Below, one piece after another: positions 1-64,000 of a stretch of 64,000 nt of DNA (within the stretch, counting starts at the first letter, position 1; every line of letters begins with the position of its first letter). Source of the DNA: Aureibaculum flavum (GTDB lineage Bacteria; Bacteroidota; Bacteroidia; Flavobacteriales; Flavobacteriaceae); assembly GCF_016406085.1 (NCBI RefSeq), contig NZ_JAEHFJ010000012.1, forward strand, positions 62,001-126,000, written 5' to 3'. A program made the position numbers and the translations under genes. Below the pieces are notes generated by a model. The model had not been told where the DNA came from. It searched no databases and saw only the letters and a list, made by a program, of their open reading frames with translations.

Positions 1-1
1 A

Positions 2-154
2 TGCTGTGGCATCATTACCTGCTTTTACTTGTTGTACTACATCAGCAATTGTGGTCGTTGGTTTCCAGAAGTCGCGACTCCAGAAAATATTAGTTTGCTG
101 TGCTGTAATTGTACTGGCAATAACTAATAATATTATTGTAAAATATTTTTTCAT
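2..154 (-). CDS. Ankyrin-type secreted protein, N-terminal part (cut by window edge)
   Basis: Only the first 51 codons are inside the window; the gene continues past base 1. The ATG at 154 opens a clear signal peptide (KK, hydrophobic stretch, then TITAQQ). The mature start NIFWSRDFWKPTTTIADV followed by VKAGNDATA resembles the N-terminus of flavobacterial periplasmic ankyrin-repeat proteins, in which such a WxxxxWK segment precedes the repeats; this is from memory of the family, since no complete repeat is visible here. It follows the DUF4374 lipoprotein gene on the same strand, with a strong hairpin between them, so it may be a weakly expressed last gene of the TonB receptor operon or a separate unit. 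Confidence 0.55.
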   Translation of the reverse strand, partial: MKKYFTIILLVIASTITAQQTNIFWSRDFWKPTTTIADVVQQVKAGNDATA

Positions 155-170
155 AAGTTAAGATTAAATA

Positions 171-198
171 TACTGCCCGATAATGAAATCGGGCAGTA
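171..198 (-). terminator. Hairpin after the DUF4374 lipoprotein gene
   Basis: Perfect 11-bp stem (TACTGCCCGAT / ATCGGGCAGTA) with a 6-nt loop, GC-rich in its middle, 13 bp downstream of the lipoprotein stop on the minus strand and followed there by TATTTAATC. It fits a terminator or attenuator that lowers read-through into the ankyrin-type gene. Confidence 0.6.
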
Positions 199-211
199 AA
201 GATATGAGAAA

Positions 212-1483
212 TTAATACACTCCAAGGTAAAATGAGTCTGCACCATTATCAAGTTCGGCTCCTATTGTAAAGCCATCTGGTGATGTGCTTTGTGGATCGA
301 ACATATAGATGTTACCTGATTCTCCAAGAGGAGCAATAGCCATATAGAAATTACCATCTTTTCCTAAAACACCAGATTGGTAATACCACATCCATAAATT
401 ATTAGGTAGGTTCAGCTTCACGGCAGTTTTGTTGTATAGATCTACTCTGGCAACACCCCAAGGCGTAGTATCGTCACTTCCACTTCCTATTGTGGCATCG
501 TAATATGGAGCATACCCTATTCCGTTACCTACATAGTACCAGCCATTAGCACCAACGTTAGTCATACCCAATGCAGTTGATAAATCTAATTCATAAGCGT
601 TGTCATAAGCTCCATTTTTTATTTTAATTAATTTAGCAGGCTCTGCTGTTAAATGATAAATATCTCCCAATTCATCAGTATGGTAAACAGGGGCACGGTA
701 GCCATATGTAGAGCCTTGAGCTACCTCAGATTCTAATAAAGTAGGATTTTCTAAAGATGGATAATCAACCACTAATGTTGTGGCTTTATAATCAGTTGTG
801 TTAATGTTTTCATGAGTATTTGGGTCATAACCTCTCTTGGCAACACCGTAGTATGCCTTTCCACCTTGGATAGTAGGATTGTCTATTCTCCAAATATGTA
901 AGCCATCTTCCGTATGAGGAATAACAACTTCTGACTTTTCAGCCAATGATAAATCAGCTAATTCAATACGTTGTAAAACTGCAGTTGCATCAGTACGCGT
1001 ATAGATATCATCTACATAAATGTGCTCCGTGTTTATGGTATGTACAAGAGCATCATCAGCATTAAGTACTTTCCATCTTGGATACGCCGTACCCATTGCA
1101 ATTTGTACATTGGTTTCTTCTAGTTGTACATAATTTGAACCTCCTTTGATTTCATATTTGTATAAAAATCCACCTCCATAACTTAGGTTATATAAGTATT
1201 TTCCAGATGGTGATCCGTAAATTCTTGCTGTACGAACAGAAGGAACCTCAAAACCTTCTCCGTCAAATGAAATGCTTCCATTTGATATGTCTGTGAAGGC
1301 TTGTGCATAAGTACCAGAATTTCCTTCTGAACTTACTCCAAAAGCTACATTGTAAAATTCCTGATTACCTACCAGAATGGGTTCTTCTGGATCGTCATTG
1401 GAGTCGCAGCTTGTAAATAGTGCACCTATTAAGGTTGCTGATAATAGCAATGATTTGCTTATTGATATTAAATTTGTTTTCAT
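212..1483 (-). CDS. DUF4374-type lipoprotein, partner of a TonB receptor
   Basis: 423 residues. The N-terminus is a lipoprotein signal: a hydrophobic stretch ending in LFTSC with Cys26 as the lipidation site, followed by Asp/Glu-rich sequence (DSNDDPEEP). Asp right after the Cys can affect retention in Gram-negatives, but sorting rules differ in Bacteroidota. The rest is beta-rich with Gly/Tyr/Trp motifs (GSPSGKYLYNLSY, GANGWYYVGNG) and resembles the DUF4374 family, predicted beta-propeller-like and usually encoded beside iron or siderophore TonB receptors. It starts 34 bp after the receptor stop, so the two are almost certainly co-transcribed. Likely role: outer-membrane accessory of the receptor in iron uptake. 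The substrate cannot be read from the sequence. Confidence 0.7.
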   Translation of the reverse strand: MKTNLISISKSLLLSATLIGALFTSCDSNDDPEEPILVGNQEFYNVAFGVSSEGNSGTYAQAFTDISNGSISFDGEGFEVPSVRTARIYGSPSGKYLYNLSYGGGFLYKYEIKGGSNYVQLEETNVQIAMGTAYPRWKVLNADDALVHTINTEHIYVDDIYTRTDATAVLQRIELADLSLAEKSEVVIPHTEDGLHIWRIDNPTIQGGKAYYGVAKRGYDPNTHENINTTDYKATTLVVDYPSLENPTLLESEVAQGSTYGYRAPVYHTDELGDIYHLTAEPAKLIKIKNGAYDNAYELDLSTALGMTNVGANGWYYVGNGIGYAPYYDATIGSGSDDTTPWGVARVDLYNKTAVKLNLPNNLWMWYYQSGVLGKDGNFYMAIAPLGESGNIYMFDPQSTSPDGFTIGAELDNGADSFYLGVY

Positions 1484-1517
1484 AATAATAGAAATAATTT
1501 ATATTGATTTATATGAT

Positions 1518-3938
1518 TTAAAATATGGGTCTATAGGTTAGTTTAATGTAGAAAGACCGACCAGGTTTTTGCATTGCCCAGTTGTCAAAAACTTGTTCGT
1601 CTGTAATATTTTTAGCATTAAAACTTAGGGTGATTTTATTATTTGGTGCTGTATAAGAAGCTCCAAAGTCATGTATCGCTTGTGTTGGAATGTAGGCTTT
1701 TCCTGTACTGGCATAACTCTCCCAGTTTCTGAAAAATTCATGCGTATATCCGAAATTATAATTGACCGAAAATTTAGAGTTCTCTTTAAATAATTTATTG
1801 AACTTGTATTCTATATAAGTATTTGAAGTGAGGTAAGGTGTATTTCGCAACCGATCCCCATAATGGCCGTATTCTGATCCATTTTCATCATATCTTAAAT
1901 TGTAACGGGCATTAAAGTTGGAAAAGTTAGTCGCTATAAAAAGACGATTATCGTAATTGTATTTTAATTCTACATCAAAACCTGAACTCTTAACTTTTCC
2001 AAGATTTTCATATCCGTAGGTATCCGATATGCTATTGCTTATTCCCCTAATAATTAGATCTCTAATATCTCTAATAAAATAGTTCGCTTCTAAGTTAAAA
2101 CTATGTTTGTTTAGGGTGTAAGTACCTAAAAGAAAGCCCAGGTTAAAGTTATTACTGTTTTCTGGTAGTAAGTCATAAGTTGGTTCAATTCCTCCACTTG
2201 TATTACCTAAAAGTTCTGAGTCACCCGGCATACGGACTGCTTTTTCTGCAGAGGTTAACAACGTTATTTTTGGTGAAACAGCATAAGATAGAGCAATTCC
2301 ATAACCGTTAAAGTCAATATCATTTTTATTTATCAATGATTTAATCTCATTGTCTTCTCTAATACGGTCTAAAAGTTTAACATGTTGTTTATAATATTTA
2401 TAAAAAAGATTTGCTTTTAGTTTTTCATCTAGAAAATCACTTTCATAAGTAACACTAGCTATTTGTTTCGTAAGATAGCGGGTATCTGATAAGTCTTGGA
2501 TTGACTGTGGTCGTAAAGGGTCATTAACATCTCTCGTAAATCGGTTGAAAAAGTAATGTACTCCAATTTTATGATGTGGATGTATTTGGTAAGAAATATT
2601 TGTTCTATTAGCAATATTTACTTCCTTATTATTCTCTAAAGTTGCATCTCCAGCTTCTCCACCATTACTTTGCCAATTGATAGGATTACCTTCATCATCC
2701 CTAATTATGTCACCTAGCCAATTGTACATAACAGACATGGTATCTATAACCTTTCTATTTGTGTGCGAAAATGAGGTGAATGTATTTGCAGACAAACCTT
2801 TTAATAGGATGTCGTTTTTACTATATTTTAGAGAAGCCATTTTACTGTCGAGTTTGCTTCGTCTATTTCCATAAACAATATCCATAGTTGGTCCAGTCTG
2901 TATGTCATTATCCATATCAGAAATCATTAAGCCAAGTGTGATTTCATCGGCCCAACTTTTTGAGGTATAGCCAATATTGGCTTTTAGACCTTTAGATTTA
3001 TAATCATCATGGAAACGTTCTGCTCTTACATAGTCTACTTTTCCAGTGTTGGGATCAATAACATATACATTATCACCCCAAACTTCATAATTATTATCTG
3101 TACTGTTGTAAAATGTAGAAACGTCAACATTGAAATTGGTTTCAGGGTTTCTATATCCTGCATCTACATTAACTTGATGCGTGTTAAAAGAGCCAAATGA
3201 ATAAGAAGCACTTAAATGAGTACCAATACTTTTTTTAAGTACGATATTAATACCTCCACCTAAGGCATCTTCAGATAATTCTGCAGGTAAAACACCCTTG
3301 TAAGTCTCAATCCTTTCAATCATGGCAGGTGGAATACTTGATAATGAAAAGGACTCACCATAATTTCGGATTGGAATTCCATCAATAAAAATTCTGACAG
3401 AATTACCAGTAAGTCCGTTAAGGTTAAAATGGGTATGAGAACCTAATCCACCTGATTGTCGAATTTTAACTCCTGACGTGCGATTTAAAAGTTCAGTAGA
3501 TTGCAAATTCTGAACTGCCATTTCTTGTGTGTTTACCACATCTATAGCATACCCTTTTTCTTTGATAAGTTTTCCCTTCGATTTGCTAACGACGATAACA
3601 TCGTCTAGGGCAATTCCTTCATCATTTTTTAGAACAACCGATAAGTGGTCAGATTTTTCACTAAGGTCTACTTTGATTGTGATGCCTTTAGTCTCAAAAG
3701 TTTTGATAAATACGGAGTAGATGCCGGCAGGTACGTCAGAAAAAATAAAGTTTCCATTTTCGTCAGTGTAAGTGCTTTTATTTAGCTTTTTAATATAAAC
3801 CAATGCCATTTCTACTGGGGAACCATTTTTGTAACTCACTTTACCTGATAAGCCCATTAGGTTGTCATCCTCAGTGGAATAACAAAAGCTGTTCATACTA
3901 AAGCAAAAAGATAAAAATAATAGAGGTAGCGTCTTCAA
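1518..3938 (-). CDS. TonB-dependent outer-membrane receptor, siderophore type
   Basis: 806 residues. Order: signal peptide (MKTLPLLFLSFCFSMNSF), a carboxypeptidase-regulatory-like Ig domain (about 28-112, with GLSGKVSYKNGSPVEMALV), a plug (about 113-235; VRIFIDGIPIRNYGES, then IERIETYKGVLPAELSEDALGGGINIVLKK split across the plug end) and a 22-strand-type barrel ending in an aromatic Phe (TYRPIF). The start is a TTG at 3938: an in-frame TAA lies two codons upstream, and the next ATG, at codon 15, would cut into the signal peptide. The upstream region carries two Fur-like palindromes around a -7 element, so iron repression is likely. With the DUF4374 partner this suggests ferric siderophore or haem uptake; the ligand is unknown. 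Confidence 0.85.
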   Translation of the reverse strand: MKTLPLLFLSFCFSMNSFCYSTEDDNLMGLSGKVSYKNGSPVEMALVYIKKLNKSTYTDENGNFIFSDVPAGIYSVFIKTFETKGITIKVDLSEKSDHLSVVLKNDEGIALDDVIVVSKSKGKLIKEKGYAIDVVNTQEMAVQNLQSTELLNRTSGVKIRQSGGLGSHTHFNLNGLTGNSVRIFIDGIPIRNYGESFSLSSIPPAMIERIETYKGVLPAELSEDALGGGINIVLKKSIGTHLSASYSFGSFNTHQVNVDAGYRNPETNFNVDVSTFYNSTDNNYEVWGDNVYVIDPNTGKVDYVRAERFHDDYKSKGLKANIGYTSKSWADEITLGLMISDMDNDIQTGPTMDIVYGNRRSKLDSKMASLKYSKNDILLKGLSANTFTSFSHTNRKVIDTMSVMYNWLGDIIRDDEGNPINWQSNGGEAGDATLENNKEVNIANRTNISYQIHPHHKIGVHYFFNRFTRDVNDPLRPQSIQDLSDTRYLTKQIASVTYESDFLDEKLKANLFYKYYKQHVKLLDRIREDNEIKSLINKNDIDFNGYGIALSYAVSPKITLLTSAEKAVRMPGDSELLGNTSGGIEPTYDLLPENSNNFNLGFLLGTYTLNKHSFNLEANYFIRDIRDLIIRGISNSISDTYGYENLGKVKSSGFDVELKYNYDNRLFIATNFSNFNARYNLRYDENGSEYGHYGDRLRNTPYLTSNTYIEYKFNKLFKENSKFSVNYNFGYTHEFFRNWESYASTGKAYIPTQAIHDFGASYTAPNNKITLSFNAKNITDEQVFDNWAMQKPGRSFYIKLTYRPIF

Positions 3939-3944
3939 TTCTTA

Positions 3945-3962
3945 TTTAGATTAATTACAAAT
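3945..3962 (-). promoter_or_regulatory. Fur-like operator, promoter-proximal copy (TonB receptor)
   Basis: TTTAGATTAATTACAAAT matches the perfect sufS palindrome (TTTAGAATGATTCTAAAT) at 14 of 18 positions. It is extended on both sides to CTTATTT/AAATAAG arms (3941-3965) and lies between the -7 element and the TTG start. Fur is the natural candidate because the gene encodes an iron-type receptor; the binding protein is inferred. Confidence 0.6.
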
Positions 3963-3968
3963 AAGATG

Positions 3969-3976
3969 CAAATATA
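3969..3976 (-). promoter_or_regulatory. -7 promoter element of the TonB receptor operon
   Basis: On the minus strand this reads TATATTTG, an exact match to the Bacteroidota -7 consensus TAnnTTTG. It lies between the two palindromes. No clear -33 TTTG is present; TTTA occurs about 25 bp upstream, inside the distal palindrome. Confidence 0.6.
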
Positions 3977-3989
3977 TAAATATTTCTTA

Positions 3990-4007
3990 TTTAGACTCAT
4001 TAAAGAT
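3990..4007 (-). promoter_or_regulatory. Fur-like operator, distal copy (TonB receptor)
   Basis: TTTAGACTCATTAAAGAT keeps the TTTAGANTNATT core and agrees with the sufS palindrome at 13 of 18 positions. It is flanked by TTCTTAT/ATAAGAA arms (3984-4012). Its centre is 45 bp from the proximal copy and it covers the expected -33 region. Confidence 0.5.
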
Positions 4008-4012
4008 AAGAA

Positions 4013-4329
4013 AATTTATTTTTTTTTAATTGGTCACTATTTTTTAAAAAATCTATATTTCATAAGGGTTAAAGCCTGGTGATACTGTTTTGTTCAGTGC
4101 TAATAAAAGTATATAAGTACCATATCAAAAAGTAAATCATTCGATGAGAACATAATGTATGTATAAGAATTATGAAAAATAGATCGTCTAAATGTCCTTG
4201 AAATTTAATCTTTAACTAAAAGACCAGTCATTATATAGTTTTTAACTATTTTTGAAATCAGAAAAAATATAATCGGTCTTTTGAGGTATAGACTTTGGTC
4301 TGTAGTCAAAAGACTTTTAGCTAAATAAT
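4013..4329. other. Intergenic stretch upstream of panB
   Basis: About 320 bp without a gene. It holds repeated AAAAGAC-type words: AAAAGACC at 4218-4225, its inverse GGTCTTTT at 4275-4282, and AAAAGACTTTT at 4308-4318, just ahead of panB. These could be a regulator site or a leader structure for panB. TAGACTTTG at 4289-4297 resembles a -7 element with one extra base. Nothing else is evident. Confidence 0.3.
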
Positions 4330-5145
4330 ATGTCAACAGCAAAAAAAGAATATAAAAGAGTTACTACTAAATCTTTAGTAGAAATGAAGCGTAACAATCG
4401 TAAAATTGCTATGCTAACGGCCTATGATTATACCATGGCAAAAATTATCGATAACGCAGGTATAGATATTATTTTGGTTGGAGATTCTGCCTCTAATGTA
4501 ATGGCAGGTCACGAAACTACATTGCCTATTACTTTAGATCAAATGATTTATCATGCTTCTTCTGTAATAAGAGCCATTGAAAGATGTTTAGTAGTAGTAG
4601 ATTTACCTTTTGGAAGTTATCAAGGTAATTCGAGAAATGCCTTAGATAGTGCGATTAGAATAATGAAAGAATCTGGAGCACATTCTATAAAAATGGAAGG
4701 TGGAGAAGAAATTGCTGAATCCATAAAAAGAATTTTATCTGCAGGTATCCCTGTAATGGGTCATTTAGGATTAACACCACAATCCATTTATAAATTTGGA
4801 TCTTATACTGTGAGAGCCAAAAAAGATACAGAGGCTGAAAAGTTAAAAAAAGATGCATTACTATTAGAAGATTTAGGTTGCTTTGCAGTTGTGTTAGAAA
4901 AAGTTCCTGCTAAATTAGCGGAAGAAGTAGCTAGAAGTCTTACCATACCTGTAATTGGTATTGGTGCTGGAAACGTTGACGGTCAGGTACTTGTCACACA
5001 TGATATGCTTGGTATGACTCATGAATTTAGTCCACGATTTTTACGAAGATATTTAGATTTATATAATGAAATGGATGGTGCCTTTAAAAAATATATAACT
5101 GATGTAAAAAGCGGTGATTTCCCAAATGATGATGAGCAGTATTAA
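4330..5145 (+). CDS. panB: 3-methyl-2-oxobutanoate hydroxymethyltransferase
   Basis: 271 residues, normal length for PanB. It transfers a hydroxymethyl group from 5,10-methylene-tetrahydrofolate to 2-oxoisovalerate, giving ketopantoate, the first committed step of pantothenate and CoA synthesis in the cytoplasm. Family signatures are intact: [23 protein letters not shown] split around residues 50-72 with the metal-binding Asp52, the MEGG segment near 120, [10 protein letters not shown] near 144, and [20 protein letters not shown] near 218. It starts with ATG and stands alone, divergent from the TonB receptor and followed by a 205-bp gap before moxR. No other pan gene is in the window. Confidence 0.95.
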
Positions 5146-5350
5146 TACATGTTTTTTTTATATAGGGGTAATATTTACAGCAGTTTTGAAGAAAACTTTA
5201 ACATTTGAGGTGAAATCCCCTTAAAAAATTCCCAATTTCTTTTGAACCCCCTTATTTTAACCAAATTTTAACAACATAACCTTCTCTTAAACGCTAAGTT
5301 TGCTATCGGTAAAATTAGTGTAGAAAATAAGTATTAATTTTAATTAAAGT

Positions 5351-6355
5351 ATGGAAGAACAATACCCAACAGTTGATATTAGAGCGATCAACGAAAAAAT
5401 TGAAAAAGAAAGTGCTTTTGTTGATTTGCTAACGCTAGAAATGAAGAAAGTAATTGTTGGCCAAAAGCATATGGTTGAAAGATTACTTATAGGTTTGTTA
5501 GGGAATGGACATATATTGTTAGAAGGTGTGCCGGGTTTGGCAAAAACATTAGCCATTAATACATTATCTAAGGCGGTAAAAGGCTCTTTTAGTAGAGTTC
5601 AGTTTACCCCAGATTTATTACCTGCAGATGTTGTTGGTACTATGATTTATAACATGAAAGATAATGACTTCGCTATTAAGAAAGGTCCTATTTTCGCAAA
5701 TTTTGTATTAGCAGATGAGATTAATAGAGCTCCCGCCAAAGTGCAGTCAGCTTTATTAGAAGCCATGCAAGAACATCAAGTTACCATTGGAGAAACTACG
5801 TTTAAGTTGCCAGAACCATTTTTAGTAATGGCGACTCAAAATCCTATAGAGCAAGAAGGAACCTATCCGTTGCCAGAAGCTCAAGTTGACCGTTTTATGC
5901 TAAAAACAGTTATTGACTATCCTAAACTGGCCGAAGAACAATTGATTATGCGTAATAGTCTAAAAGGTAGTTATGAGAAAGTAAATCCCGTTGTAAGTCT
6001 TGAAGAAATTTTATCTGCTCGTGAAGCGGTTAAAGAGGTTTACATGGATGAGAAAATTGAAAAATATATTTTAGATATAGTCTTTGCAACCCGTTCTCCT
6101 GAAGACTACAGATTACCAGATTTAAAACAATTAATTAGTTTCGGAGCCTCTCCAAGGGGTAGTATTAATTTGGCTATGGCATCAAAATGTTATGCCTTTA
6201 TTAAACGAAGAGGCTATGTGATTCCTGAAGATGTAAGAGCCGTTGTACATGATGTATTACGCCATAGAGTAGGAATTACCTATGAAGCAGAAGCCGAAAA
6301 CATTACCTCTGTTGATATTATCAACAAAATTGTAAACGAAGTAGAAGTACCTTAA
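5351..6355 (+). CDS. moxR: MoxR-type AAA+ ATPase
   Basis: 334 residues, typical MoxR length. Walker A is GVPGLAKT (59-66) and Walker B VLADEIN (119-125); the sensor-1 segment MATQNPIEQEGTYPLPEAQ and an Arg-rich C-terminal lid (FGASPRGSINLA) are present. MoxR ATPases act as chaperone-like partners of VWA-domain proteins, loading cofactors or remodelling complexes. Here it heads a run of a DUF58 gene and batA-E on the same strand, the standard Bacteroidota arrangement, so it most likely energises the Bat membrane complex. The preceding 205 bp contain TTTG and AT-rich promoter-like sequence but no exact -7 match. Confidence 0.93.
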   Translation: MEEQYPTVDIRAINEKIEKESAFVDLLTLEMKKVIVGQKHMVERLLIGLLGNGHILLEGVPGLAKTLAINTLSKAVKGSFSRVQFTPDLLPADVVGTMIYNMKDNDFAIKKGPIFANFVLADEINRAPAKVQSALLEAMQEHQVTIGETTFKLPEPFLVMATQNPIEQEGTYPLPEAQVDRFMLKTVIDYPKLAEEQLIMRNSLKGSYEKVNPVVSLEEILSAREAVKEVYMDEKIEKYILDIVFATRSPEDYRLPDLKQLISFGASPRGSINLAMASKCYAFIKRRGYVIPEDVRAVVHDVLRHRVGITYEAEAENITSVDIINKIVNEVEVP

Positions 6356-6458
6356 AAATTAGTTGGCATTATTCAGTGTTCAGTATATAGTACCTATATT
6401 TTTTAATTGACGTTCTATATAAACTGCCAACTGCGACTGCCATCTGTTGACTGAAAAA

Positions 6459-7328
6459 GTGGATACAAAAGAAATACTTAAAAAAGTTCGAAAGATTGAG
6501 ATTAAGACAAAAAGGTTGTCTGATCATATATTTTCAGGAGAATACCATAGCTCCTTTAAAGGGAGAGGTATGACTTTTTCTGAGGTGCGTCAATATCAAT
6601 TTGGAGACGATATTCGTTCCATAGATTGGAATGTGACAGCACGGTATCACGAACCTTTTATTAAGGTTTTTGAAGAAGAACGTGAGTTGACTATGGTATT
6701 AATGGTTGATGTAAGTGGATCTGAATATTTTGGTACAACAGAACAATTTAAGCGAGAAACCATTACCGAAATTAGTGCAACATTAGCCTTCTCGGCAATT
6801 CAAAATAATGATAAAGTAGGCTTGTTATTGTTTTCTGATGATATAGAGTTGTTTATTCCTCCTAAAAAAGGAAAAACACACGTATTAAGAATAATAAGAG
6901 AACTTATAGAGTTTCAGCCAAAAAGTAAAAAAACAAATATCGCTCAGGCCTTACGATATTTATCGAATGTGATGAAGAAAAAAGCCATTGTTTTCATCTT
7001 ATCTGATTTTATTGATGATGACTATGATAATGCGTTAAAAATCGTAGCTAGAAAACACGACGTAACAGGTATTAGACTTTATGATAGGTATGAAAAAGAA
7101 TTACCATCGTTAGGTATGGTGCCAATGATTGATGCAGAAAGCGGTAAAACAGTATTAGTAAATACTTCTTCCAAAAAAGTAAGAAATAGTTATAAGGCAA
7201 ATTACCTAAAAATGGTAGATCAGTTTGAAAATACTTTTAAAAGAAGTGGTGCTGGGGTTATTAATACGCGGATTGATGAAAGTTATGTAAAAAAATTATT
7301 AGGATATTTTAAACGTAAAGGAGCTTAG
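6459..7328 (+). CDS. DUF58 domain protein of the MoxR/Bat operon
   Basis: About 289 residues. The GTG at 6459 (VDTKEILKKVRKIEIKTKRL) is preferred over the in-frame TTG at 6447 because family members usually begin MDTKE-; this is recall, not an alignment. The DUF58 core is clear: FSGEYHSSFKGRGMTFSEVR, YQFGDDIRSIDWNVTAR, then a VWA-like half with MVDVSGS that keeps the DxSxS metal-site pattern. It is soluble, with no membrane segment. DUF58 proteins are regular partners of MoxR ATPases; the biochemical role is unknown. Its stop overlaps the next candidate start by one base (TAGTG). Confidence 0.9.
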   Translation: MDTKEILKKVRKIEIKTKRLSDHIFSGEYHSSFKGRGMTFSEVRQYQFGDDIRSIDWNVTARYHEPFIKVFEEERELTMVLMVDVSGSEYFGTTEQFKRETITEISATLAFSAIQNNDKVGLLLFSDDIELFIPPKKGKTHVLRIIRELIEFQPKSKKTNIAQALRYLSNVMKKKAIVFILSDFIDDDYDNALKIVARKHDVTGIRLYDRYEKELPSLGMVPMIDAESGKTVLVNTSSKKVRNSYKANYLKMVDQFENTFKRSGAGVINTRIDESYVKKLLGYFKRKGA

Positions 7329-8917
7329 TGAAAAAGATTAATAAAATATTCAACACAAAATTCCCGAAATTTAAAGGGACGAGTAGTGCGTTTTTGTCAC
7401 AACAACAATTGTTTGTGAAAAAAACCATACTGATGCTGGTTGTGCTGTTTAGCTTATCCTCATATTCTCAAACAGAACCTGAGGTATCTGTAAAAGTAGA
7501 TACTACGATTATAAGAATTGGTGAGCAAATAAACTATCAAATTACGGTAGATAATATTGATACAGGGGTAACCTTTCCTGAATTGAAATTGGATCCTGCT
7601 GGTAAAATTGAAATAGTAGAAGATTTAAATATAGATACGCTAAAAAACAGATTGGTAAGAAAATATTTACTGACTAGTTTTGATAGTGGAAGCTATACAA
7701 TACCGCAACAAAAAATTACGGTTTGGAGTCAAGAGTATTTAACGGACTCTGTTGTTGTAGATGTTTCAACGGTTGCTGTAGATACCTTGAAACAAAGTAT
7801 GTTTCCGATTAAATCTGTTCAAAATGAACCCTATACTTTTGATGATTTTAAAAGTTATTTATGGTGGGTTTTAGGTGGTTTAGCTCTATTAGCACTAATT
7901 CTATATGTTGTTTTTAGAAAGAAACAAACGGAAGAAGAGCTTGAAGCTAAAATACCACCTTATCAACTTGCTTTAAAGCGATTGAAAGAATTAGATGATA
8001 AGCAGTTGTGGCAAAAAAATAAAATAAAACAATATTACGTTGAGTTGACTGAAATTGTCAGGTTGTACATAGAACGTGAATTGAAAATACCAGCATTAGA
8101 ATCAACAACTAATGAATTGATGGAAACCATTATGGATTTTAATAGTTCAAGTTCATTGAATATTCCAGGGGATACCATTAAGAAATTGCAAAGCTTATTA
8201 AAAGATGCAGATTTAGTGAAGTTTGCCAAATATGTACCCTTGTCAAATGAGATTGAATTGCATCGAAATACCACGAGTAAAATAATTGAAGACATAAAAA
8301 CTACGAAACCTGAAATAGTTGTTAATAAACCAAAATGCTCCATTACGAAGGGAGATGCAACGGAAACAATTACGTTGTACAGATGGGTTTATCATATTTT
8401 TTATTATGGTTTACAGAGAGTTGATGTTAAATTATCTCCTGTAGGTAAAGAATTGCATTTAAGACGTCAGAGTTATTTTTGGAAAATAATAAATGAGTAC
8501 GGCAGAATATTTAGTAAAATCCCTTTTCTAAATGGCTTATTAATTCTGGCTTGGATTATTTGGACATCACCAATATTGTTATTGGTGGTTATCATTGAAA
8601 CAATTTTTACAGGTAGATTTTTAGATCGTGGTATGGTTTTCTTAAAGAAGAAGGGTGTAGTTACCAAATCAACAAATAGCCAAAAAATAAAAGATAAAAT
8701 AGATTTTATTAAAAACGATGAGAATTTTAATAAGAGTTATAAACTAAGAAAAAGGTTCACGAGGTTCTTAATTATTTTATCATTTTTATTCCCATTTATA
8801 TACTTTGGGAGTATCTATATAAAGAACACTTATTTTAGAAGTGAAAATGAAAAGCGTATTGAAAATATAATTGATAAAGTTAAAAAATCGATAGAAGAAG
8901 ATGAAGCTGTGGAATAA
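7328..8917 (+). CDS. Bat-operon membrane protein with an unusual C-terminal extension
   Basis: 529 residues from GTG 7328, which overlaps the previous stop. A second GTG at 7415 (codon 30) would start directly at a clean signal peptide (VKKTILMLVVLFSLSSYSQ) and may be the real start. Then a periplasmic BatD-like Ig region (about 50-170), a membrane segment (about 178-196, WWVLGGLALLALILYVVF) and a cytoplasmic helical region (about 205-335) as usual for the third gene of this operon. From about residue 337 there is a further ~190-residue part with two or three hydrophobic segments (FLNGLLILAWIIW, LLLVVIIETIF, FLIILSFLFPFIYFGSIYI) that I do not recognise. It overlaps batA by 17 bp, so translation is coupled. 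Confidence 0.75.
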   Translation: MKKINKIFNTKFPKFKGTSSAFLSQQQLFVKKTILMLVVLFSLSSYSQTEPEVSVKVDTTIIRIGEQINYQITVDNIDTGVTFPELKLDPAGKIEIVEDLNIDTLKNRLVRKYLLTSFDSGSYTIPQQKITVWSQEYLTDSVVVDVSTVAVDTLKQSMFPIKSVQNEPYTFDDFKSYLWWVLGGLALLALILYVVFRKKQTEEELEAKIPPYQLALKRLKELDDKQLWQKNKIKQYYVELTEIVRLYIERELKIPALESTTNELMETIMDFNSSSSLNIPGDTIKKLQSLLKDADLVKFAKYVPLSNEIELHRNTTSKIIEDIKTTKPEIVVNKPKCSITKGDATETITLYRWVYHIFYYGLQRVDVKLSPVGKELHLRRQSYFWKIINEYGRIFSKIPFLNGLLILAWIIWTSPILLLVVIIETIFTGRFLDRGMVFLKKKGVVTKSTNSQKIKDKIDFIKNDENFNKSYKLRKRFTRFLIILSFLFPFIYFGSIYIKNTYFRSENEKRIENIIDKVKKSIEEDEAVE

Positions 8918-9905
8918 CTTAGAACTGACAAATCCAGAATTTCTGTGGCTATTTTTACTAATACCATTGATTGCCATTTGGTACTATGTTGTGCGTAAGA
9001 AAGACAAAGCAACATTAACCATTTCAAGCACAAAAGGATTTGAAGGATCGTCGGTATTGGCAAAATTAAAACCGCTATTAAATGTGCTACGATTGTTGGC
9101 TTTATCGGCTTTAATATTAGCAATGACCAGACCTAGAAATGTTGAGGTAAGCAAAAAAACGAAAACAACTAGTGGTATTGACATTGTTATGGCAATTGAT
9201 ATTTCGGCAAGTATGTTGGCGAGAGATTTACGCCCAAACCGATTGGAAGCATTAAAAGTTGTAGCTAAAGATTTTGTTAGTCAACGTCCGAATGATCGTA
9301 TTGGTATTGTAGTTTATGCAGGTGAAAGTTTTACACAAACTCCTATTACCAGTGATAAACGTATTGTTATGAATACCATAAGTAGATTAAAATGGGGCGA
9401 TTTAGATGGAGGTACGGCCATTGGCATGGGATTGGGTTCTGCAGTTAATCGATTAAAAGATAGTAAAGCGAAAAGCAAGGTTATAATTCTATTAACGGAT
9501 GGTGTAAATAATTCAGGATTTATTGATCCTAAAACAGCAACAGAGTTGGCCAAAGAGTTAGAAATTAAAGTGTATACCATTGGTATTGGGACCAACGGAA
9601 GAGCTGAATTTCCTGTAGCTAGAGACATTAATGGGCGTTTAATTTTTAAGATGCAACCCGTTGAAATTGATGAACCATTATTAAAATTCATTGCGAATGA
9701 AACGGAGGGTAAATATTTTAGAGCCACTGATAATGAAAAATTGGCATCAATTTATGATGAAATCAATAAATTAGAAAAAACAGAAGTCGAAGAGTTCAAA
9801 TATTATAATTATCAAGAAAGATATCGTCCACTAGTATTATTAGCTGGCTTTCTGATTTTATTTGAAATGTTATTAAGAAATACAATATTTAAAAGTTTTA
9901 TTTAA
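8901..9905 (+). CDS. batA: VWA-domain membrane protein BatA
   Basis: 334 residues. Two N-terminal membrane segments (about 14-30 and 60-76), a periplasmic or cytoplasmic VWA domain with an intact MIDAS motif DISAS (D100, S102, S104), and a C-terminal membrane segment (about 308-325). Bat proteins were named for aerotolerance in Bacteroides; BatA and BatB form membrane complexes whose molecular task is not settled. The ATG at 8901 lies inside the previous gene's end (17-bp overlap). It is followed 37 bp later by batB, a paralogue with the same architecture. Confidence 0.9.
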   Translation: MKLWNNLELTNPEFLWLFLLIPLIAIWYYVVRKKDKATLTISSTKGFEGSSVLAKLKPLLNVLRLLALSALILAMTRPRNVEVSKKTKTTSGIDIVMAIDISASMLARDLRPNRLEALKVVAKDFVSQRPNDRIGIVVYAGESFTQTPITSDKRIVMNTISRLKWGDLDGGTAIGMGLGSAVNRLKDSKAKSKVIILLTDGVNNSGFIDPKTATELAKELEIKVYTIGIGTNGRAEFPVARDINGRLIFKMQPVEIDEPLLKFIANETEGKYFRATDNEKLASIYDEINKLEKTEVEEFKYYNYQERYRPLVLLAGFLILFEMLLRNTIFKSFI

Positions 9906-9942
9906 AAAATCACTTCCCTTTGGGAAGGTTAGCAGAGCATAA

Positions 9943-10983
9943 ATGTATCAATTAGAAGAAAAGACATATTTTTATTATTTCGCGGCAGTAGCTGTGCTTT
10001 TCGTGGTGTATTTGTTAGTTTCTTTATGGAAAAAACAAAAACAGAAAGCGTTTGCTGAAAGTGGGCTATTAGAAAAATTGAGTCCTGAAATATCTCCGTT
10101 CAAGTCTTTCTTTAAAATGTTAATGGTAGCCTTAGCATTATCTTTTTTAATAATAGCATTGGTAAACCCTAAAATGGGAACAAAGCTTAAAACAATTAAA
10201 AGAGAAGGTGTTGATGTGGTTTTTGCTTTAGATGTTTCTAAAAGTATGTTGGCTGAAGATGTTGCACCAAATAGATTAGAAAAGGCCAAGCAAATCATAT
10301 CAAGAATTATTGACAAGTTAGGGAGTGATAGAGTAGGTATAATCATATATGCAGGTAATGCATATCCATTACTACCAATAACTACTGACCAAGCTGCGGC
10401 AAAAATGTTTTTACAGAACGCAGATCCAGATATGGTATCATCACAAGGTACAGCAATTAACGAAGCCTTAAAATTAGGCAAAAGTTATTTTGATGATGAT
10501 GAGCAGACTAATAGGTATTTATTTTTAATTTCTGATGGAGAAGACCATGATGAAAATGTTAGTTACATAGCAGATGAGGCAACCAAAGAAGGTATTAAAA
10601 TTTTTACCATAGGTGTTGGTAATGCAGATGGTGGACCTATACCCATTAAGAGAAATGGAACATTGGTTGGGTATAAAAAAGATAGAGCAGGTGAAGTGGT
10701 TATAACGCGAATGAATGACCAGACCTTGAAAAAAATTGCTACCGATGGTGATGGTGAATATTTATATGGAGATAACACAACTAAAACGGTAGATTATATT
10801 AATGAATTATTGTTAAAAGCAGATAAAAAGGAATTTGAAACAAAGCAATTTTCTGATTTTAAAGATCAATTTCAATGGTTTATAGGCTTGGGAATTTTAT
10901 TTTTGATATTCGATGCTTTAATGTTCAATAAAAAGACGAAATGGATTCAGAAATTGAATTTGTTTAATGAAAAAAAAGATTAG
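9943..10983 (+). CDS. batB: VWA-domain membrane protein BatB
   Basis: 346 residues. Membrane segments at about 10-28 and 57-74, VWA domain with the MIDAS motif DVSKS (D97, S99, S101) and ISDGEDHDEN near 186, and a C-terminal membrane anchor (about 309-325). It is a paralogue of the upstream BatA and its expected partner. The end overlaps the start of batC by 17 bp if the first ATG of batC is used, showing tight coupling. Confidence 0.9.
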   Translation: MYQLEEKTYFYYFAAVAVLFVVYLLVSLWKKQKQKAFAESGLLEKLSPEISPFKSFFKMLMVALALSFLIIALVNPKMGTKLKTIKREGVDVVFALDVSKSMLAEDVAPNRLEKAKQIISRIIDKLGSDRVGIIIYAGNAYPLLPITTDQAAAKMFLQNADPDMVSSQGTAINEALKLGKSYFDDDEQTNRYLFLISDGEDHDENVSYIADEATKEGIKIFTIGVGNADGGPIPIKRNGTLVGYKKDRAGEVVITRMNDQTLKKIATDGDGEYLYGDNTTKTVDYINELLLKADKKEFETKQFSDFKDQFQWFIGLGILFLIFDALMFNKKTKWIQKLNLFNEKKD

Positions 10984-11809
10984 TATGAAGAAGTTTTTAA
11001 TCATATTTCTACTTATCAATACTACTTTAATTTTTGCACAAAAAAAAGAGCAAAAACGGAAAGTGGAGATCGATGAAAAGGAAATTGTACGAACGGGGAA
11101 TGACTTTTATGACCAAGAAAACTATGTTGAAGCGGAAGCTAATTATAGAAAGGCATTGAAGAAAAATCCTAATTATGAAAAGGCAAATTACAACTTAGGT
11201 AACGCTATCTATCAACAAAACAAGTTCAAAGAGGCGTTACCAATGTACGAATTGGTTTCAAAAACATCTGAAGATAAATTAACGAAAGCGGAAGCATTCC
11301 ATAACATGGGAAATGTTAAGCTAAAGGAAAAAAAGTATGCTGAAGCTATTGAAGCTTATAAAAATGCATTAAGAAACAGTTCTAAAGATGATGAAACACG
11401 TTACAATTTAGCCTTAGCACAAAAATTGTTGAAAAAGGAGCAAAACCAAAAGGAAGATAATAAAGATAATAAGGATAAGGATAAAAAAGAGAACGACAAG
11501 AACGAGGATAAGGATAATAAGGATAAGGATAAAAAAGACAAGGACGATAAAAATAAAGACAAAGATAAAGACAAGGATAAAAAGGGAGATAACAAGGACG
11601 AAAATAAAGATCAGAATAAAGATAAAAAAGATGATAAAGGCGATAAGGACAAGGATCAAAAACAGCCGAAACCAAACCCTAGCCAATTATCTCCTCAGCA
11701 AGTAAAACAATTGTTAGAAGCCATGAACAATGAAGAGAATAAAACCCAGAAAAAGGTAAATGCGAAAAAGGCTAAAGGGAAAAAAGTGAAACAAGAAAAA
11801 GATTGGTAG
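10967..11809 (+). CDS. batC: TPR protein BatC with a long Lys-Asp linker
   Basis: 280 residues from ATG 10967; a second ATG at 10985 (codon 7) gives a cleaner signal peptide (MKKFLIIFLLINTTLIFAQ). TPR helices occupy about 35-150 (NDFYDQENYVEAEANYRKAL, NYEKANYNLGNAIYQQNKF, AEAFHNMGNVKLKEKKY, ALRNSSKDDETRYNLALAQ). About 155-230 is almost pure Lys/Asp/Asn/Glu. The tail PSQLSPQQVKQLLEAM followed by EENKTQKKVNAKK is the usual BatC end. The polar linker is encoded by a nearly pure purine tract (11440-11660) and produces several spurious antisense reading frames. Probably a periplasmic scaffold of the Bat complex. Confidence 0.88.
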   Translation: MKKKISMKKFLIIFLLINTTLIFAQKKEQKRKVEIDEKEIVRTGNDFYDQENYVEAEANYRKALKKNPNYEKANYNLGNAIYQQNKFKEALPMYELVSKTSEDKLTKAEAFHNMGNVKLKEKKYAEAIEAYKNALRNSSKDDETRYNLALAQKLLKKEQNQKEDNKDNKDKDKKENDKNEDKDNKDKDKKDKDDKNKDKDKDKDKKGDNKDENKDQNKDKKDDKGDKDKDQKQPKPNPSQLSPQQVKQLLEAMNNEENKTQKKVNAKKAKGKKVKQEKDW

Positions 11810-11876
11810 TAAGTGTTTACAAGTCACTGCTGTAATCTATGTTAGATATAATGAATACCATAATTGAAAAGAGTTA

Positions 11877-13643
11877 ATGTTTAAAAACATTCACATAATA
11901 GCCATACTACTTTTTTTGGGACCATCTCTTTGGGCTCAAGAAACGTCATTTAAAGCCACTGTTAGTAAAAACAGATTAGGTGTAAATGAGCGTTTACGTA
12001 TTACGTTTACTATCAATAAGCAAGGTGGAGATAATTTTACAGCACCTAATTTTAAAGATTTTACGGAGCTTGCTGGTCCAATGCAGGCCACGAACTTTTT
12101 TGAATTTAATGGGCAAAAAGCATTTGAAATGGCATATTCTTATACTTTGCAGCCTAAAAGGAAAGGTGTTATTACCATTCCATCTGCGAGTATTGAATTA
12201 AATGGAAAAACGATAAAAAGTAATACGGTAAAAATTACGGTTACTAATGCTGTAGAGATACCAAAAGATCCTAATGATCCCAAATATATCGCCTCACAAA
12301 ACATACATTTAATTGCCGAGGTGTCTAATTCAAACCCCTATGTTGGTGAGAGTATTTCAGTAGTTTATAAAATTTATGTAGATGTAAGTAAAGTTAATGT
12401 TAGAAATTATAGAGAAACGGGTTCCCCGTCTTTTAATGGTTTTTGGAATCAGAACATTGATGTTAAACAATCTAATGGACAAGAAGGAACATTTCAAGGA
12501 AAAACACATAGATATGCCGTTTTAAGAAAAGTCGTTTTGATACCTCAGAAATCGGGTAAATTAACGATTAGCCCTTTAGAAATGGAAGTAGGAGCTGGGG
12601 TTCCAATTGGTAGACGAAGTTTACTAGGAAACATGATTACAAGAAATGTTAATTTTACAGCAACAACGGGTGCACGTACTATAGAGGTAAAACCATTGCC
12701 ATTAGCTAATAAGCCTGTAGTTTTTACAGGTGCGGTAGGTGATTATGACTTTACAGTAACGACTAATAAAAGTGAACTTAAAGCAAATGAAGCAGCACAA
12801 ATAAAAGTTCAAGTCTCGGGTAAAGGGAATTTAAAAATGGTTGAATTGCCTAAAATTGAAACCCCAACTGGATTAGAGAAATACGAGCCAGAGCATAAGG
12901 AAAATATAAGAACTGCCATAAGTGGATTTTCTGGAAGTGTTTATGATCAATACACGGTGGTACCTCAGTTTAGAGGTAAATATAAAATACCTTCAACCAC
13001 GTTTTCCTATTTCAGTTTAAAAGATAAAACGTATAAGACAATCACTTCTGATGCAATAATTATTAATGCACCAGAAGGAAAAACAAGAGCAGATGAAAAT
13101 GCTATTACATCTACAAAGAAAAATGTAATTTCCAATGCCAAGGATATCCGATTTATAAGTACAAATGCCACTATGGTATCTCATGAAGATTCTGAAGACT
13201 TTTTTAAATCAGATCTGTTTTATTTATTATTGATTCTACCCTTATTATCGATTCCTTTTGGAATATTTATTGGGATGAAAAAGCAAAAAAGAGATAGTGA
13301 TATTATAGGTAATAAAAGACGTAAGGCAGATAAATTGGCCAAAAAATTCTTATCTCAAGCCAAAAAACAATTAGGTCATAAAGAGCAGTTTTATGAAGCG
13401 TTAGAAAAGGCCTTACATAATTATTTAAAAGCAAAGTTACAAGTTGAAACAGCAGACATTAGTAAAGATAAAATTAAGGAAATACTAAGTGAGCGTAAAG
13501 TTGATAATGATACTATAAGTGAGTTTATTAGCGTGTTTGATAGTTGTGATTATGCACGTTATACGCCAACGACAAACGTAATGATGAAGCAAGAGTATGA
13601 AGCAGCAAGAAAAGTAATTGTAAAAATAGATAAGCAACTATAG
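11877..13643 (+). CDS. batD: Oxygen-tolerance family protein BatD
   Basis: 588 residues. Signal peptide MFKNIHIIAILLFLGPSLWA, then a long periplasmic part of Ig-like domains with BatD signatures (NRLGVNERLRITFTINKQG, FTAPNFKDF, QNIHLIAEVSNSNPYVGESI, GAVGDYDFTV), one membrane segment (about 445-465, YLLLILPLLSIPFGIFIGM) and a cytoplasmic helical tail (about 475-588) rich in Lys. It follows batC after 67 bp and abuts batE with no gap. Known as part of the aerotolerance operon; the mechanism is unknown. Confidence 0.92.
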   Translation: MFKNIHIIAILLFLGPSLWAQETSFKATVSKNRLGVNERLRITFTINKQGGDNFTAPNFKDFTELAGPMQATNFFEFNGQKAFEMAYSYTLQPKRKGVITIPSASIELNGKTIKSNTVKITVTNAVEIPKDPNDPKYIASQNIHLIAEVSNSNPYVGESISVVYKIYVDVSKVNVRNYRETGSPSFNGFWNQNIDVKQSNGQEGTFQGKTHRYAVLRKVVLIPQKSGKLTISPLEMEVGAGVPIGRRSLLGNMITRNVNFTATTGARTIEVKPLPLANKPVVFTGAVGDYDFTVTTNKSELKANEAAQIKVQVSGKGNLKMVELPKIETPTGLEKYEPEHKENIRTAISGFSGSVYDQYTVVPQFRGKYKIPSTTFSYFSLKDKTYKTITSDAIIINAPEGKTRADENAITSTKKNVISNAKDIRFISTNATMVSHEDSEDFFKSDLFYLLLILPLLSIPFGIFIGMKKQKRDSDIIGNKRRKADKLAKKFLSQAKKQLGHKEQFYEALEKALHNYLKAKLQVETADISKDKIKEILSERKVDNDTISEFISVFDSCDYARYTPTTNVMMKQEYEAARKVIVKIDKQL

Positions 13644-14396
13644 ATGAAGAAAATTATTTTATTCATATTGTTATTATCATCAATTGGAGTCTTTGCGACC
13701 CAAGCAGATAGTCTTTTCGTAAAAGCAAATAAATTGTATCAAAGTGAAAAATACAATGAGGCTTTAGAGGTGTATAAGCAGATAGAAAAACATAATATTA
13801 ATTCTGATGATTTCTTATATAATATGGCGAATACCTATTATAAAATGAATAAAATTGCTCCTGCTATTTATTATTATGAAAAAGTGTTGCAACAAAGTCC
13901 AAATTATACAGATGCTGCTTATAATTTATCTTTTGCAAAACGTATGGCTATTGATAATATAGAGCCTTTACCAAAGACTTTATTGCAAAAGTTAAATCAA
14001 TCGGTTGTAATGAGATTTACTTATAACACATGGGCTTGGTTAGCCATAGGCTTATCGTTTTTATTTGCCTTGTTATTTTTATTGTATCACTTTTCATATA
14101 GTACAGGTAGTAAACGATTGTACTTTATAACAAGCTTTGCAAGTGCTTTTTTAGCCTTGTTAACAGTTGCTTTTGCTTTCCAAAATTACAAACATGCAAA
14201 AGCCAACACGGAAGCCATAGTTTTTGCCCAACAAACAGAAGTCAAAACTGCACCCACAGCATCTAGTGAAGTTAGTTTTGAACTACACGAAGGTACTAAA
14301 GTAAAGGTGTTGGAAAGTTTAGATAACTGGAAAAAAATTAAAATTGCTGACGGCAAAATTGGCTGGATCTTATCGGATGATATTAAGGAATTGTAA
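13644..14396 (+). CDS. batE: BatE: TPR, two membrane segments and an SH3-like domain
   Basis: 250 residues, starting directly after the batD stop. Signal peptide (1-19, ending GVFATQA), TPR repeats (about 20-100; ALEVYKQIEKHN, AIYYYEKVLQQSPNYTDAAYNL), two membrane helices (about 129-150 and 158-179) and a C-terminal bacterial SH3-like domain (about 190-250; VKTAPTASSEVSFELHEG, WKKIKIADGKIGWILSDDI). The SH3 part suggests contact with cell-wall or partner proteins. It is the last gene of the operon, only 18 bp from the convergent methyltransferase gene. Confidence 0.9.
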   Translation: MKKIILFILLLSSIGVFATQADSLFVKANKLYQSEKYNEALEVYKQIEKHNINSDDFLYNMANTYYKMNKIAPAIYYYEKVLQQSPNYTDAAYNLSFAKRMAIDNIEPLPKTLLQKLNQSVVMRFTYNTWAWLAIGLSFLFALLFLLYHFSYSTGSKRLYFITSFASAFLALLTVAFAFQNYKHAKANTEAIVFAQQTEVKTAPTASSEVSFELHEGTKVKVLESLDNWKKIKIADGKIGWILSDDIKEL

Positions 14397-14414
14397 AATT
14401 CTAATATTTCATTT

Positions 14415-15191
14415 CTATTTAGAGCATACGGGTAAAATTTCACCTTTCATCAATCTGTATTTATCCATTTCAGATTCAGATAATTTTTGCGAATAATTAA
14501 CTTCGTTAACCTTAAAACCAACAGCTCTTAAACGGTCAAAATAATCACTTCCATAAACACGCACATGATCATATTGTCCAAAATGTTTGGCACGTTCTTC
14601 GGGTGAAGTTATGGTGAAATCTTCATAAGTTGTAGTTCTTGAATAATCTTGTGGAATTTGAAAGATTCCCATACCTCCTGGTTTTAAAACTCTGTAGAGT
14701 TCTTGCATTGCCTTTGTATCGTCTATAATATGTTCTAAGACATGGTTACAGAAAATCACGTCAAAACTATCATCTTCAAAGGGAAGGTCGCAAATATCAG
14801 CTTTAACGTCTACTATTGGCGAATAGAGGTCAGCCGTAATGAGTTCAATATGTTTTAATTTTCTAAATCTTTTTAAAAAGCACTGTTCTGGTGCCATATG
14901 TAAAACTTTTTTAGGTTTTGAATCCTCAAAAAAGTCTGTCTCATTTTGTAAGTATAACCAAAGTAATCTGTGACGCTCTAAAGACAATGTGCTTGGTGAT
15001 AATACATTCGGACGTTGTGTACCATAACCATAAGGTAGAAATTTTCTAAAACGCTTACCATCAATAGGGTCAGTGAATTTTGACCCTTTTAAGTACATGG
15101 CAAAAACGGGACTAACCCAATAACTTGCTTTTATTAAAAAAGGACGAGGAATTGTATTTAGTATGTATTTAAAAAAAGACACAGATTTCAC
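14415..15191 (-). CDS. Class I SAM-dependent methyltransferase
   Basis: 258 residues. A Rossmann methyltransferase core is visible: VLHMAPEQCFLKRF (motif I region, about 99-112, without the usual GxGxG), LITADLYSP, ADICDLPFEDDSFDVIFCNHVLEHI (split around 129-153; motif II/III) and ELYRVLKPGGMGIFQIP. The substrate is unknown. The N-terminal part (FKYILNTIPRP, FRKFLPYGYG, RHRLLWLYL) is specific to this subfamily, often found beside map in flavobacteria as I recall. The only plausible start is a GTG at 15191, which lies inside the left inverted repeat of the neighbouring GxxExxY cassette, so the original 5' end may have been altered. Confidence 0.8.
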   Translation of the reverse strand: MKSVSFFKYILNTIPRPFLIKASYWVSPVFAMYLKGSKFTDPIDGKRFRKFLPYGYGTQRPNVLSPSTLSLERHRLLWLYLQNETDFFEDSKPKKVLHMAPEQCFLKRFRKLKHIELITADLYSPIVDVKADICDLPFEDDSFDVIFCNHVLEHIIDDTKAMQELYRVLKPGGMGIFQIPQDYSRTTTYEDFTITSPEERAKHFGQYDHVRVYGSDYFDRLRAVGFKVNEVNYSQKLSESEMDKYRLMKGEILPVCSK

Positions 15192-15206
15192 TAATTTTCA
15201 CTAATT
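15189..15206. repeat. Inverted repeat, left copy, flanking the GxxExxY gene
   Basis: CACTAATTTTCACTAATT, itself two copies of TTCACTAATT. Its inverse, with one base fewer, lies at 15655-15671. The left copy contains the GTG start of the methyltransferase. The similarity extends outward (AGACACaGATTTCACTAATT against AGACACTAATTTCACTAATT). Confidence 0.55.
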
Positions 15207-15211
15207 AAATA

Positions 15212-15586
15212 TTAAAGTATAACTCTTTTATAGTTTAAACTATCTTCCCCAAAATTAACTAATAATCCAAGATTAATTTTTGAAGCGGCTAAATAGTTCA
15301 ATGTTTGTTTTAGATGGCTACCTGTTAAACTTTCAATTGCTTTAATTTCAACGATAATCTTATCATCAACAATAAAATCAGCAATATAGTAATGAGGCAA
15401 TGTGACACCTTTATAAACAATTTTAAATCTTTTTTCTCTAGAATAGTTAATGTTATTTTTCTTAAATTCTATTTCCAATGAATCACCATAAATAATTTCA
15501 CTAAACCCTTTACCTAATTCCTTATGAACTTCCATACATAGACCTATTATTTTATAAGATTCTTCTTTAAATAATAGTTTGGTCAT
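15212..15586 (-). CDS. GxxExxY family protein
   Basis: 124 residues with the diagnostic GKGFSEIIYGDSLEIEF (G..E..Y motif at about 27-34) and the nuclease-like end DFIVDDKIIVEIKAIESL (D..(x)..ExK pattern), followed by LKQTLNYLAASKINLGLLVNFG. The pattern resembles PD-(D/E)XK enzymes, so a nuclease activity is possible, but the function of this widespread family is not established. It sits between inverted repeats of TTCACTAATT units (15189-15206 and 15655-15671), inserted between map and the methyltransferase gene. That, together with the scattered occurrence of the family, points to a mobile cassette. Confidence 0.88.
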   Translation of the reverse strand: MTKLLFKEESYKIIGLCMEVHKELGKGFSEIIYGDSLEIEFKKNNINYSREKRFKIVYKGVTLPHYYIADFIVDDKIIVEIKAIESLTGSHLKQTLNYLAASKINLGLLVNFGEDSLNYKRVIL

Positions 15587-15654
15587 AATTTTATTTGGAA
15601 ACTAGTTTTGCTAAATTTTGTGAAAGGGATTTTAAATTTTTGTTTTTTCGAGAT

Positions 15655-15671
15655 AATTAGTGAAATTAGTG
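15655..15671. repeat. Inverted repeat, right copy, flanking the GxxExxY gene
   Basis: AATTAGTGAAATTAGTG, the inverse of 15189-15206 apart from a one-base gap. It overlaps the map stop codon (15666-15668), so the last residues of MAP (FRH) are encoded at the repeat edge. Confidence 0.55.
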
Positions 15672-16469
15672 TCTAAATTCATCCTCTTCATTACTATTAA
15701 TTCCTAAAGCCTCGTAAACATATTTAAAAGTAGAAAGAAGCTCAGGTTTGCCGTCAATGATAGCAACATCATGTTCAAAATGAGCTGAGGGTTGACCATC
15801 TTGTGTTAAAATGGTCCAACCATCTTTTAGCTGTTTAATTTTATGTGTACCCATATTAACCATAGGCTCAATAGCAACGGTCATACCTTCTTTAAATTTC
15901 TTTCCTCTACCACGTTTGCCATAGTTTGGCATTTCTGGACCTTCATGCATTTTTTTACCAAGTCCATGACCAACAAGTTCACGTACGATACCGTAGCCAT
16001 GATTTTCACAATATTCTTGTATGGCATAACCAACATCACCAACACGATTACCCGCTTTAAATTCGCGAATACCAATGTATAAACTTTCTTTTGTAACCTT
16101 TAAAAGTTTTCTGGTGGCCTCATCTACTTCACCAACTTCAAATGTATAAGCATGATCACCATAAAATTCATTTTTAAGGGCACCGCAATCTATAGAGATA
16201 ATATCACCTTCCTTCAAAGGTTCTTTTGTGGGGAATCCGTGAACAACTTGTGCGTTAGGACTCATACATAACGTGTTTGGAAAATCATATAGGCCTAAAA
16301 ACCCAGGTATAGCACCATGGTCTCTAATAAATTCTTCAGCTAGTTTATCTAATTGTAATGTTGAAACACCTGGCTTAACTTCTTTGGCTAACATACCTAG
16401 TGTTTTAGAAACGATTAATGCACTTTCTCGCATCAATTCAATTTCTTCTCTAGTTTTTATTTTAATCAT
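15666..16469 (-). CDS. map: Type I methionine aminopeptidase
   Basis: 267 residues. It removes the initiator Met from nascent proteins in the cytoplasm using a dinuclear metal site. The residues are in place: His77 in VVHGFP (substrate contact), Asp94 in SIDCGA and Asp105 in YGDHAYTF (metal), VGHGLGKKMHEGPEMPNYG (the metal-binding His), and the two Glu in AIEPMVNMG and HFEHDVAI (the latter as SAHFEHD). Start ATG at 16469, 18 bp after a -7 element. Its stop codon overlaps a repeat bounding the GxxExxY gene. Confidence 0.95.
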   Translation of the reverse strand: MIKIKTREEIELMRESALIVSKTLGMLAKEVKPGVSTLQLDKLAEEFIRDHGAIPGFLGLYDFPNTLCMSPNAQVVHGFPTKEPLKEGDIISIDCGALKNEFYGDHAYTFEVGEVDEATRKLLKVTKESLYIGIREFKAGNRVGDVGYAIQEYCENHGYGIVRELVGHGLGKKMHEGPEMPNYGKRGRGKKFKEGMTVAIEPMVNMGTHKIKQLKDGWTILTQDGQPSAHFEHDVAIIDGKPELLSTFKYVYEALGINSNEEDEFRH

Positions 16470-16486
16470 TATATACGTGTAAAGTA

Positions 16487-16494
16487 CAAAGGTA
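16487..16494 (-). promoter_or_regulatory. -7 promoter element of map
   Basis: Minus strand reads TACCTTTG, an exact TAnnTTTG match, 18 bp upstream of the map ATG. Confidence 0.5.
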
Positions 16495-16605
16495 AATTAA
16501 ATATTAGAATGAAAAAAAATCGAAGGTACTCGTTTTTTTAAAAGCTGTAGTTGTTTTCAAAAACAACGAATATTCTAAGCTGTATTTACGGAAAATTGCA
16601 TTTTA

Positions 16606-16629
16606 TGGTGTTTTAATGTGTAAACACCA
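16606..16629 (-). terminator. Hairpin downstream of the HAD phosphatase gene
   Basis: Perfect 8-bp inverted repeat TGGTGTTT / AAACACCA with an 8-nt loop, 26 bp after the HAD gene stop on the minus strand. The following sequence (TAAAATGC) is only weakly U-rich, so termination is possible but not certain. Confidence 0.4.
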
Positions 16630-16654
16630 AAACTTTAAAATCAAGACCGCGAAT

Positions 16655-17059
16655 TTAAAATTTCCAAAAACTCTTTTTCTTCTTTTTTGGTACTTCCGCG
16701 TTAGGGTTGTTTTTTATGATCTTGTAGATTTCGCCCCAACCTAGCATACCACCGATATTTCTATCATCAATAAAAAGGTCAGCATTAATTTTTCTACTTA
16801 CTTTTCCTTGAAATTTTTCTTCGGGGTAGTTTTTATTTACAGAATAAAAATGGATACCATTTTCTTCACAAAAATCAACAGCGTCTTGTAAACGTTCTCC
16901 GTGTCTGTAAGTCCATAATATTAATCGATGTCCATCTTTTTGCAATTCCTTTAAAGTTTCAAAGGCAAATATTTTAGGTGAGCCAACTTTCGGATAGGCG
17001 TCTTCTACTATGGTACCATCAAAATCAACAGCAATTATTAAAGGGTCCTTTGGAATCAT
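16655..17059 (-). CDS. Small HAD-superfamily hydrolase (BT0820-like)
   Basis: 134 residues. The HAD motif I AVDFDGTIVED (Asp12, Asp14) is at the N-terminus, LILWTYRHGERL gives motif II (Thr), and LFIDDRNIGGMLG gives motif IV with paired Asp. The short length and absent cap domain match the BT0820-type family in Bacteroidota. Substrate unknown; a small phosphorylated metabolite is likely. The tail is basic (VPKKKKKSFWKF). Monocistronic, with a -7 element 22 bp upstream of the ATG. Confidence 0.8.
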   Translation of the reverse strand: MIPKDPLIIAVDFDGTIVEDAYPKVGSPKIFAFETLKELQKDGHRLILWTYRHGERLQDAVDFCEENGIHFYSVNKNYPEEKFQGKVSRKINADLFIDDRNIGGMLGWGEIYKIIKNNPNAEVPKKKKKSFWKF

Positions 17060-17080
17060 TTAGAGTTATTAAAGTTTTTG

Positions 17081-17088
17081 CAAATTTA
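17081..17088 (-). promoter_or_regulatory. -7 promoter element of the HAD gene
   Basis: Minus strand reads TAAATTTG, an exact TAnnTTTG match, 22 bp upstream of the ATG at 17059. Confidence 0.45.
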
Positions 17089-17154
17089 AGCCAATATTCT
17101 GTTTTACAAAATACTAAACTGATAACAATTACTTTTAGTATCTAAAATTACAAA

Positions 17155-17682
17155 TTAACTTCTGTCATATGCATGCTTGTACGGCTCTTCTTTAAGAATT
17201 TTTAATATATCTTTTTCTAAAGTTTCTTTAGGATATTCTACAAATCTGCCAATTTCTTTACCCTTTTTATAAAATATAAAAGTAGGTACTCTAATTATAT
17301 TTAAGCCTTCTTGTAAGTTATCAGCCGTTTTTTTTCCTCTGTTTACAGCAATCATTTCTAGATCGCTTTCATCGAAACCTATTTCTGCTAATAATCTATA
17401 AAAATGAGGAACTTCACGTCTACTATCTCCACACCAAGTACCCATAAAAGCTTTAATAGTAACACCCTTAATATGTTTCTTAACTTCTTTTACCGTAGCT
17501 TCATCAAGTTTGTAATTATCATAATTACGATTGAACCATGAGGCAAAGGGAGCTTCCTTAAATGCTTTTTGTGAGGTAACACCCTCTAAATAGTTTGGTC
17601 TATTAATGGTGGTTTTTTGTTGAGCGAATACATGTCCGCTAAAAACCAACATACAGGCAAACACAAAAATTATTTTCTTCAT
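17155..17682 (-). CDS. Secreted thioredoxin-fold protein with a CxxS active site
   Basis: 175 residues. Signal peptide (1-20, ending SGHVFA), then a thioredoxin fold with MGTWCGDSRREVPHFYRLL around Cys84. The usual CxxC is CGDS, so the resolving cysteine is a serine (Ser87). Such monothiol versions cannot complete a normal dithiol reduction and may act as isomerases or peroxiredoxin-like enzymes, or bind a partner. The rest (MIAVNRGKKTADNLQEGL, VPTFIFYKKGKEIGRFVEYP with the cis-Pro at VPT) supports the fold. It starts 27 bp after the gpmI stop on the same strand and may be co-transcribed with it. Confidence 0.8.
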   Translation of the reverse strand: MKKIIFVFACMLVFSGHVFAQQKTTINRPNYLEGVTSQKAFKEAPFASWFNRNYDNYKLDEATVKEVKKHIKGVTIKAFMGTWCGDSRREVPHFYRLLAEIGFDESDLEMIAVNRGKKTADNLQEGLNIIRVPTFIFYKKGKEIGRFVEYPKETLEKDILKILKEEPYKHAYDRS

Positions 17683-17709
17683 ATTTTTATTTTGGGCTCT
17701 ATTTTGTGT

Positions 17710-19224
17710 TTAAATTAATGATTCTCTATCCATTACTTCAGGTTTATCAACACCTATTAATTTTAAAACAGTTGGAGCAATGTCTGCTAAAATTCCACTC
17801 TTAACTGATTTGATATCCTTATCAACAATAATGATTGGAACCGGGTTCGTAGTGTGTGCCGTATTTGGAGAGCCATCTTCGTTAATCATAGTTTCACTAT
17901 TACCATGATCTGCAATTATAATAGCTGTATAGTCGTTTTTTAATACACTTTCAATAATTTCTTCAGTGCATTTGTCAACTGTTTCAGCAGCTTTTATAGC
18001 GGCAGATAAAACACCAGTATGACCAACCATATCTGTATTGGCAAAGTTTAAACAGATAAAATCAGCCTCTTTCTTATCTAATTCAGGTATAATAGCGGCG
18101 GTGATATCTTTTGCACTCATTTCTGGTTGTAAATCGTACGTAGCCACTTTTGGAGATGGACACATTAACCTTTTTTCACCAACAAACTCATCTTCTCTAC
18201 CACCGGAAAAGAAAAATGTTACATGTGGATATTTTTCTGTCTCCGCTATTCTAATTTGTTTTTTATTGTTTTTTTCTAAAACCTCTCCTAAGGTATTGAT
18301 TAAATTGTCTTTGTTATAAATGACATGAACATTTTTGAACTTTTCATCATAATTAGTCATGGTAACATAATACAGATTAAGTTTTTTCATATCATATTCC
18401 GGGAAATCTTTTTGAGATAAAGCTTCCGTAATTTGTCTACCTCTGTCTGTTCTAAAATTAAAAAAGATAACAACATCATCATCTTTAATAGTAGATATTG
18501 GCTGATCTTTATCATTAACCATAACTATCGGTTTGATAAATTCGTCAGTTACACCATTGTCATAATTTTCTTGAATAGATTCAATAGCATTGTGTGATTT
18601 TGTACCAATGCCCTTTACCATGGCATCATAAGTTAATTTAACACGCTCCCATCGTTTATCTCTATCCATTGCATAATATCTACCAATAACTGAAGCCAGT
18701 TGACCATTGTTTTGTGCTAGATGATTATTTAATTCGGCAATAAATTCTTTACCAGAATGTGGATCTACATCTCTACCATCTGTAAATGCATGAACATATG
18801 AACGTAACCCAAAATTATTGGCTCCAGTTACTAATCCTTTAACATGATTGATATGTGAGTGTACACCACCATCAGAAACTAATCCTACAAAATGGACATT
18901 TTTATTTTTTTCTTTTGCATAAGAAAACGCTTTTTGAAGTTCTGCTTGCTGAGCAATACTTCCATCTTCTACCGCTTTGTTTATTTTCACTAAATCTTGA
19001 TAAACAATGCGTCCGGCACCTAAATTCATATGACCGACTTCACTGTTTCCCATTTGACCTTCTGGCAAGCCGACATGTAGCCCATCAGTTCTTAAACTGG
19101 CATTAGGATATTTCTTAAATAGAGAATCTATAAAAGGAGTTTTAGCTTGTGCAATTGCTGATACTTTTGGGTTTTGTGTAATACCCCATCCATCTAGGAT
19201 TATTAAAATAACTTTCTTATTCAT
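17710..19224 (-). CDS. gpmI: 2,3-bisphosphoglycerate-independent phosphoglycerate mutase
   Basis: 504 residues, normal length. It interconverts 3- and 2-phosphoglycerate in glycolysis with two Mn ions and a phosphoserine intermediate. Visible features: LILDGWG at 7-13 (metal Asp), LPEGQMGNSEVGHMNLGAGR with the catalytic Ser, HAFTDGRDVDPHSG, IGRYYAMDRDKRWERV, FFNFRTDRGRQ, FSGGREDEFVGEKR, NFANTDMVGHTG, IIADHGNSETM and NTAHTTNPVP. ATG start at 19224 with a -7 element 18 bp upstream. Confidence 0.97.
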   Translation of the reverse strand: MNKKVILIILDGWGITQNPKVSAIAQAKTPFIDSLFKKYPNASLRTDGLHVGLPEGQMGNSEVGHMNLGAGRIVYQDLVKINKAVEDGSIAQQAELQKAFSYAKEKNKNVHFVGLVSDGGVHSHINHVKGLVTGANNFGLRSYVHAFTDGRDVDPHSGKEFIAELNNHLAQNNGQLASVIGRYYAMDRDKRWERVKLTYDAMVKGIGTKSHNAIESIQENYDNGVTDEFIKPIVMVNDKDQPISTIKDDDVVIFFNFRTDRGRQITEALSQKDFPEYDMKKLNLYYVTMTNYDEKFKNVHVIYNKDNLINTLGEVLEKNNKKQIRIAETEKYPHVTFFFSGGREDEFVGEKRLMCPSPKVATYDLQPEMSAKDITAAIIPELDKKEADFICLNFANTDMVGHTGVLSAAIKAAETVDKCTEEIIESVLKNDYTAIIIADHGNSETMINEDGSPNTAHTTNPVPIIIVDKDIKSVKSGILADIAPTVLKLIGVDKPEVMDRESLI

Positions 19225-19242
19225 AATGATTAACTTGAATCA

Positions 19243-19250
19243 CAAATTTA
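19243..19250 (-). promoter_or_regulatory. -7 promoter element of gpmI
   Basis: Minus strand reads TAAATTTG (TAnnTTTG), 18 bp upstream of the gpmI ATG. Confidence 0.5.
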
Positions 19251-19438
19251 AGAAATTTAAAAGTGAAATCAGTAATAGAAAACGATTAATAACAATAACG
19301 TTATAGTTGATTTTAACAATTGTTGTATTGCAATAACATTTTTTTAAGATACGGTTAAACTTAGGTTAATTGTGAAGGGAAGGAGTAACGAAATACGTTA
19401 TGTCCTCGTCTCTATATTGTAACTTAAAACTAAATATT

Positions 19439-19891
19439 ATGAAAAATCTAATTTTATTATCAGCACTCGTTTTCGGATTAGCAGTTTATGCAAACCCAAT
19501 TAATGACACCATTAAAAATGTTAAAATGGATAACAACATTTCTAATATGGAAACAAATAGTATAAATCTTGATATTGTGTATAGCACCAACGTGAATGCT
19601 TTTTGTAAATTAATAACTACAGGAAACTATGATGCTGTTAAAAGCATGATTATTGCAGGTGTAGATATTGATAAAAAATCAGTTGGAATGACACCCTTAA
19701 TGTACGCGGCTAGATATAATAATGTAAATATTGTGAAGCTGTTAATTGCTAATAATGCCAATTTAAAAGTGAAATCAGACAAGGGGTATACAGCCTTAAA
19801 ATATGCTAAAATATCAAAAGCACATGATACTTATAAAATTATAGAGGATGCTACAAAAGCTAAGAAAAAAGCAAAGAGAAAAAGAAAGTAA
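19439..19891 (+). CDS. Small secreted ankyrin-repeat protein
   Basis: 150 residues from ATG 19439; this start gives a clean signal peptide (MKNLILLSALVFGLAVYANP), unlike the in-frame ATG at 19400. The mature part holds about two ankyrin repeats: AFCKLITTGNYDAVKSMIIA, then GMTPLMYAARYNNVNIVKLL and GYTALKYAKISKAHDTYKII. The tail is strongly basic (TKAKKKAKRKRK). It probably binds another protein in the periplasm or outside; the partner is unknown. It is a single-gene unit, divergent from gpmI and ended by a strong terminator. Confidence 0.8.
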   Translation: MKNLILLSALVFGLAVYANPINDTIKNVKMDNNISNMETNSINLDIVYSTNVNAFCKLITTGNYDAVKSMIIAGVDIDKKSVGMTPLMYAARYNNVNIVKLLIANNANLKVKSDKGYTALKYAKISKAHDTYKIIEDATKAKKKAKRKRK

Positions 19892-19933
19892 TTTTTTTAT
19901 TTACTCCGATTGATTCACGGAAATCTCCTTTAG

Positions 19934-19961
19934 GCGAAATGGCAACATTTCGCTTTTTTTT
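19934..19961 (+). terminator. Rho-independent terminator after the ankyrin gene
   Basis: Perfect 8-bp stem GCGAAATG / CATTTCGC closed by a GCAA tetraloop and followed by eight T on the plus strand. Confidence 0.9.
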
Positions 19962-20007
19962 ATGGGTTCCCCTCTCAAGAAGGAAACTTTGAATGTTTAC
20001 CAAAACA

Positions 20008-20280
20008 TTACTGTTTAAACTTAATCACATTTAATAAAATAATAAGAATGGTAAATGAAATAACGAAGTAAAGTATAGTAATAATACGTTTTTTTCTATT
20101 TTCTTTTTGAAGTTTTTCTCTAATTGCTTTAAGTTGTTCAGGAGTTGCTTTTTTGTCAATTTTACCTTCTCCATAATCAATACTTTTATAATCTTTTAGT
20201 TTTTCAAACGTACTGACTCTACTTCGTTTATTATTTTTTAACGAAGTAACCATTGCCGATACTGCTCCACCAAAGCTCAT
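20008..20280 (-). CDS. Small single-pass membrane protein, unknown function
   Basis: 90 residues. A basic, Lys-rich cytoplasmic part (NNKRSRVSTFEKLKDY, QLKAIREKLQKENRKKR with coiled-coil character) precedes one C-terminal membrane helix (about 66-86, IITILYFVISFTILIILL). I do not recognise a named family. It begins 5 bp after the M48 peptidase stop, so the two form an operon and it may serve the protease. Confidence 0.7.
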   Translation of the reverse strand: MSFGGAVSAMVTSLKNNKRSRVSTFEKLKDYKSIDYGEGKIDKKATPEQLKAIREKLQKENRKKRIITILYFVISFTILIILLNVIKFKQ

Positions 20281-20285
20281 AATTT

Positions 20286-21059
20286 CTACTTTCTATATTT
20301 TTCTATGGCCTCTTTAATTTTCTCAATCCTGTTTTCTGGATCTGGATGTGTACTTTGCATTTCAGGCGTCTTATTTGGACCTGCTGCTGCTTTTAATATT
20401 TCCATTACACCCATCATTTCTTCAGGTTGGTATCCAGCATCTAACATAAATTTGACGCCTAACTCATCACTTTCTAATTCATCACCACGTCCATATTTCA
20501 TATTGATAACGTTTCCAATCATTGCTGCCATTTGGCCAGTACCGTCACCACCACCCACTAAAACACCAGAAATAATTCCTTGTGTAAGGCCTTGTTTGGC
20601 AATTCGTTCTGCTGAATGCCTACCTACTACATGTCCTATTTCATGTCCTAAAACACCTGCCAATTGGTCTTCATTCTGTAGTTGTGAATATAAAGCATAA
20701 GTGATAAAAATTTGTCCTCCAGGCAAAGCAAAAGCATTGATCGTATTAGGGTCTCTTAATAAATGAAAATCGTATTGATACGGTGTTTCTTTTGCGATAC
20801 TGTTGTTAACTAATGCATTACCAACCCTGTCTACAATGTCTTGATCTTTTTGACTAGGGTATAAACCGCCATGTTGTTCCGCCATTTGTGGAGCACTTTT
20901 TAAACCAATAGCAATTTCTTCTTCTGTGGTTAAAGCAATACTTTGTTTTTTACCTGTATAAGGGTTTGTATCTCTATTTGAGTAATATTTAAATAATGAA
21001 AATAATATAATACCAGCACCAATTAATAATCTGATTTTGAGTCCACCTCTTCCTCTCAT
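20286..21059 (-). CDS. M48-family metallopeptidase, membrane-anchored
   Basis: About 257 residues from the ATG at 21059; a longer reading frame to 21098 would place 13 polar residues before the membrane anchor and is less likely. An N-terminal anchor (about 8-22, KIRLLIGAGIILFSLF) precedes the zinc protease domain with HEIGH (His139, Glu140, His143) and DELESDELGVKFM, which supplies the third ligand. The context NAFALPGGQIFITYALY and STHPDPENRIEKI is typical of BepA/LoiP-like M48 enzymes that control outer-membrane protein quality. It acts in the periplasm. Co-transcribed with the small membrane protein downstream. Confidence 0.88.
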   Translation of the reverse strand: MRGRGGLKIRLLIGAGIILFSLFKYYSNRDTNPYTGKKQSIALTTEEEIAIGLKSAPQMAEQHGGLYPSQKDQDIVDRVGNALVNNSIAKETPYQYDFHLLRDPNTINAFALPGGQIFITYALYSQLQNEDQLAGVLGHEIGHVVGRHSAERIAKQGLTQGIISGVLVGGGDGTGQMAAMIGNVINMKYGRGDELESDELGVKFMLDAGYQPEEMMGVMEILKAAAGPNKTPEMQSTHPDPENRIEKIKEAIEKYRK

Positions 21060-21161
21060 AATAGTTTTAATTTCGTTTTGTTTGCAATAAAGATACAATT
21101 TATTTAAAAGTGCAAGTTTAATTATTATTAACTTTACAAATCAAACTCACTAATTACACTA

Positions 21162-22919
21162 ATGAACTTTAAGTCAAACAAAATTATTTCAAGGTTACCC
21201 AAACACTTGCAATCATTTGTAATACGTCAGCCTTACAATGAATATACAAGTCAAAATCAAGCAGTTTGGCGATATGTAATGCGGAAAAATATTGATTATT
21301 TATCAAAAGTGGCACATGAATCTTATATTTCGGGTTTGAAGAAAGCAGGAATATCTGTCAATTCTATTCCTAAAATGCAAGGGATGAATCGGATATTAAA
21401 AGACTTGGGATGGGCAGCAGTATCGGTAGATGGTTTTATACCTCCAAATGCTTTTATGGAGTTTCAGGCTTATAATACGTTAGTTATTGCTGCAGACATT
21501 AGAACAGTTGATCATATAGAATATACACCCGCCCCAGATATTATCCACGAAGCAGCTGGTCATGCTCCTATTATTGCAAATCCAGAATATGCAGAATATT
21601 TAAGACGTTTTGGTGAAATTGGAAGTAAGGCTATTTCATCTGCTAAAGATTTTGAATTGTATGAAGCTATTAGGCATTTATCAATTATAAAAGAAGATCC
21701 AAATACTAGTGAAAAAGAGATTACAAAGGCAGATAAACAAGTTGCTGAAGTTGTTGATAGCATGACGGAGTTGAGTGAAATGGCAAAAATCAGAAACCTA
21801 CATTGGTGGACAGTTGAATATGGACTGATAGGCTCATTAGAAAATTCTAAAATTTATGGTGCAGGGTTGTTATCTTCCATAGGCGAAAGTCAATGGTGTA
21901 TGAGTGAAAAGGTAAAAAAAGTACCGTATTCAATAGAAGCAGCTGATACTGATTTTGATATCACCAAACCACAGCCTCAGTTATTTGTAACTCCAGATTT
22001 TGCTCATTTAAGTATGGTGTTAGAAGAATATGCTAATAAAATGGCATTACGAAAAGGAGGGTTAAACGGACTGAATAAGTTGATAGATTCTAAAATTTTA
22101 GGAACGATTGAGTTAAGTACAGGAATACAAATTTCAGGTAATTTTGAGGATGTAATTGTTGATGAAAATAATAATCCTGTTTATTTTAAAACAATTGGAG
22201 GTACGGCTTTAGCGTATAAAAATAAAGAATTGATTGGGCACAGTAAGGCCTATCATGCCGATGGCTTTAGTACTGCTATTGGTAAATTAAAAGGTATAAA
22301 TATTGCCATTGAAGATATGTCACCTACAGATTTAGAGGCGTATGGTATTTACGAAGGTAAAATAGTAAATCTTAAGTTTGAAGGTAATATTACGGTAACA
22401 GGTGAAATTATAACAGGTAAAAGAAACCTGAAAGGTAAAATAATTTTGATTTCATTCAAAAATTGTACTGTTAAGCATAAAGAAAAAGTGTTATTTCATC
22501 CTAACTGGGGTGTTTTTGATATGGCAGTTGGTAAGGAAGTTGTTTCTGCTTATTCTGGTGTTGCAGATCCTGAAAATTTTAGTTTGATTTATGACGTACC
22601 TAAAGAAAAGACACATAAAATTAAATATTCTGAGAATGATAAAAAACTACATGGGTTATACAACGAAGTACGTAAAATTAGAGAGAAAGGTAGGATTAAC
22701 TATATTCGATTAGAAGAAATTTTCATTTTGTTAAAGTTAGAATTCCCTAATGATTGGTTACTGCCGTTGGAAATGACCGAATTGGTTTATAATGAAAATT
22801 CTCAATTTAAAAGAAACATGATTAACTATTTAGAAACCATGGCGGAAAATTCGGAGATAGCTCATTTAATTAAAGGAGGAATTGAATTGTTGGAAAAGGA
22901 AATGAAGAAGGTGATATGA
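21162..22919 (+). CDS. Biopterin-dependent aromatic amino acid hydroxylase
   Basis: 585 residues, about twice the size of proteobacterial PhhA. The catalytic part (about 15-330) has the iron site IIHEAAGHAPI (His129, His134) and Glu219 in HWWTVEYGLIGSLE, so it should hydroxylate phenylalanine to tyrosine (or tryptophan) using tetrahydropterin and oxygen. The C-terminal ~250 residues (TIELSTGIQISGNFEDVIVD onward in part; GDVPKEKT-like region near 490) form an extra domain found in Bacteroidota members; its role is unknown. ATG start. Monocistronic, convergent with the DUF4230 gene. Confidence 0.88.
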   Translation: MNFKSNKIISRLPKHLQSFVIRQPYNEYTSQNQAVWRYVMRKNIDYLSKVAHESYISGLKKAGISVNSIPKMQGMNRILKDLGWAAVSVDGFIPPNAFMEFQAYNTLVIAADIRTVDHIEYTPAPDIIHEAAGHAPIIANPEYAEYLRRFGEIGSKAISSAKDFELYEAIRHLSIIKEDPNTSEKEITKADKQVAEVVDSMTELSEMAKIRNLHWWTVEYGLIGSLENSKIYGAGLLSSIGESQWCMSEKVKKVPYSIEAADTDFDITKPQPQLFVTPDFAHLSMVLEEYANKMALRKGGLNGLNKLIDSKILGTIELSTGIQISGNFEDVIVDENNNPVYFKTIGGTALAYKNKELIGHSKAYHADGFSTAIGKLKGINIAIEDMSPTDLEAYGIYEGKIVNLKFEGNITVTGEIITGKRNLKGKIILISFKNCTVKHKEKVLFHPNWGVFDMAVGKEVVSAYSGVADPENFSLIYDVPKEKTHKIKYSENDKKLHGLYNEVRKIREKGRINYIRLEEIFILLKLEFPNDWLLPLEMTELVYNENSQFKRNMINYLETMAENSEIAHLIKGGIELLEKEMKKVI

Positions 22920-22992
22920 TTAGATAGCTAAGCAGATTTTTTCGTCTTACTTTATGCTGTTAGAAGTTCTATTTTTGATTTCTTTCTTATTT

Positions 22993-23607
22993 TCAAAGCT
23001 CTAACTCAAAGAGATTCTTCTCATCTGTAATTGGAGTTTCCTCATATTTTAAAGTCCATCCTAATTCTTTGGTCAACACATAAAAATTGGTAAGTTCTTC
23101 TAACAATCTCGTTTTTGCATTTTTTTGCAAATCAGAGTTCTGTAACTTTTTAATTAGAGACGATTTAATCGTTTCTTTAATATCATTATAATCCTTGGCT
23201 TCAAAAGGATTAAAATAGTCTGCTTGAATATCATAGTACTCTAAATCGGGACTAATAGAAATTTGCTCCTTAGGTATGCTAATTATTTGGAGTGTTTTGG
23301 TAGCTTCATCAATTTTATACTCAATCTTACTAAGGTCATAGGAAATTGTGACATCAGCGTTCACTACTACAATTGCCTTTTTATCTGATGTAATATAGTC
23401 GGTAAATAGAGCTTTTGAATTTTTGTAATTAAAAACCTCACTAAAATGTCCTTCCGTCACAATAAGTTTACCCACATTTTTAATCTGCTCTTGTATTAAC
23501 ATTGAGTTTTCGTACAAAATAGATTGATCATCTTTTTTATTTTCGCAATATCGAAAAACGAAAACAAAAAGTAGGGTAATAATTATGCCTAATAGGACTT
23601 TCTTCAT
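22993..23607 (-). CDS. DUF4230 membrane-anchored protein
   Basis: 204 residues. An N-terminal membrane anchor (about 3-20, VLLGIIITLLFVFVFRYC) is followed by a soluble domain with LIQEQIKNVGKLIVTEGHFSEV split around 38-58, KAIVVVNADVTISYDLSKI, and the Lys/Asn-rich helical end typical of DUF4230. Function unknown in the family. Stand-alone gene between the hydroxylase and pyk, with a terminator for pyk upstream of it. Confidence 0.75.
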   Translation of the reverse strand: MKKVLLGIIITLLFVFVFRYCENKKDDQSILYENSMLIQEQIKNVGKLIVTEGHFSEVFNYKNSKALFTDYITSDKKAIVVVNADVTISYDLSKIEYKIDEATKTLQIISIPKEQISISPDLEYYDIQADYFNPFEAKDYNDIKETIKSSLIKKLQNSDLQKNAKTRLLEELTNFYVLTKELGWTLKYEETPITDEKNLFELEL

Positions 23608-23693
23608 TAAAATGATGTTTATTAGATAAGATGGAATTTTGACCTTAGGGTAATCTTGTAACGATCAATAAGATTCAAAATTTATGTGTAAAA

Positions 23694-23726
23694 AATAAAT
23701 ACCCTCCTGATAGAAGGGTATTTATT
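23694..23726 (-). terminator. Terminator of the acpP-pyk gene block
   Basis: Perfect 12-bp stem (AATAAATACCCT / AGGGTATTTATT) with a 9-nt loop, 10 bp after the pyk stop on the minus strand and followed there by a U-rich stretch (TTTTTT interrupted only by the stem end). Confidence 0.8.
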
Positions 23727-23735
23727 GTAGTATTT

Positions 23736-25163
23736 TTATTCTATTTGACTAACTCTCATTGTATTTGCCATACCGTGTGCTTTTACAGGCATTGAGGTAA
23801 TGTTTATAACATAATCTCCTGTATCAGCATAACCTTTTTTTACAGCAATTGCATTAATGTCATCTACGGTGTCATCAGTACTTTTCATTTCATCATAGAA
23901 GTGAGCTTTTACACCCCATAATAAATTAAGCATGGCTAATATTCTTCTATTGTTAGAAAAAGCCATGATATGCGTTTTTGGTCTCCAAGCCGAAATTTGA
24001 AACGCCGTATAACCACTATTGGTTAATGTGGTAACCACTGAAGCTCCTATATCATCAGCCATTTTAGCTGCTTGGTAACATATTGTTTTAGAAATAAAAC
24101 GTTCGTTTACACTTCTAATAAAAGAGTCAGATCTTGTAATTAAAGGTGAATCTTCTACATTTTCAATAATCGATCTTATTTTTTGAATTACTTCAATTGG
24201 AAATTCTCCTACAGATGTTTCTCCAGATAGCATTACAGCATCTGCACCATCCATAATTGAATTGGCAACATCATTTACCTCAGCTCTTGTAGGAACCTGA
24301 CTGGTAATCATGCTTTCCATCATTTGAGTTGCAATAATTACAGGAATTCTAGCTTTTTTAGCTTGAAGAACTAATTTTTTCTGAATTAACGGAACTTTTT
24401 CCATTTCAACTTCAACACCTAAATCACCTCTGGCAACCATTAAACCATCACAATGAGGTGTAATGCTTCCTATTCTGGCAACGGCTTCTGGCTTTTCTAT
24501 TTTTGCCATTATAGGAATTCTAAAATCAGAATGTTCAGTTATTAATGCCCTTAACTCTATTAAATCTTCAGCATGTCTTACAAAAGAAAGTGCGATCCAA
24601 TCCACTTCCATTTCTATAGCAAAAAGAGCATCTTTTTTATCCTTATCTGTAAGTGCTGGTTGAGATATAGCCGTATTAGGCAAGTTAACACCTTTTTTAG
24701 ATTTTAATTTACCACCACGTAAAACTTCAGTAAGCACTTCGTTTTTACCATTAGTACTAATAACTTTAAATAAAAGTTTACCATCATCAACTAAAATGTT
24801 TTCCCCAGGTTTTACATCTTGAGGAAATTGTTGATAGGTCATGTAGGCTCTTTCTTTAGTTCCTTCACACTTATCAGTAGTAAAAATAAATTGGTCTCCT
24901 TTATTTAATTTGACTTTTTCTTCCATTACACCAACGCGTAATTTCGGACCTTGTAAATCAGCTAAAACGGCTACATTGTAACCTAATTTCTGATTTATCT
25001 CTCTTATCATTTTTATTTTCTCAGCTACATTTTCATAATCTGCATGAGAAAAATTCACTCTAAAAACATTAACCCCTACAGTCATCATTTCTTCTATGAT
25101 CTCATAGGTATCACAAGCTGGTCCTAAGGTGGCTACTATTTTTGTTTTTTTTCTATTTCGCAT
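23736..25163 (-). CDS. pyk: Pyruvate kinase
   Basis: 475 residues. It converts phosphoenolpyruvate and ADP to pyruvate and ATP. Signatures: TKIVATLGPACDT at the N-terminus, FRVNFSHADYE, ADLQGPKLRVG, IPIMAKIEKPEAV (catalytic Lys), DGLMVARGDLGVEVEMEKVP and IIATQMMESM. The C-terminal domain is short and lacks the extra PEP-utiliser domain. It is the last gene of the block acpP-fabF-rnc-IPExxxVDY-pyk and starts 3 bp after the IPExxxVDY stop. Confidence 0.96.
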   Translation of the reverse strand: MRNRKKTKIVATLGPACDTYEIIEEMMTVGVNVFRVNFSHADYENVAEKIKMIREINQKLGYNVAVLADLQGPKLRVGVMEEKVKLNKGDQFIFTTDKCEGTKERAYMTYQQFPQDVKPGENILVDDGKLLFKVISTNGKNEVLTEVLRGGKLKSKKGVNLPNTAISQPALTDKDKKDALFAIEMEVDWIALSFVRHAEDLIELRALITEHSDFRIPIMAKIEKPEAVARIGSITPHCDGLMVARGDLGVEVEMEKVPLIQKKLVLQAKKARIPVIIATQMMESMITSQVPTRAEVNDVANSIMDGADAVMLSGETSVGEFPIEVIQKIRSIIENVEDSPLITRSDSFIRSVNERFISKTICYQAAKMADDIGASVVTTLTNSGYTAFQISAWRPKTHIMAFSNNRRILAMLNLLWGVKAHFYDEMKSTDDTVDDINAIAVKKGYADTGDYVINITSMPVKAHGMANTMRVSQIE

Positions 25164-25166
25164 ATA

Positions 25167-25628
25167 TTAAAATATTAAATAATCTTTAGATTTTAAGGTT
25201 TGTGGAATAACATTAAATGAAGTTATTACTCCTTTTATACTTTTTATTTTTTTGATCAATTGAAATTCATCGAATTCAGTATCTCCATTAATTTTTAGAA
25301 AATAATCAATTTCTTTTTTTTCATTAATTAAATAATTTATTTTAGATTCTTCTTTAAACAAATCATTTGCATTAATACTCACTGATGTGTAAATGAGTTT
25401 GTTGGCTAATAATGACCATGAACTGAAACTAGAACTACATTCATAACCGAAAAAAGTAAATGTACAGTTTTTGTCTTTAAATGAAAGTCCTTCTGGTTGA
25501 CAATTCAATCTGATATTAAATTCTCTATTCAGTAAATAGGCAAGTCTGTAATCTTCTAAAGTACTATTAATTGCTATTAAGGTGTAATCATGTTCAAATT
25601 CAAATCCTAATGATAGTACTTTAGTCAT
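25167..25628 (-). CDS. IPExxxVDY family protein
   Basis: About 153 residues from ATG 25628; a TTG six bases upstream is a less likely start. It begins MTKVLSLGFEFEHDYTLIAI and contains YRLAYLLNREFNIRL, as in Bacteroidota proteins named for an IPExxxVDY motif. The C-terminal part corresponds (EIDYFLKINGD) but the literal IPE is not conserved here. The family has no assigned function; its constant place between rnc and pyk suggests a housekeeping role. Confidence 0.75.
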   Translation of the reverse strand: MTKVLSLGFEFEHDYTLIAINSTLEDYRLAYLLNREFNIRLNCQPEGLSFKDKNCTFTFFGYECSSSFSSWSLLANKLIYTSVSINANDLFKEESKINYLINEKKEIDYFLKINGDTEFDEFQLIKKIKSIKGVITSFNVIPQTLKSKDYLIF

Positions 25629-25719
25629 AATCAAAACAATTTATGCGAAAATAATGATTGTTTTATAGAAAAGAGAAAATATTTACGAAATCCTTGTAGT
25701 AAACTACACGAATTGTAAA

Positions 25720-26454
25720 TTATAATGAAATTACGTCTTGTAATCTAAAATATGCACGTTTAGATGCTATTTCTTCTGCTTTTTTCTTAGATGTTGCTCT
25801 TCCTTTTGCTAAAATCTTATTGTCTACAAATAACTTTACACTAAAGTGTTTAATAGTATCATTTCCGGTGTCCTCATAAACTTCATAATTAATGTGTTTT
25901 TTAACTTTCTGACACCATTCTATAAGTACACTTTTGTAACTTGTAATTTTACCTTCTAAACGTTCAATATCTACATAAGGTTCAATTACGGTTCTGTTTA
26001 TAAATTTTTGACAGGCTTCATGTCCTTTGTCAATATAAACAGCACCTACTAAAGATTCAAACATATTGCCATGTACATTGTCTCCAAAATTCTTTTTGGG
26101 TACATTACTATCAATTAAATTGATTAATGCTAAATCTCTACCAATTTCATTTAAGTGTTCTCGGCTTACAATTTTAGAACGTAATTGAGTAAGATCTCCT
26201 TCAGAACCAGCAGGTATTTCTTTAAATAAGTATAATGCTATTGTTGAGCTTAAAATGGCATCTCCTAAAAATTCTAATCTTTCGTAATTTAAAGGGATTC
26301 CTTTTTCCGTCTTTTTTTTAACAGAACTGTGTGTGAATGCTTTTCTATAGTATTTCAGATCATTCGGTCTAAAACCTAGAAGTTTTCTTATTGTAGCCAA
26401 AAATTTCTCGTCCTGTTCAGAGCGAGGTTTTAAGATGTTGCTAATAAAACTCAT
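25720..26454 (-). CDS. rnc: Ribonuclease III
   Basis: 244 residues. It cleaves double-stranded RNA in rRNA maturation and antisense regulation. The catalytic signature NYERLEFLGDAILS (about 56-69, with Glu61 and Asp65), NMFESLVGAVYIDKG with the second acidic pair, and a C-terminal dsRNA-binding domain (about 170-240; YKSVLIEWCQ, ASKKKAEEIASKRAYF with S/K-rich loop) are present. It follows fabF after 7 bp, so the two are translated from one message. Confidence 0.95.
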   Translation of the reverse strand: MSFISNILKPRSEQDEKFLATIRKLLGFRPNDLKYYRKAFTHSSVKKKTEKGIPLNYERLEFLGDAILSSTIALYLFKEIPAGSEGDLTQLRSKIVSREHLNEIGRDLALINLIDSNVPKKNFGDNVHGNMFESLVGAVYIDKGHEACQKFINRTVIEPYVDIERLEGKITSYKSVLIEWCQKVKKHINYEVYEDTGNDTIKHFSVKLFVDNKILAKGRATSKKKAEEIASKRAYFRLQDVISL

Positions 26455-26461
26455 TTTCTAT

Positions 26462-27715
26462 TTAAGCGTCTAGCTTCTTGAAAACTACACATGCATTATG
26501 TCCTCCAAATCCAAAAGTATTACTCATGACCACTTTAACATCTCTTTTTTGAGCTTTGTTAAGCGTTAAGTTAAGGCTTGGATCAATATTTTCATCTACA
26601 GTAGTATGGTTAATTGTTGGAGGAACAATACCATGCTTAATAGATAATATTGAAGAAATAGCTTCAATAGCACCAGCAGCACCCAATAAATGTCCAGTCA
26701 TAGACTTGGTTGAGTTAATGTTAATGTTTTTAGCATGATCTCCAAAAACTTCTTTTATAGCCTTAAGTTCTGCTACATCACCTAATGGAGTAGAAGTACC
26801 ATGTGTGTTAATGGCATCAACGTCTTCAGGTTTTAAACCTGAGTTTTCCAAGCAATTTTTCATAACAACAATTACGCCTCTTCCTTCAGGATGAGGTGCT
26901 GTCATATGATAAGCATCAGAAGATAAACCACCACCGATTAGTTCGGCATAAATTTTTGCTCCTCTTGCTTTTGCATATTCATATTCTTCCAAAACAATTG
27001 CCCCAGCACCTTCTCCTAATACAAAGCCATCTCTAGTGGCATCGAAAGGTCTTGAAGCTGTTTCTGGAGTTTCATTTCTGGTTGATAATGCATGCATAGC
27101 ATTAAAGCCACCCATACCTGCCATTGTTACAGCGGCTTCACTACCACCAGTAACAATTACATCACAGTGTCCTAAACGAATGTAATTTAAAGCATCGAAC
27201 ATGGCGTTAGCCGAAGATGCACAAGCTGATACAGTAGTATAGTTTGGGCCCATAAATCCATTTTTGATTGAGATATTACCAGGGGCAATATCGGCAATCA
27301 TTTTAGGGATAAAGAAAGGGTTGAATCTTGGAGTACCATCTCCACTTCCAAAATTTAAAACTTCATTTTGAAAAGTTTCGAGACCTCCAATACCTGCTCC
27401 CCAAATTACGCCTACGCGTTCTTTGTTTATGGTTTCTAAATCTAATCCTGAATCTAAAATAGCTTCGTCAGAGGCTACCATAGCATACTGGGTAAACTTA
27501 TCCATTTTACGTGCCTCTTTTCTGTCGAAAAAGTCAGTAGGATTAAAATTTTTGATTTCACATGCAAACTGAGTTTTAAACTTGGTTGCGTCAAAATGGG
27601 TAATAGGTGCTGCACCACTAACGCCGTTTACTAAACTATTCCAGTAAGCGTCAACGGTATTACCAATTGGTGTTAAAGCCCCTAGTCCGGTTACAACTAC
27701 TCGTTTTAATTCCAT
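26462..27715 (-). CDS. fabF: 3-oxoacyl-[acyl-carrier-protein] synthase II
   Basis: 417 residues. It elongates fatty acids by condensing acyl groups with malonyl-ACP. The catalytic Cys165 is in TVSACASSANA; the two His are in NTHGTSTPLGD and MTGHLLGAAGA; the C-terminal SNTFGFGGHNA is intact. It lies 91 bp after acpP with a large hairpin in the gap, and 7 bp before rnc. acpP-fabF-rnc is a conserved order in Bacteroidota. Confidence 0.97.
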   Translation of the reverse strand: MELKRVVVTGLGALTPIGNTVDAYWNSLVNGVSGAAPITHFDATKFKTQFACEIKNFNPTDFFDRKEARKMDKFTQYAMVASDEAILDSGLDLETINKERVGVIWGAGIGGLETFQNEVLNFGSGDGTPRFNPFFIPKMIADIAPGNISIKNGFMGPNYTTVSACASSANAMFDALNYIRLGHCDVIVTGGSEAAVTMAGMGGFNAMHALSTRNETPETASRPFDATRDGFVLGEGAGAIVLEEYEYAKARGAKIYAELIGGGLSSDAYHMTAPHPEGRGVIVVMKNCLENSGLKPEDVDAINTHGTSTPLGDVAELKAIKEVFGDHAKNININSTKSMTGHLLGAAGAIEAISSILSIKHGIVPPTINHTTVDENIDPSLNLTLNKAQKRDVKVVMSNTFGFGGHNACVVFKKLDA

Positions 27716-27750
27716 ATGAATAAGAAAGGTTCTTTGATTGATGATAAAGA

Positions 27751-27782
27751 TACAAGCAAATCACTAAAATGATTTGCTTGTA
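27751..27782 (-). terminator. Hairpin between acpP and fabF
   Basis: Perfect 13-bp inverted repeat TACAAGCAAATCA / TGATTTGCTTGTA with a 6-nt loop. On the minus strand it is followed by TCTTTATC rather than a U-tract, so it may be a partial terminator or an mRNA-processing/stability element that raises acpP relative to fabF. TATCTTTA just after it could also serve as a weak internal -7 element. Confidence 0.55.
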
Positions 27783-27806
27783 ACTCCTGTTTTAAGTATC
27801 TTTAGA

Positions 27807-28043
27807 TTACTTTTTAGCTTCTTCTATATAGCTGATTGCTTGACCTACAGTTCCGATATTTTCTGCTTGATCGTCTGGGATTTGAATATCAAATTCTTTT
27901 TCAAATTCCATAATTAACTCTACAGTATCTAAAGAATCTGCTCCTAAATCGTTAGTAAAGTTAGCTTCATTAGTTACTTCATTTTCGTCAACGCCTAGTT
28001 TGTCAACGATAATAGCCTTTACTCTTGATGCAATGTCTGACAT
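27807..28043 (-). CDS. acpP: Acyl carrier protein
   Basis: 78 residues, acidic. Ser37 in [19 protein letters not shown] is the 4'-phosphopantetheine attachment site. It carries growing acyl chains for fatty acid and lipid synthesis. First gene of the acpP-fabF-rnc block and divergent from purN, with a promoter between. Confidence 0.97.
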
Positions 28044-28069
28044 AATTTTTATAATTTTTTAATTTAATT

Positions 28070-28115
28070 ATTGGCAAAAATATAAAACTTTAAGTTAAAT
28101 AACTCATTTGCCAAT
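28070..28115 (-). promoter_or_regulatory. acpP promoter with flanking inverted repeat
   Basis: The minus strand carries TATTTTTG (28075-28082), an exact TAnnTTTG -7 element, 32 bp from the acpP ATG. A perfect 9-bp inverted repeat (ATTGGCAAA at 28070-28078, TTTGCCAAT at 28107-28115) brackets the promoter core and could be an operator. The pairing protein is unknown. Confidence 0.45.
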
Positions 28116-28220
28116 AAAATATGAGGACTAATTTAAAAAAAATAGTTTAACTTTTAGATTATTCCTCGGTATTTGTTAATAATAATTCTTTTTTTTGTGA
28201 TACAAATTTACATATTAATG

Positions 28221-28793
28221 ATGAAAAGAATTGTTATTTTGGCCTCAGGCTCCGGAACCAATGCCGAGAATATTATCAAGTATTTTCAAAAAAGTAATGT
28301 TATTGCGATAACACAAGTGCTGTCAAACAAGAAGGATGCCAAAGTTTTGGAAAGGGCTAAAAGATTGAATGTCAGTAATTTTAGTTTCGACAGGGATGAC
28401 TTTTTTAGATCTGAGAAAGTTTTAGATATTTTAAAAAAGGAAGCGGACTATATTGTTTTGGCAGGTTTTTTATGGAAAATTCCTGAAAATATTATTGAAA
28501 CTTTCTCTGATAAAATCATAAATATTCACCCTGCATTATTACCAAAATATGGAGGCAAAGGAATGTATGGAGAAAATGTACATAAAGCAGTTGTTTTGAA
28601 TAAAGAACAAGAAACGGGTATCACTATTCATTTGGTAAATGAGAATTATGATGAAGGTGCCATTATTTTTCAGGCAAAAGTAGCAGTTGCTAAAGATGAT
28701 ACCTCTGATGATGTTGCTAAAAAAATACATGAATTAGAATATGAGCATTTTCCTAGGGTAATTGAGGAGGTTATCCTAAAGGATAAAGTTTGA
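28221..28793 (+). CDS. purN: Phosphoribosylglycinamide formyltransferase
   Basis: About 190 residues from ATG 28221 (28218 is also possible); the longer reading frame from 28173 adds a hydrophobic leader not expected for a cytoplasmic purine enzyme. MKRIVILASGSGTNAENII gives the N-terminal GAR site, KIINIHPALLPKYGG holds the catalytic Asn/His, and GITIHLVNENYDEGAIIFQ carries the essential Asp in the usual place. It formylates GAR with 10-formyl-THF in purine synthesis. Divergent from acpP, as in many Bacteroidota. Confidence 0.93.
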   Translation: MKRIVILASGSGTNAENIIKYFQKSNVIAITQVLSNKKDAKVLERAKRLNVSNFSFDRDDFFRSEKVLDILKKEADYIVLAGFLWKIPENIIETFSDKIINIHPALLPKYGGKGMYGENVHKAVVLNKEQETGITIHLVNENYDEGAIIFQAKVAVAKDDTSDDVAKKIHELEYEHFPRVIEEVILKDKV

Positions 28794-28825
28794 TTCGTTG
28801 ATTGACTATTAAAATTAAACGTCTC

Positions 28826-28950
28826 TTCGAGTGCCACGCTTTTAGCGTGGTGTATCGAGAAGTGCAGTGTAAAAAATGTTCTCGATATCCCGAAGCATCG
28901 GGACGTAAACTTTTTAGGAAGCGATAAAGTAAGCAATAGCATCACTCGAA
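28826..28950. repeat. Nested palindromic intergenic element
   Basis: Four perfect inverted repeats inside 125 bp: outer TTCGAGTG (28826-28833) / CACTCGAA (28943-28950); CCACGC / GCGTGG (28834-28850, loop TTTTA); TATCGAGAA (28853-28861) / TTCTCGATA (28879-28887); and TCCCGA / TCGGGA (28888-28903, loop AGCA). It is more GC-rich than its surroundings and lies between purN and the RNase H gene. It looks like a REP- or MITE-like genomic repeat; only one copy is in the window. Confidence 0.6.
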
Positions 28951-28994
28951 CTGACGAAAAGGAATTAATTGTAACTATCAATTTAATTTTAAAA

Positions 28995-29636
28995 ATGGCA
29001 AAAAAGAAATTTTACGTAGTCTGGAAAGGAAAGAAAACAGGCGTTTTCACTTCTTGGAATACGTGTAAAAAACAGATTGACGGTTTTGCTGGAGCTCAAT
29101 ATAAATCTTTTGCCTCTAAAGAAGCGGCAGAAAAAGCCATAAAAGGAAGTTACGAAGACTATAAAGGGAAGGATACGAAAAAAGTAATACTTTCAGCAGC
29201 GGAATTAAAACAAATTGGGAAGCCAATTGTGCCATCTATCTCAGTAGATGCAGCTTGTAGTGGAAATCCCGGAAAAATGGAGTATAGAGGTGTTGAAACT
29301 CATTCTAAATCACAATTATTCATTCAAGGCCCTTTTGAAAAAGGCACAAACAATATTGGTGAATTTTTAGCTTTGGTTCATGGATTAGGTTATTTAAAGC
29401 AAAAAAAGATTGATTTACCGCTATATTCAGATTCTAGAATAGCCATGAGTTGGGTTAAAAAAGGACAATGCCGCACCAATTTACAAATTACGAATGAAAA
29501 TAGACCGTTGTTCGATATGATTAAACGAGCTGAAAAGTGGTTAAAAGAGAATCCTGATTACTATCGAAAAGCTACTATTCTAAAATGGGAAACTAAAGCG
29601 TGGGGTGAAATTCCTGCGGATTTTGGAAGGAAGTAG
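28995..29636 (+). CDS. Ribonuclease H with viroplasmin N-terminal domain
   Basis: 213 residues. The N-terminal viroplasmin/RNase H1 hybrid-binding domain (about 4-55, FYVVWKGKKTGVFTSW, YKSFASKEAAEKAI) is followed by an RNase H fold with Asp85 (SVDAACSGNPG), Glu123 (NNIGEFLALVHG) and Asp146 (LPLYSDSRIA). It degrades the RNA strand of RNA-DNA hybrids. ATG start. Its stop codon directly abuts the stop codon of the convergent TonB-type receptor gene with no spacer. Confidence 0.92.
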   Translation: MAKKKFYVVWKGKKTGVFTSWNTCKKQIDGFAGAQYKSFASKEAAEKAIKGSYEDYKGKDTKKVILSAAELKQIGKPIVPSISVDAACSGNPGKMEYRGVETHSKSQLFIQGPFEKGTNNIGEFLALVHGLGYLKQKKIDLPLYSDSRIAMSWVKKGQCRTNLQITNENRPLFDMIKRAEKWLKENPDYYRKATILKWETKAWGEIPADFGRK

Positions 29637-32315
29637 TTACAATTTATAAGTAATCGAAAACATCCAAATTCTAGGTAAAATATAGGTTCTTTGGTCTGAA
29701 ATGATATATTCAGAGAATGAATTTTCATTTTTAAAATTTGCTCCTAAAATATTTGTGCCACTTACTTTAAAACCCCAAGCACTATCTTCTTTTTGATAGA
29801 ATAAAGATGCATTGGCAATTTCATAGTTGTTTTTTTGGTTATTATTATCTCGATACGTATTACTGGAATAATCTGCCATTAGAATAAATCCGTTTAAAAA
29901 ATCGTATTCAAAATTAATATATGGGTTTTCATTTGTAAATTTTGAAGATAAATTTTCGGAAGAAAAATTACTATAATTTTTCTTAAACCCAACTTCTATG
30001 TTTGGCCATTCTTTAAAATTGGTAGCCAATTCCAAACCAAAACCAGTGGAGTTCGATTTATTTTTAGACAATGTTCCATTAACTTCCTGAAAATAATCCG
30101 ATAATGTTAAATTTCCATTCACTTTTGTAATAATTTTGCCGAATGTTTTTCTAATATTTCCCCTGAACATCCATCTAGTTTCTGGGTTATCTGTTAAAAA
30201 AGGCATACTAAATCTGTCAATACCTTGTAATTGTACTTGACTCCTTATACTTTTAACTTTTTTGTTATAAGAGGCACTACCGCTCATTGCGATACCACGA
30301 TACATGCTGAATTTCGTATATAATAATCTTGCAGAATGGTAGATTTCATTTTCTAACTGTTCATTACCACGAGTTACCGCATTATAGCCAAGTAATTGAA
30401 ATTTATTGGCAAATTTTGGGGCATCAGAAAATCTACTTTTTAAGTTGTAATTGAATCTTAATTTTTCTGAGCTATTAATTTCTACATTTGTTAAAAAATC
30501 AGGTAAAACAACCCACTTATTTTTATGGGTTTGTGTGGCTTGATTTGCTTTCCAGTTGTAATTATGAGCTGAAGCTCCATATTTTACCTCAACAATACCA
30601 ACTTTAAACTTGTGTTGCATTGCTAAATAAAAGTCGTTAATTCTATAATTTAAATCATTACCAAAGTCAGCAGTATTAAAGTTGTTAATTGAACCATTAG
30701 TTAATACTTGGTATTCATCTGTAATATATTTTTCATCTAGTGTGTTATTACCCAGCGTTGTATAAATATGGTTGCTTCTATTCAATACCCAATAATGTTT
30801 AAACAGTACGTTAAGGTTGTGTAGTTTTAAACTTTTTATTTGATTGATATTATATTCATTATCATTTTGTAAAGGTATCAACCCTTGTAAAATGGGCTGG
30901 TTTGTTAGCCAGTTGGTATTCGGATTACTTTTATCATATTGATAATTCACCGTCAAAGAAGTGGTATGTTTTCTTGACAGTTTTTTATGCCATTCCGCAT
31001 TTTGCTTTACCGTAATGGTGTTGTCTTCTGTGGTTGAATTTAAATTTGTGGTTATTGTCGGTGAAATAGAAGAAATACCATCAAAATCTGAATTATTAGA
31101 AGATTTAAAAAAACCCGAATACGAAACATCATCGTTATCACCCGGTGCGTAGTCCAACGAAAGTTTTCCTAAAAAAAATGAATTATCGGTACTTCCGTTT
31201 ACAATTTTACTTTCAAGGGTCTCTTCATTTTGGCTCAGGTATCGATTTTCGGTTTCAACTTGTGTTTCATTTTGAGTATTGGAGTAAATACTATAACCTG
31301 AAACATCCCAATTGTTATTGATTTCTTGGCTAATATTTACTGCACCAAATTTATTGATACCGCTTTTAAAATCTTGGTTGCCCAAAAAACCTGAAAAGGC
31401 ATTGTTTGAGAGCTGAAAATAAGAACTGGGATCGCTCAGCATTTTACCGATACCACCCTCGAACTCCAAATAATCTTTTATGGTAAAGGATTTTACACCA
31501 ATATCATTGATATCACCAATAAAATTTACGTTGGTCTTTGGGCTATAATAGAAAATATTGGGATGCACCAAATAATGCTTGTCCGTTCCCGCCCCCGTTT
31601 CAATATCGCCAAAGGTAAAGCGTTTTTTGTCTTTTTTCAGTTTAATGTTCATTGCCATTTGGTCACTGTCCGATAGCCCCTTTAACATGATCACTTCCGT
31701 ATAATTGTCAATGACTTCAACCCCATCAACGGCATCTGCGGGTATGTTTTCTACCCCTAATTTTGTACCGCCTCCAAAAAAAGGTTTATTGTCCACCAAC
31801 AATTTGTTTACTTTTTTGCCCATTACCGTTACACCACCGTTTCTGTCTACTTCTACCCCAGGTAATTTTTTAAGTACTTGTTTTAACTTTCTTTCCGTAC
31901 CTGTTGTAAAGGCATCCGTGTTATAAGTGATAGTATCTTCTTTAACGCGAACAGGAACCTCTTGAATAATAATTACTTCATCCAATTTATTTGTAGATGG
32001 TTTCAGCGGAATATTTTTTATAATATTCTCTGTCAGTTTCACTTCAAAACTAACCTGCTGGAAGCCCAAATAACTAACGGTAACTTTATAGTTTTCTTTT
32101 GCCTGAAGCACCAACTTATACCTGCCTTTTTCATCTGTAATTGCAAATACCATCTCTATATTGTCTGATAATGGTTTGGCAATTATATTCGTATAAGGTA
32201 AAGGTTTTCTTAAGGTATCGGTAACTAAACCATTTATTGTTTGACCAAAGAAATCAGAAAAGGATAAGATAAAAATGAAAATAAATGCCTTTTGTATACT
32301 TATTTTTAAGTACAT
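29637..32315 (-). CDS. TonB-dependent receptor-like outer-membrane protein (GLPGLI-associated)
   Basis: 892 residues. Signal peptide (1-24, FIFIFILSFSDFFGQ), carboxypeptidase-regulatory-like domain (about 25-110; GLVTDTLRKPLPYTNIIAK), short plug-like region (about 135-225; LKQVLKKLPGVEVDRNGGV, VMGKKVNKLLVDNKPFFGGG) and a long beta-barrel ending in an aromatic/hydrophobic strand (WMFSITYKL). This subfamily regularly sits beside GLPGLI proteins, as here 119 bp downstream of one. The substrate is unknown; protein or peptide-related roles have been guessed for such pairs. No Fur-like palindrome lies upstream. Confidence 0.8.
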   Translation of the reverse strand: MYLKISIQKAFIFIFILSFSDFFGQTINGLVTDTLRKPLPYTNIIAKPLSDNIEMVFAITDEKGRYKLVLQAKENYKVTVSYLGFQQVSFEVKLTENIIKNIPLKPSTNKLDEVIIIQEVPVRVKEDTITYNTDAFTTGTERKLKQVLKKLPGVEVDRNGGVTVMGKKVNKLLVDNKPFFGGGTKLGVENIPADAVDGVEVIDNYTEVIMLKGLSDSDQMAMNIKLKKDKKRFTFGDIETGAGTDKHYLVHPNIFYYSPKTNVNFIGDINDIGVKSFTIKDYLEFEGGIGKMLSDPSSYFQLSNNAFSGFLGNQDFKSGINKFGAVNISQEINNNWDVSGYSIYSNTQNETQVETENRYLSQNEETLESKIVNGSTDNSFFLGKLSLDYAPGDNDDVSYSGFFKSSNNSDFDGISSISPTITTNLNSTTEDNTITVKQNAEWHKKLSRKHTTSLTVNYQYDKSNPNTNWLTNQPILQGLIPLQNDNEYNINQIKSLKLHNLNVLFKHYWVLNRSNHIYTTLGNNTLDEKYITDEYQVLTNGSINNFNTADFGNDLNYRINDFYLAMQHKFKVGIVEVKYGASAHNYNWKANQATQTHKNKWVVLPDFLTNVEINSSEKLRFNYNLKSRFSDAPKFANKFQLLGYNAVTRGNEQLENEIYHSARLLYTKFSMYRGIAMSGSASYNKKVKSIRSQVQLQGIDRFSMPFLTDNPETRWMFRGNIRKTFGKIITKVNGNLTLSDYFQEVNGTLSKNKSNSTGFGLELATNFKEWPNIEVGFKKNYSNFSSENLSSKFTNENPYINFEYDFLNGFILMADYSSNTYRDNNNQKNNYEIANASLFYQKEDSAWGFKVSGTNILGANFKNENSFSEYIISDQRTYILPRIWMFSITYKL

Positions 32316-32434
32316 AGAACCGTTTGAAATTAATGTATTAAGTTATAATCGTTTTTCTATTTTAAACATCTTTTATTTATAATACTTTGAATTCGCAGCC
32401 AACATTACGAACCTCTCGTATGTTCCTCAACTTA

Positions 32435-33181
32435 TTAATTTTTATTAGAATCAATAAATTGACTTTTAAATGTACCTTCAGTTTTTTTAGTATACTCCTC
32501 TTCTGTTAATTCTGTTCCTTTTTTATGTCCCTCAATCGTAATTTCTTTTTTTGAGTTTAACTCGATTTTATCAACAAAATAAGTTCTATTTGGACCTTCA
32601 TTTAATTCTAAAACTAATCCAGGTAAACCTACATAATTTTTAGGCCCTAGAGGGATAGGAATTTTTGGAGCATACCAAGCGATTACATCCAAGTTGATTA
32701 TCTTTCCTTTTCTATTTTTAAACGTTTTTATTGAAACTGCCTTATAGCATAGATAATCATTTATCATTTTTGTTTCATTGATAAGCTTCCATGTAATATC
32801 ATTAAATTTAGATGAAATATTAAATAGATTTCCATCAAAATCTTGCTCCCTTATAATTTTTTGTTCTGCTATGTCATAATAATATGTGCTAGTTAAACGC
32901 GTTAGTATTTTTGAAATTTGACGTATCATTTCCCTTTTACCATCCATCTCCATAACTTCTTCTTCTTTAAAAATGGCTTTGTTATTGTTCACCAACAATT
33001 GCATATTTATATTATCAACTTCCTGTAAAATCAATTTGTCTCTTTTCGTCGTTTTTATGTCAATATGTTTATTAGCAATAAGTCTTGTTTTATAATTAAT
33101 TTTTGCTTGACTATTTATTTGTGCAAAACCATTAACCTGAAAAGTTGAAATCAGGATAATTAGTACATATATTTTTTTCAT
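32435..33181 (-). CDS. GLPGLI family secreted protein
   Basis: 248 residues. Signal peptide (MKKIYVLIILISTFQVNGFA), then the diagnostic YVGLPGLVLEL (about 184-194) preceded by DVIAWYAPKIPIPLGPKN, which together define the GLPGLI family. Members are periplasmic or surface proteins next to TonB-type receptors, with unknown biochemical function. It is upstream of the receptor on the same strand (119-bp gap) and downstream of a small secreted protein gene, so the three may be one unit. Confidence 0.88.
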   Translation of the reverse strand: MKKIYVLIILISTFQVNGFAQINSQAKINYKTRLIANKHIDIKTTKRDKLILQEVDNINMQLLVNNNKAIFKEEEVMEMDGKREMIRQISKILTRLTSTYYYDIAEQKIIREQDFDGNLFNISSKFNDITWKLINETKMINDYLCYKAVSIKTFKNRKGKIINLDVIAWYAPKIPIPLGPKNYVGLPGLVLELNEGPNRTYFVDKIELNSKKEITIEGHKKGTELTEEEYTKKTEGTFKSQFIDSNKN

Positions 33182-33261
33182 GATTTTTAAGTAGTTTAAA
33201 GAACATTTAGATAATAAATTACAGGAAATACTATCTAAATGCTCACAAATTATTTATTCTT

Positions 33262-33555
33262 TTATTCAGCCCATCCTCGCCAACACCAATAATAATACCA
33301 GTTCATTAGAGAGGCACCATTTCCATCATCTATATCTCCATACTTAAGCTCATCTGCTTCTAACTTTTTAATTGCATAATCAAAGCAATCTGTATAGGTT
33401 ATCTCAACATAAAAAAGCTCATCAGGTTTTTCAATTTCATTTTCTACTAATGAGATGTCTATGGAAAAAGAATCACTAATTGATTCAATCTCATTTCCTG
33501 CAAAAGCAAAAGAAACTGTTAATAATAATGCGAATGTCAATACTACTTTTTTCAT
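33262..33555 (-). CDS. Small secreted protein with an aromatic C-terminus
   Basis: 97 residues. Signal peptide (MKKVVLTFALLLTVSFAFA), an acidic mature part (ESISDSFSIDISLVENEIE), one Cys in the middle (TDCFDYAIKKL) and an unusual end, MNWYYYWCWRGWAE, with a second Cys. The two cysteines could form a disulfide. I do not recognise the family. It precedes the GLPGLI gene by 80 bp on the same strand and is divergent from a candidate small RNA. Confidence 0.65.
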   Translation of the reverse strand: MKKVVLTFALLLTVSFAFAGNEIESISDSFSIDISLVENEIEKPDELFYVEITYTDCFDYAIKKLEADELKYGDIDDGNGASLMNWYYYWCWRGWAE

Positions 33556-33661
33556 CTTAATTAAATTTTAAGATTAATACTGAAATTTCATTTGAAAACC
33601 TTTCCTCCTTTTCTTCAAAAGAGAGTCGTAATTTTAAAGGCATTTTCTGTACAAAAAATGG

Positions 33662-33669
33662 TATCTTTG
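33662..33669 (+). promoter_or_regulatory. -7 promoter element of the candidate small RNA
   Basis: TATCTTTG, an exact TAnnTTTG match on the plus strand, ending 5 bp before the 5' arm of the RNA hairpin. No clear -33 TTTG is seen. Confidence 0.6.
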
Positions 33670-33674
33670 CACTT

Positions 33675-33768
33675 CCTCCAGTGGGGCTAGTTAACTTACA
33701 TAGGCAACTGGTTTTAAATTAAACATTTCGAACTGTTATTTTATTTACCTCAACTGGAGGTTTTTTTT
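33675..33768 (+). ncRNA. Candidate structured small RNA with its own promoter and terminator
   Basis: About 94 nt. The 5' end CCTCCAGT (33675-33682) pairs perfectly with ACTGGAGG (33753-33760), which is followed directly by eight T, a terminator-like end. Part of the same 5' arm (CCAGT) can instead pair with an internal ACTGG (33707-33711), giving two mutually exclusive folds. An AGTTAACT palindrome lies between. No reading frame of note; the next plus-strand gene is almost 9 kb away, so it is not a leader. It does not contain the SRP RNA or tmRNA signatures I know; the identity is open. Confidence 0.55.
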
Positions 33769-33873
33769 ATTCTTCTACGATTCTGTATTTTTCTTAAAAC
33801 ACAGTCTTATTTGTTAGGTTAGAAGATTAGTTATGTGCAAGTTAATTTTTTTTTTTTTCTAAAATGTAGAGAA

Positions 33874-33926
33874 AAACCGCAATATTTCTGAAATAAAACC
33901 GCAAATAATTACGGTCTAAACCGTAA
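33874..33926. repeat. Three 9-bp direct repeats at exact 22-bp spacing
   Basis: AAACCGCAA at 33874 and 33896 and AAACCGTAA at 33918: 9-bp units with 13-bp spacers, two helical turns apart. The third overlaps a hairpin TTACGGT / ACCGTAA (33909-33926). The spacing matches the layout of LytTR-type regulator sites. The gene they would control is not evident. Confidence 0.45.
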
Positions 33927-33969
33927 AAAGTATGGATTTTTGTAAGTAGAGTAGAATTGTAAATGTAGA

Positions 33970-34001
33970 AAATTGGCAAATTGGAAATCATTTGCCAATT
34001 T
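33970..34001 (-). terminator. Hairpin after sufS
   Basis: Perfect 11-bp stem AAATTGGCAAA / TTTGCCAATTT with a 10-nt loop, 39 bp after the sufS stop on the minus strand and followed there by TCTACATTT. It could act on transcripts from either side. Confidence 0.65.
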
Positions 34002-34040
34002 AGTTTTCCTTCGGGTGTTCTTATATTTAGTGGATTAATT

Positions 34041-35261
34041 TTAACTCAACATCCCTTTAGCTCTAATAACCGCCTGAACTAATTTATCAACTTCCTCTTT
34101 GGTATTGTAAAAAGCAAATGAAGCACGTACAGTTCCTGGAATTTTGAAGAAATCCATAATTGGTTGTGCACAGTGATGTCCAGTTCGTACAGCTATACCC
34201 AATTTATCCACAATGGAGCCAATGTCATAAGGGTGTAGCCCTTCAATATTAAAAGAAATGACTGAGGTTTTAGCTCCTGAAACATCGGGGCCATAAATTT
34301 TTAAACCGTCAATTTCTAATAATTTTTTAGTAGCATACTGAAGTAATTCATTTTCATAATTGGCAATATTGTCAAAGCCAATCCTGTTCATATAATCAAT
34401 GGCAACCCCAAAGGCTATACCACCACATATGTTAGGTGTACCTGCTTCAAATTTATGAGGCAAACCTGCATACGTAGTTTTTTCAAAAGAAACTTCAGCA
34501 ATCATTTCGCCACCACCTTGGTAAGGAGGTAATTTATTTAGCCAGTCTTCTTTTCCGTATAAAAATCCGGCACCTGTTGGTCCACACATTTTATGAGCCG
34601 ATGCTACGTAAAAATCAACATCAAGAGCTTGTAAATCGGCTTTTACATGTGGGGTTGCTTGTGCTCCATCAATGAGAACTGCGGCACCCGCGTTGTGGGC
34701 CAAATCAATTATTTTTTTTATTGGGTTAATAGTTCCCAATGCATTAGAAATATGATTTACAAAAACCAATTTGGTGTTGTCAGAAAGCAAATCTTCGTAA
34801 ACATCCATCATCAATTCACCATTAGTATTCATCGGAATTACCTTTAAAATAGCTCCGGTACGTTCGCAAAGCATTTGCCAAGGCACAATATTAGAATGAT
34901 GTTCTAATGCCGAAACAATAATCTCATCTCCTTTTTTTAATAAAGAAGAAAATCCATTTGCAACCAAATTAATTCCGTGTGTAGTACCCGAAGTAAAAAT
35001 AATTTCATGAGCATGTTTGGCATTAAAATGATGCTGAATTTTCTGACGAGCTTTTTCGTATGCATCTGTAGCTTCTTGACTCAATGTATGTACGCCTCGG
35101 TGGATATTAGCATTATAATTACTGTAATAATCTACAATGGCATCAATTACTTGTTGAGGCGTTTGAGAAGTAGCGGCATTGTCTAAATATACCAACGGAT
35201 AACCGTTAACTTTTCGTTTTAGTATCGGAAAATCAGCTCTTATTTTTTGAATATCAAACAT
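34041..35261 (-). CDS. sufS: SufS cysteine desulfurase
   Basis: 406 residues. A PLP enzyme that takes sulfur from cysteine for Fe-S cluster assembly. Lys224 in SAHKMCGPTGAGFLYG binds PLP; Cys364 in VRTGHHCAQPIMD carries the persulfide; HxG and the group-II spacing identify SufS rather than IscS. It is the terminal gene of the split suf set: sufA-B-C-D lie 8.7 kb upstream beyond an efflux operon. It has its own promoter with a perfect Fur-like palindrome 8 bp before the ATG. No sufE or sufU is in the window. Confidence 0.95.
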   Translation of the reverse strand: MFDIQKIRADFPILKRKVNGYPLVYLDNAATSQTPQQVIDAIVDYYSNYNANIHRGVHTLSQEATDAYEKARQKIQHHFNAKHAHEIIFTSGTTHGINLVANGFSSLLKKGDEIIVSALEHHSNIVPWQMLCERTGAILKVIPMNTNGELMMDVYEDLLSDNTKLVFVNHISNALGTINPIKKIIDLAHNAGAAVLIDGAQATPHVKADLQALDVDFYVASAHKMCGPTGAGFLYGKEDWLNKLPPYQGGGEMIAEVSFEKTTYAGLPHKFEAGTPNICGGIAFGVAIDYMNRIGFDNIANYENELLQYATKKLLEIDGLKIYGPDVSGAKTSVISFNIEGLHPYDIGSIVDKLGIAVRTGHHCAQPIMDFFKIPGTVRASFAFYNTKEEVDKLVQAVIRAKGMLS

Positions 35262-35269
35262 ATATCTTT

Positions 35270-35287
35270 TTTAGAATGATTCTAAAT
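35270..35287 (-). promoter_or_regulatory. Fur-like operator of sufS (perfect palindrome)
   Basis: TTTAGAATGATTCTAAAT: TTTAGAAT and ATTCTAAA around a central G are exact inverses. It lies 2 bp downstream of the -7 element, over the expected transcription start, a repressor position. Related copies precede sufA and the TonB receptor. Confidence 0.7.
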
Positions 35288-35288
35288 A

Positions 35289-35296
35289 CAAAACTA
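35289..35296 (-). promoter_or_regulatory. -7 promoter element of sufS
   Basis: Minus strand reads TAGTTTTG (TAnnTTTG), 27 bp upstream of the sufS ATG and directly upstream of the palindrome. Confidence 0.6.
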
Positions 35297-35348
35297 CAAA
35301 ATAGAAAATGCTTTTATTTGCTTTGGTCTATTAATTTTCAAGAAAAAA

Positions 35349-36473
35349 TTAGTTGGTTTTTTTATAACTCCATACGGCCAATCCGTTCATAACAATAGCA
35401 TAGAGAAGTGTTTTGGAGAGTTGTGGAATAATATCTACAAAACCAGAACCTTTTAACATTACCATACGCATTACTTCTACAAAGTATTTAATAGGGTTAA
35501 ATTCCGTAAGGTATTGAGCCCATTTTGGCATGCTTTCAATGGGTGTAAACAAACCACTCATTAAAATAAAAATAACCATAAAAAACCATGCAATAAACAT
35601 GGCCTGTTGTTGTGTATCTGTAAAGTTTGAAATGAATAAACCAATCCCTAAAACAACTAAAATATAAATGGAAGTGTAAAAATACATTAATGCCAAACTA
35701 CCAACCATAGGAACATTAAAAACGATTTTTGAAATAATTAGTCCAACCGTTAACAAAGCCAAACCAATAATCCAAAAAGGGAAAAGTTTACCAATTATAA
35801 ACTGGCTTTTTTTTATGGGTGTGACATTAATTTGCTCTAATGTTCCAATTTCTTTTTCTCGAACAATATTCATTCCCGAAAGAAAAAGTGTAATCATGGT
35901 AACCAACAATACCAAAATACCGGGAACCATAAAGGTTTTGTAATTTAAAGTTTTGTTATACCAAAAAGAAGGTATGGTTGTAATATTAACGGGTTGTATT
36001 TGAGATTTATCAGATACTTGCATTAAATCGATCATAAGTTTCTTATTGAAACTTTGAATGATCTGAGTTACATATACATTTTCTACACCAGCGGCCGCAC
36101 CATCAATGGCATTTATAGTAACCCCTAAATTATTGAATTTTTCGTTTTGTAAATCGCGTTCAAAATAAGAGGGAATTTCTAATAGCACATCAACATTACC
36201 TTTTTGCATGGACTCATTTGCTAATTTTTGTGATGGATAATTGGCAACCACATTAAAATAGGTAGAAGCATGAAATTTTTCAATTAAGGCTCGTGATGTT
36301 GAGCTGTGATCGTAATCAATATATCCAAATTTGATGTTTTTTACATCAAAAGTTGCAGCGTTGGCTAATATTAACAGTTGAATTAAAGGCATAACAAAAA
36401 TAATAGGCAACATAGATTTGTTTCTAAAAATCTGTTTAAATTCTTTTTGTATGATATATCCTAATCGCTTCAT
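35349..36473 (-). CDS. ABC-2 type export permease (second)
   Basis: 374 residues. One N-terminal membrane segment, a large extracytoplasmic domain (about 45-180) and five to six C-terminal segments (FMVPGILVLLVTMITLFLSG onward in part), with the ABC-2 signature NIVREKEIGTLEQINVTPI. This is the YbhR/YhhJ-like layout. Start ATG overlaps the stop of the preceding permease by one base, so the two are translationally coupled and probably form a heterodimeric channel with the two ATPase genes upstream. Likely exports drugs or other hydrophobic compounds. Confidence 0.88.
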   Translation of the reverse strand: MKRLGYIIQKEFKQIFRNKSMLPIIFVMPLIQLLILANAATFDVKNIKFGYIDYDHSSTSRALIEKFHASTYFNVVANYPSQKLANESMQKGNVDVLLEIPSYFERDLQNEKFNNLGVTINAIDGAAAGVENVYVTQIIQSFNKKLMIDLMQVSDKSQIQPVNITTIPSFWYNKTLNYKTFMVPGILVLLVTMITLFLSGMNIVREKEIGTLEQINVTPIKKSQFIIGKLFPFWIIGLALLTVGLIISKIVFNVPMVGSLALMYFYTSIYILVVLGIGLFISNFTDTQQQAMFIAWFFMVIFILMSGLFTPIESMPKWAQYLTEFNPIKYFVEVMRMVMLKGSGFVDIIPQLSKTLLYAIVMNGLAVWSYKKTN

Positions 36474-37579
36474 TATTCCAGTCTGATTTTATATTTTTTG
36501 ATACTCAAGCCAATAAAAAACACTGTCATTCCTAACAAAATCAAGGTTTCTTTCCAAAGAAATTGCAAGCCGACGCCTTTTAGCATAATTCCTTTAACGA
36601 TAATAATAAACCATTTTGCAGGAATAACATTACTGATAACCTGTAACGGTACCGGCATACTTGAAACCGGAAAAATAAAACCAGATAATAAAATAACGGG
36701 TAGCATCAATCCCATTAAAGAGATCATCATTGCGGTTTGTTGTGTTGCGGAAATGGTTGAAATTAAAATACCTAAGGCGAGTGATGTTATAATAAAAATA
36801 ACACTTTCTATTCCTAATAAAAATAAACTTCCTTGAACGGGCATTTTAAAGATGAAAATGCTTAAAACAATAATTACAATTGCATTAATTATGGAAAGAA
36901 AAATATAGGGGAACACCTTACCAATAATTACTTGAAAAGGTTTTAATGGAGAAACCAATAGAATTTCCATAGTTCCTAATTCTTTTTCGCGTGTTATAGA
37001 GATGGAAGTCATCATGGCCGAAACTAACATCAAAATAATAGTCATTACACCCGGTACAAACATGTATACACTTTTTAATTCTGGATTATAAACCATGCGT
37101 GTTTGAGGTCTAATTTGATAAGCCATTGTACTATTTTTGTTCTGTTCTTTTAGATAACTTTGAAGAATGGCATTTACATAATTGCTAATTGTATTAGCGG
37201 TGTTTGGGTCTGTGGCATCAGTAATTACCTGTATAGTTGAATGGTTTTCTTTGATTAGATTTTTACTAAAATCTTTTTCAAAATTTAATACTGCTTTAAC
37301 CTTACCTTTTTTAAAAACCGATTCAATGTCTGATTCTTTTTCTAAAAATTGATGGATACTGAAATAGTTGGAAGCCGATATTTTATGGATTATTTCCTTT
37401 GTAGTTACATCTTTCGAGTGGTCTAAAATAGCGATGTCAACATTGTTAATTTCGTTTGTAATAGCAAACCCAAATAGTAATATTTGAGCAATAGGCATCC
37501 CGAAAAGGATAAATAACGAACGCTTATCTCTAAAGATATGGTAGAATTCTTTTTTTATAAAGCCTATAAATCTTTTCAT
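36473..37579 (-). CDS. ABC-2 type export permease (first)
   Basis: 368 residues, paralogue of the next permease. N-terminal membrane helix (about 20-40, RSLFILFGMPIAQILLFGFA), extracytoplasmic domain, then C-terminal helices with TREKELGTMEILLVSPLKPF and LLSGFIFPVSSMP, as in YbhS. Its start overlaps the end of the upstream ATPase gene by 4 bp. Part of a single operon TetR-TolC-HlyD-small membrane protein-ATPase-ATPase-permease-permease. Confidence 0.88.
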   Translation of the reverse strand: MKRFIGFIKKEFYHIFRDKRSLFILFGMPIAQILLFGFAITNEINNVDIAILDHSKDVTTKEIIHKISASNYFSIHQFLEKESDIESVFKKGKVKAVLNFEKDFSKNLIKENHSTIQVITDATDPNTANTISNYVNAILQSYLKEQNKNSTMAYQIRPQTRMVYNPELKSVYMFVPGVMTIILMLVSAMMTSISITREKELGTMEILLVSPLKPFQVIIGKVFPYIFLSIINAIVIIVLSIFIFKMPVQGSLFLLGIESVIFIITSLALGILISTISATQQTAMMISLMGLMLPVILLSGFIFPVSSMPVPLQVISNVIPAKWFIIIVKGIMLKGVGLQFLWKETLILLGMTVFFIGLSIKKYKIRLE

Positions 37580-38307
37580 CCTCTAGCTAATTTTAAAAAC
37601 ACATCATTCATGCTTTTTGCATTAAATTGTTCTTTTAGTCTTTTTGGAGTGTCTAACGCTTCTATTTTACCATTAACCATAATGGATACTCTATCGCAAT
37701 ATTCGGCCTCATCCATATAATGTGTAGTCACAAAAATAGTGGTGCCTTCATGGGATGCTTTATAAATCATTTCCCAAAATTGCCTTCTGGTAATAGGGTC
37801 TACACCGCCTGTTGGTTCGTCTAAAAACACAATTTTAGGGTCGTGTAATAAGGCGACTGAAAAAGCTATTTTTTGTTTCCAGCCTAAGGGTAAGGAACCT
37901 ACTAAGTGATTCGCAATTTTTTCTAAACCTAATTCTTCGATTAAAGCGTTTGATTTTTCTTTGATCCTTTTTCTAGATAAACCATAAATACCTCCAAAAA
38001 AAGTGATATTTTCTTTAACGGATAAATCGTCGTACAATGCAAATTTTTGACTCATATAACCAATGTTTTTTTTAACATCTTCGGTATTGGTAAAAACGTT
38101 GAAACCTGCAACATCTGCTTCTCCAGAAGTTGGGTTTGAAATGCCAATTAACATTTTTATCGCGGTGGTTTTACCCGCACCATTCGCTCCTAGAAATCCA
38201 AATATTTCACCTTTTTTTACGTCAAATGTGATCGCATCAACGGCGGTGAAATCTCCAAATTTTTTTGTCAATTCTTTTACGTGTATGACGTTGTTATTTT
38301 GCATCAT
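37576..38307 (-). CDS. ABC exporter ATP-binding protein (second)
   Basis: 243 residues. Walker A GANGAGKT (about 40-47), Q-loop YMSQKFALYDDLSV, Walker B KIVFLDEPTGGVDP, switch His in VTTHYMDEAEYCDR. The signature motif is poor: SLPLGWKQKIAFSVALLH in place of LSGGMKQ, so this half may be a degenerate site partnered with the canonical one in the upstream ATPase. Together they resemble the two halves of YbhF, here split into two genes. Overlaps both neighbours by 4 bp. Confidence 0.88.
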   Translation of the reverse strand: MMQNNNVIHVKELTKKFGDFTAVDAITFDVKKGEIFGFLGANGAGKTTAIKMLIGISNPTSGEADVAGFNVFTNTEDVKKNIGYMSQKFALYDDLSVKENITFFGGIYGLSRKRIKEKSNALIEELGLEKIANHLVGSLPLGWKQKIAFSVALLHDPKIVFLDEPTGGVDPITRRQFWEMIYKASHEGTTIFVTTHYMDEAEYCDRVSIMVNGKIEALDTPKRLKEQFNAKSMNDVFLKLARG

Positions 38308-39206
38308 TTTGCTAGCTCCATAAAAGTATCTTCTATGGTTGCTTTTGTTTTTTCTATGGTTATATTTTGTAATCCGTTTTTTTCTAGGTATTGCCGAAGT
38401 TCAGTTGGATTAAAATTATCTCTTTTATCTGTATAATGAACAAATTCTCCAAAAGGGTACATGCTATATGTGTGTTCAAATTCTTTTAATTTTTGAAGCA
38501 ATTCATACATGTCTTTTGATCCTATGTTATAGATTGTTTTAGGAAAATGTTTGACAATATTAGCGGGTGTGTCAATTTCTAAAATTTCACCATCTTGAAT
38601 CAATGCAATTCTATCGCACAGTGCCGCTTCATCCATATAAGGTGTAGAAACCAAAATGGTAATCCCTTTTTGTTGTAATCGTTTCAGCATTTCCCAAAAC
38701 TCTTTGCGAGAAACGGGGTCAACACCAGTGGTAGGCTCATCTAAAAACAATACTTTCGGTTTGTGAATTAGAGCACAGCATAATGCTAATTTTTGCTTCA
38801 TACCTCCAGAAAGTTTACCAGCCCTACGTTTTTTAAAGGGTTCAATTTGAACGTAAATTTCTTTGATTAATTCATAGTTCTCTTCAATGGTTGTACCAAA
38901 AATAGTTGCAAAAAACGTAAGGTTTTCTTCCACAGTTAAATCTTGGTATAAAGAAAATTTTCCAGGCATATAACCCACGCTTTTTCTAATATTTTTATAA
39001 TCTTTTACAACATCAAAACCCGTGACGTTCGCTTTGCCTTCATCCGCAATTAAAAGCGTAGTAAGAATTCTAAATAAGGTTGTTTTGCCAGCACCGTCGG
39101 GTCCAATTAACCCAAATAATTCGCCAGGATTCACTTTAAAAGAGATGTTTTTTACAGCTTCAACTTTTCCATAACTTTTACTGATATGTTCAAGGTTAAT
39201 GCTCAT
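38304..39206 (-). CDS. ABC exporter ATP-binding protein (first)
   Basis: 300 residues. Walker A GPDGAGKT (about 36-43), signature KLSGGMKQKLALCCALIH, Walker B KVLFLDEPTTGVDP, and STPYMDEAALCDR in which the usual switch His of (T/S)H is replaced by Pro (STPYMDEA), as in the N-terminal half of YbhF-type proteins. The C-terminal ~80 residues are an accessory regulatory region. It overlaps the small membrane protein gene upstream by 11 bp. Confidence 0.88.
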   Translation of the reverse strand: MSINLEHISKSYGKVEAVKNISFKVNPGELFGLIGPDGAGKTTLFRILTTLLIADEGKANVTGFDVVKDYKNIRKSVGYMPGKFSLYQDLTVEENLTFFATIFGTTIEENYELIKEIYVQIEPFKKRRAGKLSGGMKQKLALCCALIHKPKVLFLDEPTTGVDPVSRKEFWEMLKRLQQKGITILVSTPYMDEAALCDRIALIQDGEILEIDTPANIVKHFPKTIYNIGSKDMYELLQKLKEFEHTYSMYPFGEFVHYTDKRDNFNPTELRQYLEKNGLQNITIEKTKATIEDTFMELAK

Positions 39207-39585
39207 TAGGGTCAGGTTTATTGGCGTTCAACTTTTTACGATTACTAGGGTAAGTGGTGAGTATAAAAATTAAAGTCCAAACACTTACTCTAAAAATCAT
39301 GGCTTTAATACTTTCTGATGATACAGTATCAATAATAAAGTAGAGAAATAATAGCATTAGCGTATGTATTAATAAGATATAGATGATCATCGTTTTAGCG
39401 GATGGCCTTTGTCGCCAAATCAATAAGGAAGTTAAAACTGAGATCACGCCTAATACTATGTTGTAAATGACCAACCAGATGAGAATAGTATAGGGTTTGG
39501 TGTCAATACCTATTAGAACTTTAGATCCTGCGAAAATGGACATTAAGCCAATAAATAAAGCGAGTATTGCGGCGACTTTTTTCAT
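39196..39585 (-). CDS. Small four-helix membrane protein in the efflux operon
   Basis: 129 residues with four hydrophobic segments (about 5-23, 33-56, 67-88, 94-112) and a basic, Asn/Pro-rich tail (RKKLNANKPDPNEH). I do not recognise a family. Its place between the HlyD and ATPase genes, with an 11-bp overlap into the ATPase, means it is co-expressed and may be an accessory of the exporter. Confidence 0.75.
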   Translation of the reverse strand: MKKVAAILALFIGLMSIFAGSKVLIGIDTKPYTILIWLVIYNIVLGVISVLTSLLIWRQRPSAKTMIIYILLIHTLMLLFLYFIIDTVSSESIKAMIFRVSVWTLIFILTTYPSNRKKLNANKPDPNEH

Positions 39586-39630
39586 TATTATGTTTGTCTA
39601 AATTTTTGATATTATCTGTTAGTAAAGTGG

Positions 39631-40515
39631 CTATTGTACCCACATCTCTGCTGGCATACCAATTTTTAAACTGCCATCATTGGATACATCAACTTTTACG
39701 GCATATACTAGTGCCACGCGTTCTTCTTTAGTTTGGATAATTTTTGGTGTAAATTCGGCTTCAGAGGCAATCCAGCTAATTACGCCATTATAAGATTTCA
39801 TAGTGTCTTCATCGTCAATTTTTACGGTTACTTTTTGACCTATTTTTAGTGTTGATAATTGCGTTTCACTTACATAAACACGTAATTGCATAGTTTTTAA
39901 ATTTGCTATTTTGTAAAGTGGTTTTCCAAAAGTTGTAATTTCATTTGGTTCTGCGTATTTCGTTAAAACCGTACCGTTTATGGGATTTATAATTTTGCTT
40001 TTGGCAATTAAATCTTGAATTTGTTGTATTTGAATATCAGTGCTTTTTAATTCGTTTACCACAGGGGCATTTTGGATTTCTACACTTCTAATTCTATTTT
40101 TAATAACATCAATTTCACCCAATACATCGTCCAGTTGCTTTTGTGTTCCGGCATTCTCGTTGATTAAATTCTCTACACGATTCTTATTGGTAGTTGCTGT
40201 TTTTAGTTGTGCATTTAATACATTTATTTGAGACAATACACCCTTAGATTTTGAACCAATTACCATTTTAGAAACGCGAAGCTGTTCTTTTTTTAAATAC
40301 AAAGCTAAGGTGTCTACATAACCTATAAATTGATCTTTTTGTAGTGTAGCTCCTTCTTCAACGTCAAATTGTAATAACTTTCCGTTATTTTCGGCTGATA
40401 TGGTTATTTCCGTAGCCTCAAAATTTCCGTAGCCATCTGCTTTATCACTTTTATTACAGGAAATTAAAAAACCTATAATTACACTTAAGGCTGCTATTTT
40501 CTTTATGATTTTCAT
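39631..40515 (-). CDS. HlyD-family periplasmic adaptor lipoprotein
   Basis: 294 residues. Lipoprotein signal with LISCNK (Cys20). Then a biotinyl-lipoyl-like half (NGKLLQFDVEEGATLQKDQF), a coiled-coil hairpin (about 80-165; KKEQLRVSKMVIGSKSKG, NRVENLINENAGTQKQLDDV) and the second lipoyl half plus beta-barrel (INPINGTVLTKYAEPNEI, LRVYVSETQLSTLKIGQKV). This is the adaptor that joins the inner-membrane ABC exporter to TolC, like YbhG. Confidence 0.9.
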   Translation of the reverse strand: MKIIKKIAALSVIIGFLISCNKSDKADGYGNFEATEITISAENNGKLLQFDVEEGATLQKDQFIGYVDTLALYLKKEQLRVSKMVIGSKSKGVLSQINVLNAQLKTATTNKNRVENLINENAGTQKQLDDVLGEIDVIKNRIRSVEIQNAPVVNELKSTDIQIQQIQDLIAKSKIINPINGTVLTKYAEPNEITTFGKPLYKIANLKTMQLRVYVSETQLSTLKIGQKVTVKIDDEDTMKSYNGVISWIASEAEFTPKIIQTKEERVALVYAVKVDVSNDGSLKIGMPAEMWVQ

Positions 40516-40541
40516 TTTATCGTTGTTTGTGTTTGTTCTGT

Positions 40542-41798
40542 CTATAAACCTTTTGTAACCTGATAATTCGCTTTTGACATTAACAGTTGTGTTTGGTGTG
40601 TGCTTAAGTTATTTTCTGCCTCGTATAAATTAGTCAGTTCGGTTATATAGGCAGACGAGGTTATTACGCCATGTTTTAATTGAGACGCTGCTGTTGCTAA
40701 AACCTTTTTTCGTAATTCAATAATAGTTTGATCGGTAGCTATAAAAGTTGTTATTTTTTCAATTTCTGATTTTTGTTGTTCCAATTCTATAGAGGTGTTT
40801 AGTTTAAAAACTTCGGAAGTAGTGTCAATTATGTCTTTATTGATTTTTAAGGATTGTCTTTGTTTTTTATTGGCATTCCAATCAAATACATTCCAATTTA
40901 GTTTTAGACCAACGATATAATACGTTTGAAAAGAATTGTCAAGCATATTTAAGCCTGGGTTTCCATATCCGCCTTGAGCGAAGCCAATAAGTTTTGGGGC
41001 TTTTTGTTTTTTTGTTAGTGCTTCTGTTTTATTGATTTGTTCTTTTCTAAGCTCAAAAAGATTTAACTCTGGTCTTTGAATATTTGAAGTAAAATCTAAG
41101 TTATATGATGGTTTTTCTAATTTGATGGTGTTATCCAATTCCTTACCAATTAATGATGATAAGGTAGAAATTAATGAAGTCCGGTTGAGGTCAGTTTCAA
41201 GGATCTGCTGATCAATTTTTAAAATTTCAGCTTCTAGAACTTGGTCGGAGGCAGGCAATATAATTCCGTATTTAATTCCTGCTTTTATTTCTTTTAATTT
41301 GGCTTCTAATTGTTTTATTTTAGAGGTGAGTAAGGCTGTTTTTTCCTGTAAGAGGATTATGGAAAAGTAGACTTGGTTTATTTTATTTTTTAAGGAATAT
41401 AAACTGACAGCTACTTCTTTTTGTTGGGTTTTAAGATTTGCTTTTTTTAAGTCTATAGTAGCATTTACAAGACCACCTGCATAAATTAATTGATTTACGT
41501 TTAACGTGGCTTTGTATTGGTCTTTATTTAAGGGTTCAACGGTGATGTTTGGAATTGAAAATGGGAATTCAATCACATCTGACTGATACGTAGCTTGTCC
41601 GGCAAGATCAATTGATGGGAGTTTTTCTGTTTTAATGGTTTCAATGTCTAAAGTGTTTTGTTTGGCCAATAACTCATGTTGTTTTGCTAATGGATAATTC
41701 GTAGTCACCAAGTTATAACACTTTTCAAGAGAAATTTCTTCCTGTGCTAACATTGGAATAGTGAATAGTATCAGTAAAATGAGTGTTCTATTTTTCAT
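40542..41798 (-). CDS. TolC-family outer-membrane efflux protein
   Basis: 418 residues. Signal peptide (MKNRTLILLILFTIPMLAQ), two outer-membrane-efflux repeats with long helices (LAKQNTLDIETIKTEKLPSI, NVNQLIYAGGLVNATIDLKK, then LKLNWNVFDWNANKKQRQSL). It forms the outer-membrane duct of the exporter. The start overlaps the TetR stop by one base, so the regulator and the pump are one transcript. Confidence 0.9.
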   Translation of the reverse strand: MKNRTLILLILFTIPMLAQEEISLEKCYNLVTTNYPLAKQHELLAKQNTLDIETIKTEKLPSIDLAGQATYQSDVIEFPFSIPNITVEPLNKDQYKATLNVNQLIYAGGLVNATIDLKKANLKTQQKEVAVSLYSLKNKINQVYFSIILLQEKTALLTSKIKQLEAKLKEIKAGIKYGIILPASDQVLEAEILKIDQQILETDLNRTSLISTLSSLIGKELDNTIKLEKPSYNLDFTSNIQRPELNLFELRKEQINKTEALTKKQKAPKLIGFAQGGYGNPGLNMLDNSFQTYYIVGLKLNWNVFDWNANKKQRQSLKINKDIIDTTSEVFKLNTSIELEQQKSEIEKITTFIATDQTIIELRKKVLATAASQLKHGVITSSAYITELTNLYEAENNLSTHQTQLLMSKANYQVTKGL

Positions 41799-42415
41799 TA
41801 CTTCCGTTTTATTGCATTGATAATAAAATTTGAGACTTCCGTTTTACGTTCTTCCATTAAGTGATTAAAAGTGTTTTCGTCGGTATTTGTAATACTTTTG
41901 ATTAATGGTTTGGCTAAAAAGGGAAAGATGTTCAAGGCTAAAATATTGATGAATAACTGCTCTGCTTTTATGGGTATAATAGTTCCTTTTTTCACTTCTC
42001 TTTCAAGTTGTTTCTTAAACTTATCGATAGTCGGAAATCCAATAGTTTTCTGAACCTTTGAAATGAAGTCTGTATTTCTGTTGAGTTCTTGAAAAATAAA
42101 ATTGGGTAAATATGGATGCTCAGAAATAAAAGCGATGTAATTGTTTGTAAAATTTTTAATCTTGTCGTCAATGGAAGAATTGTCGTCTAAAATAGCCTTA
42201 ATTTGAGGGGCAATTAATGAAAATGCCTTGTGAAAAACGGTTTCAAACAGTAGTTGTTTACTTCTAAAATAATAATGTAATAAGGCTTTGTTAATACCGG
42301 CCTCATCGGCAATTTCTTGCATACGTGCTCCATCCAAACCTTTGCGTTGAAAAATTACTTCTGCGGCATTTAAAATGTCTGTTTCCGTGTTACTATCTTT
42401 TGTTTTTAATTTCAT
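41798..42415 (-). CDS. TetR-family repressor of the efflux operon
   Basis: 205 residues. N-terminal helix-turn-helix (about 10-55; ILNAAEVIFQRKGLDGARM, IADEAGINKALLHYYFRSKQ), then a ligand-binding helical domain. It is the first gene of the operon it most likely controls. A 7-2-7 palindrome lies 15 bp before its start, next to its -7 element, and also between it and the divergent serine hydrolase. The arrangement parallels E. coli CecR-YbhGFSR. Confidence 0.9.
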   Translation of the reverse strand: MKLKTKDSNTETDILNAAEVIFQRKGLDGARMQEIADEAGINKALLHYYFRSKQLLFETVFHKAFSLIAPQIKAILDDNSSIDDKIKNFTNNYIAFISEHPYLPNFIFQELNRNTDFISKVQKTIGFPTIDKFKKQLEREVKKGTIIPIKAEQLFINILALNIFPFLAKPLIKSITNTDENTFNHLMEERKTEVSNFIINAIKRK

Positions 42416-42430
42416 GTTTAACTGTATGGT

Positions 42431-42446
42431 TTAACCAAATGGTTAA
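42431..42446. promoter_or_regulatory. Probable TetR operator
   Basis: TTAACCA-AA-TGGTTAA, a perfect palindrome with a 2-bp centre, directly downstream of the tetR -7 element and over its expected transcription start. A partial extra half-site (GTTTAACTG) follows at 42418-42428. Confidence 0.65.
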
Positions 42447-42454
42447 CAAAGGTA
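42447..42454 (-). promoter_or_regulatory. -7 promoter element of the tetR-efflux operon
   Basis: Minus strand reads TACCTTTG (TAnnTTTG), abutting the palindrome at 42431-42446. Confidence 0.6.
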
Positions 42455-42485
42455 AATGTTTTTTTTTACCTAACAAATTAAATTC

Positions 42486-42493
42486 TATTTTTG
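42486..42493 (+). promoter_or_regulatory. -7 promoter element of the serine hydrolase
   Basis: TATTTTTG (TAnnTTTG) on the plus strand, 23 bp upstream of the ATG at 42517. Confidence 0.55.
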
Positions 42494-42516
42494 TAGACAA
42501 TTGAAAAAACCAATTA

Positions 42517-43857
42517 ATGAAGAAATTAATAAAGTACATTTTATTATTAGCTGTTTTAGCACTTGTTTACCTTGTGTATATAAATTATCCAAGATTAAAT
42601 ATGATAGCTGGGTATTCTGCAAAAAACATGGCGTCATCAGTGTTTTTGGCTGATAGAAGTTTTGAATTTACAGATAGTATTGATAATAGTTTTACACCAA
42701 TAAATGGTGCCGCTGATGAGATTAATGAAAAAGAGAAATCAGCAACGTCTTCCGTTTACGGATTACTAACTCGAAAAGCAATTTATAGAAATGGGTTAGG
42801 AGCTGTATTGGTTCCAAAAGGAGCAGATGAAAATGAAGCCTACTTAATGCCCAAGCGTAACCAAGCTAAAAATGGATTGGCTTTTCCGTACGGAGCGGGT
42901 GAACAAAAAGATTCAGTATTTGAAAACATTAATTATAAATTGTTGCGAACTGCAGTTGATAGTATGTTTAACAATAATGAAGTAAAACAAACGAGGAGTG
43001 TTTTAGTAGTGTATAAAGATCAGATAATTGCAGAAAACTATGCTGACGGATTTGATAAAGATTCTAAGTTGGCGGGTTGGTCTATGACTAAAAGTATAAC
43101 GGCTACTTTATTTGGTATTTTACAAAAACAAGGAAAGCTAAATATTACTGATAAAGCACCTGTAGAAAGTTGGAAAGATGACGAAAGAGCGGAAATAACA
43201 ATCAATGATCTATTGCACATGAATAGTGGATTGGAATGGGAAGAAAATTATAAAGAAATCTCTGACGTTACAAAAATGCTATTTTTAACTGACAATATGC
43301 CTAAAATTCAAGAGGATAAACAGTTAATTGGAACCCCCAATGAAACTTGGAATTATTCTTCTGGAACTACCAATCTACTTTCTGGAATTTTAAGAAAACA
43401 ATTTAATTCACATCAAGAGTATTTAGATTTTTGGTATGCTGCCCTAATTGATAAAATAGGGATGCATTCCATGCTTGTAGAGGCTGATATGGATGGAAAT
43501 TACGTCGGTTCTTCTTACGGTTGGGCAAACACACGCGATTGGGCTAAATTCGGACTGCTTTACTTGCATAACGGCAATTGGAATGGTGAACAGGTTTTTG
43601 ATCCGTCATGGGTAGATTATGTAAAAACACCTACCAATGGATCAGATGGTGAATATGGTGGTCATTTTTGGTTAAATGCTGGAGGTAAATATCCTGATGT
43701 TTCAAAAGAGCTGTATTCTGCAAATGGTTTTCAAAAACAACGTGTTTTTATAATTCCTTCGAATGACTTAGTAATTGTTCGAATGGGATTAACAAATGGA
43801 GAAGATATTGTTGATTTTAATGCTTTTTTAAGAGATATTATTAAAAGTATTCAGTAG
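42517..43857 (+). CDS. Beta-lactamase-fold serine hydrolase, membrane-anchored
   Basis: 446 residues. N-terminal membrane anchor or uncleaved signal (about 5-22, IKYILLLAVLALVYLVY). A class C beta-lactamase/DD-peptidase fold with catalytic SxxK as SMTK (Ser189-Lys192), YSS (Tyr280-Ser282) in place of YxN, and LLHMNSGLEWEENY. No clear KTG triad is visible; NGFQKQR near the end occupies that region. Esterase or peptidase activity is likely and beta-lactam hydrolysis less so. It is divergent from the TetR-efflux operon and may share its operator. Confidence 0.85.
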   Translation: MKKLIKYILLLAVLALVYLVYINYPRLNMIAGYSAKNMASSVFLADRSFEFTDSIDNSFTPINGAADEINEKEKSATSSVYGLLTRKAIYRNGLGAVLVPKGADENEAYLMPKRNQAKNGLAFPYGAGEQKDSVFENINYKLLRTAVDSMFNNNEVKQTRSVLVVYKDQIIAENYADGFDKDSKLAGWSMTKSITATLFGILQKQGKLNITDKAPVESWKDDERAEITINDLLHMNSGLEWEENYKEISDVTKMLFLTDNMPKIQEDKQLIGTPNETWNYSSGTTNLLSGILRKQFNSHQEYLDFWYAALIDKIGMHSMLVEADMDGNYVGSSYGWANTRDWAKFGLLYLHNGNWNGEQVFDPSWVDYVKTPTNGSDGEYGGHFWLNAGGKYPDVSKELYSANGFQKQRVFIIPSNDLVIVRMGLTNGEDIVDFNAFLRDIIKSIQ

Positions 43858-43875
43858 AAAAAAAGTAGGCTAAAT

Positions 43876-43912
43876 AAAAAAACAGTCAACACGTAATGTT
43901 GACTGTTTTTTA
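43876..43912. terminator. Bidirectional terminator between the serine hydrolase and sufD
   Basis: Perfect 11-bp stem AACAGTCAACA / TGTTGACTGTT with loop CGTAA, flanked by A-runs on the left and T-runs on the right, so it works on both strands for the two convergent genes. Confidence 0.88.
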
Positions 43913-43930
43913 GTTTTTTAATCCGATTTT

Positions 43931-45253
43931 TTAAACATCAAAACCTAAACTAACGTCAAGTTTTTGAGCTATAATCTTGGTAATTCTAGTTTTTAATTCG
44001 GGTATTTTAATTTTTTGTAAGGCATCATTCGCGAAAGCATACAATAATAAAGCATTTGCTTCTTTTTTAGGAATACCACGAGAACGTAAGTAAAATAAAG
44101 AATCTTCATCCAATTGTCCGATGGTACATCCATGTGAGCATTTTACATCATCAGCAAAAATTTCTAACTGCGGTTTAGCATTTATTGATGCTTTGTCGTC
44201 AATAAGAATATTATCATTTTGCTGAAATGCATTGGTTTTTTGAGCTTCTTTATCAACGATAACTTTACCATTAAAAACGCCAGTAGAGCTATCAAAGTAA
44301 ATACCTTTATACAACTCGTGACTTTCACAATTTGGAAATTTGTGATTTACAAGCGTGTGATTGTCCACTAATTGTTTGTCCTCAATAATCGTAATTCCGT
44401 TCAAGTTAGAAGTGATATGTTCTCCTTCTTGATAAAATTCTAGATTATTACGAGTTAGGCTACCACCAAAAGAAAATGTATTTACAGAAGCTACACTTTG
44501 TTGCAATTGTTTTACATAGGTACTGTCAATTAAAGATGCTGTTTTTCGATCATTTTGAATTTTATAATAATCAACGATAGCTCTTTTTCCTGCAAATATT
44601 TCAGTAACTGAGTTGGTCAATACAACGTTCTCATTCAAACTTTGATGACGCTCTACAATTTGCACATGCGAATTTTCACCAACAACTATTAAATTACGGG
44701 GTTGTAGTAAAACATCAGTTTCGATTCCTGTAGAAAAATGAATAATTTGAACCGGTTTTGGTACAACAGTATTCTTAGGTACATTGATATAGGCTCCTTC
44801 TTTAGAAAAGGCTGTGTTTAAAGAAGTAATACTGTCTTCTTTTCTTGCAATAGTATTAAAATAATGGTCAATGACCATTTTATATTTTGGTTTTGAAAGA
44901 GCAGCAGAAAGCAAACAAATATCAAATCCATCATGAGTAGTCTCTGATAAAAATGAGCTATAAACACCGTCTACGAAAACAATTTTATAAGAATCAATTT
45001 CATGTAAAAAGTAGTTCTTTACATTCTTAAATTCAATGGCAGATTCTATTTTTGGAAAGATCTTATAATCGTGTTTTAAAACTGATTTTAAAGAGGTGTA
45101 TTTCCATTCCTCATCTTTTTTTGTAGGAAATCCTTGCTTTTCAAAACGGTTAAATGCTTCAGAACGGATATCTTGTACTTTTCCATCCGCATCAGCACTT
45201 ATTTTATCTTCATAAACTAAGAATGAAGTAATTAATTTTTCTTTTAAATCCAT
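43931..45253 (-). CDS. sufD: Fe-S assembly scaffold protein SufD
   Basis: 440 residues. A SufBD-family beta-helix protein with KDEEWKYTSLKSVLKHDY near 41-58, INVPKNTVVPKPVQIIH, and the conserved C-terminal DVKCSHGCTIGQLDEDSLFYLRSRG split across two beta turns. It forms the SufBC2D scaffold that assembles Fe-S clusters. Last gene of the sufA-B-(x)-C-D operon, 9 bp after sufC and followed by a bidirectional terminator. Confidence 0.95.
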   Translation of the reverse strand: MDLKEKLITSFLVYEDKISADADGKVQDIRSEAFNRFEKQGFPTKKDEEWKYTSLKSVLKHDYKIFPKIESAIEFKNVKNYFLHEIDSYKIVFVDGVYSSFLSETTHDGFDICLLSAALSKPKYKMVIDHYFNTIARKEDSITSLNTAFSKEGAYINVPKNTVVPKPVQIIHFSTGIETDVLLQPRNLIVVGENSHVQIVERHQSLNENVVLTNSVTEIFAGKRAIVDYYKIQNDRKTASLIDSTYVKQLQQSVASVNTFSFGGSLTRNNLEFYQEGEHITSNLNGITIIEDKQLVDNHTLVNHKFPNCESHELYKGIYFDSSTGVFNGKVIVDKEAQKTNAFQQNDNILIDDKASINAKPQLEIFADDVKCSHGCTIGQLDEDSLFYLRSRGIPKKEANALLLYAFANDALQKIKIPELKTRITKIIAQKLDVSLGFDV

Positions 45254-45262
45254 AAGATCATT

Positions 45263-46000
45263 TTATTTCAACCAGTCGTATCCTTTTTCTTCTAACTCAA
45301 GAGCCAATTCTTTTCCTCCAGATTTTACGATTTTACCATCGTGTAAAACATGTACAAAATCAGGAACAATATATTCTAATAAACGTTGGTAATGCGTAAT
45401 TAAAATAACGGCATTGTCTTTACTTTTTAATTTATTAACTCCGTTGGCAACAACCTTAAGAGCGTCAATATCTAAACCAGAATCAGTTTCATCTAAAATG
45501 GCTAATTTTGGTTCTAACATGGCCATTTGAAAGATTTCATTTCTCTTTTTTTCTCCACCAGAAAAACCTTCATTTAATGAACGAGATAAAAATTTCCTAT
45601 CAATTTCAAGTAATTCTGCAGTTTTCTTAATTTTTTGAAGCATATCCTTTGCAGGAAGTTCATTAAGACCATTAGCCTTACGAGTTTCATTAATGGCAGT
45701 TTTAATAAAGTTGGTAACTGATACTCCCGGAATTTCAATTGGGTATTGAAAAGATAAAAAGATACCTTTATGTGCTCTATCTTCTGGAGCCATATCGTCT
45801 AAATCTTCACCGTTTAAAATAACCTGACCTTCAGTTACTTCATAATCTTCTTTACCAGCAATTACACTTGATAACGTACTTTTACCTGAACCATTTGGGC
45901 CCATAATGGCATGAACTTCACCAGCCTTAACGCTTAAGTTAATTCCTTTTAGTATTTCCTTGTCGTCAATGTTGGCGTGTAAATTTTTTATTTCTAACAT
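45263..46000 (-). CDS. sufC: Fe-S assembly ATPase SufC
   Basis: 245 residues. ABC-type ATPase without membrane partner: Walker A GPNGSGKS (34-41), signature SRSLNEGFSGGEKKRNEIFQ, Walker B KLAILDETDSGLDID, switch His in LITHYQRLL. It drives SufB-SufD rearrangement during cluster assembly. It lies 19 bp downstream of the broken small gene and 9 bp upstream of sufD. Confidence 0.97.
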   Translation of the reverse strand: MLEIKNLHANIDDKEILKGINLSVKAGEVHAIMGPNGSGKSTLSSVIAGKEDYEVTEGQVILNGEDLDDMAPEDRAHKGIFLSFQYPIEIPGVSVTNFIKTAINETRKANGLNELPAKDMLQKIKKTAELLEIDRKFLSRSLNEGFSGGEKKRNEIFQMAMLEPKLAILDETDSGLDIDALKVVANGVNKLKSKDNAVILITHYQRLLEYIVPDFVHVLHDGKIVKSGGKELALELEEKGYDWLK

Positions 46001-46019
46001 GTAGCTATTCTTTATTGTC

Positions 46020-46450
46020 TTATTCTGTAATTGTCATCGTAATTTGCTCATAGAAACTATTGTCTAAGATTTTAAATTCGATGCTTTTATTATTTTTTAT
46101 TATTGTGGCAATGGCCACTTTTTTCTTATTATATACGGTGTCTTTCTGTTTATCTAATTTGTCAAAATTAATCTCAGAAAAGTTAGTCGTTTTAGCTTTT
46201 TCACCTTCAAAATCAGTCACACTATTTTTAACAATTGTTAGTGGAATTTTATGTTTTGATCTGGTGAAATTACCATCCACTGATTTGTTTTGTCTTCAAT
46301 CTTTTTAAAGTCAAATGCAACTGGTGCTCTTTGCTCAAAGCCTTCCTCTTTCGAAAAATCAATAGATACTTGATAGGATTCGTGCTGAAGGCCAAGATAT
46401 TGAAGACCTATTAATAATGCCAGATAGATGTAATTTGTTGCTTCTACCAT
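46020..46450 (-). pseudogene. Small gene in the suf operon, apparently frameshifted
   Basis: Two overlapping reading frames share this interval. The first (46450 to 46238) encodes an N-terminal hydrophobic segment (NYIYLALLIGLQYLGLQHE) and QRAPVAFDFKKIEDKTNQ. The second (46280 to 46020, GTG start) encodes DGNFTRSKHKIPLTIVKNSV and a Lys/Asp-rich end. Read through a one-base shift between about 46258 and 46293 they would give one ~143-residue protein filling the gap between sufB and sufC exactly. That points to a single frameshifted gene or a base error in an A-rich run; two separate overlapping genes remain possible. Family not recognised. Confidence 0.55.
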
Positions 46451-46456
46451 AACTTG

Positions 46457-47905
46457 TTAACCTACACTTCCTTCTAAGCTTATTTCTAATAATTTTTGAG
46501 CTTCAACAGCAAATTCCATCGGTAATTTATTTAAAACTTCCTTACTAAAACCATTTACAATCAACGCAATGGCTTTATCTGTGCCAATACCTCTTTGATT
46601 ACAATAAAACAATTGATCTTCACCAATTTTAGAGGTGGTTGCCTCATGTTCTATTTTAGCCGTTTTATTTTTAACTTCTATATATGGAAAAGTATGAGCT
46701 CCACATTCATTTCCCATCAATAAGGAATCACATTGTGAGAAATTACGAGCATTATCTGCTCTCGAATTTACTTGAACTAAACCACGATAAGAATTTTGAG
46801 ATTTACCTGCAGAAATTCCTTTAGAGATAATAGTACTTTTCGTGTTTTTACCTAAATGAATCATTTTTGTGCCCGTATCTGCTTGCTGATAATTATTAGT
46901 AACAGCAATAGAGTAAAATTCACCAACAGAATTATCTCCTTTTAAAATACAACTCGGGTATTTCCAAGTAATAGCAGAACCAGTTTCTACCTGTGTCCAT
47001 GATATTTTTGCATTTTTTTCACACAATCCACGTTTGGTCACAAAGTTATAAACCCCACCTTTACCGTCTTTACCACCAGGAAACCAGTTTTGAACCGTTG
47101 AGTATTTTATTTCAGCATCATCTAGTGCTATGAGTTCTACTACTGCAGCATGTAATTGATTTTCATCTCTTGCCGGGGCAGTACAGCCTTCAAGGTAACT
47201 CACATAACTACCTTTGTCTGCAACTACTAGTGTACGTTCAAATTGACCTGTTCCTCCTTCGTTAATTCTGAAGTATGTTGATAATTCCATAGGACATTTT
47301 ACTCCTTTCGGAATGTAACAGAAAGAACCATCACTAAATACAGCACTATTTAATGCAGCATAAAAATTATCAGTTTGTGGCACAACAGAGCCTAAATATT
47401 TTTTAACCAATTCAGGGTGCTCTTGAATTGCTTCAGATATTGGCATAAAAATAATGCCTTTCTCTGACAATGTCTTTTTAAAAGTAGTAGCAACAGAAAC
47501 AGAATCTACAACAATATCAACTGCAACATTTTGTAGTTTCTTTTGCTCATCAACTGAAATACCAAGTTTGCGATACATTTCTAACAAATCAGGATCTACA
47601 TCATCTAATGTTTTGTTTGGATCTGCCGCTTTTGGAGCCGAATAATAACTGATTGCTTGAAAATCTGGTTTTTTATAGTTGACGTTAGCCCAATCAGGTT
47701 CTGTCATAGCTTCCCAAATTCTAAAAGCTTCAATACGCCAGTCCGTCATCCATGAAGGCTCATTTTTCTTTTTAGAAATAGCTCTAACAACATCTTCATT
47801 TAGTCCTATAGGGAATTTATCAGATTGAATATCTGTATAAAAACCATATTCATACTCTTTGGTTTCAAGCTCTTTTTTTAAATCGTCTTCTGTATATTTA
47901 CTCAT
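46457..47905 (-). CDS. sufB: Fe-S assembly scaffold protein SufB
   Basis: 482 residues. SufBD-family core with [87 protein letters not shown] split around it, and [21 protein letters not shown] near the end. It holds the nascent cluster in the SufBC2D complex. It starts 9 bp after sufA. Confidence 0.97.
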
Positions 47906-47914
47906 TCTTGTTTT

Positions 47915-48244
47915 TTATAGTGAAAAACTTTCCCCGCAACCGCATGTTCTGTTTGCATTGGGGTTTTTAAATACAAATCCAGTACCATTTAAACCACCAG
48001 AATAATCTAATGTTGTACCTACAAGGTACAAAAAGCTCTTTTTGTCTACAATTATTTTCACCGAATTTACTTCAAAAATTTTATCGTTTTCTAGTTGTTC
48101 CTTATCAAATTTTAATTCATAAGACAGTCCAGAGCAACCACCGCTTTTAACGCCAACACGTACAAAGTCAGTAGCGGCATCAAAACCGTCATCTTTCATC
48201 ATTTCAATAACTTTATTTTTTGCTATTTCAGATACCTGTATCAT
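47915..48244 (-). CDS. sufA: A-type Fe-S carrier protein (SufA/HesB family)
   Basis: 109 residues. The three conserved cysteines are Cys37 (SGGCSGLSY), Cys101 and Cys103 (RTCGCGESF). It receives clusters from SufBCD and passes them to apoproteins. First gene of the suf operon, with a -7 element and a Fur-like palindrome between it and the divergent giant protein gene. It could equally be named iscA or erpA. Confidence 0.92.
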   Translation of the reverse strand: MIQVSEIAKNKVIEMMKDDGFDAATDFVRVGVKSGGCSGLSYELKFDKEQLENDKIFEVNSVKIIVDKKSFLYLVGTTLDYSGGLNGTGFVFKNPNANRTCGCGESFSL

Positions 48245-48250
48245 AGTTAA

Positions 48251-48268
48251 TATAGATTCGTTCTAAAT
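48251..48268 (-). promoter_or_regulatory. Fur-like operator of the suf operon
   Basis: Plus strand TATAGATTCGTTCTAAAT agrees with the sufS palindrome at 14 of 18 positions, with TAGA/TCTA half-sites intact. It lies 5 bp downstream of the -7 element, the same geometry as at sufS and the TonB receptor. Confidence 0.55.
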
Positions 48269-48273
48269 AAGTG

Positions 48274-48281
48274 CAAATATA
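48274..48281 (-). promoter_or_regulatory. -7 promoter element of the suf operon
   Basis: Minus strand reads TATATTTG (TAnnTTTG), 29 bp upstream of the sufA ATG. Confidence 0.6.
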
Positions 48282-48421
48282 GGCTAAAATGGAAGAATTA
48301 GAAAATTATAAAGTTAAAAGATGCTTACATTATATTTAGGGAATATTAGGTCTTCAATGAAATGTCATTTGTCAGTCGGAATCTCATTTTCATGAGTCTT
48401 ACTTATTAACATTCATTTGTA

Positions 48422-48468
48422 GTTGTTAACATAAAGCTGTAAATGAGATATGAAAATACATATCTTTG
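48422..48468 (+). promoter_or_regulatory. Promoter region of giant protein A with a motif shared with B
   Basis: GTTGTTAACATAAA (48422-48435) is followed by TATCTTTG (48461-48468), an exact -7 element. Upstream of giant gene B, GTTGCTAACATAAA (56162-56175; 13 of 14 identical) is followed at nearly the same distance by TCTTTGTAAAT. The rest of 48282-48714 is an AT-rich leader with a hairpin (48589-48617). Confidence 0.5.
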
Positions 48469-48588
48469 TTAATAAGCTGAAATTCAATTGATTTCTTTAA
48501 TTGTAGGAGTCTAAATTAAAAAAATAGAGAAAGTGGTATATTTTTTTAAGTTGCAGTGAGTAATAAATACCTTCATGGTAATAAGGGA

Positions 48589-48617
48589 GTTCTATACGGT
48601 TAGGAGCGTTATAGAAC
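48589..48617 (+). other. Leader hairpin of giant gene A
   Basis: Perfect 8-bp stem GTTCTATA / TATAGAAC with a 13-nt loop, inside the expected 5' leader. There is no T-tract, so it is not a terminator; it may affect mRNA stability or translation. Confidence 0.4.
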
Positions 48618-48714
48618 ATTTGAATATTTTAAGTATGTCTTATTGTTAAAGCTATGTTTAACATCTAAGTATGTGTTTACAAGTATTCTGTATGTAATTT
48701 TAAATAAAATAAAT

Positions 48715-51700
48715 TTGATTAATAAAGTAAGTCTGTCGCTAATTACTTTTTTTGTAATATGTTCTACGTATATTGTTTCTGCTCAGGAAACATATTTAGA
48801 CAATTTTAATGTCACTTCATATTCTAACAATAACGGTACTCAAAATTTTTCATCGGGATGGGTAGAAACGGGTGATTTAGTTTTAGGTCCAATTCTTGGT
48901 AATATTCTTATAGCTTCCAATCAATTACGCTTCACGGGAGTAGTGCTCAGTAGTTATATCAGGCGTAATTTAAATTTAAATGGTGTTAATACAGCAATTT
49001 TAACCTTAGATTATAATGCTACGAGTAGAGGCGGAGAGACGATGGATGTTGAGTTATGGAATAAAACTACCAATTCGTGGGATGTCGTTTATACAATTAA
49101 TACCGATGCAGTGGGATCAATGTCATATATTCTTAATGAAGATCAAATATCCAACTTATCAGCAATACGTTTTATATCTAGAAGTGGTGCTTGGGGTTTG
49201 TTTGATCGTATCTATATTGATAATGTGAAATTTGAAACATCTATAGATACAGATGGTGATGGAGCTCCTGAAAAAGTTGATATAGATGATGATAATGATG
49301 GTATTTTAGATGTAATTGAAAATAGCTATAGTGGTACACTATCTGAGACTTTTAATTATTCATCACATTATGCGGATGGAGAAGATCCAACACTAACAAC
49401 GAGTGCTGAAAAGGGTGTTATTTTTAATTTTAATAGAGTAATAACTTCTGGAGTTGCTCTTAATGATGGTAATATAGCGTCAAGTAGTCCTTTTTCTGGA
49501 GTTAGTAATTACTGGATTTTGAGCCAAAATAACAATGCTTCAATAGATAATACGACGGCTACTATTTCGTTTTCGGTTCCTTTGATGGCGTCTTTTACAT
49601 TACTTGATGTAGATGCTGATGTTAGTTTATGGATTGATAAGGTGATTGTTAATGGTTATGTTAATGGTAATCTAATAACACTTACTTCTTCAAACTTTAC
49701 ATTAAATTCATCATTTACCAAATACAATGGTTCAAACGAATTTGAAGGAGTAGCGAGCACTGATGATTTTGGAAATGTAATAATAAATTTTCCTAGTTTA
49801 GTTGATAAAATTGAAATTATTTATTCAGATGATGTAACACCATCTGGACCACAAAAATTAGGAATTTCACCAATACGTTACGCACCACCATTAGATACGG
49901 ATAATGATGGTAAGCCAAATTCGGTTGATCTTGATAGTGATGATGATGGCATACCAGATAACATAGAAGGGCAAACAACTTGGTGGTATCTTACCCCTAG
50001 TGGAGTTGATGTAGACGGTAATGGACTCGATGATATTTATGAGTTAATACCAGGTTCAGGAGAAGGAATAGCTCCTTATAATTCGGACGCTACAGATACC
50101 CCAGATTATATAGATTTAGATTCTGACAATGATGTCATATCAGATACTATGGAATCAGGTATTGTTTTGGCAAATAATGATGGTGATGGTGATGGCTTAG
50201 ATGATACTATGGATGCGACAATAGGTTATGATGATCCAGGAGGGACTATTGACAACCCTATGTCAGGCGGATATTTAATGTGGGATAGTGATGGAGATGC
50301 AGCTCGCGGTGGAGATGTTAATTATAGAGATCCAGGAGATGATCGGTTAGATTCAGATGGCGATGGAATTCTAGATGATATTGATGTTGATGATGACAAT
50401 GATGGTATACCCGATTCAGAGGAGAATGAGAACTGTTTTGGGGGTAAAGCCAGTGGAAGCGAATTTATTGAAGATTTCGGAACTGGTTCAAGAACTACTA
50501 CGCCATATACAAATTACATTTACGAACCTAATGATGAACCTACAGGAAGTGTTAATGATGGTGAGTATGCAATTTTAAATGATATTTCGGTTACTGCAAC
50601 TTGGGCATCTACGGTTTGGGTTAATAAATCTGATCACACAGGAGACGCTAATGGTAGGATGGCCCTGTTTAATTCTACAAACTCTGCTTTAGAAGAGTTT
50701 TATAATCGAAATAATATAACGGTAACTCCTAATTTAATTCAAGAATTTAGTTTTTGGGTTTTAAATTTAGATTTAGCATCAACGGCAAATGATAGGGTCT
50801 TACCTATAATTACAGCTTATATTCAAGATAATGCAGGTGCAACAACGCTCTTTACTTTTAGTACAGGTCAAGTAACTAAAGATGAACAATGGCACAATTA
50901 TAAATTCAAATTTAATCCAGGGGCAAATTCACAAATACGAATGGTGATGATTAATAACGCTGCCGGTGGTTTAGGTAATGATTTGGCAATTGATGATATA
51001 GAAATAAATATACTTTGTGATACTGACGGTGATGGAATTATTAATAGTTTAGATTTAGATTCAGATAATGATGGTATTTTAGATGTTGTTGAAGGGGGGG
51101 GCGTTGCTGCAGGGTCTGTCGATGCTAATAATGATGGAAGAATTGATGGTGTTCCTGCTGATTTTGGAGATAATGGTCTTTTTGATGGTATTGAAGATAA
51201 TGATACCTCTGATGCAAGCCTAACGCACACAATTGGAGAAAGTACAGATGATACTGATACTATACCTAACTATTTAGATTTAGATTCAGATGGAGATGGT
51301 ATACCGGATAATGTAGAAGCTCAAACAACGTCAGGTTATACAGTACCAAGTGGAACCGTAGATGCAAATGGTGTCTTTACGAATTATACAACTGGTTTTG
51401 ATCCAGTAAACACAGATGGAACAGATAATCCAGATTATTTAGATGCAGATTCTGATAATGAAGGTGGAAATGATACGGCAGAGGTGGGAATTACATTGGC
51501 TAATGCTGATGCTGATGATGACGGCTTAGATGATGCAACTGATACTTCAACGGGTTATGCTGACCCGAATGGTACTATCAACAACCCATCACTTTTACCG
51601 AACACCCAAGACAATACAACACCTGAAGTAGATTATAGAGATGACGTTGTTGTAGATCCATGTGGAACGGTAGATACAGATGGTGATAGTATTAACGATG

Positions 51701-54700
51701 GTTGCGATCTTGATGATGATAATGATGGTATACTCGATACAGATGAATGCCCTTCTGTTGTAGGCTCCGTTGATTCAGGTAATAATACAACCAATATCAC
51801 TGGTTTTTATGAGGCAAATGGTAATAATATATTAGGCTTTACTATAAATCCGGAGTATCCTTCAGTCGTACTTTCATCAACTTCAGGTGTGCAAATACGA
51901 TGGGATCAAGGAACAACAGATGCAATTACAACAGTAGATCTTATTTTAGACGCACCAGCATCAGGAACATTAGAATCTGTTATTTTAGGAAATGGAGCAG
52001 AAGGTGTAACCGTAGGGACTCAGAACGCATACAAGGAAATTACACTTACGTGGAGTGGCGGTGGTACAGCTATATTAAATGATCCTTTAGATGAAGTTAC
52101 AGGTCGAGTTACTGGCGATGTTTTAAATTCAGGTGATATAATTGAAATTAACAATGGAGTTCCTTATTCTTTGAGAGATACAGAGTGGAATGTTGAAGTA
52201 GATATGTCTGGTGTAATAACTTTTCCAACTACAGTTTCGTTTTATGCAGATTCAAATATTAATGGTAGTCCAACTTATAATAGAGAGGGTTTTGCGTTTA
52301 CACCTGTTATTGGTTGTCCAGATACAGATGGGGATGGAATTCCAAATTCGTTAGACCTAGATTCGGATAATGACGGTTGTCCTGATGCTTTAGAAGGTGA
52401 CCCTAATTTTAATTATTCAGATTTAGAAACAGATACTTCATTGGGAGACACTGTTGATACCGACAATACTAGTTCAACTTACGGTGTGCCAATAGTTGCC
52501 GGTTCAAGTACAGTTGGCAGTTCGGAAGATGCAACAACGCAAGCTGTTGAGTGTGACCCTTGCAATAATGCAAGCACACTTTTTGTTGATAGTGATGGAG
52601 ATACATTTGGAGATACTTGTGATTTAGATGATGATAATGATGGTGTTTTAGATTCTGAAGAATTAAGGTGTAATATGCCTACTGTTGCTAATTCTACATC
52701 AGGCTCTGGTGCTTTTCAAGATCAGGTTTACCTGTTTGATTTTTCAGGTTCAGATTTTAGTGATGGTCTTGATAATGGTGATACGATGCAATTTACTGTA
52801 CATTCAAATTTAATTGTTACAGTAACTGTTTCAGACATTGTTAATCAAGCTTCTGCTTCCACAATGAGACCAAAAGATTATGTTAGCTGGTCTGGTAATC
52901 AATTTCAGCAGTTATATAATACACCAGGTTCAAGTGAAGCATTGCATTTTATAGACCTTCCAGATACAGTAGAATTTAAACTAACAGCTATAGCTGTCGA
53001 TGCCTTAGGAAATAGTGTTTCATTAGATTTAATCGGTATTGATGCTGAAGCAACAATCGATACAGATGAAGCACTTTCAGCAACAACTAATGGAGCAGTT
53101 TGGGAATCTATAGAGAATCTAGGATCTCCTGATATTACTGAAGAAGGAACAGCAACAGTAAATTTTATTAATAGTGTTAATGGAACTCGCGTTCTTGTTT
53201 CTAACAATGCTTCAGAAATTACATATAGCGTTTCATCATCTCTCTCAGGAGACCAAGCAGTAGGATTAGGTATTTACTTAAGATGTGATACCGATTTAGA
53301 TGGTGTCTACAATCATTTAGATTTAGATTCAGATAACGATGGTTGTCCTGATGCTTTAGAGGGCACAGCTACTAATGCTCAAATAGGCTACGATGAATTG
53401 GATACGGATACTAGTATAGGTGGAGCGATTGATGGAGATGGAATACCAATCTCAGCGGGGTCTGGTCAAGGAAATGGTACAAGTCAAGATGGTACGATTC
53501 AAGCTGATGAGTGTAGTCCATGTAATGTGAATAACCCTGATTTTGTAGATACCGATGGAGATTTAGTTGGAGATTTATGTGATTTAGATGATGATAATGA
53601 TGGTATTGAAGATTGTATAGAATCTGCTGATCAAGTAAATGACTCCTTTGCTTGGACTTTAAATGCTCCACCAGGTAATTTAACCATGGATGCGGTTTAT
53701 GACACAAAAATTACAGATTGGGTCATAAGTTCAACGACTGATATGGTCTTAAATACAGGTATCTTTTCAGTATCTGGATCGAATGTACATATTATTGGGA
53801 TGACATCGGTAAGTTTTGAAGAAGCACTTACAAATCAAGATTTTGTTGAAGTTTCATTTACAACAAGTTCGGAAGCTCACTCTATAGTTTTACAAAATGT
53901 TTTAACAGGTTGGTATCAGCCAAGCCAAGGAGATTCTTATTATTCTGCCGCAATGGTCTCAATAGGAGCTACTAATGAATGGGCTACACTGGCAAAAGAT
54001 GTTTTTCATACGTATAACGGAAGTGGGGGTATTTATCAGCAATTTGATCATTTGACAGCATCTTCTATTAATTTATTACCAAGTACGGAATATAAATTTA
54101 GATTTTATGCATATGGTCAAATTGATGATAGCCCTCAAAATTATTCAATATTTGATGACGTTAATTTTTCTCTAAGAGCTTGTCAAGAAAGTGATTCAGA
54201 CAATGATAACATTCCTGATCATTTAGATCTTGATTCAGATAACGACGGAATTCCGGACAATGTGGAAGCTCAAACTACTTTAGGCTATATCGCACCAAAT
54301 GCAGATAGTCCAGCTGCTTATGCAACAAATGATGGATTAAATTCGGCTTACTTACCAACGAATGGTCTAACACCAGTTGATACAGATTCTAGTGCTCCGA
54401 GTCCAGATGGAATTCCAGATTATTTAGATTTAGATTCTGATAATGAAGGGGCAAATGATACCTTAGAGGCGAGAATTAACCTTAGTGGAAATGATACAGA
54501 TAATGACGGATTGGATGATGCTACAGATGCTACAACTGATTATTCTGATCCAGGTGGTACCATTGACAATCCATTGTCAGGCTCAGTAGTTCTATTCGAT
54601 GCTGATAATGATGCTAACACAGGTGGTGACGTTGACTTTAGAGATGATAATACTATTTGTACAGAAACTGCTGGGATAATTATAAATGAAAAGTCAAATG

Positions 54701-55779
54701 GAGATGGAGGTTCTCAAGATTGGGTTGAGCTTTTAGTTGTGGGTGATGCTGCAAATCCAACAGCACCAGTAGATTTAACAGGATGGTTTATTGATGATAA
54801 TAATGGTGATTTTGAGGGTTCGGTTTCTTCAGGTGTGGCACAAGGTTCTTTGGTATTGGGATCAGTTTTTAATGCTGTTACTCCTGGCTCTATAATAGTT
54901 ATATATAATCAATCGGATAGAGATTCAGCCATTCCGGTAGATGATCCCACAGACAGCAATGGAGATGGTGTATATATTTTACCGGGTAATCATGCTTCTT
55001 TAAGTGGTTGTAGTAATAGTCCAACCACTTCAAATTCTAACTATTTACCATGTACGCCTGTATCGGCATCTTGGTCTCGTGTTGCGTTTAGAAATACAGG
55101 TGACGCAGTTCAAACTAGACGGCCAGATGGCACGTTCTATCATGGGTATTCGACAGGTGATGTAGGGGCTCCGTTTCCTTATTTTCCATGTGGTGGTCAG
55201 TCTTTTAATTTAGGAAGTGGTGGTGTAGGTAGTACTTTTGCATTTCAATGTGGAGATTGGGAAGAAGCAACAAATTTTGTTAGGTCAGATGAATCGGGGA
55301 GAACGCCAGGCTCAGTAAATTCACTAGAAAATCAATTCTTCATATCTAAAGTTTTAAATGGAACACTTGATTATTCAAATTTAAATAATACAAACAATTG
55401 CACTGGAGCAGATTTAAGTTTAAAAAAATCGGTGAATAATAGTACGCCAAATGTTGGAGATGATATCTCATTTAGAATTATTATTACCAATAATGGACCT
55501 TCTTCAACATCATTAATAGAGGTGCAAGATGTGCTTCCATCTGACTTTACTTATACTCATATTCCTGCTAATTATTCAGCCTCAGAAGGAACAGTTACTT
55601 TTGATACCGTTAGTCGAACAATGACTTGGGATACTGGAGGGTATGTTTTAAGTTCAGGTAGTTCGATGACTTTGTTTTATACCGTTACTGTTGATGTATG
55701 TGGGGAGTTTAAAAATAGAGCTGAAATTACAAATAGTTCAGCAATAGACCTTGATTCTACAACTAATAATGGGCAATAA
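48715..55779 (+). CDS. Giant secreted protein A: Asp-rich type-3 repeats, lamin-tail and DUF11 domains
   Basis: About 2354 residues from TTG 48715, which begins directly at a signal peptide ([20 protein letters not shown], then SAQ). An in-frame TTG at 48643 would add 24 residues. No ATG fits. Blocks of thrombospondin type-3-like calcium-binding repeats (Dx[15 protein letters not shown]) start near 49245, 49896, 50340, 51019, 51670, 52322, 52590, 53287, 53550 and 54190, alternating with ~190-residue beta-rich domains. A lamin-tail domain (about 54665-55330; [20 protein letters not shown]) precedes a final DUF11 Ig-like domain (55402-55776; [19 protein letters not shown]). No T9SS sorting domain is recognisable at the end (STTNNGQ). 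Probably an adhesive or structural cell-surface protein. Confidence 0.82.
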
Positions 55780-56301
55780 GAATTAATCCAAGCAATTAAT
55801 TACTTTTTGAATTGATCTTTTTTTGGTTTAAATAGTGACTATAAAAATCAATTGATTCAAATGATTACCTAAAATCCATAGAGATGGCTAATGATTGATC
55901 AGTAGTAGTATCCTTTCCAATATTAAATCCATTTTATTAAATTTTTTAGGAACTTTATTTTTTAACGTAACTAATATTGTTAAAATCCTCGTTGCGTTTG
56001 TAAAAACTTTCTATATATAATTCGGTAATCAAGAGATTAAACTTTCTTTAATTTAACGTGATTTTAAAATCAAAATTTCACTATTAAAACACAATAACAT
56101 ACTGGTGATGGCGTTAAAACTCTAGTAATAAAGTGGAAAATGTTATATGCAACCTATACCTGTTGCTAACATAAATTTAACAAACTGATAATCAGTAATT
56201 GTCTTTGTAAATCTCTAAAATTTGCAAGTACTGTTTTGATGTTGTTTTAAAATAAATGCAATTTGGAATTTAAAAATGCAATGCAGAACGGAAACACTCG
56301 T
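55780..56301 (+). other. Intergenic region between giant genes A and B
   Basis: About 500 bp without a gene. An AT-only hairpin (AATTAAT / ATTAATT, 55781-55801, followed by ACTTTTTG) may end the transcript of A. The 14-mer GTTGCTAACATAAA (56162-56175) and TCTTTG (56202-56207) form the probable promoter of B. Nothing else recognised. Confidence 0.35.
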
Positions 56302-59300
56302 ATGTGTAATCTGTTATTGGAGATTGAAGTAGCTATAAAAAAGGTTATTTTAACTAGTCTGTTTTTTTTGCTGACAATTATGGCTTATGCTCAGCCGGCA
56401 AATGATGACTATGCCAATGCTATTGATGTGTCATCAATAATAAATAATTGTTCTGCAGATGCAGTGTATACAACAATAAATGCAACACCTGACGGAAATG
56501 CTGGTTCAAATTGGAACAATGGGGGGCCATTGTTTAATGTTTGGTTCAGCTTTATAGCTACTACAGATCAAATAAATATTACCGTTGATATTGGTGGGGT
56601 AAAAGGTAGTCAACGTTATTCACAATTGGCACTTTGGGAAGATGACGGCATTACTGAGCTTAATAGTGAACGGTATTTCTCTACGGCCTCAGATAGTGAT
56701 ATCGATGTAGGTTACGTGGGGCTAACCATAGGTGAGACATACTATATTTCAGTAGATAGTTATAATAGCAGTACAGATGGAACTTTTACATTGTGTTTGC
56801 AAGATGCTGTTGACTATGATTTTTACGAAGGAGCAATAGATGTAACAACCCTTATAAACAGTTGTTCAGCAGATGCTATATATGATACACGCGGTGCTAC
56901 ACCAGATAAAAATGCAGGAAGTAATTGGGATAATAGTGGTCCAAAATTTAACCGTTGGTTCAGCTTTATAGCTACTACAGATCAGATAAATATTACCGTT
57001 GATATTGGTGGGGTTAAAGGCAGCCAGCGTTATTCACAATTAGCACTTTGGGAAGATGACGGCGTAACTGAGTTGAAAAGTGAACGCTATTTCTCTACGG
57101 CCTCAGATAATGATATTGATGTGGGCTACGTCGGATTAACGATAGGTGAGACCTACTATATTTCGGTTGATAGTTATAATAGCAGTACAGATGGAACTTT
57201 TACATTGTGTTTACAAGATACTGTTAATTATGATTTTTACGAAGGTGCAGAAGATGTATCCAGTCTGATAAATAGTTGTTCAGGCGATGCAATTTATGAT
57301 ACTCGCGGTGCTACACCAGATAAAAATGCAGGAAGTAATTGGGATAATAGTGGTCCAAAATTTAACCGTTGGTTCAGCTTTATAGCTACTACAGATCAAA
57401 TAAATATTACTGTAGATATTGGTGGGGTAAAAGGTAGTCAGCGTTATTCGCAATTAGCACTTTGGGAAGATGATGGTGTTACAGAACTTAATAGTGAACG
57501 TTATTTCTCAACAGCCTCAGGTAATGATATTGATGTAGGTTACGTGGGGCTAACCATAGGAGAAACATATTATATTTCGGTAGATAGTTATAATACGAAT
57601 ACTGATGGTACTTTTACTTTGTGTTTACAAGATGCTGTTGACTATGATTTTTACGAAGGTGCAGAAGATGTATCCAGTCTGATAAATAGTTGTTCAGGAG
57701 ATGCAATTTATGATACTCGCGGTGCTACACCAGATAAAAATGCAGGAAGTAATTGGGATAATAGTGGTCCAAAATTTAACCGTTGGTTCAGCTTTATAGC
57801 TACTACAGATCAAATAAATATTACTGTAGATATTGGTGGGGTAAAAGGTAGTCAGCGATATTCGCAATTAGCACTTTGGGAAGATGATGGTATTACAGAA
57901 CTTAATAGTGAACGTTATTTTTCTACAGCCTCAGATAATGATATTAATATGGGTTATGTAGGATTAACCATAGGTGAAACATACTATATTTCAGTAGATA
58001 GTTTTAATACCAACACAGATGGAACTTTCACATTGTGTTTGCAAGATACTGTTGACTATGATTTTTACGAAGGTGCAATAGATGTTTCCAGTCTGATAAA
58101 TAGTTGTTCAGCCGATGCAATTTATGATACTCGCGGTGCTACACCAGATAAAAATGCAGGAAGTAATTGGAATAATAGTGGTCCAAAATTTAACCGTTGG
58201 TTTAGCTTTGTAGCTACCACAACCCAGATAGATGTTACAGTTGATGTAGGCGGTGTTAAGGGTAGTCAGCGATATTCGCAATTGGCACTGTGGGAAGATG
58301 ATGGTGTTACGGAGCTTTCTAGTGAACGTTATTTTTCATCAGCCACAGGTAATGATATAGATGTGGGTTATGTGGGATTAACTATAGGTGAGACATATTA
58401 TATTTCGGTAGATAGTTATAATACGAGTACGGATGGTACTTTTACATTGTGTTTACAAGATACTGTTGACTATGATTTTTATGAAGGAGCAATAGATGTT
58501 TCTAGTCTGATAAATAGTTGTTCAGCAGATGCTATTTATGATACTCGCGGTGCTACACCAGATAAAAATGCAGGAATTCATTGGAATAATAGTGGGCCAC
58601 AACAAAATAGATGGTTTAAACTTACGGCACCTTCAAATGATCAACTGAATATAACGGTAGATATAGGAGGGACCAAAGGTAATCAACGCAATACGCAACT
58701 TGCTATCTGGGAATCTGATGGTACTACGGAAGTTAGTAGTACTAGATATTCAAGTGGAACAGCTGATGTAGCATTGAGAGTGCCAGGCTTAATTGCTGGT
58801 GATACCTATTATATTTCGGTCGATGTTACAAATTCTGGTTCGGCAGGTACATTTACTTTGTGTATCGATACGGCAAATAAACAAGGTAATATTGTAATCA
58901 ATGAGGTTTTGTTTGATGAAACCGCTGGTGGGGCTGCCAATAACGATGAATTTATAGAACTCTATAATGCGGGCTCAACAGCAGTAGATTTAGCAGGATG
59001 GCAGTTGATTGATGGTAATTTATTAATATATAATGAAACTGATTTTAGTGGAAGTATTACTAATAGTGCCAATCCGTTTACTTTTAATTGCACAGGTTCT
59101 CAAGTATGTTTAGGTTCCACAATTTTGCAACCTGGAGACTATGCCGTAGTTTGGATAGGGCAACAGAATGCTTCTAAAAATGCACCTAATGCTTCATTTC
59201 AAGCATGGTTGGGTAGTAGTACAAAACTTAATAATAGTGGCGATGATATTTGGCTTTATGATACCAATACTACTTTGGTTGATTATGTAGCTTATGGTGT

Positions 59301-61494
59301 AAATAATGGTATAAATCAAACGCCATTATCTGTTATTTGGGATGATAGCGTCCAAAGTACATTAGATAATGCAGGTAACGGACAGTCAATTAGTTTAAGT
59401 TCAAACGGAATTGATGGAGATATGTCTGATTGTTGGGAGCCTACTACAAGTGCTCAGGCTTCTGGAAGGTGTTCAGGTTATCTACCAACATTTGATAGTG
59501 ATGCTTCAACTAGAATAGCAAGTCCCGGAAATAACAATAACGATCCGGATCATGATGCAGATGGTGTTGTGGATTCCGTAGATTTAGATGATGATAATGA
59601 TGGAATCTTAGATACAGTAGAGGGCGATACAGATGCAGATGGCGATTTATTACCGAACCGATTAGATTTAGATAGTGATGGTGATGGTATTCCAGATAAT
59701 GTAGAGGCACAATTGACAATTAATTATATTGCTCCAAATGCAGATACAGAATCAGATTATATAACAAATAATGGTGTTAACTCGGCTTATTTAAGCGGAT
59801 TAACACCAGAAAATACGGATGGTACCGATAATCCAGATTATTTAGATTTAGATTCTGATAATGAAGGTGCTAATGATACTGTCGAGGCCGGTTTAACGCT
59901 TTCAAGTAATGATACTGATAATGATGGTTTGGATAATACGAACGACACAACTACAGGTTATTCTGACCCAGGAGGAATCGTTGATGACCCTTTAAGTGGT
60001 GATAAAGTATTGCCAGATGTTGATTATGACGTTTTAACAGGTGGCGATGTGAATTTTAGAGATGCAGTTGATAATAGGCCAGATACAGATGGTGATGGGG
60101 TTGTAGATGAAGAAGATCGAGATGATGATAATGATGGTATATTGGATGTTGTAGAAGGTTGTGGAGGGTTAAATGGAGAGTATTATGGCTCAAATGCTAC
60201 GGTTAATAATATAGCCTCTGCTTTAGCGGTCACTTCAGGTGCACCAGATGCTACTTTTATTGCATCAAATATTGATTACCCCCAATTTAATGGAGGGATA
60301 GGAAATGGTACCAATCTACAGAGTTTTTTGGCAGGTGATGCGGCTTCTTTAAGTAATGATCCTGGTAATACCAATCGAGGGGTTATATTAATGACTGGTT
60401 CCATTTATTTAGAGGCTGGAACATATAATATGCGAGTTCGTTCAGATGATGGGTATCGTGTGAGAATTGATGGTGGTACTGTTGCTAGTTATGATGCAAA
60501 TCAAGGCCCAACTACACGAACTCACGGTAATTTTACTATTGTGGCAAGTGGGTTTTATCCAATAGATTTTCTGTATTGGGATCAAGGGGGTGCTTATACT
60601 TTTACGGCAGAAATAAGGAAAGGTTCTGAACCCTATGAAGTTGTTGGTTCAAATTATATTGTTGGTACTTGTAGAGATGCTGATGGTGACGGTGTTGTAG
60701 ATGCATTAGATTTAGATAGTGATAATGATGGTATTCCTGATAATGTAGAAGCACAAACCACTATTGGCTATATTGCTCCGAATACTGATAGTCCTGCTAC
60801 TTACATTGCAAATAACGGAATAAATTCTGCTTATCTACCTAATGGGCTTACACCAACCAACACAGACGGTACTGACAATCCAGATTATTTAGATTTAGAT
60901 TCTGATAATGAAGGTGCAAATGATACTACAGAAGCTGGAATAACATTAGCGAATAGCGATTCAGATGATGATGGTTTAGATGATGCAACAGATGCAACAA
61001 CAGGTTATTCCGACCCAGGAGGAACAATTGATAATCCATTAATAAACCCTGTAATTTTACCAGATTCTAATGGTGATGCAACCACAGGAGGAGATGTTGA
61101 TTATAGAGATGCAATTGGCGAAGCAGATTTAAGTCTAAGAAAAACGGTTGATAATAGCAATCCAAGTGTAGGAGATAATATTACATTTACAATTGAAATT
61201 GCAAATGATGGTCCATCATCAGCAACAGGTATAGAGGTGCAAGATATTCTTCCAGCAGATTTTACATATACTCATATTCCGGCCAATTATACAGTATCTC
61301 AAGGTGTATTAACTTATAATTCAGGTACGCGAACTATGAATTGGGATGTTGGTAGTTACCTGTTGGCTTCAGGTAGTTCTATTACACTAACATATACTGT
61401 AACTGTTGATGTTTGTGGAGAATTTAAAAACCGAGCTGAGATTACAAATAGTACAGCTTCGGATCCTGATTCGACGCCAGGTAATGGGCGATAA
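56302..61494 (+). CDS. Giant secreted protein B: six PPC-like repeats, lamin-tail, PA14 and DUF11 domains
   Basis: About 1730 residues from ATG 56302. TTG 56263 and TTG 56317 are in-frame alternatives; all lead into the signal peptide KKVILTSLFFLLTIMAYAQ. Order: six tandem 138-residue beta-sandwich repeats resembling the pre-peptidase C-terminal domain (56403-58886; NRWFSFIATTDQINITVDIG, then LGETYYISVDS-like ends), a lamin-tail domain (about 58890-59530; IVINEVLFDETAGGAANNDE), type-3 Asp repeats with an ~150-residue linker module shared with protein A (59545-60170), a PA14-like domain (about 60170-60660; LRVRSDDGYRVRIDGG-like stretch), another Asp-repeat module (60676-61110) and a DUF11 domain (about 61123-61491). 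It ends STPGNGR, at the same point as protein A. No T9SS sorting domain seen. Confidence 0.82.
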   Translation: MCNLLLEIEVAIKKVILTSLFFLLTIMAYAQPANDDYANAIDVSSIINNCSADAVYTTINATPDGNAGSNWNNGGPLFNVWFSFIATTDQINITVDIGGVKGSQRYSQLALWEDDGITELNSERYFSTASDSDIDVGYVGLTIGETYYISVDSYNSSTDGTFTLCLQDAVDYDFYEGAIDVTTLINSCSADAIYDTRGATPDKNAGSNWDNSGPKFNRWFSFIATTDQINITVDIGGVKGSQRYSQLALWEDDGVTELKSERYFSTASDNDIDVGYVGLTIGETYYISVDSYNSSTDGTFTLCLQDTVNYDFYEGAEDVSSLINSCSGDAIYDTRGATPDKNAGSNWDNSGPKFNRWFSFIATTDQINITVDIGGVKGSQRYSQLALWEDDGVTELNSERYFSTASGNDIDVGYVGLTIGETYYISVDSYNTNTDGTFTLCLQDAVDYDFYEGAEDVSSLINSCSGDAIYDTRGATPDKNAGSNWDNSGPKFNRWFSFIATTDQINITVDIGGVKGSQRYSQLALWEDDGITELNSERYFSTASDNDINMGYVGLTIGETYYISVDSFNTNTDGTFTLCLQDTVDYDFYEGAIDVSSLINSCSADAIYDTRGATPDKNAGSNWNNSGPKFNRWFSFVATTTQIDVTVDVGGVKGSQRYSQLALWEDDGVTELSSERYFSSATGNDIDVGYVGLTIGETYYISVDSYNTSTDGTFTLCLQDTVDYDFYEGAIDVSSLINSCSADAIYDTRGATPDKNAGIHWNNSGPQQNRWFKLTAPSNDQLNITVDIGGTKGNQRNTQLAIWESDGTTEVSSTRYSSGTADVALRVPGLIAGDTYYISVDVTNSGSAGTFTLCIDTANKQGNIVINEVLFDETAGGAANNDEFIELYNAGSTAVDLAGWQLIDGNLLIYNETDFSGSITNSANPFTFNCTGSQVCLGSTILQPGDYAVVWIGQQNASKNAPNASFQAWLGSSTKLNNSGDDIWLYDTNTTLVDYVAYGVNNGINQTPLSVIWDDSVQSTLDNAGNGQSISLSSNGIDGDMSDCWEPTTSAQASGRCSGYLPTFDSDASTRIASPGNNNNDPDHDADGVVDSVDLDDDNDGILDTVEGDTDADGDLLPNRLDLDSDGDGIPDNVEAQLTINYIAPNADTESDYITNNGVNSAYLSGLTPENTDGTDNPDYLDLDSDNEGANDTVEAGLTLSSNDTDNDGLDNTNDTTTGYSDPGGIVDDPLSGDKVLPDVDYDVLTGGDVNFRDAVDNRPDTDGDGVVDEEDRDDDNDGILDVVEGCGGLNGEYYGSNATVNNIASALAVTSGAPDATFIASNIDYPQFNGGIGNGTNLQSFLAGDAASLSNDPGNTNRGVILMTGSIYLEAGTYNMRVRSDDGYRVRIDGGTVASYDANQGPTTRTHGNFTIVASGFYPIDFLYWDQGGAYTFTAEIRKGSEPYEVVGSNYIVGTCRDADGDGVVDALDLDSDNDGIPDNVEAQTTIGYIAPNTDSPATYIANNGINSAYLPNGLTPTNTDGTDNPDYLDLDSDNEGANDTTEAGITLANSDSDDDGLDDATDATTGYSDPGGTIDNPLINPVILPDSNGDATTGGDVDYRDAIGEADLSLRKTVDNSNPSVGDNITFTIEIANDGPSSATGIEVQDILPADFTYTHIPANYTVSQGVLTYNSGTRTMNWDVGSYLLASGSSITLTYTVTVDVCGEFKNRAEITNSTASDPDSTPGNGR
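56403..58886 (+). repeat. Six tandem 414-bp coding repeats in giant gene B
   Basis: The anchor word TGATTTTTA(C/T) and equivalents fall at 56403 (degenerate), 56817, 57231, 57645, 58059 and 58473, exactly 414 bp apart, so each unit adds 138 residues in frame. Units 2 to 5 are nearly identical in DNA, including third-codon positions; units 1 and 6 diverge. This indicates recent duplication or ongoing homogenisation. Confidence 0.92.
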
Positions 61495-62202
61495 TAATGT
61501 CTTTTTACAAGTAGTATTAATCTAGCCTTGCCCTATTTCATTGCAATAGATTTAGGTTCAGCTTGTTTGGGGTATGTAAGTGCTATAAAACAGGTGTTTA
61601 TCTTTATTTGTCGCTTCGGATCTTTAGAGTTATTAACAATTATTCAGGGTTATCAACATATTGTTAACAATTTAAAATAAGGTGTATATATTCGTTCTAG
61701 TAATAAGTGGAAAAATAAAAAGGAGTTACTGATGTTAATCAATTTTGTAATATAAATTAATAAATAATTATTGATTTGAATTGCTAATTAACCTGTAACC
61801 TTACTGTGGCTGATTTTATGATAGAAGTCTATATGTCAGTTTTAACCAAAAAAAATAGAATTTAAGCACTAGCTATAAATTTAAGTGTTTTTATTCTGAT
61901 TCTAGGAGGCTGAAACTACATTCTTTCTAAAATGGTTATTCCTTTAAAGTAAATTTTACTGATTGTAAAGATGTATCTCACGTTTGGTTTGATTATGCCA
62001 ACGGTGGTATTCTGTATGCTTTAATTTCGATGTTGAGTTGGTAGCTTTACCATTTTTCAGTGTGCCCTATTTGTATGGGTATTTACAGGTTGCGTTCTAT
62101 AACCTTAAGCTTATGAAGTTTTATAAAAAAAATAATAAATCATACTGGGAGTTTTCAGGTTGAGGTAGTTATAGTTTAATAATACTGTTTAAATAAGAAT
62201 TC
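61495..62202 (+). other. Intergenic region between giant genes B and C
   Basis: About 700 bp, AT-rich, no convincing gene. It holds a 12-bp palindrome ATTGTTAACAAT (61660-61671), similar to the TTGTTAAC core upstream of A, and TATATTCG (61687-61694), one mismatch from a -7 element. A 16-codon frame at 62113 is too short to support. Confidence 0.35.
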
Positions 62203-64000
62203 TTGAAAAAAGTGGATCAGAAATTCAGAAAGTTATTTTTCCTTATAATAATAGTTTTTACTCAAATTGGGAATAGTCAATTAAGTGAATTACATTATTT
62301 ACCTCCATTAAAGCAGGATAGTAATAACGTTGCAATTCAACAGCAAACAATTTATTTATCAACTCCTGAAACTACTGCTTTCACAGTCAATGTTTATCTA
62401 GGAACAAACCCAGTAGCAATTACTTCCTTTTCATTATCAAAAGCTACGCCTATTTCTTACGGATTGGGTAATGGTGATAACAATGTTACATTGGTTACTA
62501 ATGCTAATACTGGAATTGTATTGGCGAATAGTGGTTTGCGTTTTGAAGCTCCTGGAGGAGAAAAGTTTTATGTAAATTATCGAGGTAGGTCTGGGTCACA
62601 GGCGGCTTCAATCACTTCTAAAGGAAGGGCAGCTTTAGGTCAGAATTTCAAATGGGGAGGTGCTCCAATAGAAGCAAATCATGCTTCTATGAGTGCCACT
62701 TTAGGAATAATGGCAACCGAGAATAACACTTCAGTAACCATTAGTGGATATGATCCTAATTGCGAATTTCGTTTGGGAGGAGATGTCGATGGTATTACCG
62801 CAAATGCTATCACAATAACACTACAGAGAGGACAATCTTATGTGCTTGAAGCGGCAAAAAATGCTACTAATGCTAACATTGATGGTTGGATTGGGGCTTC
62901 GATAGTTTCAGATAAAGATATAGCCATAAGTAATGGTATGCTAAATTTTGGTATTAATTCTGGAAGTGGAAGTAGGGATGCTGGTGCAGATCAGCCAGTG
63001 CCAGAAGATAAGTTAGGAAAAGAATATGTTTTTGTGCGTGGTAATGGTGGTGCAACAAACGAGTTTGTGGTTATCATAGGAACGCAAGCGAATACTAATA
63101 TTTATGTTAATGGCAGTGCTACAGCCTATGCAAATATAGGAGTTGGAGATTATGTGGAAATTCCTTCTAGTTATTATTCTGGAACTTCAGTAGGTGATAA
63201 TATGTTTGTTTCTTCTACTAAAGATGTATATGCCTATCAAGTAATTTCTGGAGATTCTGGAATACACACGGTAAGTTTAAATTTTGTGGCACCTGTAAAT
63301 TGTTTAATGCCAGATACCATGGATTATATTCATGATATTGAAGATATTTCAGGAATCACTGCATCTGGAGGATTGTTTATAATTGCTTCTACCACAACTG
63401 CCAATTCAGATATTATTGTAACAGATGATACTGGAGTAGTTACTTTGCCAACAGAAGCAGTCGTTGCCGGGTCAGCAGATTGGAAAACATTTTATGTTGC
63501 TGGTCTCACGGGTGATGTTTCTGTAACGTCAACAGGTCCTATTGCGGTTGGTTTTTTAGGTTTTAATGGGGCTAGAGGTGTTGCAGGTTATTTTTCTGGC
63601 TTTGATACGGTCCCTGTAATTGACTTAGAAGTAGTAGGAGGAGGCTGTCTACCAGGAGCAACGGTAGAAGTTGTTGATAAAGATTTTGAAACTTACCAGT
63701 GGTTTGATGATGGTGTGTTGGTACCAGGAGCTACCAATCCAGCTTATGACCCAACGCATTCTGGAGATTATTTCGTCAGAGTAACGAAAGGAGGTTGTAC
63801 TTATGACTCACAGCCTATAGCTGCTTATTATTGTAACCCTGATATTGTAATTACTAAAACAGCTGATGTGCTCGAAGTAATTGAAGGTGGTACTATTATT
63901 TTTGAGATTGAAGTTGAAAGTAGAGGTGTTAATTCTGTTACAAATTTAGCGGTTACGGATGTAATTCCTGCTGGATTGAGCGTAGTAAGTGTAAATGTAA
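62203..64000 (+). CDS. Giant secreted protein C, N-terminal part (runs off the window)
   Basis: Open from TTG 62203 (or GTG 62212; an in-frame TAA lies at 62194) to the last base, about 599 residues so far. A signal peptide (KLFFLIIIVFTQIGNSQ) is followed by a large domain like the N-terminal part of IgGFc-binding proteins (about 30-470; SKGRAALGQNFKWGGAP, ATENNTSVTISGYDPN, GKEYVFVRGNG, DVYAYQVISG), an Ig/PKD-like unit (YQWFDDGVLVPGATNPAYD, SGDYFVRVTKGGC) and the start of a DUF11-type domain (DIVITKTADVLEVIEGG). The whole reads in one frame without a stop. Third member of a tandem set of surface proteins; the C-terminus, where a T9SS signal would be, is not visible. Confidence 0.8.
   Translation, partial: MKKVDQKFRKLFFLIIIVFTQIGNSQLSELHYLPPLKQDSNNVAIQQQTIYLSTPETTAFTVNVYLGTNPVAITSFSLSKATPISYGLGNGDNNVTLVTNANTGIVLANSGLRFEAPGGEKFYVNYRGRSGSQAASITSKGRAALGQNFKWGGAPIEANHASMSATLGIMATENNTSVTISGYDPNCEFRLGGDVDGITANAITITLQRGQSYVLEAAKNATNANIDGWIGASIVSDKDIAISNGMLNFGINSGSGSRDAGADQPVPEDKLGKEYVFVRGNGGATNEFVVIIGTQANTNIYVNGSATAYANIGVGDYVEIPSSYYSGTSVGDNMFVSSTKDVYAYQVISGDSGIHTVSLNFVAPVNCLMPDTMDYIHDIEDISGITASGGLFIIASTTTANSDIIVTDDTGVVTLPTEAVVAGSADWKTFYVAGLTGDVSVTSTGPIAVGFLGFNGARGVAGYFSGFDTVPVIDLEVVGGGCLPGATVEVVDKDFETYQWFDDGVLVPGATNPAYDPTHSGDYFVRVTKGGCTYDSQPIAAYYCNPDIVITKTADVLEVIEGGTIIFEIEVESRGVNSVTNLAVTDVIPAGLSVVSVNV

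Follow-up and report, generated by a model that had tools for sequence, protein, structure and literature searches.

An AT-rich palindrome of 23 bp found at promoters of Aureibaculum flavum probably serves the flavobacterial iron regulator, most likely a single Fur protein, as its operator, with the position of this iron box setting the sign of control. The box occurs in genome-wide excess, stands before genes of iron uptake, Fe-S assembly and iron-using respiration, falls into two classes of position at their promoters, and keeps a helically phased distance from the promoter at sdhC and nqrA. This position code (start site or -33/-7 region for uptake and Fe-S assembly; about -67, or about -56/-78, for iron-using respiration) appears to be new.

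The iron box at three promoters of the window

The window is the whole analysed stretch of A. flavum DNA, 64,000 nucleotides long. A sequence-only reading of it had pointed to the palindrome TTTAGAATGATTCTAAA at 35270-35286, and we confirmed that it is a perfect palindrome of the 8-1-8 type. The similarity it gave for three related sites was also correct: 14/18 letters at 48251-48268 and at 3945-3962, and 13/18 at 3990-4007. The 18-bp frames drawn around these sites were off-centre. After recentring, the full iron box is 23 bp long. It is an odd-centred AT-rich palindrome with the consensus TTATTTAGAATNATTCTAAATAA, and the window sites match 20 (35267-35289), 18 (48248-48270), 19 (3942-3964) and 18 (3987-4009) of its 22 letters. 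The typical Fur box is an odd-centred palindrome of the 7-1-7 type. As had been claimed, an exact TAnnTTTG lies 2-6 bp from a box at all three promoters (sufS, sufA and the TonB receptor). Box centres were calculated by counting the TA of TAnnTTTG as -12, after PMC9723704. The features of sufS and the suf operon are as follows:

35267..35289, minus strand: 23-bp iron box at the sufS start site, holding the perfect palindrome 35270-35286; predicted centre +6
35289..35296, minus strand: -7 element TAGTTTTG of sufS, read from the sequence; offset -7
34041..35261, minus strand: sufS, SufS-family cysteine desulfurase, 406 aa; Aminotran_5, and TIGR01979 (sufS) above its cut-off
48248..48270, minus strand: 23-bp iron box at the sufA start site; predicted centre +10
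48274..48281, minus strand: -7 element TATATTTG of the suf operon, read from the sequence; offset -11
47915..48244, minus strand: sufA/HesB-type Fe-S protein, 109 aa, gene 1 of the suf operon; Fe-S_biosyn
46457..47905, minus strand: sufB, 482 aa; SUFBD_core and SufBD_N
45263..46000, minus strand: sufC, ABC-type ATPase, 245 aa; ABC_tran, named sufC by its place between sufB and sufD
43931..45253, minus strand: sufD, 440 aa; SUFBD_core and SufBD_N

In the 27 loci examined, the sufS box has an identical sequence in genomes G007, G009 and G011 and close variants in G006, G013 and G015. The sufS site is kept in only part of the genus, which qualifies the earlier reading of one regulator for all three units. 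For sufA, 26 of 30 loci were examined and the gene was found in 24 genomes, 14 of which keep the box in the same place. The TonB receptor locus carries two boxes:

3942..3964, minus strand: iron box 1 of the TonB receptor, on the start site; predicted centre +11
3969..3976, minus strand: -7 element TATATTTG of the TonB receptor, read from the sequence; offset -12
3987..4009, minus strand: iron box 2 of the TonB receptor, over the -33 region; predicted centre -34
1518..3938, minus strand: TonB-dependent receptor, 806 aa, TTG start; in NCBIfam it matches the siderophore receptor MxcH best, though below cut-off
212..1483, minus strand: 423-aa protein downstream of the TonB receptor; lipoprotein-like signal judged by eye

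Box 1 is identical in G007, G009 and G011. The protein at 212..1483 gave no Pfam or NCBIfam match, and its match in the structure set was at chance level only.

The box is in excess in the genome and the genus

We assessed whether the four window sites could be chance matches in AT-rich DNA. The 15-bp core matched the window 17 times at 3 mismatches and 108 times at 4, compared with 16.5 and 109 in simulated windows. There is no excess of weak core matches, and therefore the secondary sites resemble noise when judged by the sequence of one window alone. The perfect core did not appear in any of 40 simulated windows. Genome-wide, the core at 3 mismatches gave 1440 matches versus 1195 for the control. 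It was thus too weak as a scoring unit and was dropped, and the 23-bp form was used instead. Of the best 15-mers elsewhere in the genome, five were also rejected: L081-L084 fall within ORFs, and L080, which precedes an ORF, is without the outer arms.

With the 23-bp palindrome at up to 3 mismatches, the 4.75-Mb genome holds 20 places, including all four window sites, and the reversed-pattern control gives 7. At up to 2 mismatches, the 17 genomes of the genus hold 114 sites versus 7 for the reversed pattern (summed from the table); 75 of the 114 are individually listed, and 53 loci were inspected for target genes. Two of the 20 places were put down to chance: L070, which precedes ligA, and L072, where porV ends. 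Random scatter through the genome, which the sequence-only reading had named as grounds for refuting it, was not what we saw. With the 23-bp palindrome, the genus-wide counts and the conserved place of the sufA site, the secondary window sites are significant. Chance is hardly credible as their origin: the numbers of weak core matches fit it, but the excess of the full box in genome and genus and the constant place of the sufA site in 14 of the 24 genomes do not.

Target genes and two classes of box position

Among the genome and genus loci examined, the box stands before feoAB, mrp/NBP35, TonB receptors, an AraC-type regulator, nqrA, sdhC, c-type cytochromes and NiFe hydrogenase. A further uptake promoter with a box, alongside those of TonB receptors and feoAB, is that of a solute-binding protein. 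The sequence-only reading had missed this wider regulon, including the respiratory class with its different box position.

Site-gene pairs were picked by hand by gene class, with AraC/hemA, YceI, DUF4198, DUF819, transporter-like and unknown genes left out, and they are not all independent because several are orthologues in congeners. The gene start of L141 was moved to match the start in relatives. In the uptake/assembly class, 18 of the 22 pairs have an exact TAnnTTTG, and the box centres lie between -48 and +20. The iron-using class comprises 17 pairs; the element is exact in 14, all of which place the centre at -66 to -68 or at -77/-78. The solute-binding protein gene of G003, an uptake gene, goes against clean position classes, having one-mismatch elements at several distances, including 65. 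We rejected hemA as a target of the -67 type. The distance from the site to the hemA TAnnTTTG is 152-153 bp, and a divergent AraC-type gene starts 12-26 bp away from the site, which was therefore assigned to the AraC gene.

Conserved spacing at sdhC and nqrA

The box is in register at sdhC in 53 of 60 genera and at nqrA in 28 of 59. Where best sites were tied, one of them was taken, and the choice differed between counts; under the other tie rule the sdhC value is 52/60. The nqrA of G083 was left out, as the match begins inside the gene. The reversed-pattern control was in register at 8 sdhC and 2 nqrA promoters. None of 300 permuted palindromes reached 53 at sdhC or 28 at nqrA, the best giving 41 and 27. 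Out of register are 7 of the 60 sdhC promoters and 31 of the 59 nqrA promoters. When only promoters with a box of at least 14/20 letters are considered, 53 of 57 (sdhC) and 28 of 34 (nqrA) are in register, and in these promoters of both sets no element was found between the registers, at 58-63 or 69-74. At both genes the DNA that separates the box from the promoter shows little conservation. Loci with an uncertain start codon were kept (G063 in both sets; G035, G040, G048, G055, G067, G069, G080 and G082 in the sdhC set). The sdhC box of the window's genome also has a divergent gene near it, starting 48 bp away.

Elsewhere in the order, 14 of 24 sdhC loci from other families are in register and 10 are out; these loci were drawn from the best 30 (29 besides that of A. 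flavum) of 54 matching genomes. Among named relatives (the best 80 of 545), the sdhC offset is 66-67 in 80 of 80, and the box is degenerate in most, with 13-14/20 letters in 60 of the 80 and 11-15 in the control.

As far as sequence can tell, the fixed spacing of the -67 type suggests a class I-like activator site, for which such spacing is expected. Polymerase is not readily blocked from a site at -67. It is possible, though unlikely, that sdh and nqr are not activated from the -67 boxes, which may instead serve a divergent gene, or that control comes from repression by iron-free Fur or acts indirectly via a small RNA, as happens in other bacteria. The divergent gene near the sdhC box fits this, and according to PMC3751524 positive control is most commonly indirect, via small RNAs. 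Also, no loss of sdh expression with iron is reported for the fur mutant of Riemerella anatipestifer (PMC5609570). However, the distance from box to -7 element at sdhC and nqrA is stepped by about a helical turn across many genera, over poorly conserved intervening sequence. This counts against a divergent gene or a small RNA, because neither would need a fixed spacing.

The protein that reads the box

The genome has one Fur-family gene (PF01475, 93 bits), and its best solved relatives are Fur proteins. Fur is present in all 60 genomes of the 60 genera, and DtxR in 55 of them. A DtxR/IdeR-type regulator is very improbable as the binder of the palindrome. Two DtxR-type genes followed by feoB do lie in the genome 10-12 kb before the window, but the box is presumably unlike the DtxR consensus, and the DtxR C-terminal domain is absent in 5 of the 60 genomes. 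In three of these, nqrA and sdhC both retain in-register boxes, namely in G048 (99% complete), G085 (94%) and G086 (80%, so that its lack of DtxR may be a gap); G063 and G083 have none. We rejected DtxR as the binder on this co-occurrence, since boxes are kept without it.

The sequence-only reading had proposed that a single Fur-type regulator controls the three window units and that flavobacterial Fur sites use a TTTAGA half-site. The half-site is borne out by the R. anatipestifer Fur box ATTTAGAATTATTCTAAAT, found within 100 bp of the start codons of TonB and haem-uptake genes, and by gel shifts: purified Fur shifted the four promoters tested, two of which match the consensus poorly (PMC5609570). 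This central inference is sound, though not new, because the 19-bp core was already published as the R. anatipestifer Fur box. The single regulator stands insofar as all the sites are instances of one iron box found across the genome, which has a single Fur-family gene. Sole control by Fur does not agree with R. anatipestifer, in which suf genes and hmuR stay iron-regulated in the fur mutant (PMC5609570).

In that study (PMC5609570), four SUF genes go up on iron restriction in the wild type and the fur mutant alike. Three sdh genes fall on iron restriction by -2.47 to -2.79 in the mutant and by -1.01 to -1.46 in the wild type; no mutant-versus-wild-type value with iron is given. The hmuR gene, which has a good box, is still strongly iron-responsive in the mutant (8.44 vs 7.89 as printed), and fur deletion raises it with iron (2.64 as printed). 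The change in feoA and feoB runs contrary to what Fur repression of feoAB would give, both being reduced in the mutant (-2.75/-2.25 and -3.03/-2.22). The behaviour of suf, sdh, hmuR and feoAB indicates that another iron regulator acts there. In iron-rich cells of E. anophelis, succinate dehydrogenase is higher by log2 +2.52, and the complex III cluster is 4.1-8.6 fold higher (PMC7221216). Thus, in published relatives the direction of the response to iron agrees with a model in which position sets the sign, and the effect of fur deletion at suf, sdh and feo disagrees with it.

These data expose a puzzle: without fur, R. anatipestifer still shows much of its iron response at promoters that bear the box or are expected to, and therefore a second regulator is called for. 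Such a regulator, e.g., the MerR-like MliR or an undescribed protein, might read the same box and do much of the iron control, alone or with Fur; we consider this rather unlikely. An odd-centred palindrome is what Fur-family proteins bind, which counts against a binder of the MliR type. What argues for a second regulator is the survival of much R. anatipestifer iron control after fur deletion, even at the box-bearing hmuR (PMC5609570). In addition, MliR deletion in Bizionia lowers the genes of TonB receptors, an AraC-domain protein, imelysin, Fe2+ uptake, mrp/nbp35, Rieske protein and cytochrome c (PMC9478572), which overlap the box regulon when the target lists are compared. On the other side, purified Fur shifts box-bearing promoters, and hmuR rises in the fur deletion with iron (PMC5609570). 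MerR activators work mostly on promoters that have an extended spacer of 19 bp (PMC9478572), which differs from the start-site and -67 positions seen here.

Proposed mechanism

We infer Fur as the binder in this organism, and likewise the direction of control at each promoter. Where the start site or the -33/-7 region carries the box (TonB receptors, feoAB, sufS, sufABCD, mrp, sufT), the bound protein would block RNA polymerase, and the uptake and Fe-S assembly genes would come on when iron is short. With its centre some 67 bp upstream, or displaced from there by whole helical turns, the box sits upstream of the -33 element, where it may be placed to aid polymerase; iron-using respiratory genes (sdh, nqr, c-type cytochromes) would then be activated when iron is plentiful. 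For the Flavobacteriales as a whole we propose tentatively, with the balance close to even, that one iron-sensing protein acts through one palindrome by position alone, either as a repressor (start site; uptake and Fe-S assembly) or as a helically phased activator (about -56/-67/-78; succinate dehydrogenase, Na+-NADH dehydrogenase and cytochrome genes).

Iron handling in Bacteroidota is said to be largely unknown (PMC9478572). If the proposal is true, it describes an iron-sparing switch that works directly, without a small RNA, is conserved in at least two families and is probably older than their split. The box and the position code would allow one to predict, for each flavobacterial genome, which genes go up and which go down with iron. 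Among the open-licence papers searched, mostly through listings, we found none on Bacteroidota that describes a phased upstream Fur box or sdh or nqr being activated by Fur, which does not prove that none exists.

Comparison with known systems

In E. coli, Fur represses the suf operon with iron, and IscR and OxyR are also involved. The layout of that operon differs from the one here, where sufS is separate. MliR of Bizionia argentinensis resembles the proposed regulator as an activator in a marine Bacteroidetes member with targets that overlap the box regulon; it differs in being MerR-like and in activating uptake genes too, and the available parts of the paper give no binding site (PMC9478572). 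The R. anatipestifer Fur box is the same palindrome as here. Unlike the regulon here, the box table of that study is without suf, sdh, nqr or cytochrome genes and without position classes, and unlike a simple Fur model the fur mutant leaves suf and sdh iron-regulated (PMC5609570). A later R. anatipestifer paper reports Fur repression and binding but cites an E. coli-type consensus (PMC7976709). Caulobacter crescentus belongs to another phylum, has nuo rather than nqr among the targets, and shows no fixed helically phased spacing in the passages available. As in our model, iron-bound Fur in this bacterium represses uptake and directly activates sdh and nuo, for which gel shifts are cited (PMC6120978, PMC3751524).

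The iron box and the genes behind it

The sequence-only reading had proposed a perfect Fur-like palindrome at 35270-35286 and related sites at 3945-3962, 3990-4007 and 48251-48268 (14, 13 and 14 of 18 letters), with an exact TAnnTTTG (-7) element at all three promoters. On re-checking, these positions, similarities and elements were confirmed. Weak matches to the 15-bp core alone are not above expectation in the window, and stronger evidence is therefore required for the secondary sites. Alignment of the four window sites gave a longer palindrome, TTATTTAGAATNATTCTAAATAA, which shares 18-20 of its 22 positions with each site. A scan of the 4.75-Mb genome, as the reading had suggested, bore out an excess: with at most three mismatches to TTATTTAGANTNANTCTAAATAA there are 20 places, including all four window sites, against 7 for the reversed pattern, so that about one third of the 20 are expected by chance. 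At two mismatches this genome alone has 5 places against 2 reversed. Thus, the weight of evidence rests on the genus-wide count, which is 114 against 7 reversed (17 genomes, two mismatches).

Genes and loci with an iron box
Window: TonB-dependent receptor, kin of siderophore receptors (two boxes)
Window: sufS
Window: suf operon, first gene sufA
Same genome, outside the window: feoAB
Same genome, outside the window: second TonB receptor
Same genome, outside the window: mrp/NBP35
Same genome, outside the window: AraC-type regulator adjoining hemA
Same genome, outside the window: nqrA
Same genome, outside the window: sdhC, then the succinate dehydrogenase flavoprotein gene
Same genome, outside the window: small c-type cytochrome
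Loci L071, L138, L139, L152, L172 (five species): divergent AraC-type regulator and hemA
Locus L075, 2306-2464, minus strand: Lys-/Cys-rich ORF (G000:C4, about 33 kb; upstream of tex in the window's genome)

The window's TonB receptor gene is followed 3' by genes for a matchless protein, an ankyrin protein, a DUF2271 protein and a PepSY/flavodoxin reductase. The sdhC Pfam match of this genome is slightly below the cut-off. Relatives have the same gene kinds again, together with sufT-like genes, a solute-binding protein, NiFe hydrogenase and a multihaem cytochrome c gene, which, judged by its domains only, may be complex III-like. In the divergent loci the box lies 12-26 bp from the AraC-type gene and 125-155 bp from hemA. 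In the four species examined (L075, L178, L179, L162) the box is directly 5' of a 47-52-aa ORF with the pattern CC...C..C.C, and in three of them it covers the -33/-7 region. A Pfam search with this ORF gave no match; it may encode a small protein that acts in iron starvation or binds metal. Two very long ORFs, 48643-55779 (2378 aa) and 56263-61494 (1743 aa), adjoin the suf operon.

Position of the box relative to the promoter

The coordinates of the box centre were scaled on the position of TAnnTTTG, which a transcript map reported for F. psychrophilum places at -12 to -5 (PMC9723704). The centre falls at +6 to +20 for sufS, sufA and mrp, as it does for two sufT genes, a DUF6607 gene, two TonB receptors and three porins. 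Seven more TonB, small-protein and porin sites have it between -25 and -48. Among the 22 selected uptake/assembly pairs, 18 have an exact TAnnTTTG, none of these 18 near -67, and four lack it. For feoA, TATTTTCG is found at a box-relative offset of -12, and for the solute-binding protein gene there are elements with one mismatch at several distances, including 65. An exact element is present in 14 of the 17 iron-using pairs, and in all 14, some of which carry further elements too, one such element sets the box centre at -66 to -68 or -77/-78. The other three have one-mismatch elements at these places, among others.

By hand count and with a criterion of at least 16 of 22 letters, 14 of the 24 genomes with sufA, other families of the order included, have a sufA box that lies downstream of the -7 element and at most 28 bp before the start codon. 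By the same criterion, the sufS box lies 28 bp 5' of the start codon in 7/27 genomes, every one in the genus. Two genomes of other families have a 16-17-letter match at about 50 bp, and in five further genomes of the genus the downstream arm TTCTAAA alone is left. In other families, coordinates place sufS close downstream of sufB in 7 of 12 genomes with both genes, so sufS may use the sufA promoter there. In L030 and L036 (two species of the genus), the sufS arms TTTAG and TTCTAAA are retained but separated by an insert, which in L036 is an inverted repeat CCGA...TCGG. Here the box is lost and the start-codon-side arm is kept; this arm may matter for translation too.

Conservation of the upstream spacing at sdhC and nqrA

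We analyzed the DNA 5' of sdhC and nqrA in one genome per genus, 60 genera of the family. The best box was picked blind to the promoter, and only then was the distance to any TAnnTTTG taken. With registers (offsets of 54-56, 64-68 or 75-79) defined after the first data had been inspected, a weak point of this test, 53/60 sdhC and 28/59 nqrA promoters were in register, against 8/60 and 2/59 for the reversed consensus. The means of 300 permuted palindromes were 7.3 (sdhC) and 6.5 (nqrA), the best reached 41 and 27, and none equalled the observed value. Boxes of at least 14 of 20 letters were in register at 53 of 57 sdhC and 28 of 34 nqrA promoters; none of these promoters had an element between the registers (58-63 or 69-74), and in the ten out of register it was at another distance or absent. 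The DNA from box to promoter holds little information outside the vicinity of the promoter elements. This indicates that the conserved feature is spacing, not sequence.

In an order-wide draw, where offsets of 54-57 or 64-68 counted as in register, 14 of 24 sdhC loci from other families, some of them one turn closer, and 4/5 further loci of the same family were in register; no locus of families f3, f6, f9 and f12 was. The sdhC offset was 66-67 in 80/80 named relatives (best 80 of 545), mostly Chryseobacterium, with Elizabethkingia, Kaistella, Epilithonimonas, Cloacibacterium and Riemerella columbipharyngis; this counts for less than it looks, since they are closely related and the majority, 60/80, have a degenerate box of 13-14 of 20 letters (control 11-15). 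By eye, the sdhC leaders of Chryseobacterium and kin (e.g., L362, L424, L431) have a second short palindrome, such as TGTGAGATTTCTCAC or TGACATTTGTCA, downstream of the iron box but upstream of the -33 region. A CRP/FNR-type activator could bind at this place.

Proposed mechanism and the probable reader of the box

We propose that in the presence of iron a metal-loaded regulator would block uptake and assembly genes by occupying their start sites, and that from -67 it would assist the polymerase in transcribing sdh, nqr and cytochrome genes. In the absence of iron it would leave the DNA, turning uptake and suf on and iron-using respiration down. The metal-dependent step and the polymerase contact are inferred. 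The direction of the iron response published for relatives agrees with this mechanism: sdh and complex III genes are reported higher in iron-rich E. anophelis (PMC7221216), and in R. anatipestifer iron restriction is reported to raise SUF genes and lower sdh genes (PMC5609570).

The window's genome has one Fur gene, resembling solved Fur proteins. Fur is present in 60/60 genera and DtxR in 55/60; three DtxR-less genomes, one of them just 80% complete, retain in-register boxes at both sdhC and nqrA. Two DtxR-type genes, each with a FeoA domain, and then the start of feoB lie 10-12 kb before the window (L177, 1486-4029). Purified R. anatipestifer Fur is described as binding promoters that carry this core (PMC5609570). 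The single gene, its presence in all 60 genera and this binding make Fur the best candidate, and it is probably the main binder of the box. Could a second regulator do much of the iron control? In the R. anatipestifer fur mutant, hmuR, four SUF genes and sdh are reported to be still iron-regulated, and feoAB is lowered (PMC5609570). In Bizionia, MliR, an activator unrelated to Fur, is reported to control a gene set that overlaps with that of the box (PMC9478572). These reports speak for such a regulator, which we nevertheless consider rather unlikely, and we retain Fur as the probable main binder.

Comparison with known systems

The core box is already known. In the open-licence literature, we found no description of the phased upstream box position in Bacteroidota. 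Direct activation of sdh by Fur, as in the present proposal, is already known in Caulobacter, where it has been reported (PMC6120978, PMC3751524).
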